Positions 1 to 64,000 of a DNA stretch of 64,000 nucleotides are shown here, in pieces (position 1 is the first letter of the stretch; every line of letters begins with the position of its first letter). Origin of the DNA: Nibribacter ruber (GTDB taxonomy: Bacteria; Bacteroidota; Bacteroidia; Cytophagales; Hymenobacteraceae); the NCBI RefSeq assembly GCF_009913235.1, contig NZ_CP047897.1:4215001-4279000 (forward strand), written 5' to 3'. The notes under the pieces are model-generated. The model was not told the origin of the DNA. It saw only the letters and a program-made list of their open reading frames with translations, and searched no databases. The position numbers and the translations under genes were made by a program.

Positions 1-1
1 C

Positions 2-43
2 GGCAAAGCCCCGCAAGGTGATAAGTACGAGCCTAAGAAATAA
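2..43 (+). CDS. C-terminal end of an upstream gene, possibly ccoP (partial)
   Basis: An open frame enters the window and stops at the TAA at 41-43; the visible tail reads GKAPQGDKYEPKK. It is followed by a strong hairpin terminator (69-102). The next genes are ccoG and ccoH, so the missing upstream gene is probably the last structural cbb3 oxidase gene, ccoP, whose product is the dihaem cytochrome c subunit. Thirteen residues cannot prove the family; the assignment rests on synteny and on a charged, lysine-rich tail that would suit a CcoP C-terminus. Confidence 0.4.
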   Translation, partial: GKAPQGDKYEPKK

Positions 44-68
44 GGTTTTTGTTAGTTTGTTTTTCCCC

Positions 69-102
69 AAAAAGCCCTTTCTGCCAATAGAAAGGGCTTT
101 TT
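69..102 (+). terminator. Intrinsic terminator after the upstream cco gene
   Basis: A 14-bp perfect stem (AAAAAGCCCTTTCT pairing with its complement) with a 6-base loop GCCAAT is followed by a T-rich run. It sits 25 bp after the stop at 43 and fits a factor-independent terminator. Confidence 0.8.
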
Positions 103-124
103 CTTTGTAGAGATAATTGTTGCC

Positions 125-162
125 CGTTTTTAGCTTCTTTTCCAGAAAACAGGCCAAAAACG
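125..162. repeat. 38-bp dispersed palindrome, copy 1
   Basis: Imperfect copy with left arm CGTTTTTAGCTTCTTTTC and right arm GAAAACAGGCCAAAAACG. It lies 22 bp after the terminator at 69-102, between two co-directional genes. Confidence 0.85.
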
Positions 163-479
163 ACATCACCTAATCCTTCCTGCCTCTATTAGTTAGTAGC
201 AGGAAGCCCCAACCCATGCAGTAGCGTCGCGGCACCCATACGAGGTGGCCCTTCGCAGCGATGGCCGGTTCAATTTGCCAAAGTCCTTCTCTGCCACAGA
301 AATGCACTCTTTAATACCGGCTTCCTCAAAAGATGAGCAAAGTCATTATCTGCAGTGACCATTGCAATGGGCCAGGGGAGAGGGTTCTGGTAATTTTACA
401 TCAGTTTCAAAGCGGGGGAAACACTCTTGCTTCTGATTCTGAAAAGCTCGCTGCCGGGCGCACAACCGGTATGAGACCA

Positions 480-1880
480 ATGAGTACTATTCTAAAAGAT
501 CCTGAAGCCTTCCGGGATACCATTTCTACGGTAGACAAAGACGGAAAACGGGTATGGGTGTACCCCAAAAAGCCCAGCGGAAAACTTTACCAGTACCGCA
601 AATATGTGAGCTACATGCTCTTGACCATGCTTTTCACCGGACCCTTCTGGAAAGTGAACGGGTTGCCGGTGCTCATGCTCAATTTCCCGGCGCGCAAGTT
701 CATCTTGTTCGGGCAGATTTTCTGGCCGCAGGATTTCTTCATTCTGCTGCTGGGGTTCATGGCCCTGGTGGTCTTCATCATCCTGTTCACGGTGGTGTAC
801 GGGCGCGTTTTCTGCGGCTGGATTTGTCCGCAGACCATCTTTATGGAGATGGTGTTTCGGCGCATTGAGTACTGGATTGAAGGAGACGCTCCTCAACAGA
901 AAGCACTGGACCGGGCACCGTTATCCTTTGAGAAACTCTGGAAGAAGACTGCCAAGCATACCCTTTTTATAGGAGTATCGTTTGTAATTGCCCATACGTT
1001 CTTGGCCTACATTATTGGGGTGGAAGACCTTTGGCAGATTGTCACAGACTCGCCGGCCAACCATATAGGTGACCTTGTTTCACTTGTTATGTTTACCGGG
1101 GTGTTTTACTTCATCTTTGCCAGGTTCAGAGAGCAGGTGTGTACCATCGTTTGTCCGTACGGCAGGCTGCAAGGCGTCATGCAAGACAAGCAGACCATCA
1201 CGGTGGCCTATGACTACCAGCGCGGCGAGCCCAGAGGCAAACTGCGTAAGAACCAGGAGCGCACCGAAGGCGACTGCATTGACTGCCACCAGTGCGTGCA
1301 AGTGTGCCCGACGGGCATTGACATCCGGAACGGTGCCCAGCAGATGGAATGCATTAACTGCACCGCCTGTATTGATGTCTGCAACAACATCATGGACCTG
1401 ATCAACAAGCCCCACGGCCTCATCAGGATGACGTCTGAGGAAAGCATTGAGCAGAAGAAGCCCTGGAAGGTTACGCCCCGCGTGAAGCTGTACACCACGG
1501 TGCTGGTGCTGTTGATGACCGCCTTCGGGACGCTGTTGGCTACCAGAAGCAATGTAGACGCCACCATCCTGCGCACGCCGGGCATGCTGTACCAGCAAAC
1601 CGACAAAGGCACCGTAACCAACCTCTACAACATCACGCTCATCAATAAGACAGATTCCCAACTTCCCATCACCTTAAAGCTGATCTCGCCTAAAGGAACG
1701 ATCAAGGTGGTGCAGACAGAGCTGGTGCTGCCGCGCCAAGGTTTGGTGGAAGGCGTGTTTTTCGCTGAAATCCCAAAAAACAGCCTAGAATCGGCGAGTT
1801 CAGAAATTAAGATTGGCGTGTACAGCGGTGAGCAACTCATCACCACCGAGACTACCAAGTTTCTGGGACCCGGTAAGTAA
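480..1880 (+). CDS. ccoG: CcoG, cbb3 cytochrome oxidase accessory protein (RdxA/FixG)
   Basis: CcoG is a membrane ferredoxin-like protein needed for cbb3 oxidase maturation; in proteobacteria it acts as a cupric reductase. The 466-residue product has several membrane helices, the hallmark motif FCGWICPQ near residue 120, a second CPYG cysteine near 228, two 4Fe-4S motifs around residues 265-300 (CIDCHQCVQVCP and CINCTACIDVC) and a C-terminal Ig-like FixG domain. An ATG at 333 is in frame, but homologues begin near the sequence EAFRDTISTVD, so the ATG at 480 is preferred. It lies directly upstream of ccoH and a SafE-type gene, a usual Bacteroidota order. Confidence 0.93.
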   Translation: MSTILKDPEAFRDTISTVDKDGKRVWVYPKKPSGKLYQYRKYVSYMLLTMLFTGPFWKVNGLPVLMLNFPARKFILFGQIFWPQDFFILLLGFMALVVFIILFTVVYGRVFCGWICPQTIFMEMVFRRIEYWIEGDAPQQKALDRAPLSFEKLWKKTAKHTLFIGVSFVIAHTFLAYIIGVEDLWQIVTDSPANHIGDLVSLVMFTGVFYFIFARFREQVCTIVCPYGRLQGVMQDKQTITVAYDYQRGEPRGKLRKNQERTEGDCIDCHQCVQVCPTGIDIRNGAQQMECINCTACIDVCNNIMDLINKPHGLIRMTSEESIEQKKPWKVTPRVKLYTTVLVLLMTAFGTLLATRSNVDATILRTPGMLYQQTDKGTVTNLYNITLINKTDSQLPITLKLISPKGTIKVVQTELVLPRQGLVEGVFFAEIPKNSLESASSEIKIGVYSGEQLITTETTKFLGPGK

Positions 1881-1984
1881 TGTGCTTATTTCTTGATGCG
1901 AAAATTTGGAGATGTGGAGATGTGAAAATGTCTCTGGGTCATTCGTCAAAGTAGAGAAGCAAATCAGAAATAGAAGTACTTAAA

Positions 1985-2040
1985 AGATGTCTTATGTCTT
2001 GTGTCTGACATCTTGCGTCTTCTAAAACATCTAACGTCTT
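1985..2040. repeat. Degenerate short tandem array (NNGTCTT units)
   Basis: The end of the ccoG-ccoH gap is a run of imperfect units such as ATGTCTT, GTGTCTG, ACATCTT and GCGTCTT, reaching to the ccoH start. Similar degenerate GTCT-rich arrays are common in Cytophagales intergenic DNA. No function is evident. Confidence 0.5.
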
Positions 2041-2046
2041 ATAAAA

Positions 2047-2520
2047 ATGTCAACTCATATAAATACCGCCCCAGCCAGTAAGAAGTCTTTTTTGCCTTAC
2101 ATCATCATTGCGGCGTTTTTACTATTCATCGGGTACATTGGCATGTTGGTGTATGGCACCATGCAGTCTGATGTAGACCTGGTAAGCAAAGATTACTACG
2201 CCAAAGAACTGGCCTATAACCAGCGCATGCAGCAGTTGAGCCACGCCCAGAACCTGGACCAGCCCATTCAAATCATAGCCGCGCAGGCCGCTGGACAGTT
2301 GGTGGTGCAGTTTCCGGCAGAATTGCAGAAGGCCACGGGCTCTGTGCTGTTTTTCAGGCCGTCTAACGTGCAGCTTGATTTTGAAGTGCCTCTGAAACTG
2401 AACGCCGACGGCTTGCAGCATTTCTCAACAGACTCTCTGCAGAAAGGCCTCTGGCGCGTGCAGGTGCTGGGTAAAGTAGGCGACAAAGAATATTTTCAGC
2501 AACAAGACATAACGCTCTAG
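2047..2520 (+). CDS. ccoH: CcoH/FixH family protein
   Basis: A 157-residue, single-span membrane protein. The hydrophobic helix at about residues 17-37 is followed by the FixH motif DLVSKDYYAKELAYNQRM, and a periplasmic beta-rich domain follows. FixH/CcoH is an assembly factor that associates with the cbb3 oxidase core and may take part in copper delivery. Its position 166 bp after ccoG and 4 bp before a SafE-type gene supports membership of the oxidase maturation operon. Confidence 0.85.
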   Translation: MSTHINTAPASKKSFLPYIIIAAFLLFIGYIGMLVYGTMQSDVDLVSKDYYAKELAYNQRMQQLSHAQNLDQPIQIIAAQAAGQLVVQFPAELQKATGSVLFFRPSNVQLDFEVPLKLNADGLQHFSTDSLQKGLWRVQVLGKVGDKEYFQQQDITL

Positions 2521-2524
2521 TACC

Positions 2525-3229
2525 ATGTGGTGGGCAGGGTTAGTCATAGGCTTTATCAGTAGCTTTCATTGCGTGGGGATGTGCGGTCCTATCGCGATGG
2601 CGCTACCAGTTGGCAGGGGATCCGGCGCTTCCTTTCTGGGAGGCCGGCTCCTGTACAACGTAGGCCGAATGACCACTTACATATTATTGGGTGGCGTGGC
2701 GGGTGCCATTGGCCAGACGTTGAACCTGGCCGGCTGGCAGCAGTCGCTCTCCATTGCCTCTGGCGTCATGATGCTGTTGCTGGTGGCCTTGCCGGCTACT
2801 GTATCTGGTAAACTGAGCCGTTGGCTGGGCACTGAGAAATGGTGGCAAGCGCTAAGGAAGGCCATGGCCAAACACTTCGGGAACGGTTCACCAAGGGCCT
2901 TGTACCAGATTGGTGTTTTGAACGGGCTATTGCCGTGCGGCATGGTGTATTTTGCCCTGGCCGGGGCCGTGAGTGCGCCCGGCGTAGGAGGGGCCATGTT
3001 GTACATGGCCATGTTTGGTCTGGGTACCCTGCCTTTGATGTGGCTGGTGTCCCTGTCTGGTAAATTGTTACAACCCAAGGTGCGGTACTACATGCGCAAC
3101 GCCGTGCCTTACGTGGCCGGTTGCCTGGCCGTGCTGTTCATTTTAAGAGGCCTGAATTTGGGCGTGCCGTATGTGAGCCCTCAGCTGCCAAGTACTACGC
3201 AAGAGGCGGCCGTGTGCCATGTCCCATAA
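2525..3229 (+). CDS. Sulfite exporter TauE/SafE-type (DsbD_2/UreH-like) membrane protein
   Basis: A 234-residue polytopic protein with about six helices. The first helix carries HCVGMCGPI, the signature of the UreH/DsbD_2-like membrane family placed next to ccoGH in many bacteria, and a second conserved cysteine occurs in LLPCGMVYFALAGA (about residues 137-150). The family is automatically named a sulfite exporter, but its place after ccoH points to thiol or copper chemistry during oxidase assembly (inference). The protein ends in VCHVP, a Cys-His pair that could bind metal. It starts 4 bp after the ccoH stop, so translation is probably coupled. Confidence 0.8.
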   Translation: MWWAGLVIGFISSFHCVGMCGPIAMALPVGRGSGASFLGGRLLYNVGRMTTYILLGGVAGAIGQTLNLAGWQQSLSIASGVMMLLLVALPATVSGKLSRWLGTEKWWQALRKAMAKHFGNGSPRALYQIGVLNGLLPCGMVYFALAGAVSAPGVGGAMLYMAMFGLGTLPLMWLVSLSGKLLQPKVRYYMRNAVPYVAGCLAVLFILRGLNLGVPYVSPQLPSTTQEAAVCHVP

Positions 3230-3268
3230 AAATACATAGACCAACCAGACCTATCCAACTAACAGACT

Positions 3269-4162
3269 ATGAGTACTCCCAGAATCCTGCTTCCGTTTAA
3301 CTTCACAGATGCCTGCGTGACCGCCCTGCGGTACGCCTACCAGTTTGCCGCACACCTAAACGCAGACATCACCTTGTTGCACTGCACCGGCGACCTGCAA
3401 CTAACGCCTACCTTTGAAAGCCGGTTGCTGTTGCGCCTCAGAAGTTTTTCTCAACGTCACGCCAGCGCCTTCAGCAAGGGACTTGGCACAGAACCATTCA
3501 TTGATTGCGTGATTAAAAGCGGTCATCTCAGAGAACAGTTGGCCCAAGCGGTGGAAGAGTTCCAGATAGACATGCTGGTGTCGCCGGCGGGTTATCTTTT
3601 GGCGGGCCTGGCGCAGGAAGAAGTGGTGGCCTTGCCAGACCTGGTAGCGCGCCCCATCTTGCTCATACCGCCCAAAGCCCAATTTACGCCGCTGCGGGAG
3701 ATTGTCTTCACCCTGGACGTGACAGACACAGACCCATTGGTACTAGAGAGAGTGCAGAAACTGTCCCGTACGTTCAACGCACACCTTACCTTGTTGCACT
3801 TACACAGCCAGTTGGACGGCGTAAGCTTCTGCCAGGTGCAGAAAGCTGCCACCGCTCTTCAAAGCCAGCTGGAGTATTCTAACAAAGCCATCATCTGCCA
3901 GGAAGAAGATGATTTGGTAGAAGGCTTGAATAGCCTGGCTGGCAGCATGACGCCAGATTTATTTGTGCTGGCCACCCAAGACACGCATTTGCTGCAAGAG
4001 TATTTCTCCGGCGAATTTAAGAAGACCAACCCTTGCCATCTGCACACGCCGCTGCTCAACCTGTACCAAGCCAGAAGAACCGCTTGTTCAGCCAGTTGCC
4101 GCCACTGCAACCAGACCGTTTCAAACGCAGAAGCCACTGAGCAAAATGCGGTAATCAGCTAA
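3269..4162 (+). CDS. Universal stress protein (tandem UspA domains)
   Basis: A 297-residue cytoplasmic protein made of two UspA-like alpha/beta domains, about residues 1-135 and 143-265. The first starts RILLPFNFTDACVTALRYA and the second EIVFTLDVTDTDPLVLERV, both with the family's strand-helix pattern. The classical glycine-rich ATP-binding loop is not obvious, so it may not bind ATP tightly. The C-terminal tail carries a cysteine cluster (CSASCRHC), unusual for the family. It lies 39 bp after the SafE-type gene, which suits oxygen- or redox-linked co-regulation (inference). Confidence 0.85.
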   Translation: MSTPRILLPFNFTDACVTALRYAYQFAAHLNADITLLHCTGDLQLTPTFESRLLLRLRSFSQRHASAFSKGLGTEPFIDCVIKSGHLREQLAQAVEEFQIDMLVSPAGYLLAGLAQEEVVALPDLVARPILLIPPKAQFTPLREIVFTLDVTDTDPLVLERVQKLSRTFNAHLTLLHLHSQLDGVSFCQVQKAATALQSQLEYSNKAIICQEEDDLVEGLNSLAGSMTPDLFVLATQDTHLLQEYFSGEFKKTNPCHLHTPLLNLYQARRTACSASCRHCNQTVSNAEATEQNAVIS

Positions 4163-4176
4163 AAAGATTGAGGCAT

Positions 4177-4214
4177 CGTTTTTGGGCAGTTTCCCAGAAA
4201 ATAAGCCAAAAACG
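4177..4214. repeat. 38-bp dispersed palindrome, copy 2
   Basis: Lies 14 bp after the universal stress gene stop. Its right end forms the left edge of the long hairpin at 4209-4256, so two hairpins overlap here. Confidence 0.85.
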
Positions 4215-4256
4215 GAAGGTGCCGGCAGAAGAGATTCTGCCGGCACCTTCCGTTTT
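4209..4256. terminator. Long bidirectional terminator hairpin between convergent genes
   Basis: A perfect 22-bp stem (4209-4230 with 4235-4256) around a GAGA loop. It starts with AAAA and ends with TTTT, so both strands give an intrinsic terminator shape. It lies between the convergent universal stress and DUF5655 genes and overlaps repeat copy 2. Confidence 0.8.
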
Positions 4257-4283
4257 CAAGGGAGCATCTCCGAGGAGAAGTTT

Positions 4284-4715
4284 TTAGCTGCGAGATTTGC
4301 CTTTCAGGGCATCGGCGTCATAGGCCATTTTCATGTAATGCAGCACTTCTTCATTGAGGTCTTCCTTGTCATAGATGCGCACGTAGTGGTTGATGTCCTG
4401 GTCGCCCACGTGGCCAATCTTATGGAAGCAGAGCGTGTTGTCATATACTTTGTTAAGAGGCAGGCAAACATCTATAAAGTTTCTGCCCAGCTGGTGCACA
4501 GAACAGAAGCGTGTGTTTTTGGCCAGGGAAATCATGGTCTTGGCCGGATGTACCCTGAACTCACCAATGGTGCGGTACTGCTCCAGAAAATGGCGATACA
4601 AACCCACGGTCACTTCAGACTTGCCCCGCAGGAAATCCTCTTCGGTTTTGTCCAGGCAGGAGTGGGTTTGGTTGGTTCTCAGGAACTCTTGGGCGCAGGT
4701 GGGGCAGGTCCACAT
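4284..4715 (-). CDS. DUF5655 family protein with N-terminal zinc-ribbon-like motif
   Basis: A 143-residue soluble protein. The N-terminus has CPTCAQEF followed by HSC near residue 19, a small Cys/His cluster often fused to DUF5655. The rest matches that family's pattern (FRVHPAKTMISLAKNTRF and a VHQLGRNFIDVCLPL segment). DUF5655 has no established activity. The start is the ATG at 4713-4715. It reads towards the universal stress gene, with the long hairpin between them. Confidence 0.75.
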   Translation of the reverse strand: MWTCPTCAQEFLRTNQTHSCLDKTEEDFLRGKSEVTVGLYRHFLEQYRTIGEFRVHPAKTMISLAKNTRFCSVHQLGRNFIDVCLPLNKVYDNTLCFHKIGHVGDQDINHYVRIYDKEDLNEEVLHYMKMAYDADALKGKSRS

Positions 4716-4729
4716 AAAAGAAAGATAGG

Positions 4730-4767
4730 CGTTTTTGGCTTGTTTTCTGGAAAATAGGCCAAAAACG
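4730..4767. repeat. 38-bp dispersed palindrome, copy 3
   Basis: Lies between two minus-strand genes, 54 bp downstream of the signal peptidase stop and just upstream of the DUF5655 start. Confidence 0.85.
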
Positions 4768-4821
4768 GAAATTCCGCAAACAGACGTCTGCTGAATTTCT
4801 GAAGGCTTTGGGTTGACTGAA

Positions 4822-5922
4822 TTAATTGACGAAACACAAGACCCGGTTCCACCTGATTCTATCTGTGAAACTGGCCGTAGAGTCAGTAGACATTCCTATC
4901 AACACGGGCTTGCCCACCACGTATTCTTCGGGCACAAACCCCCAGTACCTGGAGTCATGCGAGTTATGCCGATTGTCTCCCATCATGAAATAATAGTCCT
5001 GCTGAAAGGTGTAGTGGGTCATTAGTTTCCCGTTCTGGTACAGCAGACCGTTGTTCAAGGCCACGTTTTCATTACGTTCGTACACGCGTATGATCTTCTC
5101 ATACAGCGGCACCGTTTCTGCGGTAAGCGCCACCGTGGTTCCTTTTTTGGGAATGTACAGCGGCCCATAATGGTCCTGGTTCCAGGCATAGGTGGCCGGG
5201 GCAAATGGAAATACCCGCTCCTCGGCCTGTCCGGCCGGCATCTTTACTGGCGTCACGGTGGCAACGAAGTCAAATTCCTGTAATAGCCGGGCTTTTTCTG
5301 CCGAGGTAAACATGAGATATCCGCCCTCCGTCTGGTACAAGTCGGTGATGCCCTGCTTCTGGAAGAATTTTTCCTGCACATACTCCTTGGTCTGCACAAA
5401 GTAGCTGAACTGGAGGCCCGCCGGATTCTCTGCCTGTTTGCCATTGATGTACACCTGCCCGTCTTTTATCTGGAAAGAATCACCGGCCACGGCCACGCAG
5501 CGCTTCACCAAAAAGGTCTTCAGATCCAGGGGACGTTCAACTTCCTCTGGGTGGTTGAAAACGACGGCGTCATTGCGCTTCACCTGGGAGAGGCCGGGTA
5601 ACCGCCAAGAAGGAAGCTGCACCAAGTCTGAGTAGGAGGAAAGTTTGGTGCCCCAGATGGTCTGGTGAGTCAAAGGAACCTGCAACGGGGTAATGGGCGT
5701 ACGGGAACCGTAGTGGAGCTTGCTTACAAACAGGTAATCGCCGGTCATGAGGGAGCTTTCCATGGAGGAGGTGGGCACGGCGAAGGCTTCAAAGGTGAGC
5801 CACCTGATGACCATGGCGCAGAGAATGGCAAACTTGAGCGCATCTCCCCACTCGCGGAGGGCAGATTTCTTAACGGCTGGCGCAGAGCGCTGCTGTTTAT
5901 TTCTTTGAAAAGGTAACCGCAT
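4822..5922 (-). CDS. lepB: Signal peptidase I
   Basis: Type I signal peptidase, a membrane-anchored Ser/Lys protease that removes signal peptides at the outer face of the inner membrane. The 366-residue protein has one N-terminal membrane helix (about 28-48). The catalytic Ser-Met is in PTSSMESS (Ser53), the general-base lysine is in LVKRCVAVAGD (Lys140), and the late box reads GDNRHNSHDSRYWG. A long insertion between the lysine and this box is typical of Bacteroidota enzymes. It appears monocistronic. Confidence 0.95.
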   Translation of the reverse strand: MRLPFQRNKQQRSAPAVKKSALREWGDALKFAILCAMVIRWLTFEAFAVPTSSMESSLMTGDYLFVSKLHYGSRTPITPLQVPLTHQTIWGTKLSSYSDLVQLPSWRLPGLSQVKRNDAVVFNHPEEVERPLDLKTFLVKRCVAVAGDSFQIKDGQVYINGKQAENPAGLQFSYFVQTKEYVQEKFFQKQGITDLYQTEGGYLMFTSAEKARLLQEFDFVATVTPVKMPAGQAEERVFPFAPATYAWNQDHYGPLYIPKKGTTVALTAETVPLYEKIIRVYERNENVALNNGLLYQNGKLMTHYTFQQDYYFMMGDNRHNSHDSRYWGFVPEEYVVGKPVLIGMSTDSTASFTDRIRWNRVLCFVN

Positions 5923-6038
5923 AGTTTCAAGGAAGTTAGGCGAAGGAGAGAAATATAGACTTAAACTATATTCAGCCCTTGCATATTGTGTTCTTCCCTG
6001 AAAAAACTAGAGATGGAGATGCGCGGCTTTCTCTTCTT

Positions 6039-6776
6039 TTATTCCATGACGTACCTGCCTTCTGGGGTTGCCAGCAAAGAAGGAACCGTTTTGGACTGTT
6101 CAAACGCCTGGTACCCCGCCTCCAGATTTTTCCAGAAGGCCAGGAGTTGAGGCGCCTGGGTGTAGGCTGATTTTAACTGGGTATACGCTGGCGTGTTAAA
6201 CCTCACCGGAAAGAAATGCACGGGAATCTGAGTCTGGCCTTGTTCAAAGGCTTCTACTGCCAGCACATACAGCACCTTGATTTTATCATCAGTGATGGAC
6301 ACGCAGCCCACCGTCTGGCAGTCGCCGTGCAGGAAGATGTCGCCGCCCAGTTTACCGGTGGGATTGCGGGCCTTGTCTGCAGCGTTGGGGTAGTTGACAC
6401 CCAAAGACAGGTAGAAATTACTCTTGGGGTTAAAGCGGTCAATGAAATAGAAGCCTTCGGGTATCTGGCCGTCTCCCTCCCTGCGCTTGGGACCCACCGT
6501 GCCAGACATGGCGCAGAACGGATACGTAAGCAGCAACTGGAATGGCGTGTCTTCCTTTTTCTTCGCCCAAATCTCCAGCGTTTGCTCCTGCTTGAACACC
6601 CTTAGGTAGAGCTCCAGATTGGTCATGGCCAGCCCCTTGTTCTTTAGAAACTTGTCTAAATCTGCGTACTTCTGGGCATAAGCGGTGCGCACCCGCTCAT
6701 ACTGCATTTGCTGTTGCTTGAACCGGTCGGGCGCTAGCAACAGCACCAGGCTGAACGCCAGAAGGAGATTTTTCAT
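6039..6776 (-). CDS. L,D-transpeptidase (YkuD/YafK-type) catalytic protein
   Basis: A 245-residue exported protein with an N-terminal signal segment. The YkuD catalytic pattern is complete: FLHGDCQTVGCVSI with His150 and nucleophile Cys158. Upstream residues GDGQIPEGFY match the YafK subgroup. Such enzymes cross-link peptidoglycan or attach or detach proteins from it; YafK (DpaA) in E. coli releases Braun lipoprotein. The exact reaction here is not known. The start ATG at 6774-6776 follows a purine-rich stretch. Confidence 0.85.
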   Translation of the reverse strand: MKNLLLAFSLVLLLAPDRFKQQQMQYERVRTAYAQKYADLDKFLKNKGLAMTNLELYLRVFKQEQTLEIWAKKKEDTPFQLLLTYPFCAMSGTVGPKRREGDGQIPEGFYFIDRFNPKSNFYLSLGVNYPNAADKARNPTGKLGGDIFLHGDCQTVGCVSITDDKIKVLYVLAVEAFEQGQTQIPVHFFPVRFNTPAYTQLKSAYTQAPQLLAFWKNLEAGYQAFEQSKTVPSLLATPEGRYVME

Positions 6777-6912
6777 GAAACCGTAGACCTGTCAATTGGA
6801 GAAAAGGAGGGAAGGGCAAAGATGCGGAAATCTCCTGAACCGGCAATGGCCTGAGCATGAGGCCGGTGTGCATTTCTGCTTTGGCCTTGAACGGGCAATC
6901 TGCAAGAATGGT

Positions 6913-6950
6913 CGTTTTTGGCTTATTTTCTGGAAAAGAGGCTAAAAACG
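6913..6950. repeat. 38-bp dispersed palindrome, copy 4
   Basis: Lies 33 bp beyond the stop of the minus-strand DUF1456 gene and upstream of the L,D-transpeptidase gene. Confidence 0.85.
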
Positions 6951-6983
6951 GAAAACCACAGCGCTGGGGCTGTGGATTCACGG

Positions 6984-7361
6984 TTATCTTTTGTCTTTGA
7001 AAGGCCTTCGGTCATCAGGTTGGTTTCTGTCTCTGGACTGCTCTCGGTCCCTTGAATCTTCCCGGTCCCGGCCGCCATCCCGGTCTCTGGAGGTAGAAGT
7101 ACTTGGCCGCTGAGCCTTTTCTGATGACAGGCCTTTCTTTGGTTCCATGGGGCCGCGCATGTGAATGACCAACCCGTTCAGGAAGTTGCGCAGGAGTTGG
7201 TCGCCGCAGGGTTGGTAGTTAGGGTGGTCTTCTTTTCTGAAGATGGCGCCCAGTTCGCTTTTAGACACGTTGAAGTCTACCAGCTTAAGAATGTCAATGA
7301 TCTGGTCGTCGCGCAGTTGCAAGGCCACGCGCAGTTTTTTGAGGATATCGTTGTTGGTCAT
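6984..7361 (-). CDS. DUF1456 (YehS-like) protein, single repeat with Arg/Asp tail
   Basis: A 125-residue protein starting MTNNDILKKLRVAL, the usual start of DUF1456 proteins. An upstream in-frame start at 7418 adds 19 residues without similarity and is rejected. DUF1456 proteins normally hold two similar ~70-residue units (about 150 residues). Here only one unit is seen (residues 1-70, ending NFLNGLVIHMRGP). It is followed by a low-complexity tail rich in SRDRDGGRDRE-type repeats. Function is unknown; the basic-acidic tail suggests nucleic-acid or protein contacts (inference). Confidence 0.75.
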   Translation of the reverse strand: MTNNDILKKLRVALQLRDDQIIDILKLVDFNVSKSELGAIFRKEDHPNYQPCGDQLLRNFLNGLVIHMRGPMEPKKGLSSEKAQRPSTSTSRDRDGGRDREDSRDREQSRDRNQPDDRRPFKDKR

Positions 7362-7427
7362 GGAAACGCTTGGTTTGACTGTGCCTATTCTACGAAGTTG
7401 AGGCGGCACGGTATTCAAAACCCTAAA

Positions 7428-10031
7428 TTACTGTTTCTTTTTGGAGTTTGAACGGCGGGTTTTCCCCGTAGCCGGCGCTTTGGGATCGGTGACCTGGATT
7501 TCTCCGGCTTTTTCCTTGTCTTCGTTCACTATGCCTTTCTTTTCCTGGCCGGGCTTGAACTCCATCTTCCCGAACTTATAATTAAAGCTCAGCCGCACCA
7601 CGCGGTTGTAGTTGTTCTGCCAGCTGTTGCTGTGGTAGCGGTTCAGGAGGTCTTGCACATAGGTCTCGGTGTACACAGAGTTACGCGTAGTGAGGTTACC
7701 GCCAATAAAGTTTTCAATGTTTAGGCTAAGGCCCGCCTTCTTGTCCCAGAACTCTTTGCGCAGGCCCAGGCTGTAGCTGTAGGAGGCGGTGCTTCGGCTT
7801 TGCAAATCAAATTTTCTGGAGTTGAACGAGCCAGACACCTGCACGCTGTACGTCTCCAGGAAGCGGTAAGAAGCGTTTGAATTGAGCGAGTACATCCAGC
7901 CCGCAGAGGTTTTTTGCAGGGCATTGCTCTGAAGGCTGGTGTAGTACAGATTGCCGTTCACGCCCACCTGGCCCTTCTGCTTGAACCGCGTGGTGGTGGA
8001 CAGGCTCAGGCCGTAGACCGCATTTCTACCAATGTTGCGCTGCGTGGTGTTCCTTCTGATGATTTGCTCGCCGTTACGGGTCACCAGTTCCTCAAACTGA
8101 AAAGCGCCTATGTCATTGTTGGTCTGCCGCCAGTAAACAGAGGCGTTCACGGTGGTGGTTTTGATGGGATGCGTGTAGTTCACCTCTGTGTTGTGGGTGA
8201 GTTCTGCGTCCAGGTCTGGGTTGCCGTACCGGATGTTGTACACGTTGGTGGAGTCAATGTAGGGGTTCAGGAGCTGGATCTGGGGCCGATGGATGCGGGT
8301 GGAATAGCTGAGGCGCAGCCGTTTGCCCTGCTCAAAAGTCCGGGACAAGGTGACATTGGGCATCAGGTTTTTGAACGTCTTCTCAATGGAGTTCTGGGTG
8401 GAGATGAAGTCACCGGCCACGTGGGTGTATTCATACCGGGCCCCCAGCCGCATCACGTATTTGCTTTGGACCCTGAGCGTGTAGGAAAAGTAGGTGGAAT
8501 ACACGTTCTGGTCATACTGGAAGATGTTGGAACGGCGCGGATTGGGGTCCAAAGGACCTTCTGCGGTGCTGGCAGAAAACAACTGGTGGTTGCTCTCAGA
8601 CTGGCGCAGAATGGCTTTGGTGCCCACTTCCAACTTCCCCCATTTCTCAAACGGATGGGTGTAGTCGGCCTGCACGGTGGCTTCTTTGTTGGCTACCAGA
8701 TTGTCGGCTTCTTCGCGGTAATTGACGGTAGTGGCTTCTTCTAGCTGCGTAAGGTGGTTTTGGCTGTTATTGCGGTTAGTGCTGTACAGCCCCAGAACTT
8801 CCAGTTCCTGGCCCTTCTTCTGAAACCGCCGGGTATAGTCCAGGTTGGCCTCCAGGCTCTGATTCCGGCCCTCTGTTAGAATGTCACGCTGAAACTGGCG
8901 CTGAAACTGGGTGGTATAGTTGTTCTCCTCTGAGGTAAGCACGCGCTCATTGTCAGAAAAAGATTTGTTCAGGCGCAGGTTGGCGCTCAGGTTGTTCTTG
9001 TCATTGAAATCATGGTCGCCGCCCAGTTGCAGGAAGCCGCTCTGGTCCTGGTTATCAAATCGGCTGGCCTGCTCAATCTCCCGGTTTTCTGTGTAGAGAT
9101 CACCGGAGGTAGAAAGCTTGTCCCTAAGATAGAGTTGCTCTGTCTCAGAGTCGCCGTGTCGGTTGTTCAGGTTGCCGCCAGCGCTGGCGCGGATGCCGGT
9201 TTTGCCTTTTCTGCCGTTCAGGCTGGCGTTGAGGTTGCTGGTTCTGTTACCTACTGAGGCATTGACCGCACCCGTCATGCCCTGCATAAGAGTGCTTTTG
9301 GTAACGATGTTGATGACCCCGGCGCTGCCTTCGGCGTCATGCTTGGCAGATGGGTTGGTGATCACTTCCACGCTCTTGATCATGTCTGCCGGAATCTGCT
9401 GCAGGGCTTCGGCCAGGTTGGCCGCCATCATGGAAGAGGGCTTGTTGTTGATGAGGACTTTAATCTTGCTACTGCCCCGCATCTCCACATTCCCGTCTAT
9501 GTCCACGGACAGCATGGGCACTTTCTTGAGCACGTCTGCGGCGGTACCGCCAATGTTGGTGATATCTTTTTCGGCGTTATAGACCAGCCCGTCATCCGTG
9601 TCCTGGATTAAGTCCTTCTCCGCTGATACCACCACTTCTTTCATGGTCTGGTCTGCCGCAGAAAGTGAAAGAGTGCCTACGTCCAGTGCGGTTGCTTCTG
9701 CTGAAACGGTGAACGCATGAGTAAGCGGCGCATACCCAAGATAGGTGACCACCAACTGGTAACTGCCCGCCGCCACCTTAGGAAAAGTGAATTTGCCCCG
9801 GGCATCGGCGGAAGTCCCGGACAGCACCTTGCCACTGGGGGTCTGCAAGGCGATGGTGGCAAACTCTACCGGCTGCTGGGTTCCCTTGTCTACCACCGTG
9901 CCCGTAAGTAGAACCACTTGTGCCTGCTGCCAGCCATGAGGGCGCGCCAGAACCTCAGCCTTCACCGATGTGTTTGCCAAAAGAAGGCTATAAAAGCAAC
10001 TGAGCAAGCTCCAGAAGAAGAAGTGTTTCAC
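7428..10031 (-). CDS. TonB-dependent receptor, outer membrane beta-barrel family
   Basis: An outer-membrane transporter of about 867 residues. A signal peptide is followed by a carboxypeptidase-regulatory-like domain (about 40-125, TGTVVDKGTQQPVEFATIAL), a plug (about 135-240, with KVLINNKPSSMM and GVINIVTKS) and a large OMP_b-brl_3-type barrel. The frame can open at a TTG at 10082, but the GTG at 10031 gives a better signal peptide (KHFFFWSLLSCF) and is preferred. After the last strand (FNYKFGKMEF) a 45-residue Lys-rich tail follows, where most such barrels end. No SusD partner is nearby, so the substrate is unknown. Confidence 0.88.
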   Translation of the reverse strand: MKHFFFWSLLSCFYSLLLANTSVKAEVLARPHGWQQAQVVLLTGTVVDKGTQQPVEFATIALQTPSGKVLSGTSADARGKFTFPKVAAGSYQLVVTYLGYAPLTHAFTVSAEATALDVGTLSLSAADQTMKEVVVSAEKDLIQDTDDGLVYNAEKDITNIGGTAADVLKKVPMLSVDIDGNVEMRGSSKIKVLINNKPSSMMAANLAEALQQIPADMIKSVEVITNPSAKHDAEGSAGVINIVTKSTLMQGMTGAVNASVGNRTSNLNASLNGRKGKTGIRASAGGNLNNRHGDSETEQLYLRDKLSTSGDLYTENREIEQASRFDNQDQSGFLQLGGDHDFNDKNNLSANLRLNKSFSDNERVLTSEENNYTTQFQRQFQRDILTEGRNQSLEANLDYTRRFQKKGQELEVLGLYSTNRNNSQNHLTQLEEATTVNYREEADNLVANKEATVQADYTHPFEKWGKLEVGTKAILRQSESNHQLFSASTAEGPLDPNPRRSNIFQYDQNVYSTYFSYTLRVQSKYVMRLGARYEYTHVAGDFISTQNSIEKTFKNLMPNVTLSRTFEQGKRLRLSYSTRIHRPQIQLLNPYIDSTNVYNIRYGNPDLDAELTHNTEVNYTHPIKTTTVNASVYWRQTNNDIGAFQFEELVTRNGEQIIRRNTTQRNIGRNAVYGLSLSTTTRFKQKGQVGVNGNLYYTSLQSNALQKTSAGWMYSLNSNASYRFLETYSVQVSGSFNSRKFDLQSRSTASYSYSLGLRKEFWDKKAGLSLNIENFIGGNLTTRNSVYTETYVQDLLNRYHSNSWQNNYNRVVRLSFNYKFGKMEFKPGQEKKGIVNEDKEKAGEIQVTDPKAPATGKTRRSNSKKKQ

Positions 10032-10288
10032 GCAGAAGGAATGAAAATACCGGATTAGGGGACTATTGTTTCGGGCAGGCAATCTAAACGATTTCTGTTT
10101 GATTTACCTGGCCGCAAAAGCTTCCTTTGGACACCTAATTGGGGCGTAGGTTTAAAAGGTGAACCAGGTATATTTTGTGAAGGTGCTTCGTCGTCTTGCC
10201 TGGCATGGATTTGAACTCACGCTCAGAGTTTCTTTTTAACAAGCGCCTCTTTTTGCCTACTTTTAATTTTCTAAACAGCACTAACTTT

Positions 10289-10579
10289 ATGACACAATAC
10301 CTGGTAACCGGCACAGATTATACCTCAGAAGGCGCGTTAGACAACCGTATGGCCGTGCGTCCTCAGCATTTAGAGATGGCCAAGAAGCTGAAGGCGAGCG
10401 GCAACTTTATCATGGGCGGTGCTTTCTTAGATGAGCAAGGCGTGATGAGAGGCTCTTCATTGGTGCTTCAGTTTGAGACCAAGGAAGAATTGCAAAAATG
10501 GATGGACGAGGAGCCGTACATTCTCCAGAAGGTTTGGGAAACCGTGGATGTGAAGACCTATAAAATCGCGCAGATTTAA
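10289..10579 (+). CDS. YciI family protein
   Basis: A 96-residue protein starting MTQYLVTGTDYT. It has the YCII fold pattern: RPQHLEMAKKLKASGNFIMGG with the conserved histidine, followed by DEQGVMRGSSLVLQF and a DEEPY element. The family is related to ferredoxin-like dimeric enzymes and is mostly uncharacterised. An upstream in-frame start at 10196 adds unrelated residues and is rejected. A TATATTTTG box at 10169-10177 could be the -7 promoter element. Confidence 0.85.
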   Translation: MTQYLVTGTDYTSEGALDNRMAVRPQHLEMAKKLKASGNFIMGGAFLDEQGVMRGSSLVLQFETKEELQKWMDEEPYILQKVWETVDVKTYKIAQI

Positions 10580-10604
10580 ATTGCTTCTTTTGCTTGACTT
10601 CAGT

Positions 10605-10642
10605 CGTTTTTGGCCTGTTTTCTAGAAAACAGGCCAAAAACG
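10605..10642. repeat. 38-bp dispersed palindrome, copy 5 (perfect arms)
   Basis: Both 18-base arms are exact complements around a TA centre. It sits between convergent genes, 25 bp after the YciI-like stop and 26 bp beyond the DUF2628 stop. Confidence 0.9.
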
Positions 10643-10668
10643 ATTCCTTGCATAAGGAACTTCAGTAC

Positions 10669-11148
10669 CTACCTATTCATTAAAATCATCACAATAACCA
10701 TCACCGCCAAGATGATGTGCGGGATGAAGGTAACGCCGCCGCGTTGGCTCAATTTGGCCAGGGCGGTTTCTTCATCTGGAGAAGTGGCGATGGCTTTTTC
10801 TACCTCACGGTGGGCTTGCCGGATGTAGGCGAAATTGGCCAGGCCGCCCGTCACCAGTCCCCAGAAAATCATGGCTACCCGTTCTACCGCGACAATGTAG
10901 TTCTCTGGGATGAGCCCTTGTTTGATTAAAACGCCTTCCAGCAAAGTCTGGGAAAGCACGGCCAAAATCAGGAACAGGGCAAAACGGTTCATCTTGCGGT
11001 AGAGCAGCCAAGGCAAACCCAGAAAGAAGGCGTAGAAGTTAAACGTGAACTTATGACCGGCCTGATATTGCTCCAGCTTGTCATAGTAATAGTCGTGGCT
11101 CTGCCCAAAATAGGTGCGGTAGTAAATCTCTTTGTCTTCTGCCAACAT
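10669..11148 (-). CDS. DUF2628 family membrane protein
   Basis: A 159-residue protein with a cytoplasmic N-terminal segment (EIYYRTYFGQSHDYYYDKLEQ), a pattern FYAFFLGLPWLLYRKM that is characteristic of DUF2628, and about four hydrophobic helices, the last at the C-terminus. Function is not established. It reads convergently towards the YciI-like gene. Confidence 0.7.
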   Translation of the reverse strand: MLAEDKEIYYRTYFGQSHDYYYDKLEQYQAGHKFTFNFYAFFLGLPWLLYRKMNRFALFLILAVLSQTLLEGVLIKQGLIPENYIVAVERVAMIFWGLVTGGLANFAYIRQAHREVEKAIATSPDEETALAKLSQRGGVTFIPHIILAVMVIVMILMNR

Positions 11149-11290
11149 GCTAACGGAATTCTGAACGCGTAAAAGGGCTGGGCCTGTAAAATATTAACTC
11201 ACCAGGGAGGGTATAAAGGTAGTGAGAAAGCATCGGTTTCTTCTGCGTTCAGGCTCAGGAGTTGGCGTCTTATGGGATTCCAGGTCAAGT

Positions 11291-14200
11291 CTAACTAACC
11301 AGGTGCAGCAAGTCTTGCCGGGAAAAGGTGCTCAATACCGAACTATCCGTTTTCACCAGGTTGCCGGCCAGTTCTTTTTTAGAGGCCTGCAGAGTCATGA
11401 TTTTTTCCTCAATGGTGTCTGGGCAGATGAGGCGCACGGCCACCACGTTCTGGTGCTGGCCAATGCGGTGCGCTCGGTCAATGGCCTGGTTCTCCACGGC
11501 AGGGTTCCACCAAGGATCTACTAGGTACACGTAATCTGCGGAAGTAAGATTAAGCCCGGTGCCACCCGCTTTCAAACTGATCAGAAATACGCGTACGTCA
11601 GGCTTGGTCTGGAAGCTTTCTACTTTCTGGCCGCGTTGGGTAGTCTGCCCCGTGAGGTATTCATAGGCTATGCCGCGTTTTTCCAGCTCTGGCCTGATCA
11701 GGTCCAGCATGGACACGAACTGAGAGAAGACCAGTATTTTATGGTAAGGCGCCTTGTTCTCAATCTGCTCCAGCAGGGCTTCCATCTTGGCGGAAGACTC
11801 TCCATAAGAAGCCTCGTCTGGCAGCAGGGCGGGGGAGTTGCAGATCTGGCGCAGTTTGGTCAGCCCCTTGAGCACATGCATTCGGCTCTTGGGCAAGTCG
11901 TCTTCCTGCTGCGCCAGCAGAAAATCCCGGACGTCCTTGGCGTGACTTTCATAAATCTGCCGCTGCTCCAAGCCCATCTCACAGTAAATGACCATCTCGG
12001 TTTTCTCGGGCAGCTCGGCGGCTACCTGTTCTTTGGTACGGCGCAACAGAAACGGCTGTATCTTCTTCTGCAGTTCGGCGGCGCGCTTGGTCTCCTTGAA
12101 CTTGTCAATGGGCGTGGCATAATGATCCCTGAAATAGCGCTTGTCGCCCAGCAGGCCGGGACAGGCGAAGGACAGCTGCCCATACAAATCTATGGTGTTG
12201 TTTTCTACGGGCGTGCCCGTGAGGACGATGCGGTTGCGGGCCTTCAGGAGGCGGGCTGCCTTGTACCGCTGGGACTCTGGGTTCTTGATGGCCTGCGACT
12301 CGTCCAGGAAGATATAATGGAAAGTGATTTCTTTGAGCGCCTTGATTTCAGACAGCAACGTGCCATACGAGGTGAGGACTATGTCTACCAAATCAAATTC
12401 TTTGCGGCCGCGCACAGCCCCGTAGAACGTGTGTACTTTGAGACTTGGGGCAAACCGCGCCAGTTCCTGTTGCCAGTTGAACAGCAGTGACGTGGGTACC
12501 ACCACCAGGTGAGGGCCAGCCGCTCTCTTCTCTTTGAGCACCAGCAGAAAGGCGATGACCTGCACGGTCTTTCCCAGGCCCATGTCATCGGCTAGGCAGC
12601 CGCCAAAATTGAGGTCGTCTAGCTGGTGGAGCCAGTTGAGGCCTTGTTGCTGGTACGGACGCAGGGTGGCTTGCAGCGTTGCGGGGGCCGGTATCTGAGG
12701 CAATTTGGCCGTGGGCTGCATTTTCTTCTGCAGCGTGGCCAGTTCCTTTTTAATCTCGTTGGGCAGCACTTCGTCTTCATACAGCTCGGCTACGTGCGCG
12801 AAGTGTATTTTAGGCGTACGCAGCTGCTCTTCCACCACATCTGCCCACCTGAAATAGCGGGCCAGCCGGTCCATCCATTCCTGGGGGAGAATACCCAGGG
12901 TGCCGTCATCCAGTTGCACGTATCTGGTTTTGTTCTTGACGGCCTTGGCCACTTGCTTTAAAGAGGCTTTCTGCTTGCCGTACAACAGGTCAATGTGGGT
13001 GTCAAACCAGTCCAGGCCGCTCTCCATGGAAATAGAAAGCGTCCCTTTGAAAGGGCTGAACTTCTGGCTTTTAAGTTGGTCAAACCCCAGAATGGTAATG
13101 CCCTGCGCACGCCAGGCGTCAAAGGCTTCCAGAAACCAATCCTGGTCCAGAAACTGGTCTTTGTGCAAATAGAAACTGGTCTGGCTAATCTGGTTTTCCA
13201 GGTCTGGGTGCTCCTCCAGGATGGCACGCGTAAGCGCCAGTTCTGCGGCTTCTTCTCGGTTGAGGGTAAAAGCTCTGCCCTGAGCGTCTGTAGCGTATAT
13301 CTGTTTCCTGGACAAAACGGGCACTTCATTGGCCCCGTATTTCATGGCGGGTGTGAGGAGGACGTAAGGCGTTGACTCAGAGAGATAGAGGAGCTTCTGT
13401 GCCGGCTGGTCAAAGCCTTGTTCTTTCACCTGTTGGGCAGTGGCTGGCCGCAAAAAAGAATACGTGATATTAATCTGGTCTTCCAGCGGTGCCAGCACCT
13501 GCGTCCTGAACTCTTCAAACTTGGAGCTGTGCAGAACCAGTTGGTGGTGGTGTTTTTTGAAAAACTCAATGACCCGCAGCATTTCTTCGCGCTCTACCAG
13601 ATAGAGGGTGTTTTTGAGGTGCAGGAAGTAGTTAAATTGAACGTCCAGGTCAGAAAAGGCGTAGGCCTGGCCTTCTAGCTGCAAATGCCCGCTCACCTCA
13701 TAAAAGTCATTCTGCAAATGAACGGTCAACTGCACGTCTACGGGCAGGGCCTTCACCTGTACCGGAGAAAGCGCACTGGCCGTTACATTCACTGATTTCT
13801 CTGGATTGTGCCAGTAAAATTCCAGTCGCAGCGGGTTTTTGAGCAGCGCTTGCAGAGCGGCCAGGTCGGCGGGGGTTCTGGTGGTATTGTAATTGCCCTG
13901 AAACTTAGAAATGCCGCTGTAGAACTTAAGCTCCTCTGGGTCCTGAGTCTGCCACAGAAAGTCAAACGGGGCCAGCGCCTTAAGCGGATTCTTGATCTTG
14001 CCTTCTCGGGTGAGCGGGGCTTCCATCAGGTCCAGGTGCAGGTTGTTGTAAAACCGGTGCTTGCCTATCACCACAATGGGTTTGACACCATCTACGGCCA
14101 GTGGGGCGGCCGGCAACCGAGGCCCGGAAGGGGAGAGTTCTTCGGCAATGAAGGCACTGGTGAACGTATGAATGGGGAACAGTTCTTTGCGGCGCGGTTC

Positions 14201-14680
14201 AATATGCAGGTTTTTGTTGCTGTACTCCAACTCAAAGAAGGTGTCCAAATCGGGTTCATGTTCAAGCCCATACGGCGCGGCGGCTTTCTGCATTTTCTGT
14301 CTCCGCAACGTTGGGTCAAAGAACACCCGCACTTCCTCGCGGTACAAGACGCACTGCAATACTTGCACCTGGTGAGTACACATTTTGTTTTTTGGTGCGG
14401 CACAGGCACAGTCTAGCCGCAAAGAGCCGCCCAACTGCCGCACCACCACTGGCTGAAACACAATGCTGCTAAACGGATTCACAAAAGACCCGAAGTCTAC
14501 CTGAATGGACAAGGGATGGATGTCTGCATACCCCCGGGCCTCTGGCAGAAGCCTTTCTGCGCAATGTGCCTCCAGCCAGTCAAACGTGATGGCTCCCAGG
14601 TCTACGTGGTCAATCACAAATTCTGTGGCAGAAGGAGAACCAAGTAGGTTGTGGGCCTGTGGGGCGGGGGAAGTGGTCAT
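11291..14680 (-). CDS. SNF2 family DEAD/DEAH-box helicase with SWIM zinc finger
   Basis: A 1129-residue protein of the bacterial SNF2/RapA-related group. Near the N-terminus is a SWIM-type zinc finger, CAC then CTH (Cys91, Cys93, Cys101, His103). The SNF2 core begins at about residue 690: motif I DDMGLGKTVQ, motif II DESQAIKN near 793, and the helicase C half with KAGGTGLNLTSADYV and AIDRAHRIGQ. Bacterial SWIM-SNF2 proteins are DNA translocases of uncertain role, probably in transcription or repair. It lies 21 bp downstream of the HD-domain gene on the same strand. Confidence 0.93.
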   Translation of the reverse strand: MTTSPAPQAHNLLGSPSATEFVIDHVDLGAITFDWLEAHCAERLLPEARGYADIHPLSIQVDFGSFVNPFSSIVFQPVVVRQLGGSLRLDCACAAPKNKMCTHQVQVLQCVLYREEVRVFFDPTLRRQKMQKAAAPYGLEHEPDLDTFFELEYSNKNLHIEPRRKELFPIHTFTSAFIAEELSPSGPRLPAAPLAVDGVKPIVVIGKHRFYNNLHLDLMEAPLTREGKIKNPLKALAPFDFLWQTQDPEELKFYSGISKFQGNYNTTRTPADLAALQALLKNPLRLEFYWHNPEKSVNVTASALSPVQVKALPVDVQLTVHLQNDFYEVSGHLQLEGQAYAFSDLDVQFNYFLHLKNTLYLVEREEMLRVIEFFKKHHHQLVLHSSKFEEFRTQVLAPLEDQINITYSFLRPATAQQVKEQGFDQPAQKLLYLSESTPYVLLTPAMKYGANEVPVLSRKQIYATDAQGRAFTLNREEAAELALTRAILEEHPDLENQISQTSFYLHKDQFLDQDWFLEAFDAWRAQGITILGFDQLKSQKFSPFKGTLSISMESGLDWFDTHIDLLYGKQKASLKQVAKAVKNKTRYVQLDDGTLGILPQEWMDRLARYFRWADVVEEQLRTPKIHFAHVAELYEDEVLPNEIKKELATLQKKMQPTAKLPQIPAPATLQATLRPYQQQGLNWLHQLDDLNFGGCLADDMGLGKTVQVIAFLLVLKEKRAAGPHLVVVPTSLLFNWQQELARFAPSLKVHTFYGAVRGRKEFDLVDIVLTSYGTLLSEIKALKEITFHYIFLDESQAIKNPESQRYKAARLLKARNRIVLTGTPVENNTIDLYGQLSFACPGLLGDKRYFRDHYATPIDKFKETKRAAELQKKIQPFLLRRTKEQVAAELPEKTEMVIYCEMGLEQRQIYESHAKDVRDFLLAQQEDDLPKSRMHVLKGLTKLRQICNSPALLPDEASYGESSAKMEALLEQIENKAPYHKILVFSQFVSMLDLIRPELEKRGIAYEYLTGQTTQRGQKVESFQTKPDVRVFLISLKAGGTGLNLTSADYVYLVDPWWNPAVENQAIDRAHRIGQHQNVVAVRLICPDTIEEKIMTLQASKKELAGNLVKTDSSVLSTFSRQDLLHLVS

Positions 14681-14701
14681 GCAAACGGTACTACAGGAAA
14701 A

Positions 14702-15262
14702 TTAAGCGTTCTGCGGCAAGGCCGCCAGGTTGAGTTCTTCGGCGTGCGCCTGCAAGGTCTCTATGATAAAGGTGATGTGCTCGGTTAGATCTACGTTCAA
14801 TAACTCAGCTCCTAGGCGTACCTCGTTGCGGTCCACTGAGGCGGCAAAGCTGGCCTGCTTCAATTTCTTGAGCACCGATTTGGCTTCCAACCCTTCCAGC
14901 CGCTGGGGTCTAACCTGGGCGCAGGCCACCACAAAGCCGGTTACCTCGTCGCAGGCCAGCAGCGCCTTGTCCAGCAGGGTATTATACGGCACACCCCAAT
15001 GGCTGTAATGCGCCGAGATGGCGTGCGCCATTTCTTCTTCAGACTGTTCTCTTAACAATTGAACGATGACGTTTGGATGCTGGTGAGGGTGCGCCTCATA
15101 ATCCGCGTCATGCAGCAAACCGGTGTTTCCCCACAGTTCAGGATCCTGGTTTAGTTTCTGAGCGTAAGCACGCATGACCAGTTCCACGGTGCGGGCATGA
15201 CGCAACAGGCTCTCGCCTTTGGTATAGCTATGTAAAATCTGGAGCGCTTCTTCTCTTTGCAT
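14702..15262 (-). CDS. HD domain phosphohydrolase-like protein
   Basis: A 186-residue protein. The HD signature is visible: LRHARTVELVMRAYA supplies the first histidine, GLLHDADYEAHP the His-Asp pair near residue 52, and further histidines follow in ISAHYSHWG; a later aspartate is in LLACDEVTGF. HD proteins hydrolyse phosphomonoesters or nucleotides using metal; the substrate here is not known. Spacing of 21 bp to the SNF2 gene suggests one transcript. Confidence 0.8.
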   Translation of the reverse strand: MQREEALQILHSYTKGESLLRHARTVELVMRAYAQKLNQDPELWGNTGLLHDADYEAHPHQHPNVIVQLLREQSEEEMAHAISAHYSHWGVPYNTLLDKALLACDEVTGFVVACAQVRPQRLEGLEAKSVLKKLKQASFAASVDRNEVRLGAELLNVDLTEHITFIIETLQAHAEELNLAALPQNA

Positions 15263-15455
15263 ACCTTCTTCTTAATGAATAATGACGAATGGCCAGTGAA
15301 TAATATTCTGGGAGGAATGAACAATGAAAATACTAATTATTTGGTCACTGCTCTAAAATTTATCATTTCCTCACATACTTTTTACTGGCTTCTCAACACT
15401 CAATCACAACTGCTCACTCTTATATTCATCATTAGGCACTCATCATTATTCATTA

Positions 15456-15680
15456 TTAATGATGGTGGTGATGGTCGTCTTCGGGGTTGTGTCTGAGGTT
15501 TTGGATGGAGCCGAAAATGAACAACACAGCCCAGCACAGATAGAGGTAATTGAAGGAGGAGATTTCTTTGCCCAGAAAATGAAGCAGCACGTGGGCCAGC
15601 AAAGACATGATGATTCCCGTAAGGGCAATGAATTGAAAGGAATTCATTGCTTTGGGATTGAAAATTTTAGACCATTCCAT
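15456..15680 (-). CDS. Small membrane protein with natural C-terminal His5 tail
   Basis: A 74-residue protein starting MEWSKIFNPKAMN with two predicted membrane helices (about 15-35 and 40-57). It ends in NLRHNPEDDHHHHH, five consecutive histidines after three acidic residues. The longer frame opens at a TTG (15707) and is not preferred. The acidic-His tail could bind zinc, nickel or copper (inference). I do not recognise a family. Confidence 0.6.
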   Translation of the reverse strand: MEWSKIFNPKAMNSFQFIALTGIIMSLLAHVLLHFLGKEISSFNYLYLCWAVLFIFGSIQNLRHNPEDDHHHHH

Positions 15681-15849
15681 AGGCTGCTTTTTGAGAAGGT
15701 GAGGCAAGTAGCAAGATTCTGTATACGTGTTTCTACCTTGTGGAGAGATGCGGTGCTACCGGGCTGCAAAGGTAGACAAATAGCGACAATTCCTGAGGTA
15801 GGTAAACTTAGAAGGCCTCTGAGTTTGAAGGCGCTTTTAATGGAAACGT

Positions 15850-15887
15850 CGTTTTTGGCTTGTTTTCCGGAAAACAAGCCAAAAACG
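15850..15887. repeat. 38-bp dispersed palindrome, copy 6 (perfect, extended to 48 bp)
   Basis: The arms are perfect (GGCTTG paired with CAAGCC). The outside flanks AACGT and ACGTT are also complementary, so the palindrome runs 15845-15892 without a mismatch. It lies 24 bp beyond the stop of the 15912 gene. Confidence 0.9.
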
Positions 15888-15911
15888 ACGTTCAAAGGCG
15901 AAAGTGCTTGG

Positions 15912-16298
15912 TTAACGGGCGCTGGCTAGGGCTTGGCCAGGATTGGTAAACTCGCGGCGATTCTCTCTAAACCGTTTGTACTGCACGTACTGCTGCGCGT
16001 TCAATATCCCGAAGATGCGTTCATGGTACTGTTGCTCTAGTTGGCTTCTCTGCAGGTCTTCCTGGCGTTGGGATAATTGAGAGGCTTGCTGTTGCAGGGC
16101 GGCTAGTTTCTGGAATCGCTCTCTGTTGAACTTAGAAAGCTTCACAACTTCTGCTTCGTTCAAGCGCAGGGCGTTGGCCATTTCTTTGGTCAGTTTGTCA
16201 GCGGCTTTGTGGGCAGTCGTAGGCATTTGCTGGCTATAGCTAACACCGGTGAAAAGAAACATGACTAGAAGAAATGAATAGAAGACGGATGTTTTCAT
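15912..16298 (-). CDS. Small exported helical protein, paralogue of the 16517 gene
   Basis: A 128-residue protein with a signal peptide (MKTSVFYSFLLVMFLFTGVSYS), then a helical charged region. The pattern LNEAEVVKLSKFNRERFQKL followed by a Gln-rich coiled region and IFGILNAQQYVQYKRF resembles the general layout of small periplasmic Spy/CpxP-like helical proteins, but the LTxxQ motif is absent and I cannot assign it. It aligns with the next gene, so the two look like a tandem duplication. Confidence 0.7.
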   Translation of the reverse strand: MKTSVFYSFLLVMFLFTGVSYSQQMPTTAHKAADKLTKEMANALRLNEAEVVKLSKFNRERFQKLAALQQQASQLSQRQEDLQRSQLEQQYHERIFGILNAQQYVQYKRFRENRREFTNPGQALASAR

Positions 16299-16462
16299 GG
16301 AGCGGAAAAAAGGATTGAGCCGTTCGCCAGCTATTGAAAGTAAGGCGATTTTATATACGGCAGATTCTATATAACGGTTGGTGAATGTTGATGTATTCGC
16401 TTGATAAATAATAGGTTGCAGCGCTGGTGCAGTAAGGCCAAATGTTGGGAGAGTTGTAAAAG

Positions 16463-16500
16463 GCCCAAAAAAAAGCCCTGTCTGTGGAGGCAGGGCTTTT
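16463..16500 (-). terminator. Intrinsic terminator of the 16517 gene
   Basis: The 10-bp stem AAAAGCCCTG/CAGGGCTTTT is followed on the minus strand by a run of eight T. It lies 17 bp beyond the stop of the 16517-16909 gene and fits a classical terminator. Confidence 0.85.
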
Positions 16501-16516
16501 AAAAATTTGCTGGCGC

Positions 16517-16909
16517 TTATTTTTTGGGGGACGACTTTAGCTCCTGCACAATGGCCAAAAAATTCGCTTCGGGCTTTTGTTTGAACTCAGCGTAAGCAGT
16601 AATCTGGCGGGTGTTGAGCATGTTGAATAGTTTTACCTCAAACTCGTCCTCAATTTCACGAAGACGCACGTCCCGTTGTTCGGTATCATCGGCGTAAAGC
16701 TTATCTGCTTCGGTGGCTTTGGCCAAACGTTCCTGATTTAACGTTTTCAGCTTGATGTACTCATCTTCGTTCAAGCCCATGGTCTGCATCATAGACCTGG
16801 TCAGGTTGCTAGAAGCTTGGTCTAAGGCTGGGTTGGAAGGAGATTTTTGAGCGGCGGCAGAAACTACCAAGGCAAAAAAGAAAAATACGGAGAGAGTAAA
16901 GTTTTTCAT
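16517..16909 (-). CDS. Small exported helical protein, paralogue of the 15912 gene
   Basis: A 130-residue product from the ATG at 16907-16909, where a clean signal peptide starts (MKNFTLSVFFFFALVVSAAA). The longer frame to 16984 would hide this signal and is rejected. The mature part is helical with the shared pattern LNEDEYIKLKTLNQERLAK and LFNMLNTRQITAYAEF, matching the neighbouring 15912 gene. Function is unknown; a periplasmic stress or chaperone role is possible (inference). Confidence 0.7.
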   Translation of the reverse strand: MKNFTLSVFFFFALVVSAAAQKSPSNPALDQASSNLTRSMMQTMGLNEDEYIKLKTLNQERLAKATEADKLYADDTEQRDVRLREIEDEFEVKLFNMLNTRQITAYAEFKQKPEANFLAIVQELKSSPKK

Positions 16910-17265
16910 ATTCTTATAATTCTTTGTAAACAATGAGGATGTATGCGTTGGGGGTTGGGATTGATTATTCTTGGAATCTATCACTTTTGATATATGGTGT
17001 TTAACGGTTATTTAAATCCATGGTTGTGGGCATTGTGCTCTTAGATAGCATTTATGGGATTTTTATAATTATCTTCTTCATAATGTTCAAGAATTCCTGC
17101 TGGCGGGGATTTGTAAATATTCAAGTTTCCTAGTATTTAGTTTTTCAAATACTACGGAACTTGAATATTGGAAGTAGCATCTCAGCACTTGACCGAATCT
17201 GCCTGTAGTGATTGTTTTAATATCTTTTACAGATTCTAACGGAAACAGCCTTAAAGCAGAAGCGC

Positions 17266-17303
17266 CGTTTTTGGCTTGTTTTCTAGAAAACAAGCCAAAA
17301 ACG
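17266..17303. repeat. 38-bp dispersed palindrome, copy 7 (perfect, extended to 52 bp)
   Basis: Perfect arms around TA. The flanks GAAGCGC and GCGCTTC extend the palindrome to 17259-17310. It lies 35 bp beyond the porP stop. Confidence 0.9.
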
Positions 17304-17338
17304 GCGCTTCATTCCTGGTCAGGAGCGTGCGTATTACT

Positions 17339-18352
17339 TTACCATAGCCACTGCGGACAAATCACCTTGTTCTTGTTCAGCAGTTTTATCCCTACAATGA
17401 GCTCATGGCTGCCGGCAGTGGCAGTGCTCAATTCAGAGGTGGTCAGGTCATAGGAGTAGCCAATGTCCAGGAGGTGATTTACGTTCATGCCTGCCAGGGC
17501 TGCCACGGCATCGTTATGTCGGTAAGAAACTCCCGCCCAAATGCGACTCATATAAGTAGTCTTCAAGTTGAAATCCACTGAAACCGGACTTGGCTGTGCG
17601 TACTTTACCATGATGGATGGCTCCAGAGACAGGTCATAGCGAATCTTTAGCCGGTACCCCGAGGTCAGGAAGAAGTGGGGCTGTAGTTCTTGTTGGGCTC
17701 CTTGCAAACCCTCTGAGTTGGCCGCTTTCTTAGACACCAGCTGCGCGGCAGAGGCACCCACGTAAAAGAAGTCTGAGTAAATCCAGGTGCCCAGGCCCAG
17801 GTCAAACTTGGTTCTGGCCATCTGCCCCGGCTGCAGGGTAGGATCATTGCTGTGGTTGAGCCTAAGGGCGTTTCCGTCCAGCCTGGTCTGTTGCACTCCC
17901 CCAGAAATCCCCACTGACATATTCACCCGTCTGGTGAGGGGGTGGTGGTAGGCGTAAGTGGCAGTCAGGTTGCTGGTGCTCAACGGACCCGTTTTGTCTG
18001 ATTGCGCCATGGCCCCAAACCCGTGGTGCGGTCTTGATTTGTGGTACTTGGTGGTTCTATTATTACCTGCCGCCATTCGGGGAATGAAGCCTTTGGGCGC
18101 TGCCACTGAAGACTGACGGTCACTGGTACCCAAAGAGGTGTGCCCACTTATATAATAGGTAACCGGAGCCCCTTCAATGCCCACCCATTGGCGGCGCGTA
18201 CCCATTCTAATGTCTGTGTAGCTTTCAATGCCAGAAAGGGCGGGGTTCAACAGGTAATTGTTGAACAGGTATTGGCTGTACTGCGGTTTCTGCTGGGCAA
18301 AGCCGGGCGCGGCCACCAGTAGCAGGAAAAACAAAGGTGCAAGCTTTTTCAT
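17339..18352 (-). CDS. PorP/SprF family type IX secretion-associated membrane protein
   Basis: A 337-residue outer-membrane protein with a signal peptide and the family start QYSQYLFNNYLLNPALSGIE, followed by beta-barrel-like alternation. PorP/SprF proteins anchor or help secrete a partner T9SS substrate on the cell surface; SprF serves the adhesin SprB in Flavobacterium. Here the gene begins 6 bp after the stop of a giant T9SS adhesin gene, so the two form a matched pair. Confidence 0.92.
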   Translation of the reverse strand: MKKLAPLFFLLLVAAPGFAQQKPQYSQYLFNNYLLNPALSGIESYTDIRMGTRRQWVGIEGAPVTYYISGHTSLGTSDRQSSVAAPKGFIPRMAAGNNRTTKYHKSRPHHGFGAMAQSDKTGPLSTSNLTATYAYHHPLTRRVNMSVGISGGVQQTRLDGNALRLNHSNDPTLQPGQMARTKFDLGLGTWIYSDFFYVGASAAQLVSKKAANSEGLQGAQQELQPHFFLTSGYRLKIRYDLSLEPSIMVKYAQPSPVSVDFNLKTTYMSRIWAGVSYRHNDAVAALAGMNVNHLLDIGYSYDLTTSELSTATAGSHELIVGIKLLNKNKVICPQWLW

Positions 18353-18358
18353 GTGGGC

Positions 18359-21300
18359 TTACTTAATAATAGTTACGTTTCCAGATAGAGGTTCCTCTTT
18401 GCCGCCTAACCGGATGAGGTAGTAATAGGTGGCTGCCGGCAGCGGCTGCCCTTTCATGGTTCCGTTCCACGGGGTTTGGTAGCCTTTAGACTCAAACACC
18501 TTGTTGCCCCAGCGGTTGAACACCTCCACCTGCACGTCTGGGTACCCTTGCAGGGTGGGAATGTCCCAGTTGTCGTTGATGCCGTCATTGTTAGGTGTAA
18601 AACCGTTCGGGATTTCCACGGCCGCCAGAACGGTGATGGTCACATCGTCAGTGGAGGTACAGCCATCTGCAGTGGTTACCGTCACTTTATAAGTAGTGGT
18701 GGTTTTCGGTTTGGCCACCGGATCAGCTACTTTGTCATTGCTCAAGCCCAGGCTTGGTGACCACTGGTAACTCACGCCACCCGTAGCAGACAACTCGGTA
18801 AACTTGCCATAGGCAATGGTCACGTCTGGGCCAGCGTTGGCCGTTGGCGCCGGAATGTTCACCCGTACAGGTACCCGCTCACTGGCACAGCTTTGTGATA
18901 CAGTTTGCACATAATAGGTAGTGGCGCTTTGCAAAACAGGCGTGGTGAAGGTGAGGCCGGTGTGTACCAGCTTGCCGCCTTTCTCCTGGTTGTACCATTC
19001 TACCACCGTACCGCTAGTTGAGCTGCTAGGTAAACTGGCGGTCAAGGTCACTGTGTTGCCGGCGCACAAGAACACATCCTGCGTTACCGGAGCTTTTGGC
19101 AAAGGCGTGGCTGTTACTTGTACCACATTGCTTACATCGCTGGTACAGTCACCCGAAAGGACTACTCTTCTAAACCAGGTGGTTCTTACCAGTCCACCTG
19201 GCTCATAGTGCTGCCCAGAGGTGATGCCTGTGGCCGTGTTGAACCCGGTGGCGGCATTGGTAGTGCTGCTTTCCCATACATAGGTGTAAGTGCCGCTTCC
19301 GCCGGTAGGCAATGAACCGTTTAGTTTGGTTGGCGCTGAGCCCACGCACACTGTTTGGCTAGAAGAAATGGAGTTGTTGGCTACGCGGTCAAAGACTTCT
19401 ACCTTCACCTCATTAGAGAGCGTGGCAACTCCATTTACTACTACTTTTCTGCGGTACCACGTTGTGGCTTCCAGCGCAGGTACCTGGAAATCTTTGGCCG
19501 TGGCCGGTGAGGCATTATTAATGAGTACATACTCAGAATTCTGCGTTCTCTTCTCCCAGTAATACTGCACGTCTGGCAAATTGCCATCTGGCGCATTGCC
19601 TTTGATGACTAGGTTGGACGGCTGCTTGTAGCATACCTGTCCGCCACCCGCAATGGTGTTCTCCGTGAAGGCCTTGAAAATAGTCACTTTGGCCGTGTCT
19701 GAGAAACTAGAGCAATCCACGTATTTAGACTTGGCCTGGCGCAGGTACAGCGTGGTCTCGGTTAAGACATTGGGCTGGTAGTCACGGCTGGTGGCACCCG
19801 TAATAGGCTCAAAGTCGGGCATGTCTGCCGTTTTGTACCACCACTGGATAAGGTAGTCTGCCGGAATGGTGCTGCCTTTCAACAGGGACGGTTTGGTGCC
19901 CGCCGCCTTGAACTGCGCCATGGGCGAGATGTAGTTGGAACCCTCTGGCAATGGCATGTTCACCTTGATTTCAATCTCCTGGCTGAAATCTTCGGCACAC
20001 TCGCCGGCTTTCACGCTGCGCTTGAATTTGGTGTCCAGCAACAAGACCTGCGCATGCTGGTAGTCTTTGCCAGTAGCCCCCGGAATTTCCTGGAATGTGG
20101 TTTTGTTTTTCGCTTTGATGTACCACTGGTACTCATATTGACCATTTCCGCCCGCAGGCGTGCTGCCCACCAGCAGGTTGGGCGTGGTGGCATAGCAAAC
20201 GTCTGCCACTCCCTGAAGGGTGTTCTGGCTTATTTTCTCTTCTACCAACACCGTCACCGTGGCTATTGGGCCCACGCAAAGTGCCGGCGAGGCAATGGCT
20301 CTTACATGGTACACCGTAGTGGCCGTAAGCACTGGCGTTTCAAACACAGACCCTGCTCTACCCGTGAACAGAATGTCCCCAGTTTTAGCATCTAGCCATT
20401 GGAGGGTGCCTTCGCCGGTGGCGGTCAGTTTGGCTTTGGTGCCTGTGCAGATGGTTACGTTCTGCGCAACGGGCGCTGCCGGAATAGGATTCACAAACAG
20501 TTCCACCAAATTAGACACCGCTGCGGCACAAGCGCCAGAAGTAACTACTCTTCTGAATTGGGTATTGCTGGATAAGGCACTTGGACTGTAAGTGATGAGG
20601 GTGTCTTTGGCAGAAGTGTTCACAAACGGTTGAGTGGCATCTGTTCTGTACTGCCACTGGTACCGGTAATTCTTGCCGTCTCCGCCCGTCGGTTGCCCGC
20701 CAAGTGTGATGGCAGGGACCACGCCGAAGCATACTTCAGGAGAGCCCTGGGTGATGGCAATGTTGTTGTTTACCGGTACGTCTACCGTGATCTTAACTGC
20801 ATTGGAGTATTTCTCACAGTCAGCAGATTTTAATACTCTCCTAAACCAGGTATTCACATATAGTTCGTTGAGCTGGTAAGTGGCCATGGTGTCTTCAAAC
20901 GAAGTGTTCCTGAACGGTTTGCTCAAGTCAGTAGTGAACTGCCATTGGTACTGGTAGTACCCATTGCCACCCGCTGGGGCAGAGGCTGAAAGCTTGGTGG
21001 CAGGCGCTGAACCCGTACATACAGACTGCTCACCGTAGGCAATAGACTCACTCAGCAAAGGCAGAACCTTTAAGGTAATGGCCACTCGCTCAGAAGAAAG
21101 ACAGGCATCCGTAGATTTGCTTTCAACGGTATAGGTGTAGGTTCTGGCTTCGGTCAGGTCTGCCGGGGAAATAGATAAACTGTTGCCAGAGGCCAGGAAG
21201 GTTCCCTCTTGGTTGTACCACTGGTAGACGACGCCAGTTTTCGCGGCGGCTTGCAAGGTCGCACCACCACCTACGCACACTTCCAGGTACGTTTTGGCCA

Positions 21301-24300
21301 ATACCGGCAAGGCAGGTTTAGGTGACATTTGCAGCACCAGGGTGTTGCTTTCCAGCACGCAGCTACCTGAAAAAGCCACTCTCCTGAACCAGGTGTTGGA
21401 CTGGGTGATGTTGGATGGTTGATAGCTGGCCTGGGTATTGTCTCCCGGGGCTGACTCAAATGAATCGCCTAGGGAAGTTTTCATTTCCCATCTGTATTGA
21501 ATGCCTTCCACGGGGTCACCACCGCTGATAACAGTTCCAGCACTTTGTTGTAATACCGGTGGTGTGGTGCCTTCGCAGAATTTAAGGCTGGCAGGCAGGG
21601 TATTATTGGCCATAGCTGGCGTCACTTCAACGCGCATGATGTTAGAGTAAGACTCGCAGGCGCCCAATTTTACCTTGCGTCTAAACCAAGTGGTTTGAGC
21701 AAGGTTGCTGGCCGTGTAAGAAACGCTGTTTTTGGTAGTGCCTGATGCGTCTTTGAAGGTCTTTTCTTCGCCTTCGTCCACGCTGAACTGCCAGGTATAC
21801 ACCGGTGAGCCTGACCCGCCCGTAGGAACGGTTCCTTTGATCACCGGAGACTCGCCGGCGCACACACGGGCCACAGGCAGTAGCGTATTGTTTGCAATTT
21901 CTGGCTCAACGGTGATTTTTACGGCCGTGCGGCTCACGGTACATCCACCGGTGGCTTCTGACTGCACATAATACGTCACCGTGATGGCGCTTTCTGTATA
22001 GTTGGTAAGCACCGGGGTGGTAAAGCTGTTGCCAGTGTATAGCAGGTTTCCATCAATGGCTGCGTCATACCAGGTGTAAGGGCCGCTAGGGGCGGTGGCC
22101 GTCAAAACGGTGGTAGAGCCGCTGCAAATGGTGCTTCTAGAGGTTGAAACCGTTGGAGGCAAAGAAAGCGGATTTACCTTGATCTCCACTGGCGCAGAAA
22201 TATCCTCGCAACCGTTTATGATGACCTTGCGGCGGAACCAACGGCTATTAGGCAGGGCGTCCGGCTGGAAAGACATGAGCGTTCCGGTTCCCTTGGCCGT
22301 AGCGTAGGTGCCATTTTTGGTGGTGCTGCTTTCCCAGACGAAGGTTGGCTCAGAGCCATCGCCGCCTAACAAAGGTTCTGCAGAAAGAGCCGGCGGTACG
22401 GTGCCCGCGCAAATGAATTCAGTGGGCGCGGTCAGGACGTTCTGCGTGATGGGCGGAACCACGGTTACCTTAATGCTTTGAGTAATTTCTGTACAAGCGC
22501 CCAAGGTCACCGATCTTCTGAACCAGGTTGTAGTGGACAGAGCTCTTGAAGGCAGGTTCTGGGTAGTGGAAGACACCAGGTCTTCAAAATTTTCACCGTC
22601 TGTGCTCATCTGCCACTGGTACTGCGGTGCGCCAAAGCCTCCCTTGGGCGCGCTGGCAGAAATGACGCCGGTCTGAGCGCCCTGGCAGATGCCTTTGTCC
22701 TGGGTGGTGATAGTGTTGTTGCTGATGGCCGGGTGAACCGTCACGGTTACCTTGGTTCGGGTCAATGACCGGCAATCACCTAGCTCAGTCACGCTGCCCA
22801 CATAAAAGGTGGTGGTAGCCGTAAGAAGGGTGTCTAAGGTGTTTCCGGTGAAGAAAGGAGTTGCCTCAGTGGCAGAAGTAAACCATTCAATTCTGGCATT
22901 GGCCACCGCCGTTTGCAAAGAAGCTGTGGTGCCAGCGCAGATGGCAGGATTGTTGGCTACCACCGGGGTCGCCGGAGGATCCTGAACGGTTACCAACACC
23001 GCCGTACGCGTAGAGCTGGCGCAGCCATTATCAGAAACTGCTTCTACATAATAAGTGGCAGATTCCTGCAGCGCCGGAGTTGTGAAAGTAATGCCCGTAT
23101 GCAAGGCCGTAGTGGCGGTGGCCGAGGCGTACCATTTGTAGGTGGCTCCATTGCCTTCGGCTTCTAAAGTAGCTGTGGCACCTTTGCACACCAGAACCGG
23201 CGTTACCGCAGGGGCGACAGGCAGAGGATGGATGGTGATAATTTGTACAGTCGCTACAGATTCCCCACAACCATTCCAGGCTTGAACTTGCACCCGGTAG
23301 GTGCCCGGCTGAGTAAGTTGTACCGAAGGATTTGACTGCGCAGCTTGATCAGCATCCAATAATTGTTGGCCAGCCTCATCCGTCACGCTCCATTGGTATC
23401 TGCTGATAGGAGTGCCATTGGCTGCGTATATGGGATTGTGCGCGGTATTTTCTGGACCGAAGACAATGGTCTGCGGGCCGCAGTATTGAGCCGCCGCGGG
23501 TAGAGAAACGCCGGGCCGGGCCAGTATGGTCACATCTTCAAAAGCGGTGGTGGTGCCGCAGGAGTTCTTGGCCGTCAAGGTGATGCGGTAGGTGCCGGCC
23601 GTGTTGAACAGGAACGTAGGGTTATCAGAAGTAGAGTCGCCGGAAACGTATTGCACGCCGGCCGCCGGTGAAACCGACCACCGGTATGCTGCATTGGTGC
23701 CGGTGCTCAAGTTCTGCGCCGCAATGGTGTTGGGCGCACAGCTGCCAATATCCTCAGGACGCAAGGTAAAAGCGGCTTTGGCCGGGTCTTCAATCACAAT
23801 GGGTGCACTGTGTTCATCTCCTGGACAAACCGCACTGTTCCCCACCGGTGTGATGGTAATGTTAATGTTGTAGGTGCCAGAGACGTGGAAAACCACTTCG
23901 GGCTCTTCAGAATACTCATCTGTACCATTCACAAAGCTCCAGCCGGTAGAGGGTTCTATGCTCCATTTGCGGTTGTAGCCGCCGCTGTTGTTGGGGTTGT
24001 AGGGGTTGAAGCCGCCGGTAGATTTGTCTTTTAACTTAATGGGACTGTTCACGCACCGCGAAGGCGACACGATGGCAAAATCTGCCAGTGGGTTGCCAGA
24101 TACCACAAACCCGCTGATAGTAGCAGGCGTCTTGCGGTTGTAACAGTCAATGGCCACCCCAAAAATAGTGAAACCGTTCTCCTTTTTAGAGGATGAGGTC
24201 TCAAATACGTGGTCAATGCTGGATGGAATGTTGTTCTGGTTGAAATACAGCGTGTCACTGCCGTCATCAAACCAGATTTTGTACGTGGTGGTGGGAGAGT

Positions 24301-24760
24301 TGTTGGTGGTACCGGTAATGTTGAACGTGTAGGTGGCAGGGGCGCAGGAAGACGTGTTTCCGCCGTTCTGTAAGCCAAACCCGGGATTGCTGCCATTATA
24401 CACTGCGTAGGTCTTGGAAGACGTGCAACCACTCTGGCTGGTCACGGTCACCTTCAGGTCATACTTTCCTCTGTCTTTGTACTTGTGCGTAGCCGCCGTG
24501 AAGGTGTTGTCATAGACATTCTGCGTGCCATCACCCCATTCCACCAAATAAGATTGGTTGGTGGCCTTGGTGGAGGAGGAGTTCTTCACAGAAAGGTTAA
24601 ACTCAAACGGCCCAAGGACCGGGCTGCATTTAATGAAGTTCTCCTTGTTTACATCCTCCAGGGCAGCGTCTGGCAAATCTGGGCAGGTTTGGCCAAAAGA
24701 AACGAAAGACAGGAGAAATAAAAATAAGAATAGGCTATACTGTTTTGTTTTAGACGCCAT
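18359..24760 (-). CDS. Giant T9SS-secreted adhesin with PKD and Ig-like repeats and type B sorting domain
   Basis: A ~2133-residue secreted protein. From the ATG at 24760 it has a signal peptide (SLFLFLFLLSFVSFG). Residues ~35-510 contain PKD-like domains (VEWGDGTQ). Then come about ten ~90-residue modules with a PxGGxG..Y.W start and a TTWFRR..xxGxC end, mixed with about six Ig-like modules of the TYYVxxxSxxGC type. A last PKD-like unit (NAGPDVTIAYG) precedes the gliding-motility-associated C-terminal domain (GFTPNNDGINDNWDIP, FNRWGNKVFES), a type B T9SS sorting signal. It is probably a SprB-like surface adhesin with PorP as partner. The frame also opens at 24781. Confidence 0.93.
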   Translation of the reverse strand: MASKTKQYSLFLFLFLLSFVSFGQTCPDLPDAALEDVNKENFIKCSPVLGPFEFNLSVKNSSSTKATNQSYLVEWGDGTQNVYDNTFTAATHKYKDRGKYDLKVTVTSQSGCTSSKTYAVYNGSNPGFGLQNGGNTSSCAPATYTFNITGTTNNSPTTTYKIWFDDGSDTLYFNQNNIPSSIDHVFETSSSKKENGFTIFGVAIDCYNRKTPATISGFVVSGNPLADFAIVSPSRCVNSPIKLKDKSTGGFNPYNPNNSGGYNRKWSIEPSTGWSFVNGTDEYSEEPEVVFHVSGTYNINITITPVGNSAVCPGDEHSAPIVIEDPAKAAFTLRPEDIGSCAPNTIAAQNLSTGTNAAYRWSVSPAAGVQYVSGDSTSDNPTFLFNTAGTYRITLTAKNSCGTTTAFEDVTILARPGVSLPAAAQYCGPQTIVFGPENTAHNPIYAANGTPISRYQWSVTDEAGQQLLDADQAAQSNPSVQLTQPGTYRVQVQAWNGCGESVATVQIITIHPLPVAPAVTPVLVCKGATATLEAEGNGATYKWYASATATTALHTGITFTTPALQESATYYVEAVSDNGCASSTRTAVLVTVQDPPATPVVANNPAICAGTTASLQTAVANARIEWFTSATEATPFFTGNTLDTLLTATTTFYVGSVTELGDCRSLTRTKVTVTVHPAISNNTITTQDKGICQGAQTGVISASAPKGGFGAPQYQWQMSTDGENFEDLVSSTTQNLPSRALSTTTWFRRSVTLGACTEITQSIKVTVVPPITQNVLTAPTEFICAGTVPPALSAEPLLGGDGSEPTFVWESSTTKNGTYATAKGTGTLMSFQPDALPNSRWFRRKVIINGCEDISAPVEIKVNPLSLPPTVSTSRSTICSGSTTVLTATAPSGPYTWYDAAIDGNLLYTGNSFTTPVLTNYTESAITVTYYVQSEATGGCTVSRTAVKITVEPEIANNTLLPVARVCAGESPVIKGTVPTGGSGSPVYTWQFSVDEGEEKTFKDASGTTKNSVSYTASNLAQTTWFRRKVKLGACESYSNIMRVEVTPAMANNTLPASLKFCEGTTPPVLQQSAGTVISGGDPVEGIQYRWEMKTSLGDSFESAPGDNTQASYQPSNITQSNTWFRRVAFSGSCVLESNTLVLQMSPKPALPVLAKTYLEVCVGGGATLQAAAKTGVVYQWYNQEGTFLASGNSLSISPADLTEARTYTYTVESKSTDACLSSERVAITLKVLPLLSESIAYGEQSVCTGSAPATKLSASAPAGGNGYYQYQWQFTTDLSKPFRNTSFEDTMATYQLNELYVNTWFRRVLKSADCEKYSNAVKITVDVPVNNNIAITQGSPEVCFGVVPAITLGGQPTGGDGKNYRYQWQYRTDATQPFVNTSAKDTLITYSPSALSSNTQFRRVVTSGACAAAVSNLVELFVNPIPAAPVAQNVTICTGTKAKLTATGEGTLQWLDAKTGDILFTGRAGSVFETPVLTATTVYHVRAIASPALCVGPIATVTVLVEEKISQNTLQGVADVCYATTPNLLVGSTPAGGNGQYEYQWYIKAKNKTTFQEIPGATGKDYQHAQVLLLDTKFKRSVKAGECAEDFSQEIEIKVNMPLPEGSNYISPMAQFKAAGTKPSLLKGSTIPADYLIQWWYKTADMPDFEPITGATSRDYQPNVLTETTLYLRQAKSKYVDCSSFSDTAKVTIFKAFTENTIAGGGQVCYKQPSNLVIKGNAPDGNLPDVQYYWEKRTQNSEYVLINNASPATAKDFQVPALEATTWYRRKVVVNGVATLSNEVKVEVFDRVANNSISSSQTVCVGSAPTKLNGSLPTGGSGTYTYVWESSTTNAATGFNTATGITSGQHYEPGGLVRTTWFRRVVLSGDCTSDVSNVVQVTATPLPKAPVTQDVFLCAGNTVTLTASLPSSSTSGTVVEWYNQEKGGKLVHTGLTFTTPVLQSATTYYVQTVSQSCASERVPVRVNIPAPTANAGPDVTIAYGKFTELSATGGVSYQWSPSLGLSNDKVADPVAKPKTTTTYKVTVTTADGCTSTDDVTITVLAAVEIPNGFTPNNDGINDNWDIPTLQGYPDVQVEVFNRWGNKVFESKGYQTPWNGTMKGQPLPAATYYYLIRLGGKEEPLSGNVTIIK

Positions 24761-25393
24761 GGTGCCAGCTAAATCGGTCACGGTAAAAACTATATTGAAT
24801 TGGGGTGGCAGCGGACAAGCCCTGCCTATATATAATCTGGTATAAAATTGCTTTTAGCTGGTGCGCACCCAAGCGGGCAACTTTCCAAGAAATGGTAAGT
24901 CAAAGCCAAGCTTTACAAGGAGGGAAAACTGCTCAGAAGAAGCAGCTTGTAGTAGAAGGAGAAGGGTGCTGGGTGTAAAGATTGTTTTCATAGATAGCTT
25001 GAATTGTACTGTTTCATTTGAAATACCACCCAGAAAAATGGTCTTAGCGTCTGTTTAAATTAGAAAAGTGATGCTAAGTGAAGGTATTTGAACGAGTTAA
25101 CGCGTAAAAATGAAACTAAAGTTCAAGGAGATTCGTAAAAAACCAGATTTTTTTAATTCTATAGAAATAGGATAATTGCAGTATGGTTTTGGTGGCGATT
25201 TCCTGTGAAAAAAAGTTGGAGCAGGTATTGGAAAAAACAAGGGAATATGATAACTTTCAGGAGTTGCCACGGAAAAAGAGAAAGAAACTTTGGGTGGCTA
25301 TTTTGGTTTAACAGGTAAAAGAGTTCTTTTGGCTAGAAACCAGACCAGCTCACCGAATTTCAAAGGCAGACTCAAAGCATGTAGCTACCTTTG

Positions 25394-25590
25394 ACACAGT
25401 TAAAAGAGAAAAAACGTATACAACAGGTAGCGTTCAAGATATAAAGGAGCAGCGGGGCACTTTTGCCTCGGCAAAAGAGACAAAGGTTCTGGCGCTTATT
25501 GGGGGATATGCTACAGACACTGATGACATTTGTTCCGCTGGCTCCTGTTTTCACAGCCCTTCAGATATCCCTCTGAAGGGCTTTTTTTGT
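25394..25590 (+). ncRNA. Candidate small structured RNA of about 190 nt
   Basis: A TACCTTTG box at 25386-25393 matches the Bacteroidota -7 element TAnnTTTG. Downstream no ORF is found. Three elements fold: AGGAGCAGCGG (25446-25456) pairs with CCGCTGGCTCCT with one bulge; CTTTTGC-CTCG-GCAAAAG forms a 7-bp hairpin with a tetraloop; and the terminator at 25555-25582 ends in seven T. I cannot match it to tmRNA, RNase P, SRP RNA or a known riboswitch. It could be a 6S-like or regulatory RNA (inference). Confidence 0.35.
25555..25582 (+). terminator. Intrinsic terminator with no annotated gene upstream
   Basis: A perfect 10-bp stem AGCCCTTCAG/CTGAAGGGCT followed by TTTTTTT on the plus strand. The nearest plus-strand coding gene upstream is more than 10 kb away, so it should end an unannotated transcript. 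Confidence 0.8.
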
Positions 25591-25646
25591 CCCGCCCATT
25601 CTTCCCTTCCGTGCAGAACATCCGCCGCAGTTTCCCCTGTTTTTGC

Positions 25647-25654
25647 TATCTTTG
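25647..25654 (+). promoter_or_regulatory. Putative -7 promoter box (TATCTTTG)
   Basis: Matches TAnnTTTG and lies 22 bp upstream of the ATG at 25677. A TTTC at about 25631 could be a weak -33 element. It would drive the zinc-ribbon gene. Confidence 0.45.
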
Positions 25655-25676
25655 AGAAGAAAACAATGACGCCCCA

Positions 25677-26309
25677 ATGAAGCAGAACCTGACAGAGAAC
25701 GAACGCGAAGTGATTAAACTCATCACTTTCTTTAAGAAGCGCGGGGAGCGCCTGGCGCAGGAGGGCGCCCTGACCCAGGAGCACGAGGAACTCAATACCG
25801 CCTGCGAGCGGCTCACGGAGAAAATCTACGCCCATGCAGATTTCAGGCAGCAGGTGCAGGAAAAAACCGAGACTTTGCGCAACATCATCCAGGACCAGGC
25901 CCAGTGCCCCACCTGCAGCAAAGGTGATATGCTCAAGAAAGTAAGTGTGGCCACCAATGAACTGGGCTGGAAGTCTAACCGCTACAAATGCCGCCGCTGC
26001 AACGTAGAATTCACCTGGAACCGTCCCAACAATCCCTGGGACATGATTCCTTTCCTGGAAGTATGCCTGCATGAACTGGACAAGAACATGGAGTCTGAAG
26101 CCATGGACCAAGGCCTGAAGGAGCGCGCCCAGGGAGCCCGCGACCACATGGCCGTAAGCCTGGAGCAATTGCGCACCGCCATAGAATCAGCAGACGCAGA
26201 GCGCGCCAAGATGGAAGAACAGGACCAGGAGATGAACAAAATGCTCCACGAGTTCAAGAAGTACCTTATGATTGAGAAAATCAAGATGGAGCCGTTCAGC
26301 GACAACTAA
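25677..26309 (+). CDS. Hypothetical protein with central zinc ribbon and coiled coils
   Basis: A 210-residue soluble protein. The middle has a four-cysteine zinc-ribbon layout: CPTC (about residues 78-81) and CRRC (about 103-106). Both ends are charged helical segments likely to form coiled coils. I do not recognise a named family. The ATG follows a TAnnTTTG promoter box by 22 bp, and a palindrome copy lies 32 bp after the stop, so it appears to be a single-gene unit. Confidence 0.7.
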   Translation: MKQNLTENEREVIKLITFFKKRGERLAQEGALTQEHEELNTACERLTEKIYAHADFRQQVQEKTETLRNIIQDQAQCPTCSKGDMLKKVSVATNELGWKSNRYKCRRCNVEFTWNRPNNPWDMIPFLEVCLHELDKNMESEAMDQGLKERAQGARDHMAVSLEQLRTAIESADAERAKMEEQDQEMNKMLHEFKKYLMIEKIKMEPFSDN

Positions 26310-26341
26310 CACTGCTTTTTAGCAGCTACTCATAAGAACCC

Positions 26342-26379
26342 CGTTTTTGGGCTGTTTTCCAGAAAACAGCCCAAAAACG
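26342..26379. repeat. 38-bp dispersed palindrome, copy 8 (extended to 54 bp)
   Basis: Arms GGGCTG/CAGCCC are fully complementary. Flanks AAGAACCC and GGGTTCTT extend the stem to 26 bp (26334-26387). It lies 32 bp after the stop of the zinc-ribbon gene. Confidence 0.9.
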
Positions 26380-26494
26380 GGGTTCTTTCTTTTAATGCAT
26401 GTCTGAGTGTTAGAAGCGTGCAGCATAAAAGTGGCTTTCCTGAGGGGTTCTCCGTATAAACCCTCACAAACTTTCACTTAAAGCCGTAGAAACC

Positions 26495-26761
26495 ATGCCC
26501 ATTGACCAAGACATGATCACCAACTCAGACGAAAGCAAGAAGCTGCCAGATGACACGCCATCTCCTACCACCGGCAACCAGTCTGAAGACCAGAACATAG
26601 CCAAACCAGACCTGGGCGGCAACCCATTGCAAGCCAAGGAAACCGACATCCTGGACACAGAGCCAGAAGGAGAAAAGGCAGAAGGCAACGTAGCCGCCAG
26701 CAATGAAGAAGACACCCATCACTTGGACGGAAGCAACGCCAACAACCTGAGAACCAAATAA
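26495..26761 (+). CDS. Small acidic disordered protein
   Basis: An 88-residue protein, rich in Asp, Glu, Asn and Ser, with no hydrophobic core and no cysteine. Such composition predicts intrinsic disorder. I do not recognise a family. It precedes a second low-complexity protein gene by 123 bp, with a palindrome copy between them. Coding status is supported by codon use like its neighbours and by the palindrome at its 3' end. Confidence 0.55.
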   Translation: MPIDQDMITNSDESKKLPDDTPSPTTGNQSEDQNIAKPDLGGNPLQAKETDILDTEPEGEKAEGNVAASNEEDTHHLDGSNANNLRTK

Positions 26762-26790
26762 ATCAGGATGGACAACCTTGGGCTGAGAAC

Positions 26791-26828
26791 CGTTTTTAGC
26801 CTGTTTTCTGGAAAATAAGCCAAAAACC
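26791..26828. repeat. 38-bp dispersed palindrome, copy 9
   Basis: The terminal motif is altered (AAAAACCG instead of AAAAACG). It lies 29 bp after the stop of the small acidic protein gene. Confidence 0.75.
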
Positions 26829-26884
26829 GGAAGCGCGTTGACCTCGTTAACTATACTATTCATGTAAACTAAACTGTTTGAGCT

Positions 26885-27877
26885 ATGAATAGAAATGAGC
26901 AGCAGAACTACGGCCGCCAGGGAAACCAGCGCCGTACAGACGAAGACCAATACCGCGGTTCCAACCGCTATAACGCCCAAGATAGCTACCAGGACCAGAA
27001 CAGACGCCACCCGTCAGAGGATGACCGTGGGGCTGGCCTGCCCGGACGTGATGGGTATTCTACCTACTACCAGGATCAATCAGATTCCATGCGTTGGGAA
27101 GGCAGCCATCAAGACTATGCCCGCAATCCACAACGCCAGGGAGAACGCTATGACCACCCCCGGCAGTTGTCCAATGAAAGCAACAGCAGCTTAGAGGGGG
27201 CCAGTCGCAACTATGGCAACATGGGCAGCTACGGCGGGGCGCAAGGCTGGGGATCCTCCAGAAACGGGTCGCATGCTAATTCCTCTACGGGATTCAACTC
27301 CACCAGCGGTCACGGTGGCCAGTCGCAACAGCAGCAGGGGCAGCGCCAGTTCTATGGGGCCTATCGTGATCACAACAGCTTCGCGCAAGGAGAAAGAGAG
27401 CAGTATGACGGCACCAGCCGGTACGGCTCTCAAGGCGCAGATAACACCAGAGGCTGGCGGCCGTCAGAGCATGCCGGTTCCAATGGTGCGGTGAGAAACA
27501 TTGGCACCAATGATGTGTCCAGAAGAAATGATGACAGCCAGTATGAAATCTATGACAGCGCTTTGCCGCATTACAATAGAGGTGAGTACGGCAACATGAT
27601 TGGCGGTGGTTCTTACATGAGCAGTGGCTATGACCGCCGCGCCCAAAGCGAGAACAGCGGCATGATGGACTACAACGCCCCGCGCCGTGAGCACCAGGAC
27701 CAGCAGGGAGAAGGTGCCCGAAGCGAGAATTACGGCAACATGGCGGGAACCCTTAGCTATGGTTACTCAGAGGACTTCCGGAGGCAGGACGGCAGAGACC
27801 GCCGCTATGATCCCATGACCGGGCATGTGCGCGGCCAAGGATCCCAGCCGCCTTCCAGAGAAGACTTCTCCTGGTAA
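26885..27877 (+). CDS. Low-complexity Gly/Asn/Tyr/Arg-rich protein with YGNM motifs
   Basis: A 330-residue hydrophilic protein, rich in Gly, Ser, Tyr, Arg, Gln and Asn, with no signal peptide or membrane helix. Three repeats share the core YGNM followed by G and SY (NYGNMGSYGG, EYGNMIGGGSYMSSGY, NYGNMAGTLSYGY). The C-terminus is SREDFSW. The composition resembles disordered, phase-separating or stress-related proteins; function is unknown. It is followed by a classical terminator, so it is clearly an expressed unit. Confidence 0.7.
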   Translation: MNRNEQQNYGRQGNQRRTDEDQYRGSNRYNAQDSYQDQNRRHPSEDDRGAGLPGRDGYSTYYQDQSDSMRWEGSHQDYARNPQRQGERYDHPRQLSNESNSSLEGASRNYGNMGSYGGAQGWGSSRNGSHANSSTGFNSTSGHGGQSQQQQGQRQFYGAYRDHNSFAQGEREQYDGTSRYGSQGADNTRGWRPSEHAGSNGAVRNIGTNDVSRRNDDSQYEIYDSALPHYNRGEYGNMIGGGSYMSSGYDRRAQSENSGMMDYNAPRREHQDQQGEGARSENYGNMAGTLSYGYSEDFRRQDGRDRRYDPMTGHVRGQGSQPPSREDFSW

Positions 27878-27889
27878 AAGAAAAGCAAG

Positions 27890-27922
27890 AAAAAGAGCCT
27901 CTAAAGACAGAGGCTCTTTTTT
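27890..27922 (+). terminator. Intrinsic terminator after the YGNM-repeat gene
   Basis: Stem AAGAGCCTCT/AGAGGCTCTT with loop AAAGAC, followed by a T-run, 12 bp after the stop codon. Confidence 0.85.
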
Positions 27923-27959
27923 TAGGCACTTGCTGCAAAACAGGACAACCAGGGATGGT

Positions 27960-27997
27960 CGTTTTTGGGCTGTTTTCTAAGAAAAAACCCAAAAACG
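27960..27997. repeat. 38-bp dispersed palindrome, copy 10
   Basis: Lies 38 bp after the classical terminator, 82 bp after the stop of the YGNM gene and upstream of the SCO operon. Here the repeat is present in addition to a true terminator. Confidence 0.85.
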
Positions 27998-28061
27998 CTC
28001 CAGCCTCTACCACTAGACACATAATCTGTTCAAAGGCCGTGCGTTCTAGGATAGAAGGTTC

Positions 28062-28069
28062 TACCTTTG
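28062..28069 (+). promoter_or_regulatory. Putative -7 promoter box (TACCTTTG) of the SCO operon
   Basis: Matches TAnnTTTG. A start of transcription near 28076 would give a short leader to the ATG at 28104, which supports that start over the ATG at 28077. Confidence 0.5.
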
Positions 28070-28103
28070 CGCACGTATGTTATCTCATTTGACGGCATTG
28101 AAG

Positions 28104-28541
28104 ATGAATAGGGCAAAATGGCTACTGGTTTTCGGGCTAATGACAAGCTTGGGCTGCGACTCCGGGGGCGTGAAGGTGGAGAAGGTCCCCGATAAAACGC
28201 GGGTAGACCTCCTGAAAGACCAGGTGATGGCGAAGCATGACTCGGCCATGGCCCGCTACGGCGACTTGTATGTACAACGCAAGCGACTCTCCCAGCAGGC
28301 AGACTCCCTGCCAGATACCAGCGTAGCATTGAAAGAACAGTACGGCAAGACCATCCTGGAGCTGATAAAGGCAGATGACGCCATGATGCAGTGGATGCGC
28401 TCCTACAAGGCGCCAGACTCGCTCTCCCAAGATTCTGCCATGCAGTACCTGCGCCAGGAAATGCAGGAAATAACCCTCATTCAAAAGCAAATCTCCAGTG
28501 CCTTAACCCAGGCCAAGGCTTTACCGCCCACTCAAAAGTAA
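28104..28541 (+). CDS. Lipoprotein with coiled-coil region, first gene of the SCO operon
   Basis: A 145-residue exported lipoprotein: MNRAKWLLVFGLMTSLGC is a signal sequence ending in a lipobox cysteine. The mature part is helical and charged, with likely coiled coils. No family is assigned. The ATG at 28077 is also in frame but lies at the expected transcription start. The gene ends 4 bp before the SCO gene, so the three genes to 29603 form one operon linked to oxidase copper insertion or stress. Confidence 0.7.
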   Translation: MNRAKWLLVFGLMTSLGCDSGGVKVEKVPDKTRVDLLKDQVMAKHDSAMARYGDLYVQRKRLSQQADSLPDTSVALKEQYGKTILELIKADDAMMQWMRSYKAPDSLSQDSAMQYLRQEMQEITLIQKQISSALTQAKALPPTQK

Positions 28542-28545
28542 TCCC

Positions 28546-29196
28546 ATGACCAGATCACTCTTATGCGCCGGCGTTCTAGCGCTGGCCCTGGCTAGCTGCC
28601 AGAGCAACCCCGAAGAAGAAAAAACGCTTCCTATCCTGGGGCCGCGCGAGCCGCAGGTAACCATGGCCAACGGCCAGCCCAAGGTAGACACGCTGTATCA
28701 TTCCATCCCAGACTTCGGGTTCCTGGACCAGGACAGCCAGATGGTGACCCAGCAGACGGTGGCTGGCAAGATTTACGTAGCCGATTTCTTCTTCACCAGT
28801 TGTCCTTCCATCTGCCCCAAGATGAAAAGCCAGATGCTGCGCGTGTATGAGAAGTACAAAGACAATCCGGGCGTGGTGCTGCTGTCTCATTCCATTGATC
28901 CTACCCATGACACCGTGGCCGTCCTAAGAGAATATGCAGGCCGCCTGGGTGTGAAAAGCGCCAAATGGCATTTCTTAACCGGCGACAAAGACACCATCCT
29001 GGGCATGGCCCAGAACCACTACATGACCAGTGCGCTGGAAGACAAAGAAGCGCCTGGCGGTTTTGCCCACAGCGGTGCCTTTTTGCTGGTAGATCAGAAC
29101 CGCCACATACGGGGGCACTATGACGGCACCGTGGCAGAAGACGTGGACCGGCTCATGAAAGACATGGACCTGTTGCTAGCTGAGAAAAAGAAATAG
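28546..29196 (+). CDS. SCO family copper chaperone/thioredoxin-like lipoprotein
   Basis: SCO proteins deliver copper to, or reduce thiols of, the CuA site of cytochrome oxidase in the periplasm. The 216-residue product has a lipoprotein signal (LALALASC), the CxxxC motif in FFFTSCPSICPKM (near residues 88-92) and the conserved histidine region GGFAHSGAFLLVD near 168. It sits between a lipoprotein gene (4 bp gap) and a cytochrome c gene (2 bp gap), a layout consistent with a respiratory role. Confidence 0.92.
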   Translation: MTRSLLCAGVLALALASCQSNPEEEKTLPILGPREPQVTMANGQPKVDTLYHSIPDFGFLDQDSQMVTQQTVAGKIYVADFFFTSCPSICPKMKSQMLRVYEKYKDNPGVVLLSHSIDPTHDTVAVLREYAGRLGVKSAKWHFLTGDKDTILGMAQNHYMTSALEDKEAPGGFAHSGAFLLVDQNRHIRGHYDGTVAEDVDRLMKDMDLLLAEKKK

Positions 29197-29198
29197 CC

Positions 29199-29603
29199 AT
29201 GCTTTTGTACAGAACGTTGCAGGTAGTTTGCGTGCTGGGATTGGGTGCCGTACTGGCTGGGTGTTTCACAGAAAGAGGAAAGGAGGGCAAGTTGCTGTAC
29301 GGCCGTCATTGCTCCAGTTGTCACCTTGAAAACGGAGAAGGACTTCGCGGCGTCATCCCACCCCTGGCAGACTCAGATTACCTGGACAAGCACCGTGAGG
29401 AACTGGCCTGTCTCATCCGGAACGGGCTAGACGGTCCCATTCAGGTGAACGGCAGAATATACAACCAGGCCATGCCCGGCAACAGAAGCCTGTCTGAGGC
29501 AGACATTACCAACATTCTCAACTACCTGCACCAAGAGTTTAAATCGCCGGCCACGCGCGTATCACTCGCCGAGGTGAAACGTCAATTGCAGAACTGTCCG
29601 TAA
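29199..29603 (+). CDS. Monohaem cytochrome c lipoprotein
   Basis: A 134-residue exported protein with a lipoprotein signal (GAVLAGCFTERG). The haem-binding CSSCH lies near residue 38 in GRHCSSCHLENG, and the axial methionine is in NQAMPGNRSLSE. The family is small cytochrome c class I. It starts 2 bp after the SCO gene and probably passes electrons to an oxidase (inference). Confidence 0.9.
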   Translation: MLLYRTLQVVCVLGLGAVLAGCFTERGKEGKLLYGRHCSSCHLENGEGLRGVIPPLADSDYLDKHREELACLIRNGLDGPIQVNGRIYNQAMPGNRSLSEADITNILNYLHQEFKSPATRVSLAEVKRQLQNCP

Positions 29604-29638
29604 TGCGATTAAATATATTAAGTAAGTTTGGTTAAAAA

Positions 29639-29675
29639 GAAAAGGGGCGCTCCTGGTACAGGAGCGCCCCTTTTC
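29639..29675. terminator. Bidirectional terminator between the cytochrome c and Thr/Gly lipoprotein genes
   Basis: A 17-bp perfect stem GAAAAGGGGCGCTCCTG and complement around a GTA loop, with A- and T-tracts at the stem base. It lies between convergent genes. Confidence 0.85.
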
Positions 29676-29688
29676 AATTCAGAGACTT

Positions 29689-30108
29689 CTAGTTAGGGCC
29701 TGTGGTACCGGAAGTGGTAGTGCCAGACGTGCCGGTAGAGCTGGTGGTGGTTCCGGTAGTGCCGGCTGTTCCAGTAGTGGTCATACCTGTTGTTCCGGTG
29801 GTGCTGGAGGTAGTACCTGTAGTGCCAGTTGTTCCCATGGTTGTTCCTGTGGTAGTGCCGGCAGTAGTTCCCGTAGTGGTAGTGCTGGTGCCTGTGGTAG
29901 TGGAGTTCATGGTATCCATGCCTGTGGTGGTAGTGCCTTCCATGTTGGTGGTGCCGCTAGGGCCATCGTCAAAAACGCCGTTTTCTACGGTTGGGTTGTT
30001 GGGGGTGGTGCCATTGGCCTGGTCCTCCTTGTTGCTTCCGCAGGAAGAAAGAAGTAGGGTGGAGGTAAAAACGCCGGCGGCCAATAAATTCAGTTTGGTA
30101 TTTTTCAT
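29689..30108 (-). CDS. Thr/Gly-rich tandem-repeat lipoprotein
   Basis: A 139-residue lipoprotein: MKNTKLNLLAAGVFTSTLLL then SSCGS, a lipobox. The mature second half is almost only Thr, Gly and Ser in TTGTTG-type units, about 80 residues. The coding DNA is a degenerate GGTAGTGCC-like minisatellite, so length may vary between strains. It is probably exposed at the membrane as a flexible stalk; no enzyme domain is seen. Confidence 0.7.
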   Translation of the reverse strand: MKNTKLNLLAAGVFTSTLLLSSCGSNKEDQANGTTPNNPTVENGVFDDGPSGTTNMEGTTTTGMDTMNSTTTGTSTTTTGTTAGTTTGTTMGTTGTTGTTSSTTGTTGMTTTGTAGTTGTTTSSTGTSGTTTSGTTGPN

Positions 30109-30415
30109 AGGAGTGAAAGGTTTTGGTGAAATAAAATCATACCTCTTCTCTTACGGCAGTGAGCAGGTTCAAGCCAATACTTTCTCTATAAATTAAGATT
30201 ACCCCGCAGGAGGCCTTATGTAAACTAACCTACCAGCTCACGCGATTCTGCCAGAAAAGGTCCAGTCTTCTTTCATACTAAAAAGTAGGATAGGGAGTTT
30301 GGCGTCAAATAGCCCTAATCCTGTAACTGGTTGATTTAAAGTATACTTCTTCATTGGCTAAAATAATTAGTTGAAAAGTGCTTGTCTTTGTTCTTTTAAG
30401 CTAATAAATTTAGCT
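30109..30415. other. Divergent promoter region between the Thr/Gly lipoprotein and radical SAM genes
   Basis: About 300 bp of AT-rich DNA between divergent genes. I see no hairpin, repeat or ORF of note; it probably holds both promoters. Confidence 0.5.
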
Positions 30416-31513
30416 ATGATAGAGATAGGGAGACAAGTTTCTTCTTTTCCGTTTAAAGGGGCAGAAGGCAAGAAGGGTAGAGGGGCACAATACAATCCAA
30501 CCAATCCCTACCTGAAACAGGAGTACGTGGTGGCACATACCGAGGGGTTAGATGAAGAGTGGGTGCCTCCGCAGAAGACCCAGTTCCTGTCTGAGTACCC
30601 TAAGAAGATCGTCAATGAAGTGACCTCCCCGGACCTGGGACTGAGCTACTCCATGAACCCGTACCAAGGTTGTGAACACGGCTGTGTTTACTGCTACGCG
30701 CGCAACACCCATACTTACTGGGGGCTGGGTGCCGGCCTGGACTTTGAGCAGAAAATCATTGTCAAGGAGAATGCCCCGCAGGTCTTGAAGCAGCAGCTGG
30801 AAAACCCCAGATGGAAGGTGCGGCCCATCATGCTGGCCGGCAACACAGACTGCTACCAACCCATAGAAGCCAAGAAGAAAATCACCCGTGAACTGTTACA
30901 GGTTCTGCTGCAGTACAGGCACCCGGTGAGCGTGATCACCAAGAACTCCCTCATCTTGCGCGACCTTGATATATTACAAGAATTGGCTGCACTGAATCTG
31001 GTACACGTGAACGTGTCCATTACTACGTTGCAGGAAGAACTCAGGCAAAAACTGGAGCCGCGCACGGCTACCGGCATCAGAAGATTGGCCGTAGTGAAGA
31101 CTCTGGCAGAGGCCGGCGTGCCCGTAAATGTGATGGTGGCTCCGGTGATTCCGGGGTTGAACGACCAAGAGATTCCAGCCATTTTGCAAGCCGCCGCCAA
31201 TGCCGGAGCGCTGTCTGCCGCCTACACGGTGGTGCGGTTGAACGGGGCGGTGGGAGAGATTTTTGAGGACTGGGTTACCCAAGTTTTCCCAGATAGAGCT
31301 GCCAAAGTTCTGGCCCAAATTAAGTCTTGCCACGACGGTAATTTGAATGACAGTACGTTTGGAAGACGCATGCAGGGAGAGGGGCAATGGGCGGAAACCA
31401 TTCAGTCACTCTTCCAGATTTATCGCAAAAAGTGCTTCGCGGGGAGGGCCATGCCGCCCTATGACTTCTCTAAATTCACTCCCAGCATCGGCAAGCAACT
31501 CACCCTATTCTAA
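30416..31513 (+). CDS. PA0069 family radical SAM protein
   Basis: A 365-residue radical SAM enzyme. The cluster motif CEHGCVYCYARNTH (about residues 80-93) has the CxxxCxxC spacing that holds the 4Fe-4S cluster, followed by the subgroup motif AGNTDCYQPIE. The PA0069-like group is related to spore photoproduct lyase-like proteins, but its reaction is unknown. The ATG at 30416 is preferred over 30371 because homologues begin near the segment GAEGKKGRGAQYNP. Confidence 0.88.
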   Translation: MIEIGRQVSSFPFKGAEGKKGRGAQYNPTNPYLKQEYVVAHTEGLDEEWVPPQKTQFLSEYPKKIVNEVTSPDLGLSYSMNPYQGCEHGCVYCYARNTHTYWGLGAGLDFEQKIIVKENAPQVLKQQLENPRWKVRPIMLAGNTDCYQPIEAKKKITRELLQVLLQYRHPVSVITKNSLILRDLDILQELAALNLVHVNVSITTLQEELRQKLEPRTATGIRRLAVVKTLAEAGVPVNVMVAPVIPGLNDQEIPAILQAAANAGALSAAYTVVRLNGAVGEIFEDWVTQVFPDRAAKVLAQIKSCHDGNLNDSTFGRRMQGEGQWAETIQSLFQIYRKKCFAGRAMPPYDFSKFTPSIGKQLTLF

Positions 31514-32088
31514 AATATGTCAGATTAGGGGATGGTGTAGGACGTTAAAAGTAACTTAAAGTGAATTTATAAGTAAGATGCTGCTAGTGCCTGAAAACTA
31601 ATTTGTATATAAACCCAGTATGACACCCTGTCATGCTGATGCTAGATTAGCTGGAGCGTTTGGTGGGCGGTAAAAACAGAGATTGGAATCGGGGAAAGGG
31701 GATTTAAAGCAAATTCCTCTTTTTTCAGACCTTAAAGGCCTGTTATACGGCTCTGTTTGCCTAATTAATGCACGCTGCTTTTACTGGAGTAAGGTATAAT
31801 TTGCCCCTAAAAGCCCCCAGAAAATGTTCCACGGCAATGGGAGAAATCATATGGTGATACTTATATCAGTCTACAAACCAAATTTATAAATTGGCCTTAT
31901 GGAAGTGATGGTTTAAGTAGTAATAAGATCTTCGTTCTGGGAGAACATAAATTCAAGCGCTAGCCGTTTATATAATATACGATAGCAGGTAAGGGAGGTT
32001 AAGAAGTAGGGTAGCCGGGAAGGCGGTTGTCTTCGCAGATTCTCAGGAGAGATTTTCCTTCCCAAGACCTGTCTTTGTATCTTTAAGC
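31514..32088. other. Intergenic region with a possible gene remnant
   Basis: 575 bp without a clear gene. A start-less frame at 31811-31963 encodes a protein-like end (NWPYGSDGLSSNKIFVLG) and may be the tail of a decayed gene. A 10-bp hairpin with loop CCC lies near 31618-31640. A TATCTTTA box at about 32077-32084 may serve the next gene. Confidence 0.4.
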
Positions 32089-33249
32089 TTGAGAGTTTTG
32101 TCTAAACCAGGCGCGGTGGCTACCTATAAAACCAAAAGGAGTTTTCTTTTTAAACTGATCGTCTTCCTCAATATGGGGGCTGCGCTCTGGCTGCTGGTGG
32201 CACATGCCTGCTCATACATAAACCCTGCGGTTGTATGGCCGGCCAGCCTGTTTGCCCTCACCTATTCGGGAGTGCTGCTCGTCAATTTTTTGTTTGTGCT
32301 CTTCTGGCTTCTGGTGAAAAGCCGGGCCGTGTTCATCTCCTTGTTTGTCCTGCTCCTGGCGTTTGACAACCTGCGCACCCAAGTGCAGCTCAATCTGTTT
32401 CCGGCCAAGGTACCCGAAGTGGCGGAGCGCGTACGGGTGCTCAGCTTTAATGCCAGGCTATTTGATTTGTACAATTGGACGGGTAACCCGCTTACCCGCG
32501 AAAAAATCTTTAAAATGGTGCAGGACGAGGCGCCGGGCGTGGTGTGTTTTCAGGAATTCTACACCTCTACCAAGGCCGGCCGCAACAACCTGGACACGCT
32601 CCTCCACCTGCAAAAAACTACTCAAAAGCACGTAGCCTATACAGAGACTAAACGCGAAACCGACCACTGGGGGATAGCCACTTTTAGTACGTACCCTATT
32701 GTTAGAAGGGGGAATATTATGTTTAATGAAGAGACCAACAACCTCTGCATTTACACAGACATATTGGTGAAGGAAGATACGGTGCGGGTCTACAATGTCC
32801 ACCTGCAGTCTAACCGTTTCAAGCGGGAAGACTATGAGTTCTTGGGCAACCCCAACGCCCGCCCCACCAATGACGAGAAGCTGGAAGCCTCCCGGAACAT
32901 CATCATGCGTCTGAAGGTAGGAGCTGTGAAGAGAGCCCGGCAAGTAGAAGTGGTGGCCCGGCACATCCAAGAGTCACCGTACCCCGTCATTGTCTGCGGC
33001 GACTTCAATGATCCACCAGCCTCCTTTACGTATAATAAAATTAGCAAAGGCCTGAAAGACGCCTTCGTGGAGAGCGGCTGGGGAATGGGAAATACCTACA
33101 ACGGCCTGTTCTCTATTCTGCGCATTGATTACCTCCTGCATGACAAACGCATGGTGGGAAGCGGCTACCGTTCCATCCGGCAGAACTTGTCAGACCATTA
33201 TCCCATAGTGGCAGACCTGTGGCTTACCCCCAAAGAAAAGACCCGCTAA
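32089..33249 (+). CDS. Endonuclease/exonuclease/phosphatase (EEP) family membrane protein
   Basis: A protein of up to 386 residues with two or three N-terminal membrane helices and an EEP fold domain. Catalytic motifs are visible: VLSFNARLFD, a Glu in VCFQEFYTS, the GDFNDPP box and the final SDHYPIVADL. EEP enzymes cleave phosphodiesters of nucleic acids, lipids or inositols; the substrate here is open. The frame opens at a TTG (32089), which lies at the expected transcription start of a TATCTTTA box. A GTG at 32116 or the ATG at 32173 may be the real start. Confidence 0.8.
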   Translation: MRVLSKPGAVATYKTKRSFLFKLIVFLNMGAALWLLVAHACSYINPAVVWPASLFALTYSGVLLVNFLFVLFWLLVKSRAVFISLFVLLLAFDNLRTQVQLNLFPAKVPEVAERVRVLSFNARLFDLYNWTGNPLTREKIFKMVQDEAPGVVCFQEFYTSTKAGRNNLDTLLHLQKTTQKHVAYTETKRETDHWGIATFSTYPIVRRGNIMFNEETNNLCIYTDILVKEDTVRVYNVHLQSNRFKREDYEFLGNPNARPTNDEKLEASRNIIMRLKVGAVKRARQVEVVARHIQESPYPVIVCGDFNDPPASFTYNKISKGLKDAFVESGWGMGNTYNGLFSILRIDYLLHDKRMVGSGYRSIRQNLSDHYPIVADLWLTPKEKTR

Positions 33250-33269
33250 AGCTTTTGTTTCTAGTTTGC

Positions 33270-33307
33270 CGGTTTTGGATTAATTCTTGAAAAAGACGGC
33301 AAAAACG
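33270..33307. repeat. 38-bp dispersed palindrome, copy 11 (degenerate)
   Basis: The ends CGGTTTTGG and CAAAAACG are kept, but the centre (ATTAATTCTTG) is changed. It lies 20 bp after the EEP gene stop. Confidence 0.6.
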
Positions 33308-33598
33308 GTTGGCCAATTAGCGGGGCTAATTTCCACAGGTATAGCTTCCATCTAATTAAATTAGAAAGAGGCTTCACGGCCTCTCACTGGTTCTGGCGGT
33401 AAATTGAGGAGGTGTAAACCCAAAGTTTTGCCTTTCCAAAAGGCCAACCTGCAAGCATGCATTTAGCCATCTTTCTGCGGCTACTACCCTCAGATCTACT
33501 CCAGCAGATAAAGCAAACCGTGCGCAGCACGTATGACTCTGCATCGACAGCCAAGGCCATTTGCCAGCAACAAGCCAACCAAGCATCAAACCCAAGCA

Positions 33599-33686
33599 GG
33601 ATTGGAACCCAATCCAGTCCTGGTCCTGAGCGCCTCTGGTGTTTGTGCGCCGCGGCCAGCGGCGGCAGGGACAAAGTCCCACAAAC
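33599..33686. other. Nested hairpins, three-way-junction-like structure
   Basis: GGATTGG-AAC-CCAATCC at 33599-33615 is a 7-bp hairpin. At 33641-33686, GTTTGT pairs with ACAAAC and encloses CGCCGC-GGCCA-GCGGCG and GGGAC-AAA-GTCCC, forming a three-way junction. A further pair GCTTACC/GGTAAGC lies at about 33731-33763. This looks like a structured RNA or a complex repeat on either strand. Confidence 0.4.
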
Positions 33687-33850
33687 AACAGCAGTGCGAA
33701 GGGCCGGGACGGGGCCCCGCGGCCGTGAGCGCTTACCGGAAGAAATGAAAAAAGGCAGGTGGTAAGCACCGGAGGGAAGAGGCTACGGAGGAAAAGCCAC
33801 CTGCATGCACCCTGCGTGTGAAAGAAAGAAGACTTAATAAGCAGTTGAGG

Positions 33851-33900
33851 TGGTTGGTGAGGGCACCAACCACGGCTGGGTCGTTGGTGAGAACACCAAC
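33851..33900. repeat. Two tandem GTTGGTG hairpins
   Basis: TGGTTGGTG-AGGG-CACCAACCA (33851-33872) and GTTGGTG-AGAA-CACCAAC (33883-33900) are two hairpins with the same stem and a shared ACGGC suffix, a tandem duplication of a hairpin unit. Confidence 0.6.
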
Positions 33901-33957
33901 AACGGCGGAGGAATGGGAAGAAAGAAATATGAGGCCTCCCATGAAAACAATTATCCT

Positions 33958-33995
33958 CGTTTTTAGCCTATTTTCTGGAAAAGAAGCCAAAAACG
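33958..33995. repeat. 38-bp dispersed palindrome, copy 12
   Basis: Far from any called gene end. If the structured tract is transcribed on the plus strand, this copy would lie near its 3' side. Confidence 0.8.
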
Positions 33996-34285
33996 AAAAG
34001 GAAACTAATCCTTTGAGAGCGATGAGCAATCCAGAAATGCGTGCGGACACAAACGGCGCTTGCGCCAAGGTAAATAACTGAATACGGCTTCCGGCGAGTC
34101 TGGAGTTACGTTTCATCCCACGTCTCCTGAAAGCCTTCGGAAAAATTACAACCACGTCAACAAGAAGGATGAAGCAGCTTGAACCTTGCAATGAAGTAAT
34201 GACCATCTATAATCACTGGTCAAAGTGGCCTTCTGCATATTCCTATAGACAGCAATCGACAATAAGCAACCCATAACCAAACTGC

Positions 34286-34323
34286 CGTTTTCAGGCAATT
34301 TCCCTTAAAACAGTCTAAAAACG
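34286..34323. repeat. 38-bp dispersed palindrome, copy 13 (degenerate)
   Basis: Ends 4 bp from the stop of the cation diffusion gene. The arms keep CGTTTT and TAAAAACG with several mismatches between. Confidence 0.65.
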
Positions 34324-34327
34324 ACCA

Positions 34328-35344
34328 CTACACCAGCACGTGCTTCTGGTTTTCAATCACGTTATCCAGCGTCCATTCCACACGGCCTACAAAGGCATGC
34401 TCGCGTACCTTGCAGTCGGTTTTGGTGCAGAGCTGGCAGCTGTCCGGCGGAAGGCAGGGGTCCAGGTGTACGAAGAGCTCCACCACATCGCCTAGCTCCT
34501 CTGTAATGATCTCCTGGAGGGCATCCACTTCAGCATGCGACTCCACCAGGTTAAAGTACCAAGGCAGCGTTAGATGACAGTCAATGTGCAACTGACTGCC
34601 GTATTTAATGACGCGCATGTTGTGCAGGTCTATCCAGTTCTGGCTGCGGCGTTGGTTGAGCACGGCAATAATGCGGGTGATGAGCTCATGGTCGGCCTCA
34701 TCCATCACCCCAGAGATGGAGTTGCGCACCAGTCCATAGCCGGTATAAGTAATGAAAGACCCAAAAATGACGGCCACAATGGAATCTAGCCAGACGTACC
34801 CGAAGAAGTAGATGGCGATCAGGCCAATGACCAGGCCAAGACTGGAGTAGGCATCAGAAAGCAGGTGCTTGCCATTGGCGATGATGGTGAGCGAATGCTG
34901 ATGGGTGCCTGTTTTCACTAAGTAACGGCCCGCCACGTAATTGGCGGCTCCCGTGAACACCGTGAGAAGGATACCAACGCCCATCTGTTCAATGGGCTGG
35001 GGGTAGATTAAATTGTAGATGGATTTGATGATGATGGCCACGCCTGCCAGAAAAATGAGCGTGCCTTCAAAGCCCGAGGACAGGAATTCAATCTTGCCAT
35101 GCCCGTAGGGGTGATCCTGGTCTTTGGGTTTGGCGGCCAAATACACGCTGTACAAGGCAAACCCACCCGTCACAAAATTGATGATGGATTCCAGGGCATC
35201 GGTGAAGATGGCGTTGGAATGGGTAATGAAGTAGGCGGCAAACTTGACGGCCAGTAGCGCAAAGGCCACGGCCAGCATGAAGACCATTAAACGGATGGGG
35301 GACGTAGGTTGCTTGGTAGGCATAGGTGCAGCGGGGAAAGCCAT
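34328..35344 (-). CDS. Cation diffusion facilitator family transporter
   Basis: A 338-residue inner-membrane transporter that exports divalent metals (Zn, Fe, Mn or Co) in exchange for protons. About six helices are seen. Metal-site motifs are SNAIFTDALESIINF (helix 2), HPYGHGKIE (loop) and LLSDAYSSLG (helix 5). The cytoplasmic C-terminal domain is typical and ends with a cysteine-rich segment DPCLPPDSCQLCTKTDC, which is unusual and may sense metal. A second ATG at 35323 is also possible. Confidence 0.92.
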   Translation of the reverse strand: MAFPAAPMPTKQPTSPIRLMVFMLAVAFALLAVKFAAYFITHSNAIFTDALESIINFVTGGFALYSVYLAAKPKDQDHPYGHGKIEFLSSGFEGTLIFLAGVAIIIKSIYNLIYPQPIEQMGVGILLTVFTGAANYVAGRYLVKTGTHQHSLTIIANGKHLLSDAYSSLGLVIGLIAIYFFGYVWLDSIVAVIFGSFITYTGYGLVRNSISGVMDEADHELITRIIAVLNQRRSQNWIDLHNMRVIKYGSQLHIDCHLTLPWYFNLVESHAEVDALQEIITEELGDVVELFVHLDPCLPPDSCQLCTKTDCKVREHAFVGRVEWTLDNVIENQKHVLV

Positions 35345-35476
35345 TCCAGCCTATCAAACGGATGCCGGGCAATGGGGGTACAAAAGTACTGTGTTTTTTT
35401 GCAACACCCGGCACGCTAAAGAAAAGAACCACCCCTGCCATCACCTAAAAGTGGCAGCGCCACCCTGGGCCGGCGG

Positions 35477-35563
35477 TTACCCGAAGATGAGAGCCAGAAG
35501 CCAGCTCACCAGAGACGCCAACAGCCCTAGGAAAAAGAAGATAAAACTCAGAAGTGGCTGCAT
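35477..35563 (-). CDS. Possible 28-residue hydrophobic membrane peptide
   Basis: A tiny ORF starting MQPLLSFIFFFLGLL and ending in SWLLALIFG, nearly all hydrophobic, so it would be one membrane helix. A longer frame to 35659 is possible but has an unlikely N-terminus. Without conservation data its coding status is uncertain. Confidence 0.3.
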   Translation of the reverse strand: MQPLLSFIFFFLGLLASLVSWLLALIFG

Positions 35564-35727
35564 GTCAATTACTTTTAAGTACAGAGTAAAGATAGGGAAA
35601 ATTTTTGCTTCGGCAACAAAAAAGCTTGAAATAATCATACAAAACCTATTGTGTGGCATGGATAGTTGACGTAGTTTCGCCCTTTGTACATGTATGTGCT
35701 TTCCAATATCCTCTTGAACAGACTCCT

Positions 35728-35922
35728 ATGAGTATTACCGTAAAGAAAAAAGCGGCTGCACAGCCCATTGAGAAGCTGTTAAAAAATAACATGCTCCTGG
35801 CCACAGACGCCTATACCATCAAACAATCTGTCTGCCGGCTGCAGGAGCTTAGACAAGCGTATATTGCCCATGCAGAGGCCGGTGAGAATGTCTTGCACCT
35901 GCCTGCCCGCAAAAAGAAATAA
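35728..35922 (+). CDS. Hypothetical 64-residue basic protein
   Basis: A small lysine-rich protein starting MSITVKKKAAAQPIEKL and ending PARKKK, with a central helical segment (VCRLQELRQAYIAHAEAG). No family recognised. The longer frame from 35653 adds an unrelated N-terminus and is rejected. It reads convergently with the response regulator, with a 62-bp palindrome between. Confidence 0.55.
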   Translation: MSITVKKKAAAQPIEKLLKNNMLLATDAYTIKQSVCRLQELRQAYIAHAEAGENVLHLPARKKK

Positions 35923-35955
35923 TTGCCTGTACTATCCCTAAGCCGGTAGGCATGG

Positions 35956-36017
35956 CAGCGCCTATCAACAGAGAAGCCAGCACCGTACGGTGCTGGCTTC
36001 TCTGTTGATAGGCGCTG
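35956..36017. terminator. 62-bp perfect palindrome between convergent genes
   Basis: 31 bp of CAGCGCCTATCAACAGAGAA and onward pair perfectly with the following 31 bp; there is no spacer base. It lies 33 bp after the 64-residue protein stop and 8 bp from the response-regulator stop. No T-run follows, so it would act by its hairpin alone or as a cruciform. Confidence 0.6.
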
Positions 36018-36025
36018 AGGTATGA

Positions 36026-36676
36026 TTAGTCAATCAAGCCCTGCTGGATGGCGTACTTAATGAGAGTAGCCGTGTTCTTGGCCTTGGTTTTCTCAATCAA
36101 ATGCTGTCTATGTGATTCAATGGTGCGCTTGCTGGCAAATAGCTTGTCGGCAATCTCGGCGTTGGTGTACCCTTCGGCAATGAGGCGCAAAACCTCCATC
36201 TCCCGTTTAGACAAGTCAGAAGGTCCTTTGCTGTTGGCTTCGGGCTGGTCTCCAGGGCCGTTGTTCACCCGGTTCAGTAAATTGAGGGCCACCTCAGAGC
36301 AGATATAGGAGTTGTCCTCAGCCACTGTTTTAATGGCATGGATAAGCTCAGTGCGGCCCGCGGTTTTGAGCACGTAGCCCAGCGCCCCGGCCGTTCTTAC
36401 CTTGGTCACATAGCTGTCCTGGTCCAGCATGGTGAGCACCAATACCTTTACCTGGGGGTACTTTACCTTCAGCTGCTCCAGGGTCTTGAAACCGTCCATG
36501 ACGGGCATGTTCAAATCTAGCATGACTACGTCTGGGGTAAGCGTTTCCAGGAGTTCCAACAGTTGGACCCCGTTCTCCGCCTCGCCAATGACTTGAATGG
36601 ACCGGTCTGACTTTAGAAGCGACTTTAACCCGTCTCTGATCAGGGTGTGGTCATCTGCTAAAATTACTTTTATCAT
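36026..36676 (-). CDS. LuxR/NarL-type response regulator
   Basis: A 216-residue two-component regulator. The receiver domain carries acidic residues in LADDHTLIRDG, the phospho-acceptor Asp54 in VVMLDLNMPVMDG and the conserved lysine in GYVLKTAG. The C-terminal LuxR helix-turn-helix is marked by LSKREMEVLRLIAEGYTNAE. No kinase lies directly beside it; the histidine kinase at 37749 (HisKA_3 type) is a plausible partner (inference). Confidence 0.93.
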   Translation of the reverse strand: MIKVILADDHTLIRDGLKSLLKSDRSIQVIGEAENGVQLLELLETLTPDVVMLDLNMPVMDGFKTLEQLKVKYPQVKVLVLTMLDQDSYVTKVRTAGALGYVLKTAGRTELIHAIKTVAEDNSYICSEVALNLLNRVNNGPGDQPEANSKGPSDLSKREMEVLRLIAEGYTNAEIADKLFASKRTIESHRQHLIEKTKAKNTATLIKYAIQQGLID

Positions 36677-36917
36677 ATTACTCTGTGTTACGGTAAGGCT
36701 TTATACAAAAGAAGCGGCGCCTTAAAGACGCGCGAGTTCATTATTTAAAATTACAGCTAACTGTCTACTTAACATACTACCTGCATACGTAAATTCGGCC
36801 AGAATGTGCAGAAAGAGTATTAATACGGGTATTTACAGTATTTACACATATGTGATAAAAAATGATTATACTTATGTTTGAAAACCAGGGACTGCAAAAT
36901 GTAAACGAGGGAGAGAA

Positions 36918-37307
36918 ATGGAGAGCAGAAGTGATAAAAACGTGCAGGCAACACTGCTGGCGGGCCATACGCCCCTCATCATCTTGCAGGGGTGCCTGGA
37001 CGAGGCCTACGCCACCCTTCTGATCAACTCTTTGGACAAATCATCTCCCTGGCAGGCTTCTTTTATACTGGTAGATTTTGGCAAGGTAACCCAGGTCACC
37101 CCCGCCGGGTTGAGGCATCTGCTGCCGCTTATCTCCCAATTGCAGGACCAGAAAAAAGAACTGGTTTTGTTTAACCTCAGAACAGACATAAAGCAAACCG
37201 TCTGCAGTTCTGGGTTTGACTCACTGGTCATGATTACGCCTACCTTACAAGACGCCATTCTGTACGCGCAACAACCTAAGAATACAAACAAAGGGCTTGC
37301 ACGGTGA
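36918..37307 (+). CDS. STAS domain protein (degenerate anti-anti-sigma type)
   Basis: A 129-residue protein with a STAS fold: HTPLIILQGCLDEA, FILVDFGKVTQVTPAGLRHLLPLI and LVLFNLRTDI. In anti-sigma antagonists a phosphorylated Ser occurs in a DSSG-like motif; here it reads VTPAG, so the usual phospho-site is altered. It is followed 43 bp later by a second STAS gene and probably takes part in partner-switching control of a sigma factor or chemosensory output (inference). Confidence 0.75.
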   Translation: MESRSDKNVQATLLAGHTPLIILQGCLDEAYATLLINSLDKSSPWQASFILVDFGKVTQVTPAGLRHLLPLISQLQDQKKELVLFNLRTDIKQTVCSSGFDSLVMITPTLQDAILYAQQPKNTNKGLAR

Positions 37308-37350
37308 ACATTTGATGAATAGCTGTTTCTTCATTTAAAGAAGCAATTCC

Positions 37351-37686
37351 ATGAAGATTGAAATTGAAAAAGAGCCGCAGGCCTACATTCTGCGCTTGGA
37401 GGGGGAGATGGATGCTTCAACTTGTCTGGAGGTAGACAAGGCTATAGAAGAAGCCTTGCTTTCTCCCATTTCACAGCTCTGGATTGACTGCCAGAGACTT
37501 ACCTATATTTCCTCTGCCGGTTTGGGGGTCTTCATCTCGCACCTGGGCACCTTAGAAAGCCTGCACATACCACTGGTGTTGTACGGCTTAAATGACCATG
37601 TGCGGAACATATTTGAGCTGCTGGGCCTGCACATGATTATGACCATTGTACCTTCTAAGCAAGAGGCGGTCCTGCAACTAAGGTAA
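37351..37686 (+). CDS. STAS domain anti-sigma factor antagonist
   Basis: A 111-residue STAS protein with the intact signature YISSAGLGVFISHLG, where the first serine is the likely phosphorylation site. Start MKIEIEKEPQAYIL is usual. It follows the degenerate STAS gene by 43 bp and probably shares its transcript. No RsbW-like kinase is in the window, so the kinase partner is elsewhere. Confidence 0.88.
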   Translation: MKIEIEKEPQAYILRLEGEMDASTCLEVDKAIEEALLSPISQLWIDCQRLTYISSAGLGVFISHLGTLESLHIPLVLYGLNDHVRNIFELLGLHMIMTIVPSKQEAVLQLR

Positions 37687-37705
37687 GGCGCTCTCGGCAC
37701 CTGGT

Positions 37706-37743
37706 CGTTTTTGGGCTATTTCTCGGGAAACAGGCCAAAAACG
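37706..37743. repeat. 38-bp dispersed palindrome, copy 14
   Basis: Between convergent genes, 19 bp after the STAS stop and 5 bp from the histidine kinase stop. Confidence 0.85.
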
Positions 37744-37748
37744 CATGC

Positions 37749-40700
37749 TCAGGTGTTGGGAATCTCAATGGTAATAATGGTGCCCCCGTTTTCTGAGGAT
37801 GTGACGGCCATCTCTCCTTGTAATAGCTTGAGCCGGTTCTTGATTGTTTTGAGGCCCATGCCTCTGGTGGCAGACGTGGCCGGTTCTTGTTCTGCCATTC
37901 CTTTGCCGTTGTCCTCTACCCGTATGCGTACCGAAGTACCCTTGTCTACCACCTGCACCAGGGTCTCAGTGGCTTGGGCGTGCTTCATGACGTTGTTCAG
38001 CAATTCCTGTACCGTCCGGAAGATGTGGGTCTCCAGGGCATAGTCTGTGGGTTGGTCAAAGCCGGTCACTATGCACTGAATGGTCAAAGATTTGGAGGTG
38101 AGCCGCGTGGTGAGGTCCTTGAGGGCAGACTTGAGCCCCAGGTCTTGCAGCACCCTGGGAATGAGTTCATGGGCCAGCGTGCGCGTTTCTTTGATGGCTT
38201 CTTCCAGGAAACCAGAGATGCGGGCCACGGGTTGGGTAAGGTCAGCGCCAGAGCTGAGTTCTGCCTGTACCTCCTCCAGGTTGAGCCGGGCGGCGTACAG
38301 CAACTGCGCCAGGCTGTTGTGCAGGGCTTCGGCAATGCGTTTCCGCTCCTCGTTCTGGGTGGTGAGCACGGCTTCCATCACGGCCTTCTGCTGCGATAGC
38401 TCATATTGAGTTTCTGCCTTCTGCAAGGCCTTTTGAATGGTCACGTCCCAGACAATGCCCAGCACGCCCACCACTTCCTTGTCTGGCCCGTACAGGGGAG
38501 TCAGGTTAATCTCAAACTCCTTGCCCTTGGGTAGAAAAGGCAGGTGCCGCATGGTCACCTGCACGCCTTGTAAGGCTTTCTCCAGTTTGCGCTTGAGGGT
38601 GGTCTGTTTTCCTTTCAACAGAAATGCATGGGCAGATTTACCTAATACCTGAGTCCTGGGTATGCCTGTGAGTTGCTCCATAGCTTTGTTCCAGGCGGTC
38701 ATGGTGAAGTCCCTGTCCAAAGCCAGAATGCCGTTCACGTGGGTTTCTAGCAGGTTCTCAGAAAACTCTTTTTCTAAGATGAGCTTCTCCTGGGCCTCAT
38801 GTAGGTTGGTGATGTCTATGCCAAAGGCAATGCCCCTTTGGTGTAGCTCGTCCAGGAACCCAAAGTTCTGAAAATACACTTCTTTGCCTTGGTGCGTGAA
38901 AGAGGCAGTGAAGCTGGTCACGTGGCCGCTGAGCACCTCCTGGATATTTTTTCTGAGATGCGGGAAAACCTCAAAGATGTTCTTTCCTTTTAAGACTTTG
39001 TCCTCCACGCCCACGGCGCGTAGTCCTGCTCCTTTAATTTCCTGGTAGTTTCCTTTAAGGTCCAGGACGGCCAGTACCAGAGGCAGGTGATGCAGCAGCT
39101 GGTCCAACACCATGGTGCGGTGCTGGGCCTCGGCTTCGGCGTTCTTCTGGTCTGTTACGTCCAGGCAGAAGCCAAGCCCGTCTTTGCTCTCTGGGTCATA
39201 GACAAAGTAGTTCTGCTTGTATATTTTTTTGCCGTTCATCTCAGACTCGCCTAAGAAGATGTCTGAGTTACCGGCCAGTACCGTCTCAATGTTAGGCACA
39301 ATGCTGGGGTTGATCTCTGTGATGAGCTTGCCTTCCAGTTCATGGTCCTGGTAGCCCAGGCTCTGCAAGCCAGAACCCATGGATTCCAGAATGCGGCCCT
39401 TAGCGTCAATGCGCCAGATAATGATGGGAAGGCTGTCCAGAATGGCACTGATGGTCCTGTGCATCTGGCGCAGTTTCTGGTCTGCCTTCAGCTTTTGGGT
39501 GAGGTCCTGGGCGGTGCCCACCAATTGCACCGGCATGCCAGCGGCACCGCGTTTGAACACCGTCTCCCTGAACTGGATGTTGCGCCAGTCGCCTTGCTTG
39601 TCTTTAATGCGCACCAGGTACTCCAGAAACTGCCCGTCTGCTACCTTGTTAAAACGGTTGCGCCTGTCTAACAGCAGGTGGGCGTCTTCGGGGTGGTAGA
39701 GGGTGTCCAGCAGCTCGCGCGGGTGCCCGATGATGTCCTGGTCTGTGTAGCCCAGAAAATGCAGGAAGTTCCGGTTGTTGTAGACATTGCGGCCCAGTTG
39801 TAAATCTTCTACGTACAGGAAATCGGGCATGGCCTCTGCCATCTTCTTGACCAGGAGCTGGCTTTCCTGCAGTTTCTCATTGGCAATGCGCTGCTTGGTC
39901 ACGTCCTCAGAGGTGAGCACCAGGCCGTCGCCAAGCTTCACGGCCACACAGTTAATCCAGCGCTCCTGCTTCTGCCAGGGCAGATGGGCGGAAAAGGTGG
40001 CGGGTTGCTCTCTTTCCACTACCTCTGCCAGCGTTGAGAAGGTGGGTTCTTCCAGCAAACTAGGCAGAACCTCAGAGAGGCGCTTCTTGCCTAGCTGCTC
40101 CAGCGTGTAGTCCAGAAAGACTTCTGCCGTTCTGTTGAGCAGCACCCATTCAAAGTCTATGAGACGGCCACTGGCATTGCGTACGGCTTTGAGAACCTGT
40201 ATGGAGTTAAGCGAGTTGTTGATGATGGCAGACAGCAGGGCTTCTTTGTTGAAAAGCTCTAGGTGCGCCTCTTTGCGCTCGGTCACGTCTACAAACGCCA
40301 GGCGGCATTGGTCTGTGTCATTGGGGCGCCGCAGCAGCAAACCTTCCACCTGGGCGTAGAAGGCACGGGCGTTGCCCACCAGCAGTTGCAGTTCAATGGT
40401 CTGCGGCTTGTCAGAGAGCAGCACGTTCCGGAAGAAACCATAATAGACATCCAGGCTGTCTGGGTGGACGAACTGACTGAACCGGCGGTCTATGAGCTGT
40501 TCTCTGCCGGCCTCCAGCAAGAGGTTGCCCTTGGCATTCACTTCTTCTATGATGCCGTGCTCGTCCAGGGTCACGTACCCGAAGGGCGCATGGTGGTACA
40601 GGTCCCGGTATTTGAGAGTGGCGGCTTCCAGTTCCTGGGTGGCCAGGTGGAGCTGGTGGTTCTGCATTTCCAGCTCTACCTGGTGTATCTGCAGTTCCTG

Positions 40701-40865
40701 GATGAGCTGGCGTATCTCATGCGCAGGCATGTTCTGGACATCCTCTTCGCTCACGGGTTTCTGCAGCTTTTCTGCCTCATGCCGCAGCAGAGTGTAGTCT
40801 GCCTCATGCCGCAGCAGGGAGTAGTCATGCGTCTTGCCGGTAGGTATTTTCCTCTCTTCACTCAT
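37749..40865 (-). CDS. Multi-PAS sensor histidine kinase (HisKA_3 type)
   Basis: A 1038-residue cytoplasmic sensor. About six PAS domains occupy residues ~85-820 (for example GYVTLDEHGIIEEVNAKG and LYHPEDAHLLLDRRN). The kinase core has EERKRIAEALHNSLAQLL, where His849 is the phospho-site, and an ATPase domain with LLNNVMKHAQA and DNGKGMAE. The N-terminus carries a direct repeat (DYSLLRHEA, DYTLLRHEA). It lies 50 bp downstream of the CheB-CheR-PAS gene on the same strand, so they are likely co-transcribed and act in one pathway, perhaps through the response regulator at 36026. Confidence 0.92.
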   Translation of the reverse strand: MSEERKIPTGKTHDYSLLRHEADYTLLRHEAEKLQKPVSEEDVQNMPAHEIRQLIQELQIHQVELEMQNHQLHLATQELEAATLKYRDLYHHAPFGYVTLDEHGIIEEVNAKGNLLLEAGREQLIDRRFSQFVHPDSLDVYYGFFRNVLLSDKPQTIELQLLVGNARAFYAQVEGLLLRRPNDTDQCRLAFVDVTERKEAHLELFNKEALLSAIINNSLNSIQVLKAVRNASGRLIDFEWVLLNRTAEVFLDYTLEQLGKKRLSEVLPSLLEEPTFSTLAEVVEREQPATFSAHLPWQKQERWINCVAVKLGDGLVLTSEDVTKQRIANEKLQESQLLVKKMAEAMPDFLYVEDLQLGRNVYNNRNFLHFLGYTDQDIIGHPRELLDTLYHPEDAHLLLDRRNRFNKVADGQFLEYLVRIKDKQGDWRNIQFRETVFKRGAAGMPVQLVGTAQDLTQKLKADQKLRQMHRTISAILDSLPIIIWRIDAKGRILESMGSGLQSLGYQDHELEGKLITEINPSIVPNIETVLAGNSDIFLGESEMNGKKIYKQNYFVYDPESKDGLGFCLDVTDQKNAEAEAQHRTMVLDQLLHHLPLVLAVLDLKGNYQEIKGAGLRAVGVEDKVLKGKNIFEVFPHLRKNIQEVLSGHVTSFTASFTHQGKEVYFQNFGFLDELHQRGIAFGIDITNLHEAQEKLILEKEFSENLLETHVNGILALDRDFTMTAWNKAMEQLTGIPRTQVLGKSAHAFLLKGKQTTLKRKLEKALQGVQVTMRHLPFLPKGKEFEINLTPLYGPDKEVVGVLGIVWDVTIQKALQKAETQYELSQQKAVMEAVLTTQNEERKRIAEALHNSLAQLLYAARLNLEEVQAELSSGADLTQPVARISGFLEEAIKETRTLAHELIPRVLQDLGLKSALKDLTTRLTSKSLTIQCIVTGFDQPTDYALETHIFRTVQELLNNVMKHAQATETLVQVVDKGTSVRIRVEDNGKGMAEQEPATSATRGMGLKTIKNRLKLLQGEMAVTSSENGGTIITIEIPNT
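40771..40824. repeat. 27-bp tandem duplication in the histidine kinase gene
   Basis: Units 40771-40797 and 40798-40824 differ at only two bases and encode DYTLLRHEA and DYSLLRHEA. It probably arose by recent slippage, and copy number may vary between strains. Confidence 0.8.
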
Positions 40866-40915
40866 GTTGCCTTCGTTCAGAACCTAATAAGAGGGGAAAC
40901 CGCCCCCTTCACGCT

Positions 40916-43897
40916 TTATTTCTCAAAAACCTCCATGGCCAGCAGAATCTTGAACGGTTTGCTTTCCGTCTGTTCTACCCGGCGGGAGTTTAAAATCATT
41001 CTTCGGTACCCCAGCACCGGAAACTCGTGTTCTATTACCTCGTTCTTGATGTCCTCATGGTCTTGCACTACCCTGGACATCATTTGTCTGAGCGCGGGAA
41101 TGTCCCATTGGCCATTGCCCAGATGGTACAGCAGCTGTCCTTTGAGTTGCTCTGGAATCAACTGGAACGTGTCTGTGAAGGCGTTGCTGGCGCATTCCAC
41201 GCGCAGATCTCCCTCCAGCACCAGCAGCGGCTGCTGAATGACGTCTATGATGTTGGCGGCGTACAGGCTGGTGGCGGCCACGCTGGCTTCCAGGGTTTTA
41301 AAACTGGTGATGTTGGTGAAGGTGACCACCGCGCCGTCAATGAAATTGTCTAGCGTGCGGTAGGGCAGTATGCGCATAGAGTACCAGTTCTTCTCATCTA
41401 CGGTTTGCAGGTGCACTTCTTTGCTGCGCAGACGCTCCAGCACCTCCTGCACGTCTTCTGTAATGTGCTGGTACTTAAGGTTGGAGACAATGTGGGTGAT
41501 GGACCGGCCAATGTCTGCCCGTATCAGGTTGAATATCTTGGTAGCCTGCGGCGTGAAGTTTTTGATGTTGAGCTTATTGTCCAGGAAGATGGTGGCCACC
41601 TCTGTGCTGTCCAGCAGGTTGCGCATGTCATTGTTGGAGTTGGTGAGCTCTTCGGCCTTGGTCTGGAACTGCAGGTTGATGGTCATGAGCTCCTCATTGA
41701 GAGACTGCATCTCTTCTTTGTTGGTCATGGCCTCTTCATTGGTGCTCTGCAGCTCCTCATTGGCGCTCTGCAGTTCCTCGTTGGTAGACTTGAGCTCTTC
41801 CAGCGAGGAGTTCATTTCTTCAATGACCGTTTGCAGACGCTGCTTGGTGTAGAGCAAATCCTTTTCCAGTTCCTGTATGCGCGCGTCTTTGACCGAGGCT
41901 TCTTCTGGACTGTCTTTGCGGCCTTTGCGGGGCTTGGGAGCGGGCTTATCTTCCATGACCACCATGAGCATGCCGTGCAGCGCGTCTGGCTCCTGGAGCG
42001 GGGTCACGGTTAAGGTGATGTATTTAGGCCCGGCGTCTGTCTTTACCTGAACGTCTTCTGTTCGGACGGACTCATTGAGCACGCAGGCCCTGGTCACCAG
42101 GTTGTCCAGCTCAAAATGGAGGCCTTCGCGGGCCATGTCAAAAATGTTGAGCGTGGCTTGGCCCTGGGCGGGCTCTAAGAACCTGCCGGTGCGCCCGTGC
42201 ACGTAAAAAATATCACCTTTGGGGTTGATGATGACGGTGGGCGGGGCAAATTGTTGTAAGAGAACGCGCTGGATGACACCGTTCATATTAGATTCTTTTT
42301 TCACGGTGACAGGCGGTTCTGGGTGGGGTTTAACGGTTTCAAAGGAGCTGAAGGTGAAGGGGAACTCTACCAGCCGGGCCAGGGGGATGTTGCCCTCTGT
42401 GCGGCGGGAGATTTTCCATTTGGTGTCTAGGGTGGTGAACATGTCTGGGAAACCAGACAAGGTCTCTGAAGAACCCAAAAACAACAGCCCGTTGGGCTTT
42501 AACGAATAATGGAACACAGGGAACAGCTTCTTCTGCAATTCTGCTGAAAGGTAAATGAGCAAATTGCGGCAGGTGAGCATGTCCAGCTTGGTGAAGGGGG
42601 CATCACGGTTCACGTTGTGCACGGCAAACACCACCATCTCCCGCAGCTCTTTCTTGACATGGTAGTAGGTGTCCATCTTGTTGAAGAACCGCTTTAAACG
42701 ATCTGGGCTCACGTCTGCCGTTATATTCTCCAGGTAGCAGGCTTCACGGGCCTTTTCAATGGCCGCTGGGTCAATGTCTGTGGCAAAGACCTGGATCTTT
42801 AAATGCAGGTTGAGCTTGTCTATGGTTTCCTGCAACAACATGGCAATGGAGTAGGCTTCTTCACCGGTAGAGCAACCAGCCACCCACACCCGCACCGTGT
42901 CGCCCTCCTGCTTGGCTTGCAGCAGTTCTGGCAGGTATCTTTCCTGCAGAAGAGAGAAGGCCTCTGCGTCTCTGAAAAACTTGGTCACGCCAATGAGCAA
43001 CTCTTTGAACAGCAGGTCCACCTCCTGGGGGTTTTCCTTTAGGTATTGCACATATTCAGAGAGCTGTACAATCTGGTGGCTGTTCATGCGCCGCTCTATG
43101 CGCCTGAAGATGGTATTGCGCTTGTACAGAGAGAAGTCATGGCCGGTCTTGTTACGGATGAGGGAAAAAATCTTCTGCAACATCTGGGTGGACTTGTGCG
43201 CCTCCTCCACGTGCTTGCCTTTGATGGGCGGCATCTGGGCGTAGGAGATAAGCTTGTCAGACATGTCTTCCACCCGCAGAACATGGTCTACAAACTCGGT
43301 TTTGATGGCGTTGCGGGGCATGCTGTCAAAGCGGGCGGTGTTGGGGTCCTGCACCATTACCATCCCAAAGTTCTCCATGATCATTTTCACGCCCAATGCC
43401 CCGTCTGAGCCCATGCCAGAGAAGATGATGCCTACGGCGTGCTCCCGCCGGTTCATGGCCAGACTCTCAAAGAAGAAGTCAATGGGCATGCGCTGGCCGT
43501 TGGGCTGGGCCGGGTGGTGCAGTTGAAAGACGTTTTTCTCCAGAGAGGTCTCCTGGTTGGAAGGCACCACGTACACGTGGTTGGGCTGTATCTGCAGCCC
43601 CGCGGTAATCTCTACCACGGGCATGGTGGTGTAGCGCTGGATGATCTCGGTCATCAAGCCCTTTTGTGTGGGGTCTAGGTGCGGCACCACCACAAAGGCC
43701 ATGTCTGAGGTGGGGGGCATATGGTGGAAGAACTGCTCAAAACCCTCCAAAGAACCCGCAGAGCCGCCCAGGCCTACCACCTTAAACGTGTTGTGGTGTT
43801 GGGCTACCGGTTTGCTTTCTTCGGGGCTTTTGGCAGAGGCACCTTTTCTAGACAAATCCTCCGTAATGATAGGCTGTTCTATCTCTTCTCTCTCCAT
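40916..43897 (-). CDS. CheB-CheR-PAS fusion protein
   Basis: A 993-residue fusion. Residues ~35-220 are a CheB methylesterase domain (GLGGSAGSLEG with the catalytic Ser, PHLDPTQKG with His, FSGMGSDGALG with Asp). Residues ~235-500 are a CheR methyltransferase (VWVAGCSTGEEAYSIAM binds SAM). A Glu-rich coiled coil (about 700-790, NEELQSANEELQSTNEE) and PAS domains follow. Such fusions lack a receiver domain and control chemosensory-like or biofilm signalling. It is the first gene of a pair with the multi-PAS kinase. Confidence 0.92.
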   Translation of the reverse strand: MEREEIEQPIITEDLSRKGASAKSPEESKPVAQHHNTFKVVGLGGSAGSLEGFEQFFHHMPPTSDMAFVVVPHLDPTQKGLMTEIIQRYTTMPVVEITAGLQIQPNHVYVVPSNQETSLEKNVFQLHHPAQPNGQRMPIDFFFESLAMNRREHAVGIIFSGMGSDGALGVKMIMENFGMVMVQDPNTARFDSMPRNAIKTEFVDHVLRVEDMSDKLISYAQMPPIKGKHVEEAHKSTQMLQKIFSLIRNKTGHDFSLYKRNTIFRRIERRMNSHQIVQLSEYVQYLKENPQEVDLLFKELLIGVTKFFRDAEAFSLLQERYLPELLQAKQEGDTVRVWVAGCSTGEEAYSIAMLLQETIDKLNLHLKIQVFATDIDPAAIEKAREACYLENITADVSPDRLKRFFNKMDTYYHVKKELREMVVFAVHNVNRDAPFTKLDMLTCRNLLIYLSAELQKKLFPVFHYSLKPNGLLFLGSSETLSGFPDMFTTLDTKWKISRRTEGNIPLARLVEFPFTFSSFETVKPHPEPPVTVKKESNMNGVIQRVLLQQFAPPTVIINPKGDIFYVHGRTGRFLEPAQGQATLNIFDMAREGLHFELDNLVTRACVLNESVRTEDVQVKTDAGPKYITLTVTPLQEPDALHGMLMVVMEDKPAPKPRKGRKDSPEEASVKDARIQELEKDLLYTKQRLQTVIEEMNSSLEELKSTNEELQSANEELQSTNEEAMTNKEEMQSLNEELMTINLQFQTKAEELTNSNNDMRNLLDSTEVATIFLDNKLNIKNFTPQATKIFNLIRADIGRSITHIVSNLKYQHITEDVQEVLERLRSKEVHLQTVDEKNWYSMRILPYRTLDNFIDGAVVTFTNITSFKTLEASVAATSLYAANIIDVIQQPLLVLEGDLRVECASNAFTDTFQLIPEQLKGQLLYHLGNGQWDIPALRQMMSRVVQDHEDIKNEVIEHEFPVLGYRRMILNSRRVEQTESKPFKILLAMEVFEK

Positions 43898-44177
43898 TGG
43901 TATGTGTACGTAGTAGACACGGCTGGGTCTGTCAGGAAAAACAGGGGAGAACCTGTCTTAAAATGCCCAAGAGCCTGTTTTACTTAATCCAACAAGGTAC
44001 AAATTACCCGGCAGACTCTGCCAAAAATAGGAGCGGGCCGCTGATAAACCGCATTTATACGGAGGGCGGCTTTGGAATTTGTTCCAGAAATGAGGGTACA
44101 TACGGTAATTGTGGCAGGTACAACACCTCTTGCCGGGCTATGCTCGTACTACCTGTACAAGCTATTCCAGACACAAG

Positions 44178-45221
44178 ATGAAATTACTGCACCATGATGT
44201 CATTGTCATCGGGACCTCGGCGGGGGGCATGAACGTATTGTGCAACCTGCTGTCTCAGTTACCGGCAGACCTACCCGCGTCCATTTTTATTGTCCAGCAC
44301 CTGGCCAGGGACTCCAACGCCCAGATTCTGGTAGACCGCCTTAGCAAATTCACCAAGCTGCAGTGCCAGGTAGCCCAACATGAGCAGACCATAGAGCACG
44401 GCAATGTGTACTTTGTGCCGCAAGACAACCACCTTCTGTTGCAGAAGGGCAGAATGCTGGTCACCAAAGGCCCCCGGGAGAACCTGTTCAGGCCTGCCAT
44501 TGACCCTTTGTTCAGGTCTGCCGCCGCGGCCTATGACTCAAGGGTGATTGGCATTGTGCTTACCGGCATGTTACAGGACGGCACCGTGGGCATGGAGATG
44601 ATCAAGCGCAGCGGCGGCATTACCATGGTGCAGAGTCCTGCAGAGGCAGAATACCCAGACATGCCCCAGAGCGTGCTAGACATGATGGAGGTAGACTACG
44701 TGGTGAAGGTGGCTGAGATGGGAGAGCTTATCAAGGAACTGGTCCATGTGCCGGCGTCTGCCATGAAAGAACCGCCCGAAGACATTACCTATGAAGCCAA
44801 GATTGCCGAACGCCTCATGCTGGACTCAGGAGACATAGAAGACACAGAGTTGATGGGTCCCCGCTCTGCCTTCTCCTGCCCAGACTGCGGCGGCGCCCTC
44901 TGGGAGGTAAACACCGGGCATGTGAAACACTTCCGGTGCCACGTGGGGCATGCCTACACCCAGGAGTCCTTTCTTAATGCCAATGTAGAGTCCCTGGAAG
45001 AAACCCTCTGGATTGCCATGCGCATGCTGGAGGAACGCCGCACCATGCTGCACGCCATGGCCGAGCAGGACCGGCGTAAAGGCCACAACAATTGGTCAGA
45101 AAGCCAAAAGGAGCGGGCAGATGAACTTAAGCTGCACATTTCCCGCATCCGGCAGGTGCTGCTGGCCAACGCCAACTCCAAAAACCACAAACAAGACGAC
45201 CAGGAGGAAGAACGCGCCTAG
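44178..45221 (+). CDS. CheB-type chemotaxis methylesterase without receiver domain
   Basis: A 347-residue protein with a CheB methylesterase domain at residues ~5-190: catalytic Ser in IGTSAGG, His in IVQHLARDSN and Asp in MLQDGTVGM. There is no receiver domain. The C-terminal part contains a zinc-ribbon-like segment FSCPDCGGALWEV...FRCHVGHAYT and a helical end, common in stand-alone CheB proteins. The ATG at 44178 is preferred over 44109. It is divergent from the CheB-CheR fusion. Confidence 0.9.
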   Translation: MKLLHHDVIVIGTSAGGMNVLCNLLSQLPADLPASIFIVQHLARDSNAQILVDRLSKFTKLQCQVAQHEQTIEHGNVYFVPQDNHLLLQKGRMLVTKGPRENLFRPAIDPLFRSAAAAYDSRVIGIVLTGMLQDGTVGMEMIKRSGGITMVQSPAEAEYPDMPQSVLDMMEVDYVVKVAEMGELIKELVHVPASAMKEPPEDITYEAKIAERLMLDSGDIEDTELMGPRSAFSCPDCGGALWEVNTGHVKHFRCHVGHAYTQESFLNANVESLEETLWIAMRMLEERRTMLHAMAEQDRRKGHNNWSESQKERADELKLHISRIRQVLLANANSKNHKQDDQEEERA

Positions 45222-45222
45222 C

Positions 45223-45260
45223 CGTTTTTGGCCTGTTTCGTGTAAAACAAGCCAAAAACG
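45223..45260. repeat. 38-bp dispersed palindrome, copy 15
   Basis: Starts 2 bp after the stop of the CheB gene, so the stop codon abuts the hairpin. It precedes the terminator at 45275. Confidence 0.85.
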
Positions 45261-45274
45261 AAGCCTCTCCTGCA

Positions 45275-45326
45275 AAAGCAAAAGGTGGCTCCTGCCGTGT
45301 ATGGAAAGAGAGCCACCTTTTGCTTT
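45275..45326. terminator. Bidirectional hairpin between the CheB and nhaA genes
   Basis: A perfect 16-bp stem (AAAGCAAAAGGTGGCT and complement) with a 20-base loop between convergent genes, with short A/T ends. It is a likely transcription terminator for both strands. Confidence 0.65.
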
Positions 45327-45371
45327 GGTAAATTATGGAGAGTATCAAACCCTGGTAGAAGGAGTTTCCAA

Positions 45372-46547
45372 TCAAACTTCAGCCTGCCTGCTGGCAAAAC
45401 GGCGCAGCAGCAAGTACCCGGTCAAGCCCGCCAGAATGGAAGCCACCAGAATAGAGAACTTGGCCGCCGTCTGGTAGTCTGGGTTGTCAAAGGAAAGCAG
45501 GGCCACAAAAATGGACATGGTAAACCCAATGCCCGCCAAAAAGCTCAGGGAGAGAATCTGGGTCCAGGTAACGCCTTCGGGCAGGTCACTGATGCCCAGT
45601 TTCACCGCGGCCCAGGAGAAGGCCATGATGCCCACGGGCTTGCCCACAAACAAACCCAGGATAATGCCCAAGCCCAACCCGCTGTACAGCCCGTCTACCA
45701 TGCCCAGTTCCAGGGCAATGTTGGTGTTGGCCAAAGCAAAAACAGGCATGATGAGAAAGTTGACGGGCTTGGTGAGCGCGTGCTCCAGCTTTTCCAGAGG
45801 AGATTCGTCAGCGCCGGGGGTGGTGGGCAGCGTGAAGGCGGTGAGCACCCCGGCAATGGTGGCATGCACCCCAGAATGATGAATGCAGTACCACATGAAT
45901 ACGCCCGGCACCAGGTAGAAAATCAGGCTCTTGACCCCCAGCTTGTTAAAGGCAATCAACATGGCAAAGATGCCTGCCGCATACAGCAGGTAGTTCAGGT
46001 GCATTTCTTTGGAGTAAAACAGCGCAATGACCAGAATAGCGCCCAGGTCATCTACAATGGCCAGCGCCGTCAGGAAAACCTTTAGCGTGACGGGCACCCG
46101 GCTGCCCAGCAAAGAAAGAATGCCAATGGCAAAGGCAATGTCGGTGGCCATGGGAATACCCCAGCCGCTGGCCAGCTCGGTGCCCTGGTTGACGAGCCCG
46201 TAAATAGCCGCCGGCACCAGCATGCCCCCAATGGCGGCAAACACAGGGAAGGAAGCCTTTTTCAACGATGACAACTCACCCTCTTTCAACTCACGCTTGA
46301 TCTCCAGGCCCACCAGCAAGAAGAAGACGGCCATGAGCCCGTCATTGATCCAGAGCAGGACAGAATACCGCAGACGCACGCCCTCAGACGCGTAGCCCAC
46401 CTCATGCGCCAGCAATCTCTCCAGGTCATCGCCCAGCGGCGAATTGGCCACCAAAAGCGAAATGAAAAGACAGAGCATGAGCAGAATGCCGCCGGCAGAA
46501 GCTGAACTGAAAAAGGCTTTGAAGGTTCTAACGTTGATATGAAACAT
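45372..46547 (-). CDS. nhaA: Na+/H+ antiporter NhaA
   Basis: NhaA exports sodium in exchange for two protons at alkaline pH. The 391-residue protein has about 12 helices and the paired aspartates in LTALAIVDDLGAILVIALF (the ion-binding DD), as well as the GGMLVPAAIYG and GWGIPMATDIAFAIG motifs. Length fits the family. It stands alone, convergent with the CheB gene; no nhaR regulator is adjacent. Confidence 0.95.
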   Translation of the reverse strand: MFHINVRTFKAFFSSASAGGILLMLCLFISLLVANSPLGDDLERLLAHEVGYASEGVRLRYSVLLWINDGLMAVFFLLVGLEIKRELKEGELSSLKKASFPVFAAIGGMLVPAAIYGLVNQGTELASGWGIPMATDIAFAIGILSLLGSRVPVTLKVFLTALAIVDDLGAILVIALFYSKEMHLNYLLYAAGIFAMLIAFNKLGVKSLIFYLVPGVFMWYCIHHSGVHATIAGVLTAFTLPTTPGADESPLEKLEHALTKPVNFLIMPVFALANTNIALELGMVDGLYSGLGLGIILGLFVGKPVGIMAFSWAAVKLGISDLPEGVTWTQILSLSFLAGIGFTMSIFVALLSFDNPDYQTAAKFSILVASILAGLTGYLLLRRFASRQAEV

Positions 46548-46890
46548 AGGCAGGAGTAAGAGGTAGGCAGATATTTTAACGGCTTTTCACTTAAGGAAGA
46601 TGCACGCCCTGTAAACCTACAAAATTTATAAGAAAGGCAGGGCCAGGGAGAGAGCCGCCGCCGGTGGTCGTTTTTGGCGGGTTTTCCAGGAAAGAGACCA
46701 AAAACGAGCATGGGTAGAAATTGGCTTTTCCCGAGGATAGGGAAGGCTGTATGTTGCCAGAAGAGAGGTAAGGCGCTAATAAATAGCCTTTTGACAATTT
46801 ATATTCTCCGTATAAATACTGCTTTTAGAGCAACCCCTGCCCGGGAAATACGTTTTACTTGGAATCTATAAAAATTTGGAGTTTCCCCCT
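46548..46890. other. Divergent intergenic region between nhaA and the winged-helix gene
   Basis: About 340 bp. It holds one palindrome copy at 46669-46706, unusual because it lies upstream of both genes. Other sequence is AT-rich, with no clear operator. Confidence 0.5.
46669..46706. repeat. 38-bp dispersed palindrome, copy 16 (in a divergent promoter region)
   Basis: Lies 122 bp upstream of nhaA and 185 bp upstream of the winged-helix gene, not at a 3' end. This argues against a termination-only role. Confidence 0.85.
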
Positions 46891-47184
46891 ATGAGAGAAG
46901 AAGATGTTGTGCTAAAAGCCATTCATAGACTAGTGAAGGGAGACCCTTCGCCGGTTCATTTACCTTTATCCCCAGACGCGGTAAGTGCCTTGTCTGGTGT
47001 GCCCGTGGAGCGTGTGGTTGCGTGTTGCAAGGTGTTGGAGTGCCACGGGTACTTAACCAGCTGCCGTGTCAACAGAAACGTGAGTTATTACATTACCAAC
47101 GCCGGCATTTCTGAGGTGAAGGGCGGCAAATTGAAACTTGGCATCTTTCACCGCGTGCCCGCCTCTTACCAGGAACTGAGATAA
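46891..47184 (+). CDS. Small winged helix-turn-helix protein (predicted)
   Basis: A 97-residue protein with an LSPDAVSALSGVPVERVVACCKVLE segment typical of a DNA-binding wing-helix, then beta strands (GYLTSCRVNRNVSYYITNAG). No signal or membrane segments. The frame opens at a TTG (46876), but the ATG at 46891 is preferred. It may regulate neighbours such as nhaA (inference). Confidence 0.6.
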   Translation: MREEDVVLKAIHRLVKGDPSPVHLPLSPDAVSALSGVPVERVVACCKVLECHGYLTSCRVNRNVSYYITNAGISEVKGGKLKLGIFHRVPASYQELR

Positions 47185-47249
47185 ACCACCCTCCTTGCCC
47201 AATCTAAAACTATGAGCCAAAGCCCCTCCTTCTCCAGGACGGGGTTTTC

Positions 47250-47287
47250 TGTTTTTGGGCTGTTTCCTGAGAAACTGCCCAAAAACG
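47250..47287. repeat. 38-bp dispersed palindrome, copy 17
   Basis: Starts with T instead of C. It lies between the convergent winged-helix and peptidase genes, 7 bp from the peptidase stop. Confidence 0.8.
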
Positions 47288-47294
47288 ACTTCTG

Positions 47295-48251
47295 CTATTC
47301 TATGATGATGTTGTCTACGTTTACCTGCGGCGCCTGCCCGTCTTTCATGTAGGCCCAGAACATGCCTTTGGTGCTGTACGTGATGCCTATGCTACCTTGG
47401 GCATCTACCGCAATGACGCCGCCCTGTCCGCCAGCCAAACCCACTTTCTCATGAATCACGTGCTGCACGGCTTCTTCTACGGTAAGGCCCTTGTACTCCA
47501 TGAGCGCGGCAATGTCATGGGCCACGGTGTGCCGGATGAAGAACTCGCCGTGCCCGGTCCCCGAAACAGCGCACACGTGGTTGGCGTACGTGCCGGCCCC
47601 AATGATAGGTGAGTCGCCCACCCGTCCATAGCGTTTGTTGAGCATGCCGCCCGTAGAGGTGCCCGCCGCCAATCTACCGGCCTGGTCAACCGCTACGGCA
47701 CCCACCGTCCCTAGTTTAGTTTCTGCCGATGCCAGGCCCTGGGATTCGGCTAGTTTTACCGCTTTAATTTGCGCGCGCCGTTCCTCCAGTTCAAAGTAAG
47801 ATGGGTCTACCAGGTCTAAGCCACGGGCGGCGGCAAACGTCTCTGCGCCGGTACCCACCATCATGACGTGCTCAGAATGTTCCATTACCTGGCGCGCGGC
47901 CAGAATGGGGTTCTTGATGGTGCGCACCCCAGCCACCGCGCCCGCCTTGAACGCAGCGCCGTCCATGATGGAAGCGTCTAGTTCCACGCGTTCTTCATTG
48001 GAGAAAACCGCGCCCCTGGCCGAATTGAACAGAGGAGAATCTTCCAGTAGAAGGATGCTGGCCTGAATGGCGTCTAGGCTGCTCTTGCCTGCCTGCAACA
48101 CGGCATAACCTGCCTGCACCGCCTCCAGCAGTTTGCTTTCATAGGCCGCTCTTTTCTCTGGAGGCATGGGTGCATCATACACATTGCCGCAACCCCCATG
48201 GACAATTATAGCAGTGACAGCAGCAGAAGAAGCAATAGGTTTCTGGTTCAT
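47295..48251 (-). CDS. Isoaspartyl peptidase/L-asparaginase (Ntn hydrolase)
   Basis: A 318-residue type III plant-type asparaginase family enzyme, which cleaves itself before a threonine nucleophile and hydrolyses beta-aspartyl dipeptides or asparagine. The cleavage motif is KLGTVGAVAVD. Other markers are IIVHGGCGN near the N-terminus and AAGTSTGGMLNKRYGRVGD. The frame runs upstream to 48407, but this extension crosses a palindrome copy (coding FRLFPGKEAKNG) and has no family similarity, so the ATG at 48251 is chosen. Confidence 0.93.
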   Translation of the reverse strand: MNQKPIASSAAVTAIIVHGGCGNVYDAPMPPEKRAAYESKLLEAVQAGYAVLQAGKSSLDAIQASILLLEDSPLFNSARGAVFSNEERVELDASIMDGAAFKAGAVAGVRTIKNPILAARQVMEHSEHVMMVGTGAETFAAARGLDLVDPSYFELEERRAQIKAVKLAESQGLASAETKLGTVGAVAVDQAGRLAAGTSTGGMLNKRYGRVGDSPIIGAGTYANHVCAVSGTGHGEFFIRHTVAHDIAALMEYKGLTVEEAVQHVIHEKVGLAGGQGGVIAVDAQGSIGITYSTKGMFWAYMKDGQAPQVNVDNIIIE

Positions 48252-48331
48252 GGACCTAAGTTGGGTTACACGTTCGCCCTGCAAGATAAAGGTTTGCGCC
48301 AGACCAGTTGTCCCAGCTAAGGAAGGAATCC

Positions 48332-48369
48332 CGTTTTTGGCCTCTTTTCCGGGAAACAACCTAAAAACG
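48332..48369. repeat. 38-bp dispersed palindrome, copy 18 (in a divergent region)
   Basis: Lies 80 bp upstream of the peptidase start and within the artificial upstream extension of that frame. Confidence 0.85.
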
Positions 48370-48853
48370 AAACCACTCTGGTCCTTAAAAATGGTCTGCC
48401 CGGGCATCTAGGCAGTCAAGTGCGAAGAAAATAGTTGGTGAAGCGAAGTGAGGAGGCCGCGGGTTTAACTTCTATTTTAAATCATAGGGGGGCACTTCCC
48501 AGACCGGCAAAGCGGGTGTTCCCAACTTACTGCTCACAGGCTGCTTTATTAGAGTTGCTGATCTCGTCTATGCTTTACTTGTCGGCTGCACCATGGCTGC
48601 ACAGGCACCAGGCCTTTTCCATTCGCTTTTACTGTTTACCTCTGCTTTATTGTCTTTCTAGGGCAGACTTGGTTCTGTAAGGAGGCTGCTTAGGGAAGGC
48701 ATCAAAAAATACGTGGTATCTGCCACCGCATTTGTACGGACCGTTTTGGCAAGAAATGACCGTAATTACTCACCTGCGGCTCAAATTCAGTGTTTATCCA
48801 GACCATTTGCCGTGTTTATTTTCCATTTTCAACGGCCTTGAAAACGTATATCT

Positions 48854-48887
48854 AGCTATACCTCTATAGAGGACTACTTCTATAGCT
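48854..48887. promoter_or_regulatory. Nested inverted repeats upstream of the STAS-like gene
   Basis: AGCTATA (48854-48860) and TATAGCT (48881-48887) flank the palindrome CCTCTATAGAGG (48861-48872). It lies 35 bp before the ATG and could be an operator for a dimeric regulator. Confidence 0.35.
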
Positions 48888-48921
48888 GAAGCAGAGTGTG
48901 TGATGTATCATTTAGATCCCA

Positions 48922-49263
48922 ATGGCCATGCAAAGAATTATTTCACAGACGGTAAACGACAAGAAGATCATTCTTTTGCAAGGAGACGTGGACACCTGTG
49001 ACCAAAGACTGAGCCGACGCTTGCAAAGCGTTCAGCGGCAGGGCAAAGAGTGCCATGTGTGGATTGACTGTGGTTCTGTGGAATGCATCAGGCAGCTGGG
49101 GGTGTGCCATTTCATTAACCAGCTCCTGGTGCTTCGCAACACCAACCCGCATATAGTATTGGTGCAGCCAGACCCTGTTCTGCAACAAGCCTTGGCTGTG
49201 TGCAAGGTGGATGGTTTGTTTACTTGTATTCCCAGTCTGGAGCAGGCGTATTTGGGCGTTTAG
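48922..49263 (+). CDS. STAS-like protein lacking the phospho-serine motif
   Basis: A 113-residue protein with a STAS-like order of strands and helices: KKIILLQGDVDTC, CHVWIDCGSVECIRQLGVCHFINQL and HIVLVQPDPVLQ. The usual DSSG loop is replaced by ECIRQLG, so it should not be phosphorylated at the standard place. Four cysteines are present. It is followed by an unknown gene and probably belongs to the same signalling set as the STAS genes at 36918 and 37351 (inference). Confidence 0.6.
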   Translation: MAMQRIISQTVNDKKIILLQGDVDTCDQRLSRRLQSVQRQGKECHVWIDCGSVECIRQLGVCHFINQLLVLRNTNPHIVLVQPDPVLQQALAVCKVDGLFTCIPSLEQAYLGV

Positions 49264-49298
49264 CCTGCCTTGCATCTGGTGGGCTAGGGAGAGATTAC

Positions 49299-49682
49299 AT
49301 GATGATGGATTTAGAGAAGTTTACAGAGTTGGCTGCCGCCCTCTCGTATATACAAGAACTGGGGTTCACCCACACCTTCCGGTGCCACGGCCAGCAATTG
49401 GTCTCTCTGGAAACCCGGCAGGCGTTTTCACAAGACAGGTTCCTGCTGGTGGCCTGCCACCGTTTCAGGACGGGGGCGCACAAAGACCTGCGGGTGGTGC
49501 TGTATGCCGTAGAAGGCCCCGAAGGCGCAAAAGGCATTGTGCTGGATGACTGCCAGAGCTACGGAGACAACTGCCTGGGCAATTTTCTGGTGAAGCTCAA
49601 GATGTGCCAGCTCCCGCCGGCGCAAGACGCCAAGCCCCTTCCTCCAGAAAAAAGACTGCCTCCGTTCAGGCGCGCTTCCTAG
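49299..49682 (+). CDS. Hypothetical protein downstream of the STAS-like gene
   Basis: A 127-residue soluble protein beginning MMMDLEKFTELAAALSYIQ, with no signal or membrane segment, and a C-terminal Pro/Lys-rich end (PPEKRLPPFRRAS). No family recognised. It starts 35 bp after the STAS-like gene, so it is probably co-transcribed. The longer frame from 49200 overlaps the STAS-like gene and is rejected. Confidence 0.6.
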   Translation: MMMDLEKFTELAAALSYIQELGFTHTFRCHGQQLVSLETRQAFSQDRFLLVACHRFRTGAHKDLRVVLYAVEGPEGAKGIVLDDCQSYGDNCLGNFLVKLKMCQLPPAQDAKPLPPEKRLPPFRRAS

Positions 49683-49699
49683 CCTTTGAAAAAGCTTGA

Positions 49700-50185
49700 T
49701 TAGAATTTCAGCGGCACCATTTCGGCCCACAGCTCATTAAAATGCTGCAGATAGGCCTGCACCACCTTTGGGTCTGAGGAGACCAGTACGTTCTCATGAT
49801 TGTAGAGTGCGGCGCTTCTGGTCCAGTTGTAGCTGCCGGTGAGCACGTGCGTGTTATCCAGCACGGCAAACTTGTGGTGCATGTGGTTGGGCGTCTCGTC
49901 TACCCGAATGGTCAGCCCGGCCTGGGCCAGTTCCCGTATGTCTGATCCTTTGTCAAACAGCTTTTCATTGTCAGTGAGCAGCTCAATGTTTATTCCCCGC
50001 TGGAACGCCTGCAGAATGGCCCTGGTAATGCGGTCATCAGAAATGGTGAACACGCAAATCTTAAGCGAAGTCTTGGCTGCCAGAATGTTGGAAATGATGG
50101 CGTTCAGGCAGTCATCGCCGGGGCTGAAAAACACGCCGGTTTTCAATTTAGACGAAGTAGGGGAGAAGAAAGAGCTCAAAGACAT
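49700..50185 (-). CDS. Phospholipase D-like nuclease/hydrolase (single HKD)
   Basis: A 161-residue protein with one HKD motif: HHKFAVLDNTHVLTGSYNWT (His, Lys, Asp). Single-HKD proteins such as Nuc or cardiolipin hydrolase act as dimers to cut phosphodiesters in DNA or lipids. The substrate is unknown. The frame continues to 50281 through a palindrome copy, but the ATG at 50185 is the natural start. Confidence 0.85.
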   Translation of the reverse strand: MSLSSFFSPTSSKLKTGVFFSPGDDCLNAIISNILAAKTSLKICVFTISDDRITRAILQAFQRGINIELLTDNEKLFDKGSDIRELAQAGLTIRVDETPNHMHHKFAVLDNTHVLTGSYNWTRSAALYNHENVLVSSDPKVVQAYLQHFNELWAEMVPLKF

Positions 50186-50248
50186 GGCAACTGGAAAACG
50201 TGAAGGGTGAAGATACAGGTTCAGGCCTGAAATTCTAACAGCCCACGG

Positions 50249-50286
50249 CGTTTTTGGCCTCTTTCCCAGAAAACAGGCCAAAAACG
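50249..50286. repeat. 38-bp dispersed palindrome, copy 19
   Basis: Lies 18 bp after the XRE regulator stop and upstream of the PLD-type gene. Confidence 0.85.
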
Positions 50287-50304
50287 GAGCTTCCTTTTGG
50301 TGCT

Positions 50305-51096
50305 TTACGCTAGTGACGTGCCTTTACCTAAAAGCCCCTGCACCAGACTCTCCAATCGGGCCAGTCGCTCTTCTATAGAGGACGGGGACTTGAGGTACGT
50401 GCTATACACGCCTTCAATGCGCCAAATTTCTCTCACGTCTTTTACGGGCACCGCCAGGTACTCATAATCTGGGTTGTCGGCTTTCATGGACAGCGCGCCT
50501 TCCTGGGTGAGGCCTTGGTAGCGGCGGGCCATGATCTGCGCGTCTGTGACTACTACATACAATTCATTGGGTTGCAGATCTTCGGGCTGAGCAGGTAGGG
50601 CGGCGCAATACAGCAAATCGCCTGGACGGAGCCCGTGCTGCTGGTACTGCATCTCAGAGCCCTGGTGCTCAAAGGCGCGGTGCAAGGTAGTACTGGCGTT
50701 GGGCAAGGCAATGAAGGGCAAGCTTTCCAAAAACTCGCGCTCCTGCCTTCTGGTAAGATACGCTGCCTGCAATGCTCCCATCACCAAAACCGCCTTCTGC
50801 GCGGAAGGCTCAGGCGTATCTGCTACTTTTTTGAGCAGCTGGCTCTGGTGTAGGTCCCGTTTAAAGATGTCAAAGCCGTATAAATCATTGACGGTGAGTT
50901 CTTTGGTGATGAGAAGGTCCAGGCTTACGCCGAAGTGCCGGGCAATCTGAATGAGCGTGTCAATCTTGGGTTCAGAGCGGCCTTCTTCATAGGCACCCAC
51001 GCTAGGGCGCGCTAAATCAAATAGTTGCGCGAAACCGGCCTGGCTCAAATTCTTGACCGTCCTGATTTTCTTAATGTTCTTCCCGATGCACGACAT
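50305..51096 (-). CDS. XRE family transcriptional regulator with C-terminal LexA/S24-like domain
   Basis: A 263-residue protein. Residues ~5-60 are a helix-turn-helix XRE domain (IRTVKNLSQAGFAQLFDLARPSVGAYEEG). The C-terminal half resembles a peptidase S24/LexA-like fold (GDLLYCAALPAQPEDL, LYVVVTDAQIMARRYQG), as in phage-type repressors, but the usual Ser/Lys pair is not evident. A possible role is stress-response control of the cluster on its other side (inference). It is divergent from the small membrane protein gene at 51387. Confidence 0.85.
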   Translation of the reverse strand: MSCIGKNIKKIRTVKNLSQAGFAQLFDLARPSVGAYEEGRSEPKIDTLIQIARHFGVSLDLLITKELTVNDLYGFDIFKRDLHQSQLLKKVADTPEPSAQKAVLVMGALQAAYLTRRQEREFLESLPFIALPNASTTLHRAFEHQGSEMQYQQHGLRPGDLLYCAALPAQPEDLQPNELYVVVTDAQIMARRYQGLTQEGALSMKADNPDYEYLAVPVKDVREIWRIEGVYSTYLKSPSSIEERLARLESLVQGLLGKGTSLA

Positions 51097-51169
51097 AAAA
51101 AATATTTTAAAAATAAACCTGCTACAATTTTGAGCGTATCTATTTTTTGTAGTATAATTGCCTTCGAAA

Positions 51170-51406
51170 TCAGGACAAGATAAGGACTATTTCTGTAAAT
51201 GTGGCTACTATTATGAGCAATGCTAGGTAAAACAAGAATTTCGCTGTTTTAGCACTCATAAAAAGAAGTTCCGGTAGAATGTCAGGATTATGAGCAGAAG
51301 TTGAGATAAGGTAAACCAGCAAGGCCTTCCAAATCGGAAACAGGCCAGCGGATAGGGAGAAAGACTGAAAGTAAATAAAGAGAACTATGAACCAGAGAAC
51401 CAACAC
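51170..51406 (-). CDS. Possible small hydrophobic protein (uncertain)
   Basis: A 78-residue frame that begins with a GTG, overlaps the divergent 51387 gene by 20 bp and lies in AT-rich DNA. It has two hydrophobic helices. The length and GTG start make it doubtful; it may be a true small membrane protein or a chance ORF. Confidence 0.25.
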   Translation of the reverse strand: MLVLWFIVLFIYFQSFSLSAGLFPIWKALLVYLISTSAHNPDILPELLFMSAKTAKFLFYLALLIIVATFTEIVLILS

Positions 51407-51599
51407 TTACATGGCCACGCTTTTCATCACCTTTGTCCTGGTGAAACTAGTGAAGGCGGTTCTGGGATTTGAGTACCATATCTTGCAGGAAGGTATTTTC
51501 AACCTGAAGTTTCTGGCAGACCTGGCCATGTGGGGAGTAAGCTACTATCTGGTGGATTTCCTGAGGCAGCAAATGTTCCAACCAAAGGCTTCGCGTTAG
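51387..51599 (+). CDS. Small membrane protein
   Basis: A 70-residue protein with two membrane helices (MATLFITFVLVKLVKAVLG and ADLAMWGVSYYLVDFL) and a basic tail (QPKASR). No family recognised. It lies 32 bp upstream of the YbjN-like gene and reads the same way, so it may be the first gene of the membrane-stress cluster. Confidence 0.55.
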   Translation: MNQRTNTYMATLFITFVLVKLVKAVLGFEYHILQEGIFNLKFLADLAMWGVSYYLVDFLRQQMFQPKASR

Positions 51600-51631
51600 A
51601 GAGCTAGAGCGCACTCGCATAAAGACATACT

Positions 51632-52030
51632 ATGGAAAACAACTACTTCTTAAAAGTAAAAGACTATCTGTTGGAGCTGGGTTTTCAGATTAGGCTGGAA
51701 GACCCCCATGACAAGGTGTTTGTGGTTGACAAGGAAAGCCTGGGCATTACCAACCTGGTCATTGGTTGCGCAGACCCGCTGCTGATCATGGAGCAATACC
51801 TGCTGGAACTGCCCAAGGTCACCGTGGAGATTTGCCAGAGCCTGCTCCAGAAAAACCGCGACATCATTCACGGAGCCTTTGTGCTGGATGAGACGGGCCA
51901 GAAACTCATCTTCCGGGACACGCTGCAAATGGCCAAACTAGACCTGCATGAGATTGAGGCTTCCCTCAACTCCCTTGCGCTGCTGCTGAGCGAATACTCA
52001 GACCAACTCATTCAATTCTCAAAAAACTAA
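51632..52030 (+). CDS. YbjN/Tir-chaperone-like protein
   Basis: A 132-residue acidic soluble protein with the alpha/beta pattern of the YbjN/type III secretion chaperone-like fold (YLLELGFQIRLEDPHDKVFVVD, LLQKNRDIIHGAFVLDE, a C-terminal helix). YbjN-like proteins are often beside PspA genes in envelope-stress clusters. It ends 11 bp before pspA. The direct role is unknown; binding or delivering a partner protein is an inference. Confidence 0.65.
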   Translation: MENNYFLKVKDYLLELGFQIRLEDPHDKVFVVDKESLGITNLVIGCADPLLIMEQYLLELPKVTVEICQSLLQKNRDIIHGAFVLDETGQKLIFRDTLQMAKLDLHEIEASLNSLALLLSEYSDQLIQFSKN

Positions 52031-52041
52031 AGAAACACGCT

Positions 52042-52770
52042 ATGAATATTCTTAAACGCATTTTCAAAATAGGGCAGGCCGAAGCCCACTCGGCGGTAGA
52101 CCAGCTGGAAAACCCCATCAAATTGACGGAACAGGGCATCCGGGACATGAAAGAAGACCTGGACAAGAGCCTGAGAGCCCTAGCCGAGGTCAAAGCCATG
52201 GCCATCAGGTCCAGTAACGACGTGGAAAACTACAAAGCCAAAGCCCAGGACTATGAAAGCAAGGCCGTGCAACTGTTGCAGCGCGCCCACCGCGGCGAAC
52301 TGAGCGCCACCGAGGCAGACCGCCTGGCCGGTGAGGCCCTGGTCAAGAAAGAGGAAAACACGGCTTTGTCTGCCAATGCGCAGGAGGACCAGCTCAAGTT
52401 TGAGAAGAGCGTGGCCCAGATGGATGCCAACATTAAAACACTCAGGTCTACCATCAGCAAATGGGAGAACGAGCTGCGGGTCTTAAAGTCCAGGGTGACG
52501 GTGAGCAACGCCACCAAGACCATTAACAAGCAACTGGCCCAGATTGACTCGTCGGGCACGGTGGCGTTGCTGGAGCGCATGAAGGAAAAAGTTGCGGTAG
52601 AAGAAGCCCTGGCAGAATCATACGGCGAGATTGCCAATGAAAGCCGCTCCATTGACCAGGAAATTGAGAAGGCCCTGGAAACCAGCTCGGCGCAGAAATC
52701 GGCTAAAGAAGTAGAAGCCCTGAAAGCCAAACTTGGATTCACCACCTCGCCAGAAACCCCGGCAGAATAA
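52042..52770 (+). CDS. pspA: PspA/IM30 (Vipp1) family protein
   Basis: A 242-residue, almost wholly helical protein of the PspA/Vipp1 family, bacterial relatives of ESCRT-III that bind and remodel the inner membrane. The N-terminal amphipathic helix (MNILKRIFKIGQAEAHSAVD) and the pattern PIKLTEQGIRDMKEDLDK are typical, followed by long coiled coils. It sits 11 bp after the YbjN-like gene, with YqiJ and flotillin genes 0.7 kb downstream. Confidence 0.9.
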   Translation: MNILKRIFKIGQAEAHSAVDQLENPIKLTEQGIRDMKEDLDKSLRALAEVKAMAIRSSNDVENYKAKAQDYESKAVQLLQRAHRGELSATEADRLAGEALVKKEENTALSANAQEDQLKFEKSVAQMDANIKTLRSTISKWENELRVLKSRVTVSNATKTINKQLAQIDSSGTVALLERMKEKVAVEEALAESYGEIANESRSIDQEIEKALETSSAQKSAKEVEALKAKLGFTTSPETPAE

Positions 52771-52782
52771 GAAAGGCGCCAG

Positions 52783-52820
52783 CGTTTTTGGGCTGTTTTC
52801 CAGGAAATAGCCCAAAAACG
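52783..52820. repeat. 38-bp dispersed palindrome, copy 20
   Basis: Lies 12 bp after the pspA stop; the arms are GGGCTG and TAGCCC type. Confidence 0.85.
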
Positions 52821-53065
52821 GACAATGTCGGTTTTTGCCGGCTTTCGGCTCCTGCTGCTGGGCTGAGAAGTAGCGGTTCAGGGTTCCTGAGCTTGTATCT
52901 CTCTGCTTTGCAGAATTGAGGTTTGCAGTCCGTTGTTCAGGATTTCTACTCCTCGGCGAAGGCTAGGTCATAGAAAAATAAGCAACCTCTGGATATTTCA
53001 GAAAGCAGCAAGAGGGGAGAGAGCCAGGTGAGCACGCTATATAGAATTACCGCAAGACCCGCCAC

Positions 53066-53103
53066 CGTTTTTGGCCTGTTTTCTGAGAAAGAGGCCAAAA
53101 ACG
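53066..53103. repeat. 38-bp dispersed palindrome, copy 21
   Basis: Inside the pspA-yqiJ gap, about 245 bp after the previous copy and not next to a called gene end. Confidence 0.85.
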
Positions 53104-53448
53104 AATCCTTCGTCCAGAATCAAGATGCAGTATTTCAAATTTAACGTCTAGCAAGGTGGGTAAAATTGGATTTATGTTTTTTGCGGCCTTGTGCTTGTGG
53201 GCCATCACCCAAGGGGTGGGCGGGTACCCGGCACCCATGGCTACTCTGCCAGGCCTCGCGCAGATGCGGGCAGAAGTCATCTTAGTGAGTGCAGACACGT
53301 GCCAAGACCTGTTTCTGCAATTGTTGCCCCAGGGGCTGCAACCGTAGCAAAATCTGCCTGATGCCGCTGGAAAAAGAAGCAACTGGCAAGAATTAGCCGC
53401 AGAAGTAATTGAGAATTTGTAGATTTAGAGGAGAGAACCCGCGTACGT

Positions 53449-54075
53449 ATGATTGAACTTTTACAAGCCTCCTTTTCCAGTGCCAACGCCTTTGCCTCTG
53501 GGCTGCTCATTTTCGTGCTCATCTACTGGCTTACGGTCATCATTGGGTTGCTGGACCTAAGTTCCCTGGATGTGGATTTGGATACAGATGCAGACGTAGA
53601 CGGCCTTTCTTCTATTGCCTGGTTCAACTCTGCACTCGCTTTTTTCAATTTGGGCAGAATCCCGCTCATGTTCTTCTTGTCCTTCTTCGCGCTGCCGTTC
53701 TGGGTAATGTGCGTGGGCGTGAATAGCCTGTTAGGCACGCAGGACAGTTGGTTGGGCGTGCTATTTATGTTCCCAATCGCTTTTTTTTGTCTTTTTATCG
53801 CCAAGCTGCTTACCTGGCCCTTTGTGAAGTTATTTACCATCATGGAGAAAGAAGAAGCGCCTAAAACCACGGTCATTGGGCAGATGTGTACCATCCTGCT
53901 GCCCGCCAATGCCACCCAGATAGGCCAGGCCGCCGTGAAAACCGCCGGATCGCCGCTCTTGCTCAACGTCAAAACCACCCAGGGCCACCTTGTCCAGAAA
54001 GGAGAGACCGCGCTGGTGATTGACTACCTTCCAGAAAACCAATTGTATTTAATAGAACCCTACGAATCCCTTTAA
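53449..54075 (+). CDS. YqiJ-like membrane protein with OB-fold C-terminus
   Basis: A 208-residue protein with four membrane helices (about 13-35, 60-80, 82-100 and 102-125) and a C-terminal beta-rich domain (~140-205, QMCTILLPANATQIGQA, GETALVIDYLPENQLYLIEP) of the OB/NfeD-like type. YqiJ-type proteins are the usual partner of flotillin YqiK: the OB domain may interact with the SPFH protein. It ends 12 bp before the flotillin gene. Confidence 0.8.
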   Translation: MIELLQASFSSANAFASGLLIFVLIYWLTVIIGLLDLSSLDVDLDTDADVDGLSSIAWFNSALAFFNLGRIPLMFFLSFFALPFWVMCVGVNSLLGTQDSWLGVLFMFPIAFFCLFIAKLLTWPFVKLFTIMEKEEAPKTTVIGQMCTILLPANATQIGQAAVKTAGSPLLLNVKTTQGHLVQKGETALVIDYLPENQLYLIEPYESL

Positions 54076-54087
54076 TCTTATCCTTTT

Positions 54088-56259
54088 ATGTTTCAATCTC
54101 TTACTCTAGCCACCACCGTCATGCTGGCGGTGATTGTCTTCGGGCTCTTTATTGTGATTATAAAGATGTACCGCAAAGCCATTCAGGGAGAAGCCATGGT
54201 GCGCACCGGCATGGGTGACACCAAAGTGTCCTTCTCCGGCATTTTTGTGGTGCCCATCATCCACAAGCTGGAAATGATGGACATCACCCTCAAAACCATC
54301 GTGATTGCCCGCACCGGCACCGAAGGCCTCATCTGTAAAGACAACCTGCGCGCTGATATTAAGGTGAACTTCTTTGTGCGCGTAAACAAGACTGCCGAGG
54401 ACGTGGTGAACGTGGCGCAGTCCATTGGCTGTAAGCGGGCCTCAGACCCTTTGGCCCTGGAAAGCCTCTTTGACGCCAAGTTCTCAGAAGCCTTGAAGAC
54501 CGTTGGTAAGCACTTTGACTTCGTGGACTTGTACCAAAGCCGCGACGAGTTCAAGCGCCAGATCCTGGCCACTATTGGCACTGACTTGAACGGTTATATC
54601 CTGGATGACTGCGCCATTGACTATTTAGAGCAGACCCCGCTTTCCAGCCTGAATGAGAACAACATCCTGGACGCTGAAGGTATCAAGAAGATCATTGACC
54701 TGACCGCCAAGCAGAAAGTACAAGCCAACCTGATTGAGCGCGAGCGCGAGAAAACCATCAAGAAGCAAAACGTAGAAGCGCAGGAAACCATTCTGGAGCT
54801 GGAAAAACAGCTAGCCGAGAACCAGGAAAAGCAGCGCCGCGAGATTGCCTCCATCAAAGCCAGAGAATCTGCCGAGATTGAGAAAGTAACCCAGGAACAG
54901 CGCATGATCTCAGAAAGAGCCCGCATTGCCACAGATGAAGAAGTACAAATCTCTGAGCAGAACCGCGACCGCCAGATCTTGGTAGCCGAGCGCAGCAAAC
55001 AGCGCACAGACGCCATTGAAACCGTGCGCGTTGAGCAGGCCAAACTCTTGGAAGAAAACGAGATGCAACGCATTGTGGCCCTGGCTCAGATTGAAAAAGA
55101 GAAAGCCGTAGAAGAAGAGCGCAAGAACATCCAGGCCATCATCAAAGAGCGCGTGGTAGTGGAGAAAGCCGTGGTGGAGGAAGAAGAGAAAATCAAGGAC
55201 ACCAAAGCCTTCGCCGAAGCCGAGCGTATCAAATCTGTGGCCATTACTACGGCCACCATGGAAGCCGAAGAAGCCCTGGTGAAAGAGATCAAAGGTGCTG
55301 AGGCTGCCCGTCAGGCCGCTGAGTTCAGAGCGGAGCAGTTATTGATTGACGCCGAGGCCGAGAAAACTTCTTCTGTCAACCGTGCCCAGGCCATAAAAGT
55401 AATGGCCGAAGCCGAAGCAACCCATGCCGCTGCCGTTGGTTTGTCTGAGGCCCAGGTGATGGAAGCCAAGGCCGCCGCCCGCCAGAAAGAAGGCGAAGCC
55501 GAAGCCGTGGTAACCGAGCGCCAGGCCATTGCCAGCGCCAAAGCCACCAAAGTACAAGCAGAGGCCCAGGCCGAAGCCGATGAGAAACTAGGTCTGGTGG
55601 CCGCCAAGGTAACCCAGGAAAAAGGCCTTGCCGATGCGTCCATCATTGCCAATCTGGCCGCCGCTGAAGAGAAACGTGGTTTAGCCGAGGCCCGCGTGAG
55701 CGGTGAGAAGTTCACCGTTGAAGCCAAAGGTATTGAAGAGAAGGCAGACGCCATGAAGAAACTGGACGGCGTAGGCAAAGAGCACGAAGAGTTCAAGCTG
55801 CGTCTGGAGAAAGACAAAGCCATTGAACTGGCCCACATTGACATCCAGAAAGAGATTGCCGCCGCCCAGGCCAGCGTGATTTCTGAGGCCTTGAAAGCGG
55901 CCAAAATTGACATTGTAGGCGGGGAGACCATGTTCTTTGACCAGATTGTAGGCTCCATCACCAAGGGCAAGCAGGTAGACCGCCTGGTGGCCAACAGTGA
56001 AGTGCTGGGCACGGTCAAAGAAGCCTTCTTCCAGAAGGACGGCAACGGACACATTGACTTCAAGGCCAACCTGCAGCGCTTTATCACCCAGTTCGGCATG
56101 GACACCGAAGACGTGCGCAATCTGAGCGTTTCGGCCCTGCTCCTGAAAATGATGCAGCAGAAAACCCTGGATGACGCCACCGCCAACACCCTCAAGGAAT
56201 TGACCTCTACGGCTACGGCCCTTGGTCTGGGTGACCAACCGGTGTACACGCTCAACTAA
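54088..56259 (+). CDS. Flotillin/SPFH family protein (YqiK-like)
   Basis: A 723-residue membrane-scaffold protein. One N-terminal membrane helix (about 5-25) leads to an SPFH/Band-7 domain (~30-200, RTGMGDTKVSFSGIFVVPIIH) and then a very long Ala/Glu/Lys-rich coiled coil (~215-600). Flotillins organise membrane microdomains and affect fluidity. The protein is longer than E. coli YqiK (about 550 residues), mostly by a longer coiled region. It is 12 bp after YqiJ. Confidence 0.9.
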   Translation: MFQSLTLATTVMLAVIVFGLFIVIIKMYRKAIQGEAMVRTGMGDTKVSFSGIFVVPIIHKLEMMDITLKTIVIARTGTEGLICKDNLRADIKVNFFVRVNKTAEDVVNVAQSIGCKRASDPLALESLFDAKFSEALKTVGKHFDFVDLYQSRDEFKRQILATIGTDLNGYILDDCAIDYLEQTPLSSLNENNILDAEGIKKIIDLTAKQKVQANLIEREREKTIKKQNVEAQETILELEKQLAENQEKQRREIASIKARESAEIEKVTQEQRMISERARIATDEEVQISEQNRDRQILVAERSKQRTDAIETVRVEQAKLLEENEMQRIVALAQIEKEKAVEEERKNIQAIIKERVVVEKAVVEEEEKIKDTKAFAEAERIKSVAITTATMEAEEALVKEIKGAEAARQAAEFRAEQLLIDAEAEKTSSVNRAQAIKVMAEAEATHAAAVGLSEAQVMEAKAAARQKEGEAEAVVTERQAIASAKATKVQAEAQAEADEKLGLVAAKVTQEKGLADASIIANLAAAEEKRGLAEARVSGEKFTVEAKGIEEKADAMKKLDGVGKEHEEFKLRLEKDKAIELAHIDIQKEIAAAQASVISEALKAAKIDIVGGETMFFDQIVGSITKGKQVDRLVANSEVLGTVKEAFFQKDGNGHIDFKANLQRFITQFGMDTEDVRNLSVSALLLKMMQQKTLDDATANTLKELTSTATALGLGDQPVYTLN

Positions 56260-56268
56260 GGTCCTCAT

Positions 56269-56302
56269 CCTCAGGGCGCTCTTTAAAAAGGGCGCCCTGA
56301 GG
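56269..56302 (+). terminator. Hairpin after the flotillin gene
   Basis: CCTCAGGGCGC pairs with GCGCCCTGAGG (11 bp), with extra pairs inside (TCTTT/AAAGG). It starts 10 bp after the stop. No long T-run follows, so termination strength is uncertain. Confidence 0.6.
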
Positions 56303-56343
56303 AACCATCGGGGAAAATAGAAAGGGAAGAGTGGAGTCAGGAT

Positions 56344-56381
56344 CGTTTTTGGGCTTTTTTCTAGGAAACAGGCTAAAAACG
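56344..56381. repeat. 38-bp dispersed palindrome, copy 22
   Basis: Lies 84 bp after the flotillin stop and 42 bp after the hairpin at 56269, before the coiled-coil membrane protein gene. Confidence 0.85.
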
Positions 56382-56521
56382 AAAGAAGAGCGTTCAAAAT
56401 AGGACTACGCTAGAAAAAATATTGAAAAACCTTAGAAGAGTGGGCTTCGGCTTTTACCCTTCACCGGAAATCAGTAGCTTTATTTTCACAGGTAATAATT
56501 TTTGACCCTTATCCTTTACGC

Positions 56522-57202
56522 ATGAAAGCCCTCGCCCTTTCTATTGTTTTCGGTGCCGCCGTCCTGACCTCAGGCCTGGCGCAAGCCCAGACTAAAACTG
56601 CCACGCCGGCTAGAAACCGCGCTGCCTATACGCTTCCGCAACAATTCAACTCCCTTAAGTTCAGGTCTTCTGCTTACACAGAAAATGGCCAGAGTTACCG
56701 GGTGGTACGTGAAAGCGGGTTAGACGCCTTGCTCAAAAGCGTACAGGACACGCTCCAGTTGCGCCAGCAAAGCATTAAGAACGCCGGCAAAGACGTAGCC
56801 GTGGCGTTAGAAAAGGCCAAGCAGGAAATAACCGATCAGAAGGCGCAGATTCAGGCGTTGCAGCAGGAGAATGCCAAGAAAGAGCAACAATTGCAGCAAG
56901 GCGCGCATGACGTGGCCAGCCTGTCTGTATTGGGAATGGACATGGACAAGCAGATGTATGTGTGGCTGAGCCTGGGCATTATTTTGGGCTTAGGCATCCT
57001 GTCAGCGGTGTTGTCTGTCATGTACAAGAAAAGCAACGTGGAGGCCCAGGAGAAGATTGACGCCTATGAAGAGGTAAGCGAAGAGTTTAAGAACTACAAG
57101 CAGGCCGCCCGTGAGAAGGAAATCAAACTCAAGCGCGACCAGCAGTCTGAGGCTAACAAGGTAGAAGAGCTCAAACAACAGCTTGCCCAGTTGAGAAACT
57201 AG
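56522..57202 (+). CDS. Coiled-coil protein with signal peptide and one membrane helix
   Basis: A 226-residue protein. Residues 1-22 look like a signal peptide (ALALSIVFGAAVLTSGLAQA). A helical coiled-coil region (~85-135, QEITDQKAQIQALQQENAKK) is followed by a membrane helix (~143-165, WLSLGIILGLGILSAVLSVMY) and a charged cytoplasmic coiled coil (~170-226). No family is recognised. It lies between the flotillin and the DUF3686-AAA ATPase genes and might link the AAA protein to the membrane (inference). Confidence 0.65.
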   Translation: MKALALSIVFGAAVLTSGLAQAQTKTATPARNRAAYTLPQQFNSLKFRSSAYTENGQSYRVVRESGLDALLKSVQDTLQLRQQSIKNAGKDVAVALEKAKQEITDQKAQIQALQQENAKKEQQLQQGAHDVASLSVLGMDMDKQMYVWLSLGIILGLGILSAVLSVMYKKSNVEAQEKIDAYEEVSEEFKNYKQAAREKEIKLKRDQQSEANKVEELKQQLAQLRN

Positions 57203-57298
57203 GGGATTGAGGTTGGTATAAGGTGTTTTCTGCGGCGCTCCTTCTTTTGCGTTTCCTTTTTTATGGAATTTCCTGTTCAGAGAACAAATAAATAAAGT

Positions 57299-57339
57299 GG
57301 TGCGCCTCCCAACTGAAAGAGCTTTGGGAGGCCAGCACC
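57299..57339. terminator. Imperfect hairpin after the coiled-coil gene
   Basis: GGTGC and GCCTCCCA pair with TGGGAGGC and GCACC, with a 2-base bulge. It lies 97 bp after the stop, just before palindrome copy 23. Confidence 0.5.
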
Positions 57340-57343
57340 CATC

Positions 57344-57381
57344 TGTTTTTGGCCTGTTTTCTAAGAAATAGGCTAAAAACG
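57344..57381. repeat. 38-bp dispersed palindrome, copy 23
   Basis: Starts with T, otherwise a good copy; it is 142 bp after the coiled-coil stop and 88 bp before the AAA gene. Confidence 0.8.
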
Positions 57382-57468
57382 AACCTTATACCATACTACC
57401 TCGCCCGCACAACCATTTGATTTCCCTTCTGCAAGGAGAACATGGGGTGAGGTACAACCTTTACTACC

Positions 57469-60400
57469 ATGAGCACTGTTACTCCAGATACCAATACTCC
57501 CACTTCAAATGCCCCCGTTCAGTTAGAAGGCGGCACCTATGAAATTCTGCGTAACCGTTTAGCCAAGAGCGGCGGCGAGCTGCGCGGGTTGCTGGACCAA
57601 CTCAACCAGGAACGGAAAGAAGTCTTCGGGGCGATTGAAACCAAACTGCTTACCACGGAGCGCGTCACCACAGAGCACAACTGCGTGCCCTGGGACATGG
57701 TGCCGGTAGGAGAACAGCTGCTGTTTGGCTACAACGTGCACCTGGGCCTGAAGACCGACGTGGAACTGAGCGACGTGTTCAGCGTCTATCTTTACCAGAA
57801 CCACACTTTTCAGCAGCAGGGGCTGGAGCTTATCAACCACGCGGAATTTCTGGACGAGTTTCAGAAGCTGTACAAATACTACAAGAACACGCAGTTTGTC
57901 AAGTTTGCCGTCCAGGGCGTGCACCTGTTCATGGTGTTTCGCATAGGGAAAGGCGTCAATGACATCAAAACCTTTAAATGGGCGCTACAGGCCGGAAAAA
58001 TCACCTACCTGGACAACCGCTCAGACCATGAATACAGCTTCCCCAACCAGCATGACTTCGCCTGGAAACGCGTTGCCAGAGAGGCGCACCGCCCGGGCAA
58101 GCACCCTCACATCTCCATTGAAGACAAGGTGTTTGTGGAAACCATTGGCGGCGACCTCACTATCAAGGTAGAAGACAATACAGACACCGGGCAGGGCATT
58201 TACTCTGAGCCCGTGGAGGACAAAGACCAGACCCTGGATGATTCTGAGCTGTATTACGCCCTCATCGGGAACCTGATTCTGCTCAAGATCAAGCCCTACC
58301 GTGAAAACAACTACCGCTACATCGTTTACAACGCCAAATTGAAAGAGGCGCGGCGCATTGACGCCCTTCAGGATTGCTGCGTGTTTCTGCCAGAGGACCA
58401 AGGCATCATTTACGCCTATGGCTATTACCTGCAGACCGGCGAGTTCAAAAGCTTTGACAACGGCTTGCAGGAGATGCTGTTTGAGAAACGCATTGCCTCG
58501 CCCAACGGCGAAGATTTCCTGTACGTCTTCTACAACAAGCAGACTGGCGTGTACCTGCTCCTGAGCTACAACCTCATCACCCAAAAGATTGAGAGCCCCA
58601 TCATCTGCCACGGGTACGCCATCTATGAGAACGGCGAGCTCTGCTATTTCAGGGCAGACGAGGAGCCCAAAAAGCACCATGCCCTCCAGATTTGGCAGAC
58701 GCCGTACATTGGCAGCAACTACACCATTCCGGTTACCAAAGAGAGTTTCCTGTACAAGATAGGCAACAAAGAAATTGTGCGGGCCATGGCCGAGTGCACC
58801 GAGATTCTGACCCTGGTCCACAAAGAAGACTCCTATGACAACCTGTACCTGGACCTCATCAAGCTCACCTCAGACTTACTGGATTCCTACCACTGGTTGG
58901 GCAAAAAAGAGACGTTTGCGTTAGCGCAGCCCCTCACGGCCATCAGGCAGACGGCCACCGCCGCGGTTGAGGAATTTGAGAAGGTCATAAGCATTAGAAA
59001 AAACACCCAGACTCAGGTAGAAACGGTATTGGGCACGGCAGATGCGTTGTTGGCCAAACTCAAGCTGCAGAGCGCCGGGCACATTAATGAGTATGTGAAA
59101 GCCTTAGCGGATGTGCGTTCAGTGCGCGGCGAAGTGATTTCTTTGAAGGAGTTGCGCTACGCAGACTTGGTGCGCATTGAGCAGTATGAGGCCCAGTTGC
59201 AAAGTTTCAGCCAGGAGCTGGCCAACCAGACTGTAGACTTTCTGCTCAAGCCAGATGCGCTGGCTCCCTACCAGCTACGGGTAAGTGACATTACCGCCAG
59301 CATAGACAAGATTGCCAAAGTGGTGGAGGCTGACGCCACTGACAAGGAGATTGCGGCCGTGAGTACAGAGCTGGAGATGCTCATTGAGATTGTGAGCAAC
59401 CTCAAGATGGAAGATGCCACCCAGACCACGCGCATAGTAGACGCCATCTCCACCATTTATGCGTCCTTCAACAAAACCAAAGCCACCCTCAAACGCAAGC
59501 GGCAGGAGCTGTTGAGCAGTGAAGGCCAAGCCGAGTTCAACGCACAAATCAAACTCATCAGCCAGAGCGTCATCAACTTTTTGGACGTCTGTGACACGCC
59601 CCAGAAATGCGAAGAATACCTGACCAAGCTCATGGTGCAATTAGAGGAGCTGGAAGGGCGCTTCTCTGAGTTTGACGCCTTTTTAGAAATCATAGCCGAC
59701 AAGCGTGAAGAGATTTACTCTGCGTTTGAGAGCAAGAAAGCCGCCCTGCAGGAAGCCCGCAACAAACGCGCCACCACCCTGCAACAAGCCGCCGACCGCA
59801 TTCTCAAAGCCGTCCAAAGCCGCCTGGGCAAGCTGGGCACCGTGGCCGAAATCAACGGTTACTTCGCCTCAGATTTGATGATGGAGAAGGTGCGCACCAC
59901 CGTAGACGAGCTTCTGGCTATGGGCGACACGGTGAAAGCCGATGCCATCCAGAGCCGCCTGAAAACCCTTCGCGAGGACGCTGTGCGCCAGCTCAAAGAC
60001 AAGAGCGAACTGTTTGTAGAAGGCCAGAACGTGCTCAAGTTTGGCACCCACCATTTTACGGTAAACACCCAGCCGCTGGAACTGAGCATTGTGCACCGTG
60101 ACGAAGCCATGTACTACCACCTCACCGGCACCAGCTTCTTTGAAAAGATAATAGATGAGCGTTTCCTGAGCTTCCGGCCCGTTTGGGAGCAGTCGCTTGT
60201 CTCAGAAAATAACCAGGTGTACCGCGCTGAGTACCTGGCGTTCCAGATTCTGCAGGCCGCGCAGCAGGCAAAAAACATAGCCGCCCCGGCAGATGGCCAG
60301 GAGGGAACATTGCAGCTCCTAACGTTAGACCAATTGCATACGCTGTCGTCAGGAGAGTTGCTGGAATACGTGCAGAAGTTCATGGCCTCCCGGTTCAATG

Positions 60401-62454
60401 AGGGCTACCTGAAGGGCGTGCACGACCAGGACGCAGCCCTGATCCTGACCTCACTGGTGCGCCTGTTCAAGACGGCAGACCTGCTCCGCTACACCGCCAC
60501 TAATCGCGCGCTGGCCCGTTGTTTTTGGGCTGTTTTCCTGAAAGAAGGCCAAAAACAGCTGTTCCATCACCAGCTTAAAGGCGTAAGCGCCATCTTACAG
60601 GTGTTCCCAGAAACGCATCAGTTTGACAACATCAAGGCAGATCTGCAGCGTGAGCTTAAGGTATTCCAGCAGGAGAGTGGTTTGTTGCCAGAGGCTGATC
60701 CATTAGCCGCTGGCGAGTACCTGTTCTTTGAACTCACCCGCAACGACCAGTTCATCTCCAGCGCTCAGGCCGCCGAATTGGTGCAGAACTTCCAGCAGTA
60801 CCTTTCTGAGAAAAAGGCGTGGACCATGTTTGAAGCATCAGTCTCGGCTTTGGAAGAAAACAAAGTTGAGCAGCTGGAACTGTTGCAACATTGGCTCAAG
60901 GCGTACCTGTCGCAGGCAAATCTGGCAGCAGATATTGAATATGTACCAGAGGCAGCCGTGCTCTTATTTTTACAAGACCTGAAGCCCAAGCAAGTGGTGC
61001 ACGCCCACCTACGTGAGGTCTTGGCAGGCATGCAGGGCACGCACCCGCTGTTGCAGGAGCAAAAGTATCAATTGCACTTCCACGGGTTCCAGCAGAAACT
61101 ACATGGCTATGAGGAGCAGGTGGTGAGCCAGTTTAAGGCGTTCCATGCGCTTAAGCACCAGATGACCGCCGCCTTTGAAGAGGAGTTGCGGTTGCAGGAG
61201 TTCAAGCCGCGGGTCATGTCTTCCTTCGTCCGGAATAAGTTGATTGACCAGGTGTACCTGCCGCTCATTGGCGCCAACCTGGCCAAGCAGATGGGCACCG
61301 CCGGTGAAACCAAACGCACCGATCTCATGGGCATGCTGCTATTGCTGTCGCCGCCGGGTTATGGCAAGACCACGCTCATGGAGTACATCGCCAACCGCTT
61401 GGGCATCATCTTCATGAAGATTAACGGACCGGCCATCGGGCACCAGGTCACCGCGCTGGACCCTACGGAGGCTCCCAACGCCGCCGCCCGCGAAGAGCTG
61501 GAAAAGCTGAACCTTTCTTTTGAGATGGGCGACAACGTCATGATCTACCTGGACGACATTCAGCACTGTAATCCTGAATTCCTGCAGAAGTTTATCTCGC
61601 TCTGCGATGCCCAGCGCAAGATTGAGGGCGTATACAAAGGCCGCAGCCGAACTTATGACTTCCGGGGGAAGAAAGTGTGCGTGGTCATGGCAGGAAACCC
61701 CTACACCGAGACGGGTGACAAGTTCCGGATCCCTGACATGCTAGCCAACCGCGCCGATATTTACAACCTGGGCGACATCATTGGGGATACCGAGGACGTG
61801 TTCAAGCTGAGCTATCTGGAAAACTCACTTACCTCCAATACCGTGCTGGCAAAGCTGGCAGCCAAAAGCCAGAAAGACGTGTACGCGCTGGTGCAACTGG
61901 CCCAGACCGGCAGCAATGAAGGCATGGAACTGGAAGCAAGCCACACCGCCGAGAAAATCAACGAGTACGTGGCCGTCCTGAAAAAGCTTCTGCATGTGCG
62001 CGACGTCCTGTTGAAGGTGAACCTGGAGTATATCCGGTCGGCGGCCCAAGCCGATGAGTACCGCACTGAGCCTCCGTTCAAACTGCAGGGATCGTACCGC
62101 AACATGAACAAGCTGGCAGAGAAGATCATGCCCATCATGAATGAGGCCGAACTGCACACCCTCATCTTGTCGCATTACCAATCAGAGTCCCAGACCCTGA
62201 CCACGGGCGCCGAGGCCAATATGCTCAAGTTCAAGCAGCTCATCGGGGTAGCCACGCCAGAGGAAACCCAGCGTTGGGAAGACATCAAAACCGCCTTCGT
62301 CAGAAACAACAAGCTCAAAGGATTCGGGGATGGCAACCAGGTAGGGCAGGTGCTGGCGCAGATGGAGAACATCTCTGACGGCCTTTCTGGAATTAAGCAG
62401 GTGCTGGGAGAGAGGCAGGTTCTGACCACTCCGCCAACCCCTCTGTCAAATTGA
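57469..62454 (+). CDS. Giant DUF3686-AAA ATPase (annotated DNA repair ATPase family)
   Basis: A 1661-residue soluble protein. The N-terminal ~500 residues match DUF3686 (PWDMVPVGEQLLFGYNVHLG, PFKSFDNGLQ-type strands), followed by long coiled coils (~500-880), a mixed central region and a C-terminal AAA domain. Walker A is PPGYGKTTLMEYI (~residue 1296) and Walker B MIYLDDIQHCN (~1357). Database names call it a DNA repair ATPase, but biochemistry is lacking. A palindrome copy lies in frame at 60520-60557 and codes for CFWAVFLKEGQKQ (residues 1018-1030). It probably works with the PspA/flotillin genes upstream (inference). Confidence 0.87.
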   Translation: MSTVTPDTNTPTSNAPVQLEGGTYEILRNRLAKSGGELRGLLDQLNQERKEVFGAIETKLLTTERVTTEHNCVPWDMVPVGEQLLFGYNVHLGLKTDVELSDVFSVYLYQNHTFQQQGLELINHAEFLDEFQKLYKYYKNTQFVKFAVQGVHLFMVFRIGKGVNDIKTFKWALQAGKITYLDNRSDHEYSFPNQHDFAWKRVAREAHRPGKHPHISIEDKVFVETIGGDLTIKVEDNTDTGQGIYSEPVEDKDQTLDDSELYYALIGNLILLKIKPYRENNYRYIVYNAKLKEARRIDALQDCCVFLPEDQGIIYAYGYYLQTGEFKSFDNGLQEMLFEKRIASPNGEDFLYVFYNKQTGVYLLLSYNLITQKIESPIICHGYAIYENGELCYFRADEEPKKHHALQIWQTPYIGSNYTIPVTKESFLYKIGNKEIVRAMAECTEILTLVHKEDSYDNLYLDLIKLTSDLLDSYHWLGKKETFALAQPLTAIRQTATAAVEEFEKVISIRKNTQTQVETVLGTADALLAKLKLQSAGHINEYVKALADVRSVRGEVISLKELRYADLVRIEQYEAQLQSFSQELANQTVDFLLKPDALAPYQLRVSDITASIDKIAKVVEADATDKEIAAVSTELEMLIEIVSNLKMEDATQTTRIVDAISTIYASFNKTKATLKRKRQELLSSEGQAEFNAQIKLISQSVINFLDVCDTPQKCEEYLTKLMVQLEELEGRFSEFDAFLEIIADKREEIYSAFESKKAALQEARNKRATTLQQAADRILKAVQSRLGKLGTVAEINGYFASDLMMEKVRTTVDELLAMGDTVKADAIQSRLKTLREDAVRQLKDKSELFVEGQNVLKFGTHHFTVNTQPLELSIVHRDEAMYYHLTGTSFFEKIIDERFLSFRPVWEQSLVSENNQVYRAEYLAFQILQAAQQAKNIAAPADGQEGTLQLLTLDQLHTLSSGELLEYVQKFMASRFNEGYLKGVHDQDAALILTSLVRLFKTADLLRYTATNRALARCFWAVFLKEGQKQLFHHQLKGVSAILQVFPETHQFDNIKADLQRELKVFQQESGLLPEADPLAAGEYLFFELTRNDQFISSAQAAELVQNFQQYLSEKKAWTMFEASVSALEENKVEQLELLQHWLKAYLSQANLAADIEYVPEAAVLLFLQDLKPKQVVHAHLREVLAGMQGTHPLLQEQKYQLHFHGFQQKLHGYEEQVVSQFKAFHALKHQMTAAFEEELRLQEFKPRVMSSFVRNKLIDQVYLPLIGANLAKQMGTAGETKRTDLMGMLLLLSPPGYGKTTLMEYIANRLGIIFMKINGPAIGHQVTALDPTEAPNAAAREELEKLNLSFEMGDNVMIYLDDIQHCNPEFLQKFISLCDAQRKIEGVYKGRSRTYDFRGKKVCVVMAGNPYTETGDKFRIPDMLANRADIYNLGDIIGDTEDVFKLSYLENSLTSNTVLAKLAAKSQKDVYALVQLAQTGSNEGMELEASHTAEKINEYVAVLKKLLHVRDVLLKVNLEYIRSAAQADEYRTEPPFKLQGSYRNMNKLAEKIMPIMNEAELHTLILSHYQSESQTLTTGAEANMLKFKQLIGVATPEETQRWEDIKTAFVRNNKLKGFGDGNQVGQVLAQMENISDGLSGIKQVLGERQVLTTPPTPLSN
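60520..60557. repeat. 38-bp dispersed palindrome, copy 24 (inside the AAA ATPase ORF)
   Basis: TGTTTTTGGGCTGTTTTC, then CT, then a right arm ending GGCCAAAAACA. It is in frame and codes for 13 residues with no stop. All other copies are intergenic. Confidence 0.8.
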
Positions 62455-62473
62455 TAGCCGAATCCTAAAAAGT

Positions 62474-62511
62474 CGTTTTTGAGCTGTTTTACCCAAAACT
62501 GCCCAAAAACG
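62474..62511. repeat. 38-bp dispersed palindrome, copy 25 (extended to 48 bp)
   Basis: Flanks AAAGT and ACTTT lengthen the stem to 62469-62516. It lies 19 bp after the AAA stop. Confidence 0.85.
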
Positions 62512-62555
62512 ACTTTAGTCAACATTAAGCGATTATCCACCTAGTCTTAACCTGA

Positions 62556-62969
62556 ATGGCCCAGTTTCATCATACATTTTCAGACCCGTTCAGCTCAGAG
62601 GAAGTGGATTTGGGTTACGTAGACGGTGGCCAGCTCAAGCAGGTTTTCCGGGAATTTGCGTGGGAGGAGTGGCTTCAGAAGATGGAAGACTCTGCCATTG
62701 ATGATTTTCATTTTTCGCCCACCTTGAATGTTTTTCAAAAAGAGCAGAAGCGGGAAATGCTGCTGTCTGCCCTAAAAGACAAGGGGAAGCTTATTTTCTA
62801 TGTGTCTTACCGGCGGCCGCAAAAGGTGAAAAGGCTGTTCGGGCTCATGGAAAGGTTTGAGGAGAAATACACCACTGAGGTATTAGACCAAACCAAAGAG
62901 CAAGCCGCCCAACTGCTTCAGGCATTCATAGAGGGAGACGCAGCCTACCTGAATGAAAAAGTAAAGTAA
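62556..62969 (+). CDS. Hypothetical protein after the DUF3686-AAA ATPase
   Basis: A 137-residue soluble protein with aromatic and acidic residues in the first half (FHHTFSDPFSSEEVDLGYVDGG, FREFAWEEWLQKM) and a helical second half. No family recognised. It is 101 bp after the AAA gene with a palindrome copy between, reads the same way and may be the last gene of the membrane-stress cluster. Confidence 0.6.
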   Translation: MAQFHHTFSDPFSSEEVDLGYVDGGQLKQVFREFAWEEWLQKMEDSAIDDFHFSPTLNVFQKEQKREMLLSALKDKGKLIFYVSYRRPQKVKRLFGLMERFEEKYTTEVLDQTKEQAAQLLQAFIEGDAAYLNEKVK

Positions 62970-63142
62970 ACGCGGCACATTAGCTCCTTTGGCTATTTTT
63001 GGTGAGAATACACAGGCGGTAAGAGAAAGAGCGGTGCCCTTTCCGGGAGGGAGTCTACTTCTTGGTTAGGGGGACTTTCCAGATACCCAGCCTTTCCTTA
63101 ACTTACCCGCTCTATCGGATCATATCCTTCACCTACAAAGCC

Positions 63143-63649
63143 ATGGACTTAAATCAAATATTGTTGCAAGAGTTTACCCGCGAAGCCAAAAGCACCCGCC
63201 GAATGCTGGAACGGGTGCCGGACGAAAAGTTGGACTGGCAGCCGCACGCCAAAAGCTTTTCCCTGGGTAAACTGGCCGCCCACGTGGCAGAAATCCCCAG
63301 TATGTTCATCAGCAATGTTCTGCAAACCGAGGAGACAGACTTTGTCAAGCAGAAATTCAAGCCCTTTCACGCAAGCACCACCCAGGAACTTGTAGACTTC
63401 CATGACCAGGTGGTGGCCCAGGTCACCGAGGCCCTCACCCAAGCCTCAGCTGAGGAGTTTGGCAAGACCTGGACGTTGCGGCACGGAGAGAACGTGATCA
63501 TGGCCATGCCCAAGGCGGCCGTCATCAGATCCGTGGCCATGAACCACCTTATCCATCACCGCGGGCAGCTGTCTGTGTACTTGCGTCTGCTGGACGTTCC
63601 GGTGCCGGGCATGTACGGCCCCACCGCCGATGAGGCCTTTGCTGGCTAA
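63143..63649 (+). CDS. DinB family protein
   Basis: A 168-residue helical protein of the DinB/YfiT-like four-helix bundle, metal-binding enzymes acting on thiols or nucleophiles such as bacillithiol. The likely metal histidines are in KLAAHVAEIPSMF and the C-terminal MNHLIHHRGQLSVYLRLL. The ATG at 63143 is chosen over 63062 because DinB proteins start near DLNQILLQEF. The substrate is unknown. Confidence 0.85.
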   Translation: MDLNQILLQEFTREAKSTRRMLERVPDEKLDWQPHAKSFSLGKLAAHVAEIPSMFISNVLQTEETDFVKQKFKPFHASTTQELVDFHDQVVAQVTEALTQASAEEFGKTWTLRHGENVIMAMPKAAVIRSVAMNHLIHHRGQLSVYLRLLDVPVPGMYGPTADEAFAG

Positions 63650-63675
63650 CTGTTCACCCACTTTTACCAAAGTCC

Positions 63676-63713
63676 CGTTTTTAGCTTCTTTTCTGAGAAA
63701 TAGGCTAAAAACG
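63676..63713. repeat. 38-bp dispersed palindrome, copy 26
   Basis: Lies 26 bp after the DinB stop; two extra C/G pairs on each side lengthen it to 42 bp. Confidence 0.85.
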
Positions 63714-63857
63714 GGTTTTGTGTTTTCCCTCCTTGCCCCAAAGGGCCTTCATTGCGCTTAGAACAGGCAAACTTTTGTGAGACTGTTGAAAAATTTCCTC
63801 CATCCGGCAAAACCCAACCTGCTAGAAAGTCCGTATTTCTACCATGACTTAAACATG

Positions 63858-63895
63858 CGTTTTTTGCTGGTTTTAAGGGAAACAGGCTATAAACG
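63858..63895. repeat. 38-bp dispersed palindrome, copy 27 (degenerate)
   Basis: Keeps CGTTTTTTG and AACAGGC...AAACG with mismatches. It is 145 bp after copy 26 and not next to a called gene. Confidence 0.6.
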
Positions 63896-64000
63896 GTAAT
63901 CTTTAGAAGGAAAAGATGCCGGAGTCTGGTCCCGGTTGAATTAAAACTCGCGTAGAAAACGTTACCTTTAAAGTCAGTTATAGATATAAATTTGTGCCGA

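What the first reader, a model, noticed from the sequence alone, without database searches (positions are those of the whole stretch)
125..63895. Family of 27 dispersed 38-bp palindromes, mostly just after stop codons
Copies share CGTTTTTGGCCTGTTTTC, two central bases and the reverse-complement arm. I count 27 in 64 kb. About 20 begin within 100 bp after a stop codon (for example 4177, 10605, 45223, 62474). Arm changes are often compensatory: GGCTTG/CAAGCC, GGGCTG/CAGCCC and GGCCTG/CAGGCC occur in different copies, so the hairpin, not the sequence, is kept. Each RNA strand ends in an A-run (AAAAACG), not a U-run, so this is not the usual intrinsic terminator. It resembles REP elements, which act in mRNA stability, termination or chromosome organisation.
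Basis: partly seen in the sequence, partly recalled or inferred. Interest (0 to 1): 0.8.

Follow-up and report, generated by a model that had tools for sequence, protein, structure and literature searches.

The report
Genus-specific palindromes marking gene ends
The chromosome carries well over a thousand copies of a 38-base mirror-symmetric DNA sequence, mostly just after genes; related Rufibacter species keep the sites at the same genes but, in at least one species, spell them differently throughout the genome, which points to a protein reading them as DNA rather than to RNA hairpins alone.

Summary
The window has 27 copies, 19 within 100 bp after a stop codon. The genome (genus Rufibacter) has about 1,580 by one degenerate pattern; all 16 genomes of the genus have 416-2,140. 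By the own half-site, 134 other family genomes are at background.

The interpretation needs correcting. In this genome the two arms vary independently (193 sites, z about -0.6): the sequence, not the hairpin, is kept. A minority, e.g. 15850, 17266 and 26342, are perfect palindromes with longer stems, often followed by T-tracts, like intrinsic terminators. A RAYT is not needed: a genome with 1,259 copies has none detectable.

Unexpectedly, other species keep sites at the same gene ends, yet one has its own genome-wide dialect there. That resembles DNA-uptake-sequence dialects, but the unit is a 38-bp dyad.

Best reading: a two-fold DNA site for an unidentified, co-evolving protein at ends of transcription units, perhaps a boundary or roadblock; a minority serve as terminator cores. 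Protein and function are inferred, not shown. Results against: arms co-vary in relatives, and one relative fills divergent gaps equally.

The parts
125..162 (.). copy 1
   Evidence: 3 mismatches of 36 to consensus
4177..4214 (.). copy 2, 14 nt after stop of 3269-4162
4730..4767 (.). copy 3, 54 nt after stop of 4822-5922 (-)
6913..6950 (.). copy 4, 33 nt after stop of 6984-7361 (-)
10605..10642 (.). copy 5, exact consensus and perfect palindrome, stem extends only 1 bp; 25 nt after stop
15850..15887 (.). copy 6, perfect palindrome, stem extends 5 bp (hairpin class)
17266..17303 (.). copy 7, perfect palindrome, stem extends 7 bp (hairpin class)
26342..26379 (.). copy 8, perfect palindrome, stem extends 8 bp then T-rich tail: terminator-like core
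   Evidence: -42.4 kcal/mol
26791..26828 (.). copy 9, 29 nt after stop; orthologous gap occupied in G014 and G015
27960..27997 (.). copy 10, 82 nt after stop
33270..33307 (.). weak copy, 20 nt after stop
   Evidence: 11 mismatches
33958..33995 (.). copy 11
34286..34323 (.). weak copy, 4 nt after stop of 34328-35323 (-)
   Evidence: 9 mismatches
37706..37743 (.). copy 12, convergent gap of 62 bp
45223..45260 (.). copy 13, 1 nt after the stop; same offset in G014
46669..46706 (.). copy 14, divergent gap
47250..47287 (.). copy 15, 7 nt after stop of 47295-48167 (-)
48332..48369 (.). copy 16, divergent gap
50249..50286 (.). copy 17, 18 nt after stop of 50305-51096 (-)
52783..52820 (.). copy 18, 12 nt after stop; sites also present in relatives' gap
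53066..53103 (.). copy 19, 383 bp upstream of 53449; a site at 382-387 bp in the five named relatives
56344..56381 (.). copy 20, 84 nt after stop of 54088-56259; this gap is occupied in 8 of 8 distinct relatives (13 loci)
57344..57381 (.). copy 21, gap before 57469; occupied in 6 of 6 distinct relatives whose loci cover it
60520..60557 (.). copy 22, in frame inside the DUF3686 ATPase gene 57469-62454
62474..62511 (.). copy 23, 19 nt after stop
63676..63713 (.). copy 24, 26 nt after stop; same offset in G014
63858..63895 (.). copy 25, weaker
   Evidence: 7 mismatches

Best explanation
Each copy is a double-stranded DNA site of about 40 bp with two-fold symmetry: two GTTTT boxes 11 bp apart per arm, mostly a YR step at the centre. 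It is read by a dimeric or tetrameric DNA-binding protein of Rufibacter that we did not identify. The sites sit mainly at the ends of transcription units. A bound protein there would work in both directions, as a boundary that stops read-through and colliding polymerases (roadblock, supercoil or domain insulation). The protein's specificity shifts between species and the sites follow, giving genome-wide dialects. A minority of sites have longer perfect stems, often with a U-tract, and serve as cores of intrinsic terminators. Shown: symmetry with independent arms in this genome, gene-end placement, presence throughout the genus, conserved occupancy, dialects, terminator-like minority. Inferred: the protein, the boundary function, the co-evolution.
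For: Independent arms with near-invariant T positions. Half-sites at <=2 mismatches almost never single: 218 with a partner arm at <=9 mismatches, 1 without. No significant pooled G.T over A.C bias on the sense strand and no U-tract in the bulk class (2.15 T after v 2.14 A before, in 8 nt). Occupied gaps, own: convergent 47 of 59, tandem 89 of 172, divergent 20 of 57; similar in G012 and G015, G006 and, roughly, G014. Gene ends compared with 7 distinct relatives: 37 both occupied, 8 only own, 9 only relative, 26 neither. Dialects: GTTTTCGGGCTCATTTC 1180+1170 in G014 and 3-85 per strand in the 15 others; GTTTTTGGCCTGTTTTC 1066+1091 here and 70+76 in G014. Site-bearing ends have more separate terminator-like structures than masked ends without sites (164 of 640 v 11%), so the sites do not replace terminators. 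Even spread over 20 sampled stretches.
Against: No protein was found. Information content (50.7 bits) far exceeds the roughly 11-12 bits needed to find 1,582 places. Columns within an arm are not independent (summed mutual information z 9-20; up to 0.22 bits among the pairs listed). Arms co-vary in relatives: z 2.75 in G012, 6.3 in G006, 2.65 in G002, 2.8 in G015; in G006 G.T exceeds A.C (90 v 58, p 0.011). Strict terminator-like structures that overlap tandem sites are commoner on the sense than on the antisense strand: 26 v 17 in 76 sites here, 34 v 12 in 83 (G012), 24 v 9 in 65 (G006). In G002 divergent gaps are as often occupied (28 of 37) as convergent ones (30 of 39). Offsets from the stop codon are only weakly conserved (Spearman 0.17, p 0.32).
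Confidence: 0.42

Rival explanations
1. RNA hairpin: the copies act in the 3' UTR as stem-loops that stabilise mRNA or terminate transcription.
For: Perfect copies exceed expectation: 15 of 193 v 2-3 here; 30 of 152 with at most one non-pair in G006 v about 4; 23 of 80 in G014 v about 10. Extended-stem copies have U-tracts: 28 of 61 with >=5 T in 8 nt v 35 of 527 in the bulk. Terminator-like structures overlapping tandem sites are commoner on the sense strand: 84 v 38 over 224 sites of three genomes. Three of six folded copies beat all 200 shuffles.
Against: No compensatory signal over all sites in this genome, no significant sense-strand G.T bias pooled, divergent gaps occupied too (20 of 57 here); the other three folded copies were matched by 4, 8 and 53 of 200 shuffles.
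Confidence: 0.18
2. Molecular drive: the dyad is a signal for DNA uptake or another biased copying process (like DNA uptake sequences), which pushes all sites of a genome towards one consensus; gene-end placement is simply where 38 bp are tolerated.
For: Hundreds to thousands of copies, genus-wide, dialects, excess information, T-tracts one helical turn apart. DUS in Neisseriaceae have dialects and form inverted pairs at terminators (PMC3630211, passages).
Against: Half-sites practically never occur without a partner arm and copies are nearly absent from genes here (178 of 184 intergenic or beyond the last gene of a stretch), whereas intragenic DUS are common (PMC3630211, passage; that DUS mostly occur singly is recalled). 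But 64 of 224 hits in G015 and 32 of 233 in G002, with looser motifs, fall in called genes. No competence data.
Confidence: 0.15
3. REP-like mobile element copied into gene ends by a transposase.
For: Size, palindromy, copy number and downstream placement match REPs (PMC3733652, passages); three Y1_Tnp genes here, one of them with a site on either side within 0.4 kb (sites occur every 2.4 kb or so anyway).
Against: No Y1_Tnp detected in G012; occupancy conserved across species while dialect changes; intragenic copy aligns without an indel to orthologues of other genera with different residues; no one-sided tag.
Confidence: 0.1
4. The near-perfect minority arises by replication template switching at quasi-palindromes, without selection.
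For: In many perfect copies perfection runs on for several bp beyond the site.
Against: The extended-stem class is followed by U-tracts in the sense direction (4.02 v 2.15 T in 8 nt) and 61 of 64 lie in tandem or convergent gaps.
Confidence: 0.05

Closest known systems
REP / BIME elements (GTAG- and CGTC-tagged palindromes)
   Same: Short dispersed palindromes, mostly between tandem and convergent genes and downstream of coding regions; some inside replication and repair genes (PMC3733652, passages).
   Different: No one-sided tag, arms not co-varying in the bulk here, no RAYT needed, occupancy conserved across species, dialect changed at conserved places.
DNA uptake sequences (Neisseriaceae) and their dialects
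   Same: Thousands of copies, clade-restricted, genome-wide dialects, some forming inverted pairs at terminators (PMC3630211, passages).
   Different: The unit is a 38-bp dyad, not a 10-12-mer (length recalled); half-sites almost never alone; few intragenic copies here.
Intrinsic terminators
   Same: A minority have long perfect stems, often followed by U-tracts.
   Different: The bulk have no U-tract and, in this genome, no pairing constraint; separate terminator-like structures coexist.
Roadblock sites of DNA-binding proteins (LacI in bacteria, Reb1 in yeast)
   Same: Proposed mode of action only: a bound protein stops polymerase (PMC10310618, passages).
   Different: Genome-wide in number and at gene ends; no protein known here.

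Membership tests
REP element (GTAG/CGTC superfamilies) | 20-40 bp palindromic repeat in high copy, mostly extragenic and downstream of genes | tested here: met
   38 bp, about 1,580 copies; 178 of 184 sampled copies intergenic or beyond the last gene of a stretch; 128 of 193 within 100 bp after a stop
REP element (GTAG/CGTC superfamilies) | GTAG or CGTC tag at one end | tested here: not met
   Symmetric ends (mostly YCG...CGR), no tag in the flank profile of 74 tandem copies
REP element (GTAG/CGTC superfamilies) | Association with a RAYT transposase | tested here: not met
   No Y1_Tnp match at E<=0.001 in G012 (1,259 copies); Y1_Tnp genes present in genera without the element. Of the three own genes, one has sites on both sides within 0.4 kb, the others a nearest site about 0.4-0.5 kb away on one side
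REP element (GTAG/CGTC superfamilies) | Stem-loop as the conserved feature | tested here: inconclusive
   Not met by the bulk here: arms independent over 193 sites. Met by a minority: 15 perfect copies here, and covariation in relatives, strongest in G006
DNA uptake sequence | Short motif that also occurs singly and inside genes (singly: recalled) | tested here: not met
   218 half-sites with a partner arm v 1 without; 3 of 184 copies fully inside genes
DNA uptake sequence | Clade-specific dialects | tested here: met
   G014 and G006 dialects
DNA uptake sequence | Promotes uptake of DNA | not testable with these tools
   needs transformation assays
Intrinsic terminator | Paired stem followed by a U-tract | tested here: inconclusive
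   28 of 61 extended-stem copies have >=5 T in 8 nt, 35 of 527 of the bulk; overlapping terminator-like structures lean to the sense strand
Site of a symmetric DNA-binding protein | Symmetric preferences, arms independent | tested here: met
   In this genome; in relatives arms co-vary to some degree
Site of a symmetric DNA-binding protein | A protein that binds it | not testable with these tools
   none identified

The most novel reading that the evidence does not exclude
Rufibacter marks most ends of its transcription units with a DNA site read by a fast-evolving, genus-specific protein, a bacterial counterpart of an insulator or roadblock factor; when the protein's specificity changes, well over a thousand sites at conserved gene ends are rewritten together into a new dialect.
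Probability: 0.3. Interest if true: 0.88.

Novelty: new variant of a known kind. Interest (0 to 1): 0.66.

Why it matters
REP-like palindromes have long been discussed as hairpins, parasites or nucleoid sites. Here a family can be compared across a genus: occupancy is conserved while the spelling changes, and pairing can be separated from sequence. This makes testable whether dispersed gene-end palindromes are protein-read boundaries, and what can rewrite more than a thousand dispersed sites together.

Tried and rejected
Rfam scan of the window at gathering thresholds: no hit. IMG/VR, exact dyad pattern of the own spelling: none; plasmids (PLSDB), own consensus: none. De novo gapped palindromes in 200 kb each of G113 and G027: nothing comparable; the Pontibacter and Hymenobacter sets are orthologous loci, so their counts are inflated by shared ancestry. 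RAYT as driver: rejected. Site as substitute for terminators: the first table suggested it, a masked control removed it (it does not merge neighbouring predictions, so its rates are higher than those); predicted terminators are nearly as common on the antisense strand, so these predictions are weak. A motif iteration in G027 drifted to a different AT-rich pattern (33 hits v 3 in the control); with the G015 profile G113, G027, Pontibacter and Hymenobacter were at control level. Independence of columns within arms was not met, so I do not use it. The Bacteroidetes LexA motif reported for Hymenobacteraceae, CTAA-N5-TTAG (PMC8565304, passages), does not match the site. Literature: searches for Rufibacter with palindrome (2 papers, unrelated titles) or with genome, intergenic and repeat (0), Hymenobacteraceae with palindromic (2 papers) and Cytophagales with repeat terms (344 papers, 8 listed, none bacterial by title) gave no description; only listings were seen, apart from passages of PMC8565304. 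RepRanger's paper (abstract and passages) has no occurrence of Rufibacter, Hymenobacter or Pontibacter in its main text; its table lists other Bacteroidota with thousands of predicted REPs. These searches cover an open-access library only.
Full report
WHAT IS THERE. The window is positions 4215001-4279000 of a 4.35-Mb single-contig genome. A window protein finds its best named relatives in Rufibacter (R. ruber 94%, R. glacialis 90%, R. roseus 90%), so the organism is a Rufibacter or very near it; the species is not settled. The half-site CGTTTTTGGCCTGTTTTC has 44 matches at <=3 mismatches in the window (0.10 expected) and 1381+1430 in the genome (control 2+4). Full dyads: 27 in the window. A degenerate dyad pattern finds 1,582 in the genome (control 1). 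In 464 kb of own sequence (window plus 20 stretches) I scored 184 copies with a mismatch cut-off and 193 with a profile. Of 219 half-sites at <=2 mismatches, 218 had a partner arm at <=9 mismatches: the dyad is the unit. The 20 stretches carry 8.25 sites per 20 kb with variance 6.4, an even spread.

WHERE IT SITS. With a home-made gene caller (383 genes; starts are imprecise), the 184 copies fall as tandem 92, convergent 58, divergent 19, beyond the first or last gene of a stretch 9, inside a gene 3, overlapping a gene 3. Occupied gaps of >=38 bp by the profile: convergent 47 of 59, tandem 89 of 172, divergent 20 of 57. In tandem gaps 66 of 94 sites lie within 60 bp of the upstream stop and 23 of 94 within 60 bp of the next start. 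128 of 193 sites start within 100 bp after a stop, against 29% of intergenic positions. Relatives: convergent, tandem, divergent 33 of 41, 92 of 155, 16 of 47 in G012; 27 of 38, 87 of 161, 16 of 46 in G015; 28 of 36, 81 of 155, 15 of 42 in G006; 30 of 39, 94 of 153, 28 of 37 in G002; 15 of 19, 42 of 83, 9 of 19 in G014. G002 is the exception: its divergent gaps are filled as often as its convergent ones.

SEQUENCE OR HAIRPIN. Over 184 copies, each of the 18 column pairs shows Watson-Crick pairs at about the rate of shuffled partners (z -2.1 to +2.8); summed over 193 sites z is -0.7 and -0.6 on repeat. T4-T6 and T15-T16 are at 97-98%. In 78 oriented copies sense-strand G.T pairs number 81 and A.C 68; in 414 oriented sites of six genomes 547 and 494 (p 0.11), with G006 leaning to G.T (90 v 58, p 0.011). 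The bulk here behaves like a two-fold DNA recognition site. Against this simple picture, arms do co-vary in relatives: z 2.75 in G012, 6.3 in G006, 2.65 in G002, 2.8 in G015.

THE MINORITY. That covariation goes with a class of near-perfect palindromes: own 15 perfect v 2-3 expected; with at most one non-pair, G006 30 of 152 v about 4 and G014 23 of 80 v about 10. I defined a hairpin class (at most 2 non-pairs, stem running >=4 bp beyond the site) among the 964 sites of five genomes: 64 sites, 61 of them oriented, against 757 and 527 in the bulk class (at least 3 non-pairs, extension at most 2); intermediate sites and those near stretch ends were dropped. After the stem, 8 nt hold 4.02 T on average v 2.15 in the bulk; >=5 T in 28 of 61 v 35 of 527 (p 2e-14). 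61 of 64 lie in tandem or convergent gaps. In the window these are 15850, 17266 and 26342; the last folds at -42.4 kcal/mol with a U-rich tail.

TERMINATORS. Site-bearing ends hold separate terminator-like structures in 164 of 640 cases, against 11% in masked ends without sites, so the sites do not replace terminators. Structures that overlap tandem sites lean to the sense strand: 26 v 17 of 76 here, 34 v 12 of 83 in G012, 24 v 9 of 65 in G006; separate ones do not. This favours some termination role for part of the sites. The predictor is weak: in all gene ends sense and antisense rates are similar.

WHO HAS IT. All 16 genomes of the genus match: 101-1430 half-sites per strand for the own spelling, 416-2,140 dyads for the degenerate pattern. 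The other 134 of 150 family genomes are at background for the own half-site. A far-off dialect could escape that search, although it does find G014 and G015. The degenerate dyad gave 0-1 in the 8 other family genomes searched with it, all of one genus, and profiles gave control-level counts in G113, G027, Pontibacter and Hymenobacter samples. In the order sample of 118 genomes, the 117 besides the own have 0-5 dyads except G150 (11) and G252 (49), which carry other repeats.

CONSERVED PLACES, CHANGED SPELLING. Around gene 54088-56259 I compared 13 loci; by identical percentages and sites, five named loci (R. ruber, roseus, glacialis, hautae, SYSU D00344) are the same genomes as G010, G008, G001, G002 and G007, so 8 relatives are distinct. 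The gap after the gene holds a site in 8 of 8, and the gap before 57469 in 6 of 6 whose loci cover it, although the sites at 52783 and 53066 lie outside the stretches that blastn aligns with R. ruber. For orthologous neighbours, own-occupied gaps were also occupied in 8 of 8 (G014) and 7 of 7 (G015) cases; gaps empty here were occupied in 2 of 6 and 2 of 5 (p 0.015 and 0.045). Over 80 gene-end comparisons with seven distinct relatives: 37 both, 8 own only, 9 relative only, 26 neither (odds ratio 13, p 4e-7, rows not independent). Offsets agree only loosely (Spearman 0.17, not significant; median difference 26 nt v 41 shuffled, p 0.026). Yet G014 spells its sites CGTTTTCGGGCTCATTTC (80 sites in 200 kb, control 0, 51.7 bits), four changes per arm. 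Genome-wide that spelling (without its first base, <=2 mismatches) occurs 1180+1170 times in G014 and 3-85 per strand in the 15 others, while the own spelling gives 70+76 in G014. G006 differs at column 7 (T 11% v 94% here). G015 keeps the density with a loose motif (224 sites in 400 kb, 23.7 bits, control 1), though 64 of its 224 hits fall in genes.

WHAT IT MEANS. Conserved occupancy plus a genome-wide change of spelling needs something that acts on all sites at once: a recognising protein whose specificity shifted, or a biased copying process as for DNA uptake sequences. The excess information (50.7 bits v 11-12 needed) leaves the second open. The intragenic copy at 60520 lies in frame; Adhaeribacter, Pontibacter, Botryobacter and Hymenobacter orthologues align there without an indel but with other residues, and the Adhaeribacter locus L013 and Pontibacter locus L014 hold no site at <=14 mismatches, so that copy probably arose by substitution, not insertion. 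A RAYT is not needed: G012 has 1,259 dyads and no Y1_Tnp match at E<=0.001.

VERDICT. Real, abundant and, as far as searched, genus-specific. It works like a protein-read DNA site at gene ends with a terminator-like minority. It is not a member of the tagged REP superfamilies, nor of uptake sequences as defined. The protein, the function and the driver of the dialects are open.

Noticed in passing
window 57469-62454, copy at 60520: In-frame dyad inside a gene for a DUF3686 'ATPase involved in DNA repair'; also found in R. roseus, R. hautae and SYSU D00344, with residues unlike other genera.
   Followed up: partly
G252 (other family), several contigs: 49 matches to what looks like a different dispersed palindrome of GTTTTGGGC...GCCCAAAAC type in an incomplete genome.
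   Followed up: no
G150 (other family): Eleven matches, nearly all one near-identical dispersed repeat, GTTTTTAGCCTATTTTGTCAAAAAACTGG....
   Followed up: no
G014 sites (L222-L231): Arms seem to come in two flavours (GGGCTCATTTC and GGCTTCGTTTT) around a TG/CA centre, hinting at polarity within the dyad (30 of 80 sites printed).
   Followed up: no
centre of the own copies: The two central bases favour TG (62) and CA (52) over TA (22) and CG (8) in 184 copies; in six genomes TG and CA are equally common on the sense strand of tandem sites (77 v 76).
   Followed up: partly
G002 sample (L182-L201): Divergent gaps are occupied in 28 of 37 cases, unlike the other sampled genomes.
   Followed up: no
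window 54088-56259: This gene has no protein match in 7 of 16 genus genomes although it is well conserved where present.
   Followed up: no
window 18359-24781: 2,140-aa surface protein with PKD and Ig_7 domains and a CHU_C type IX secretion signal.
   Followed up: no
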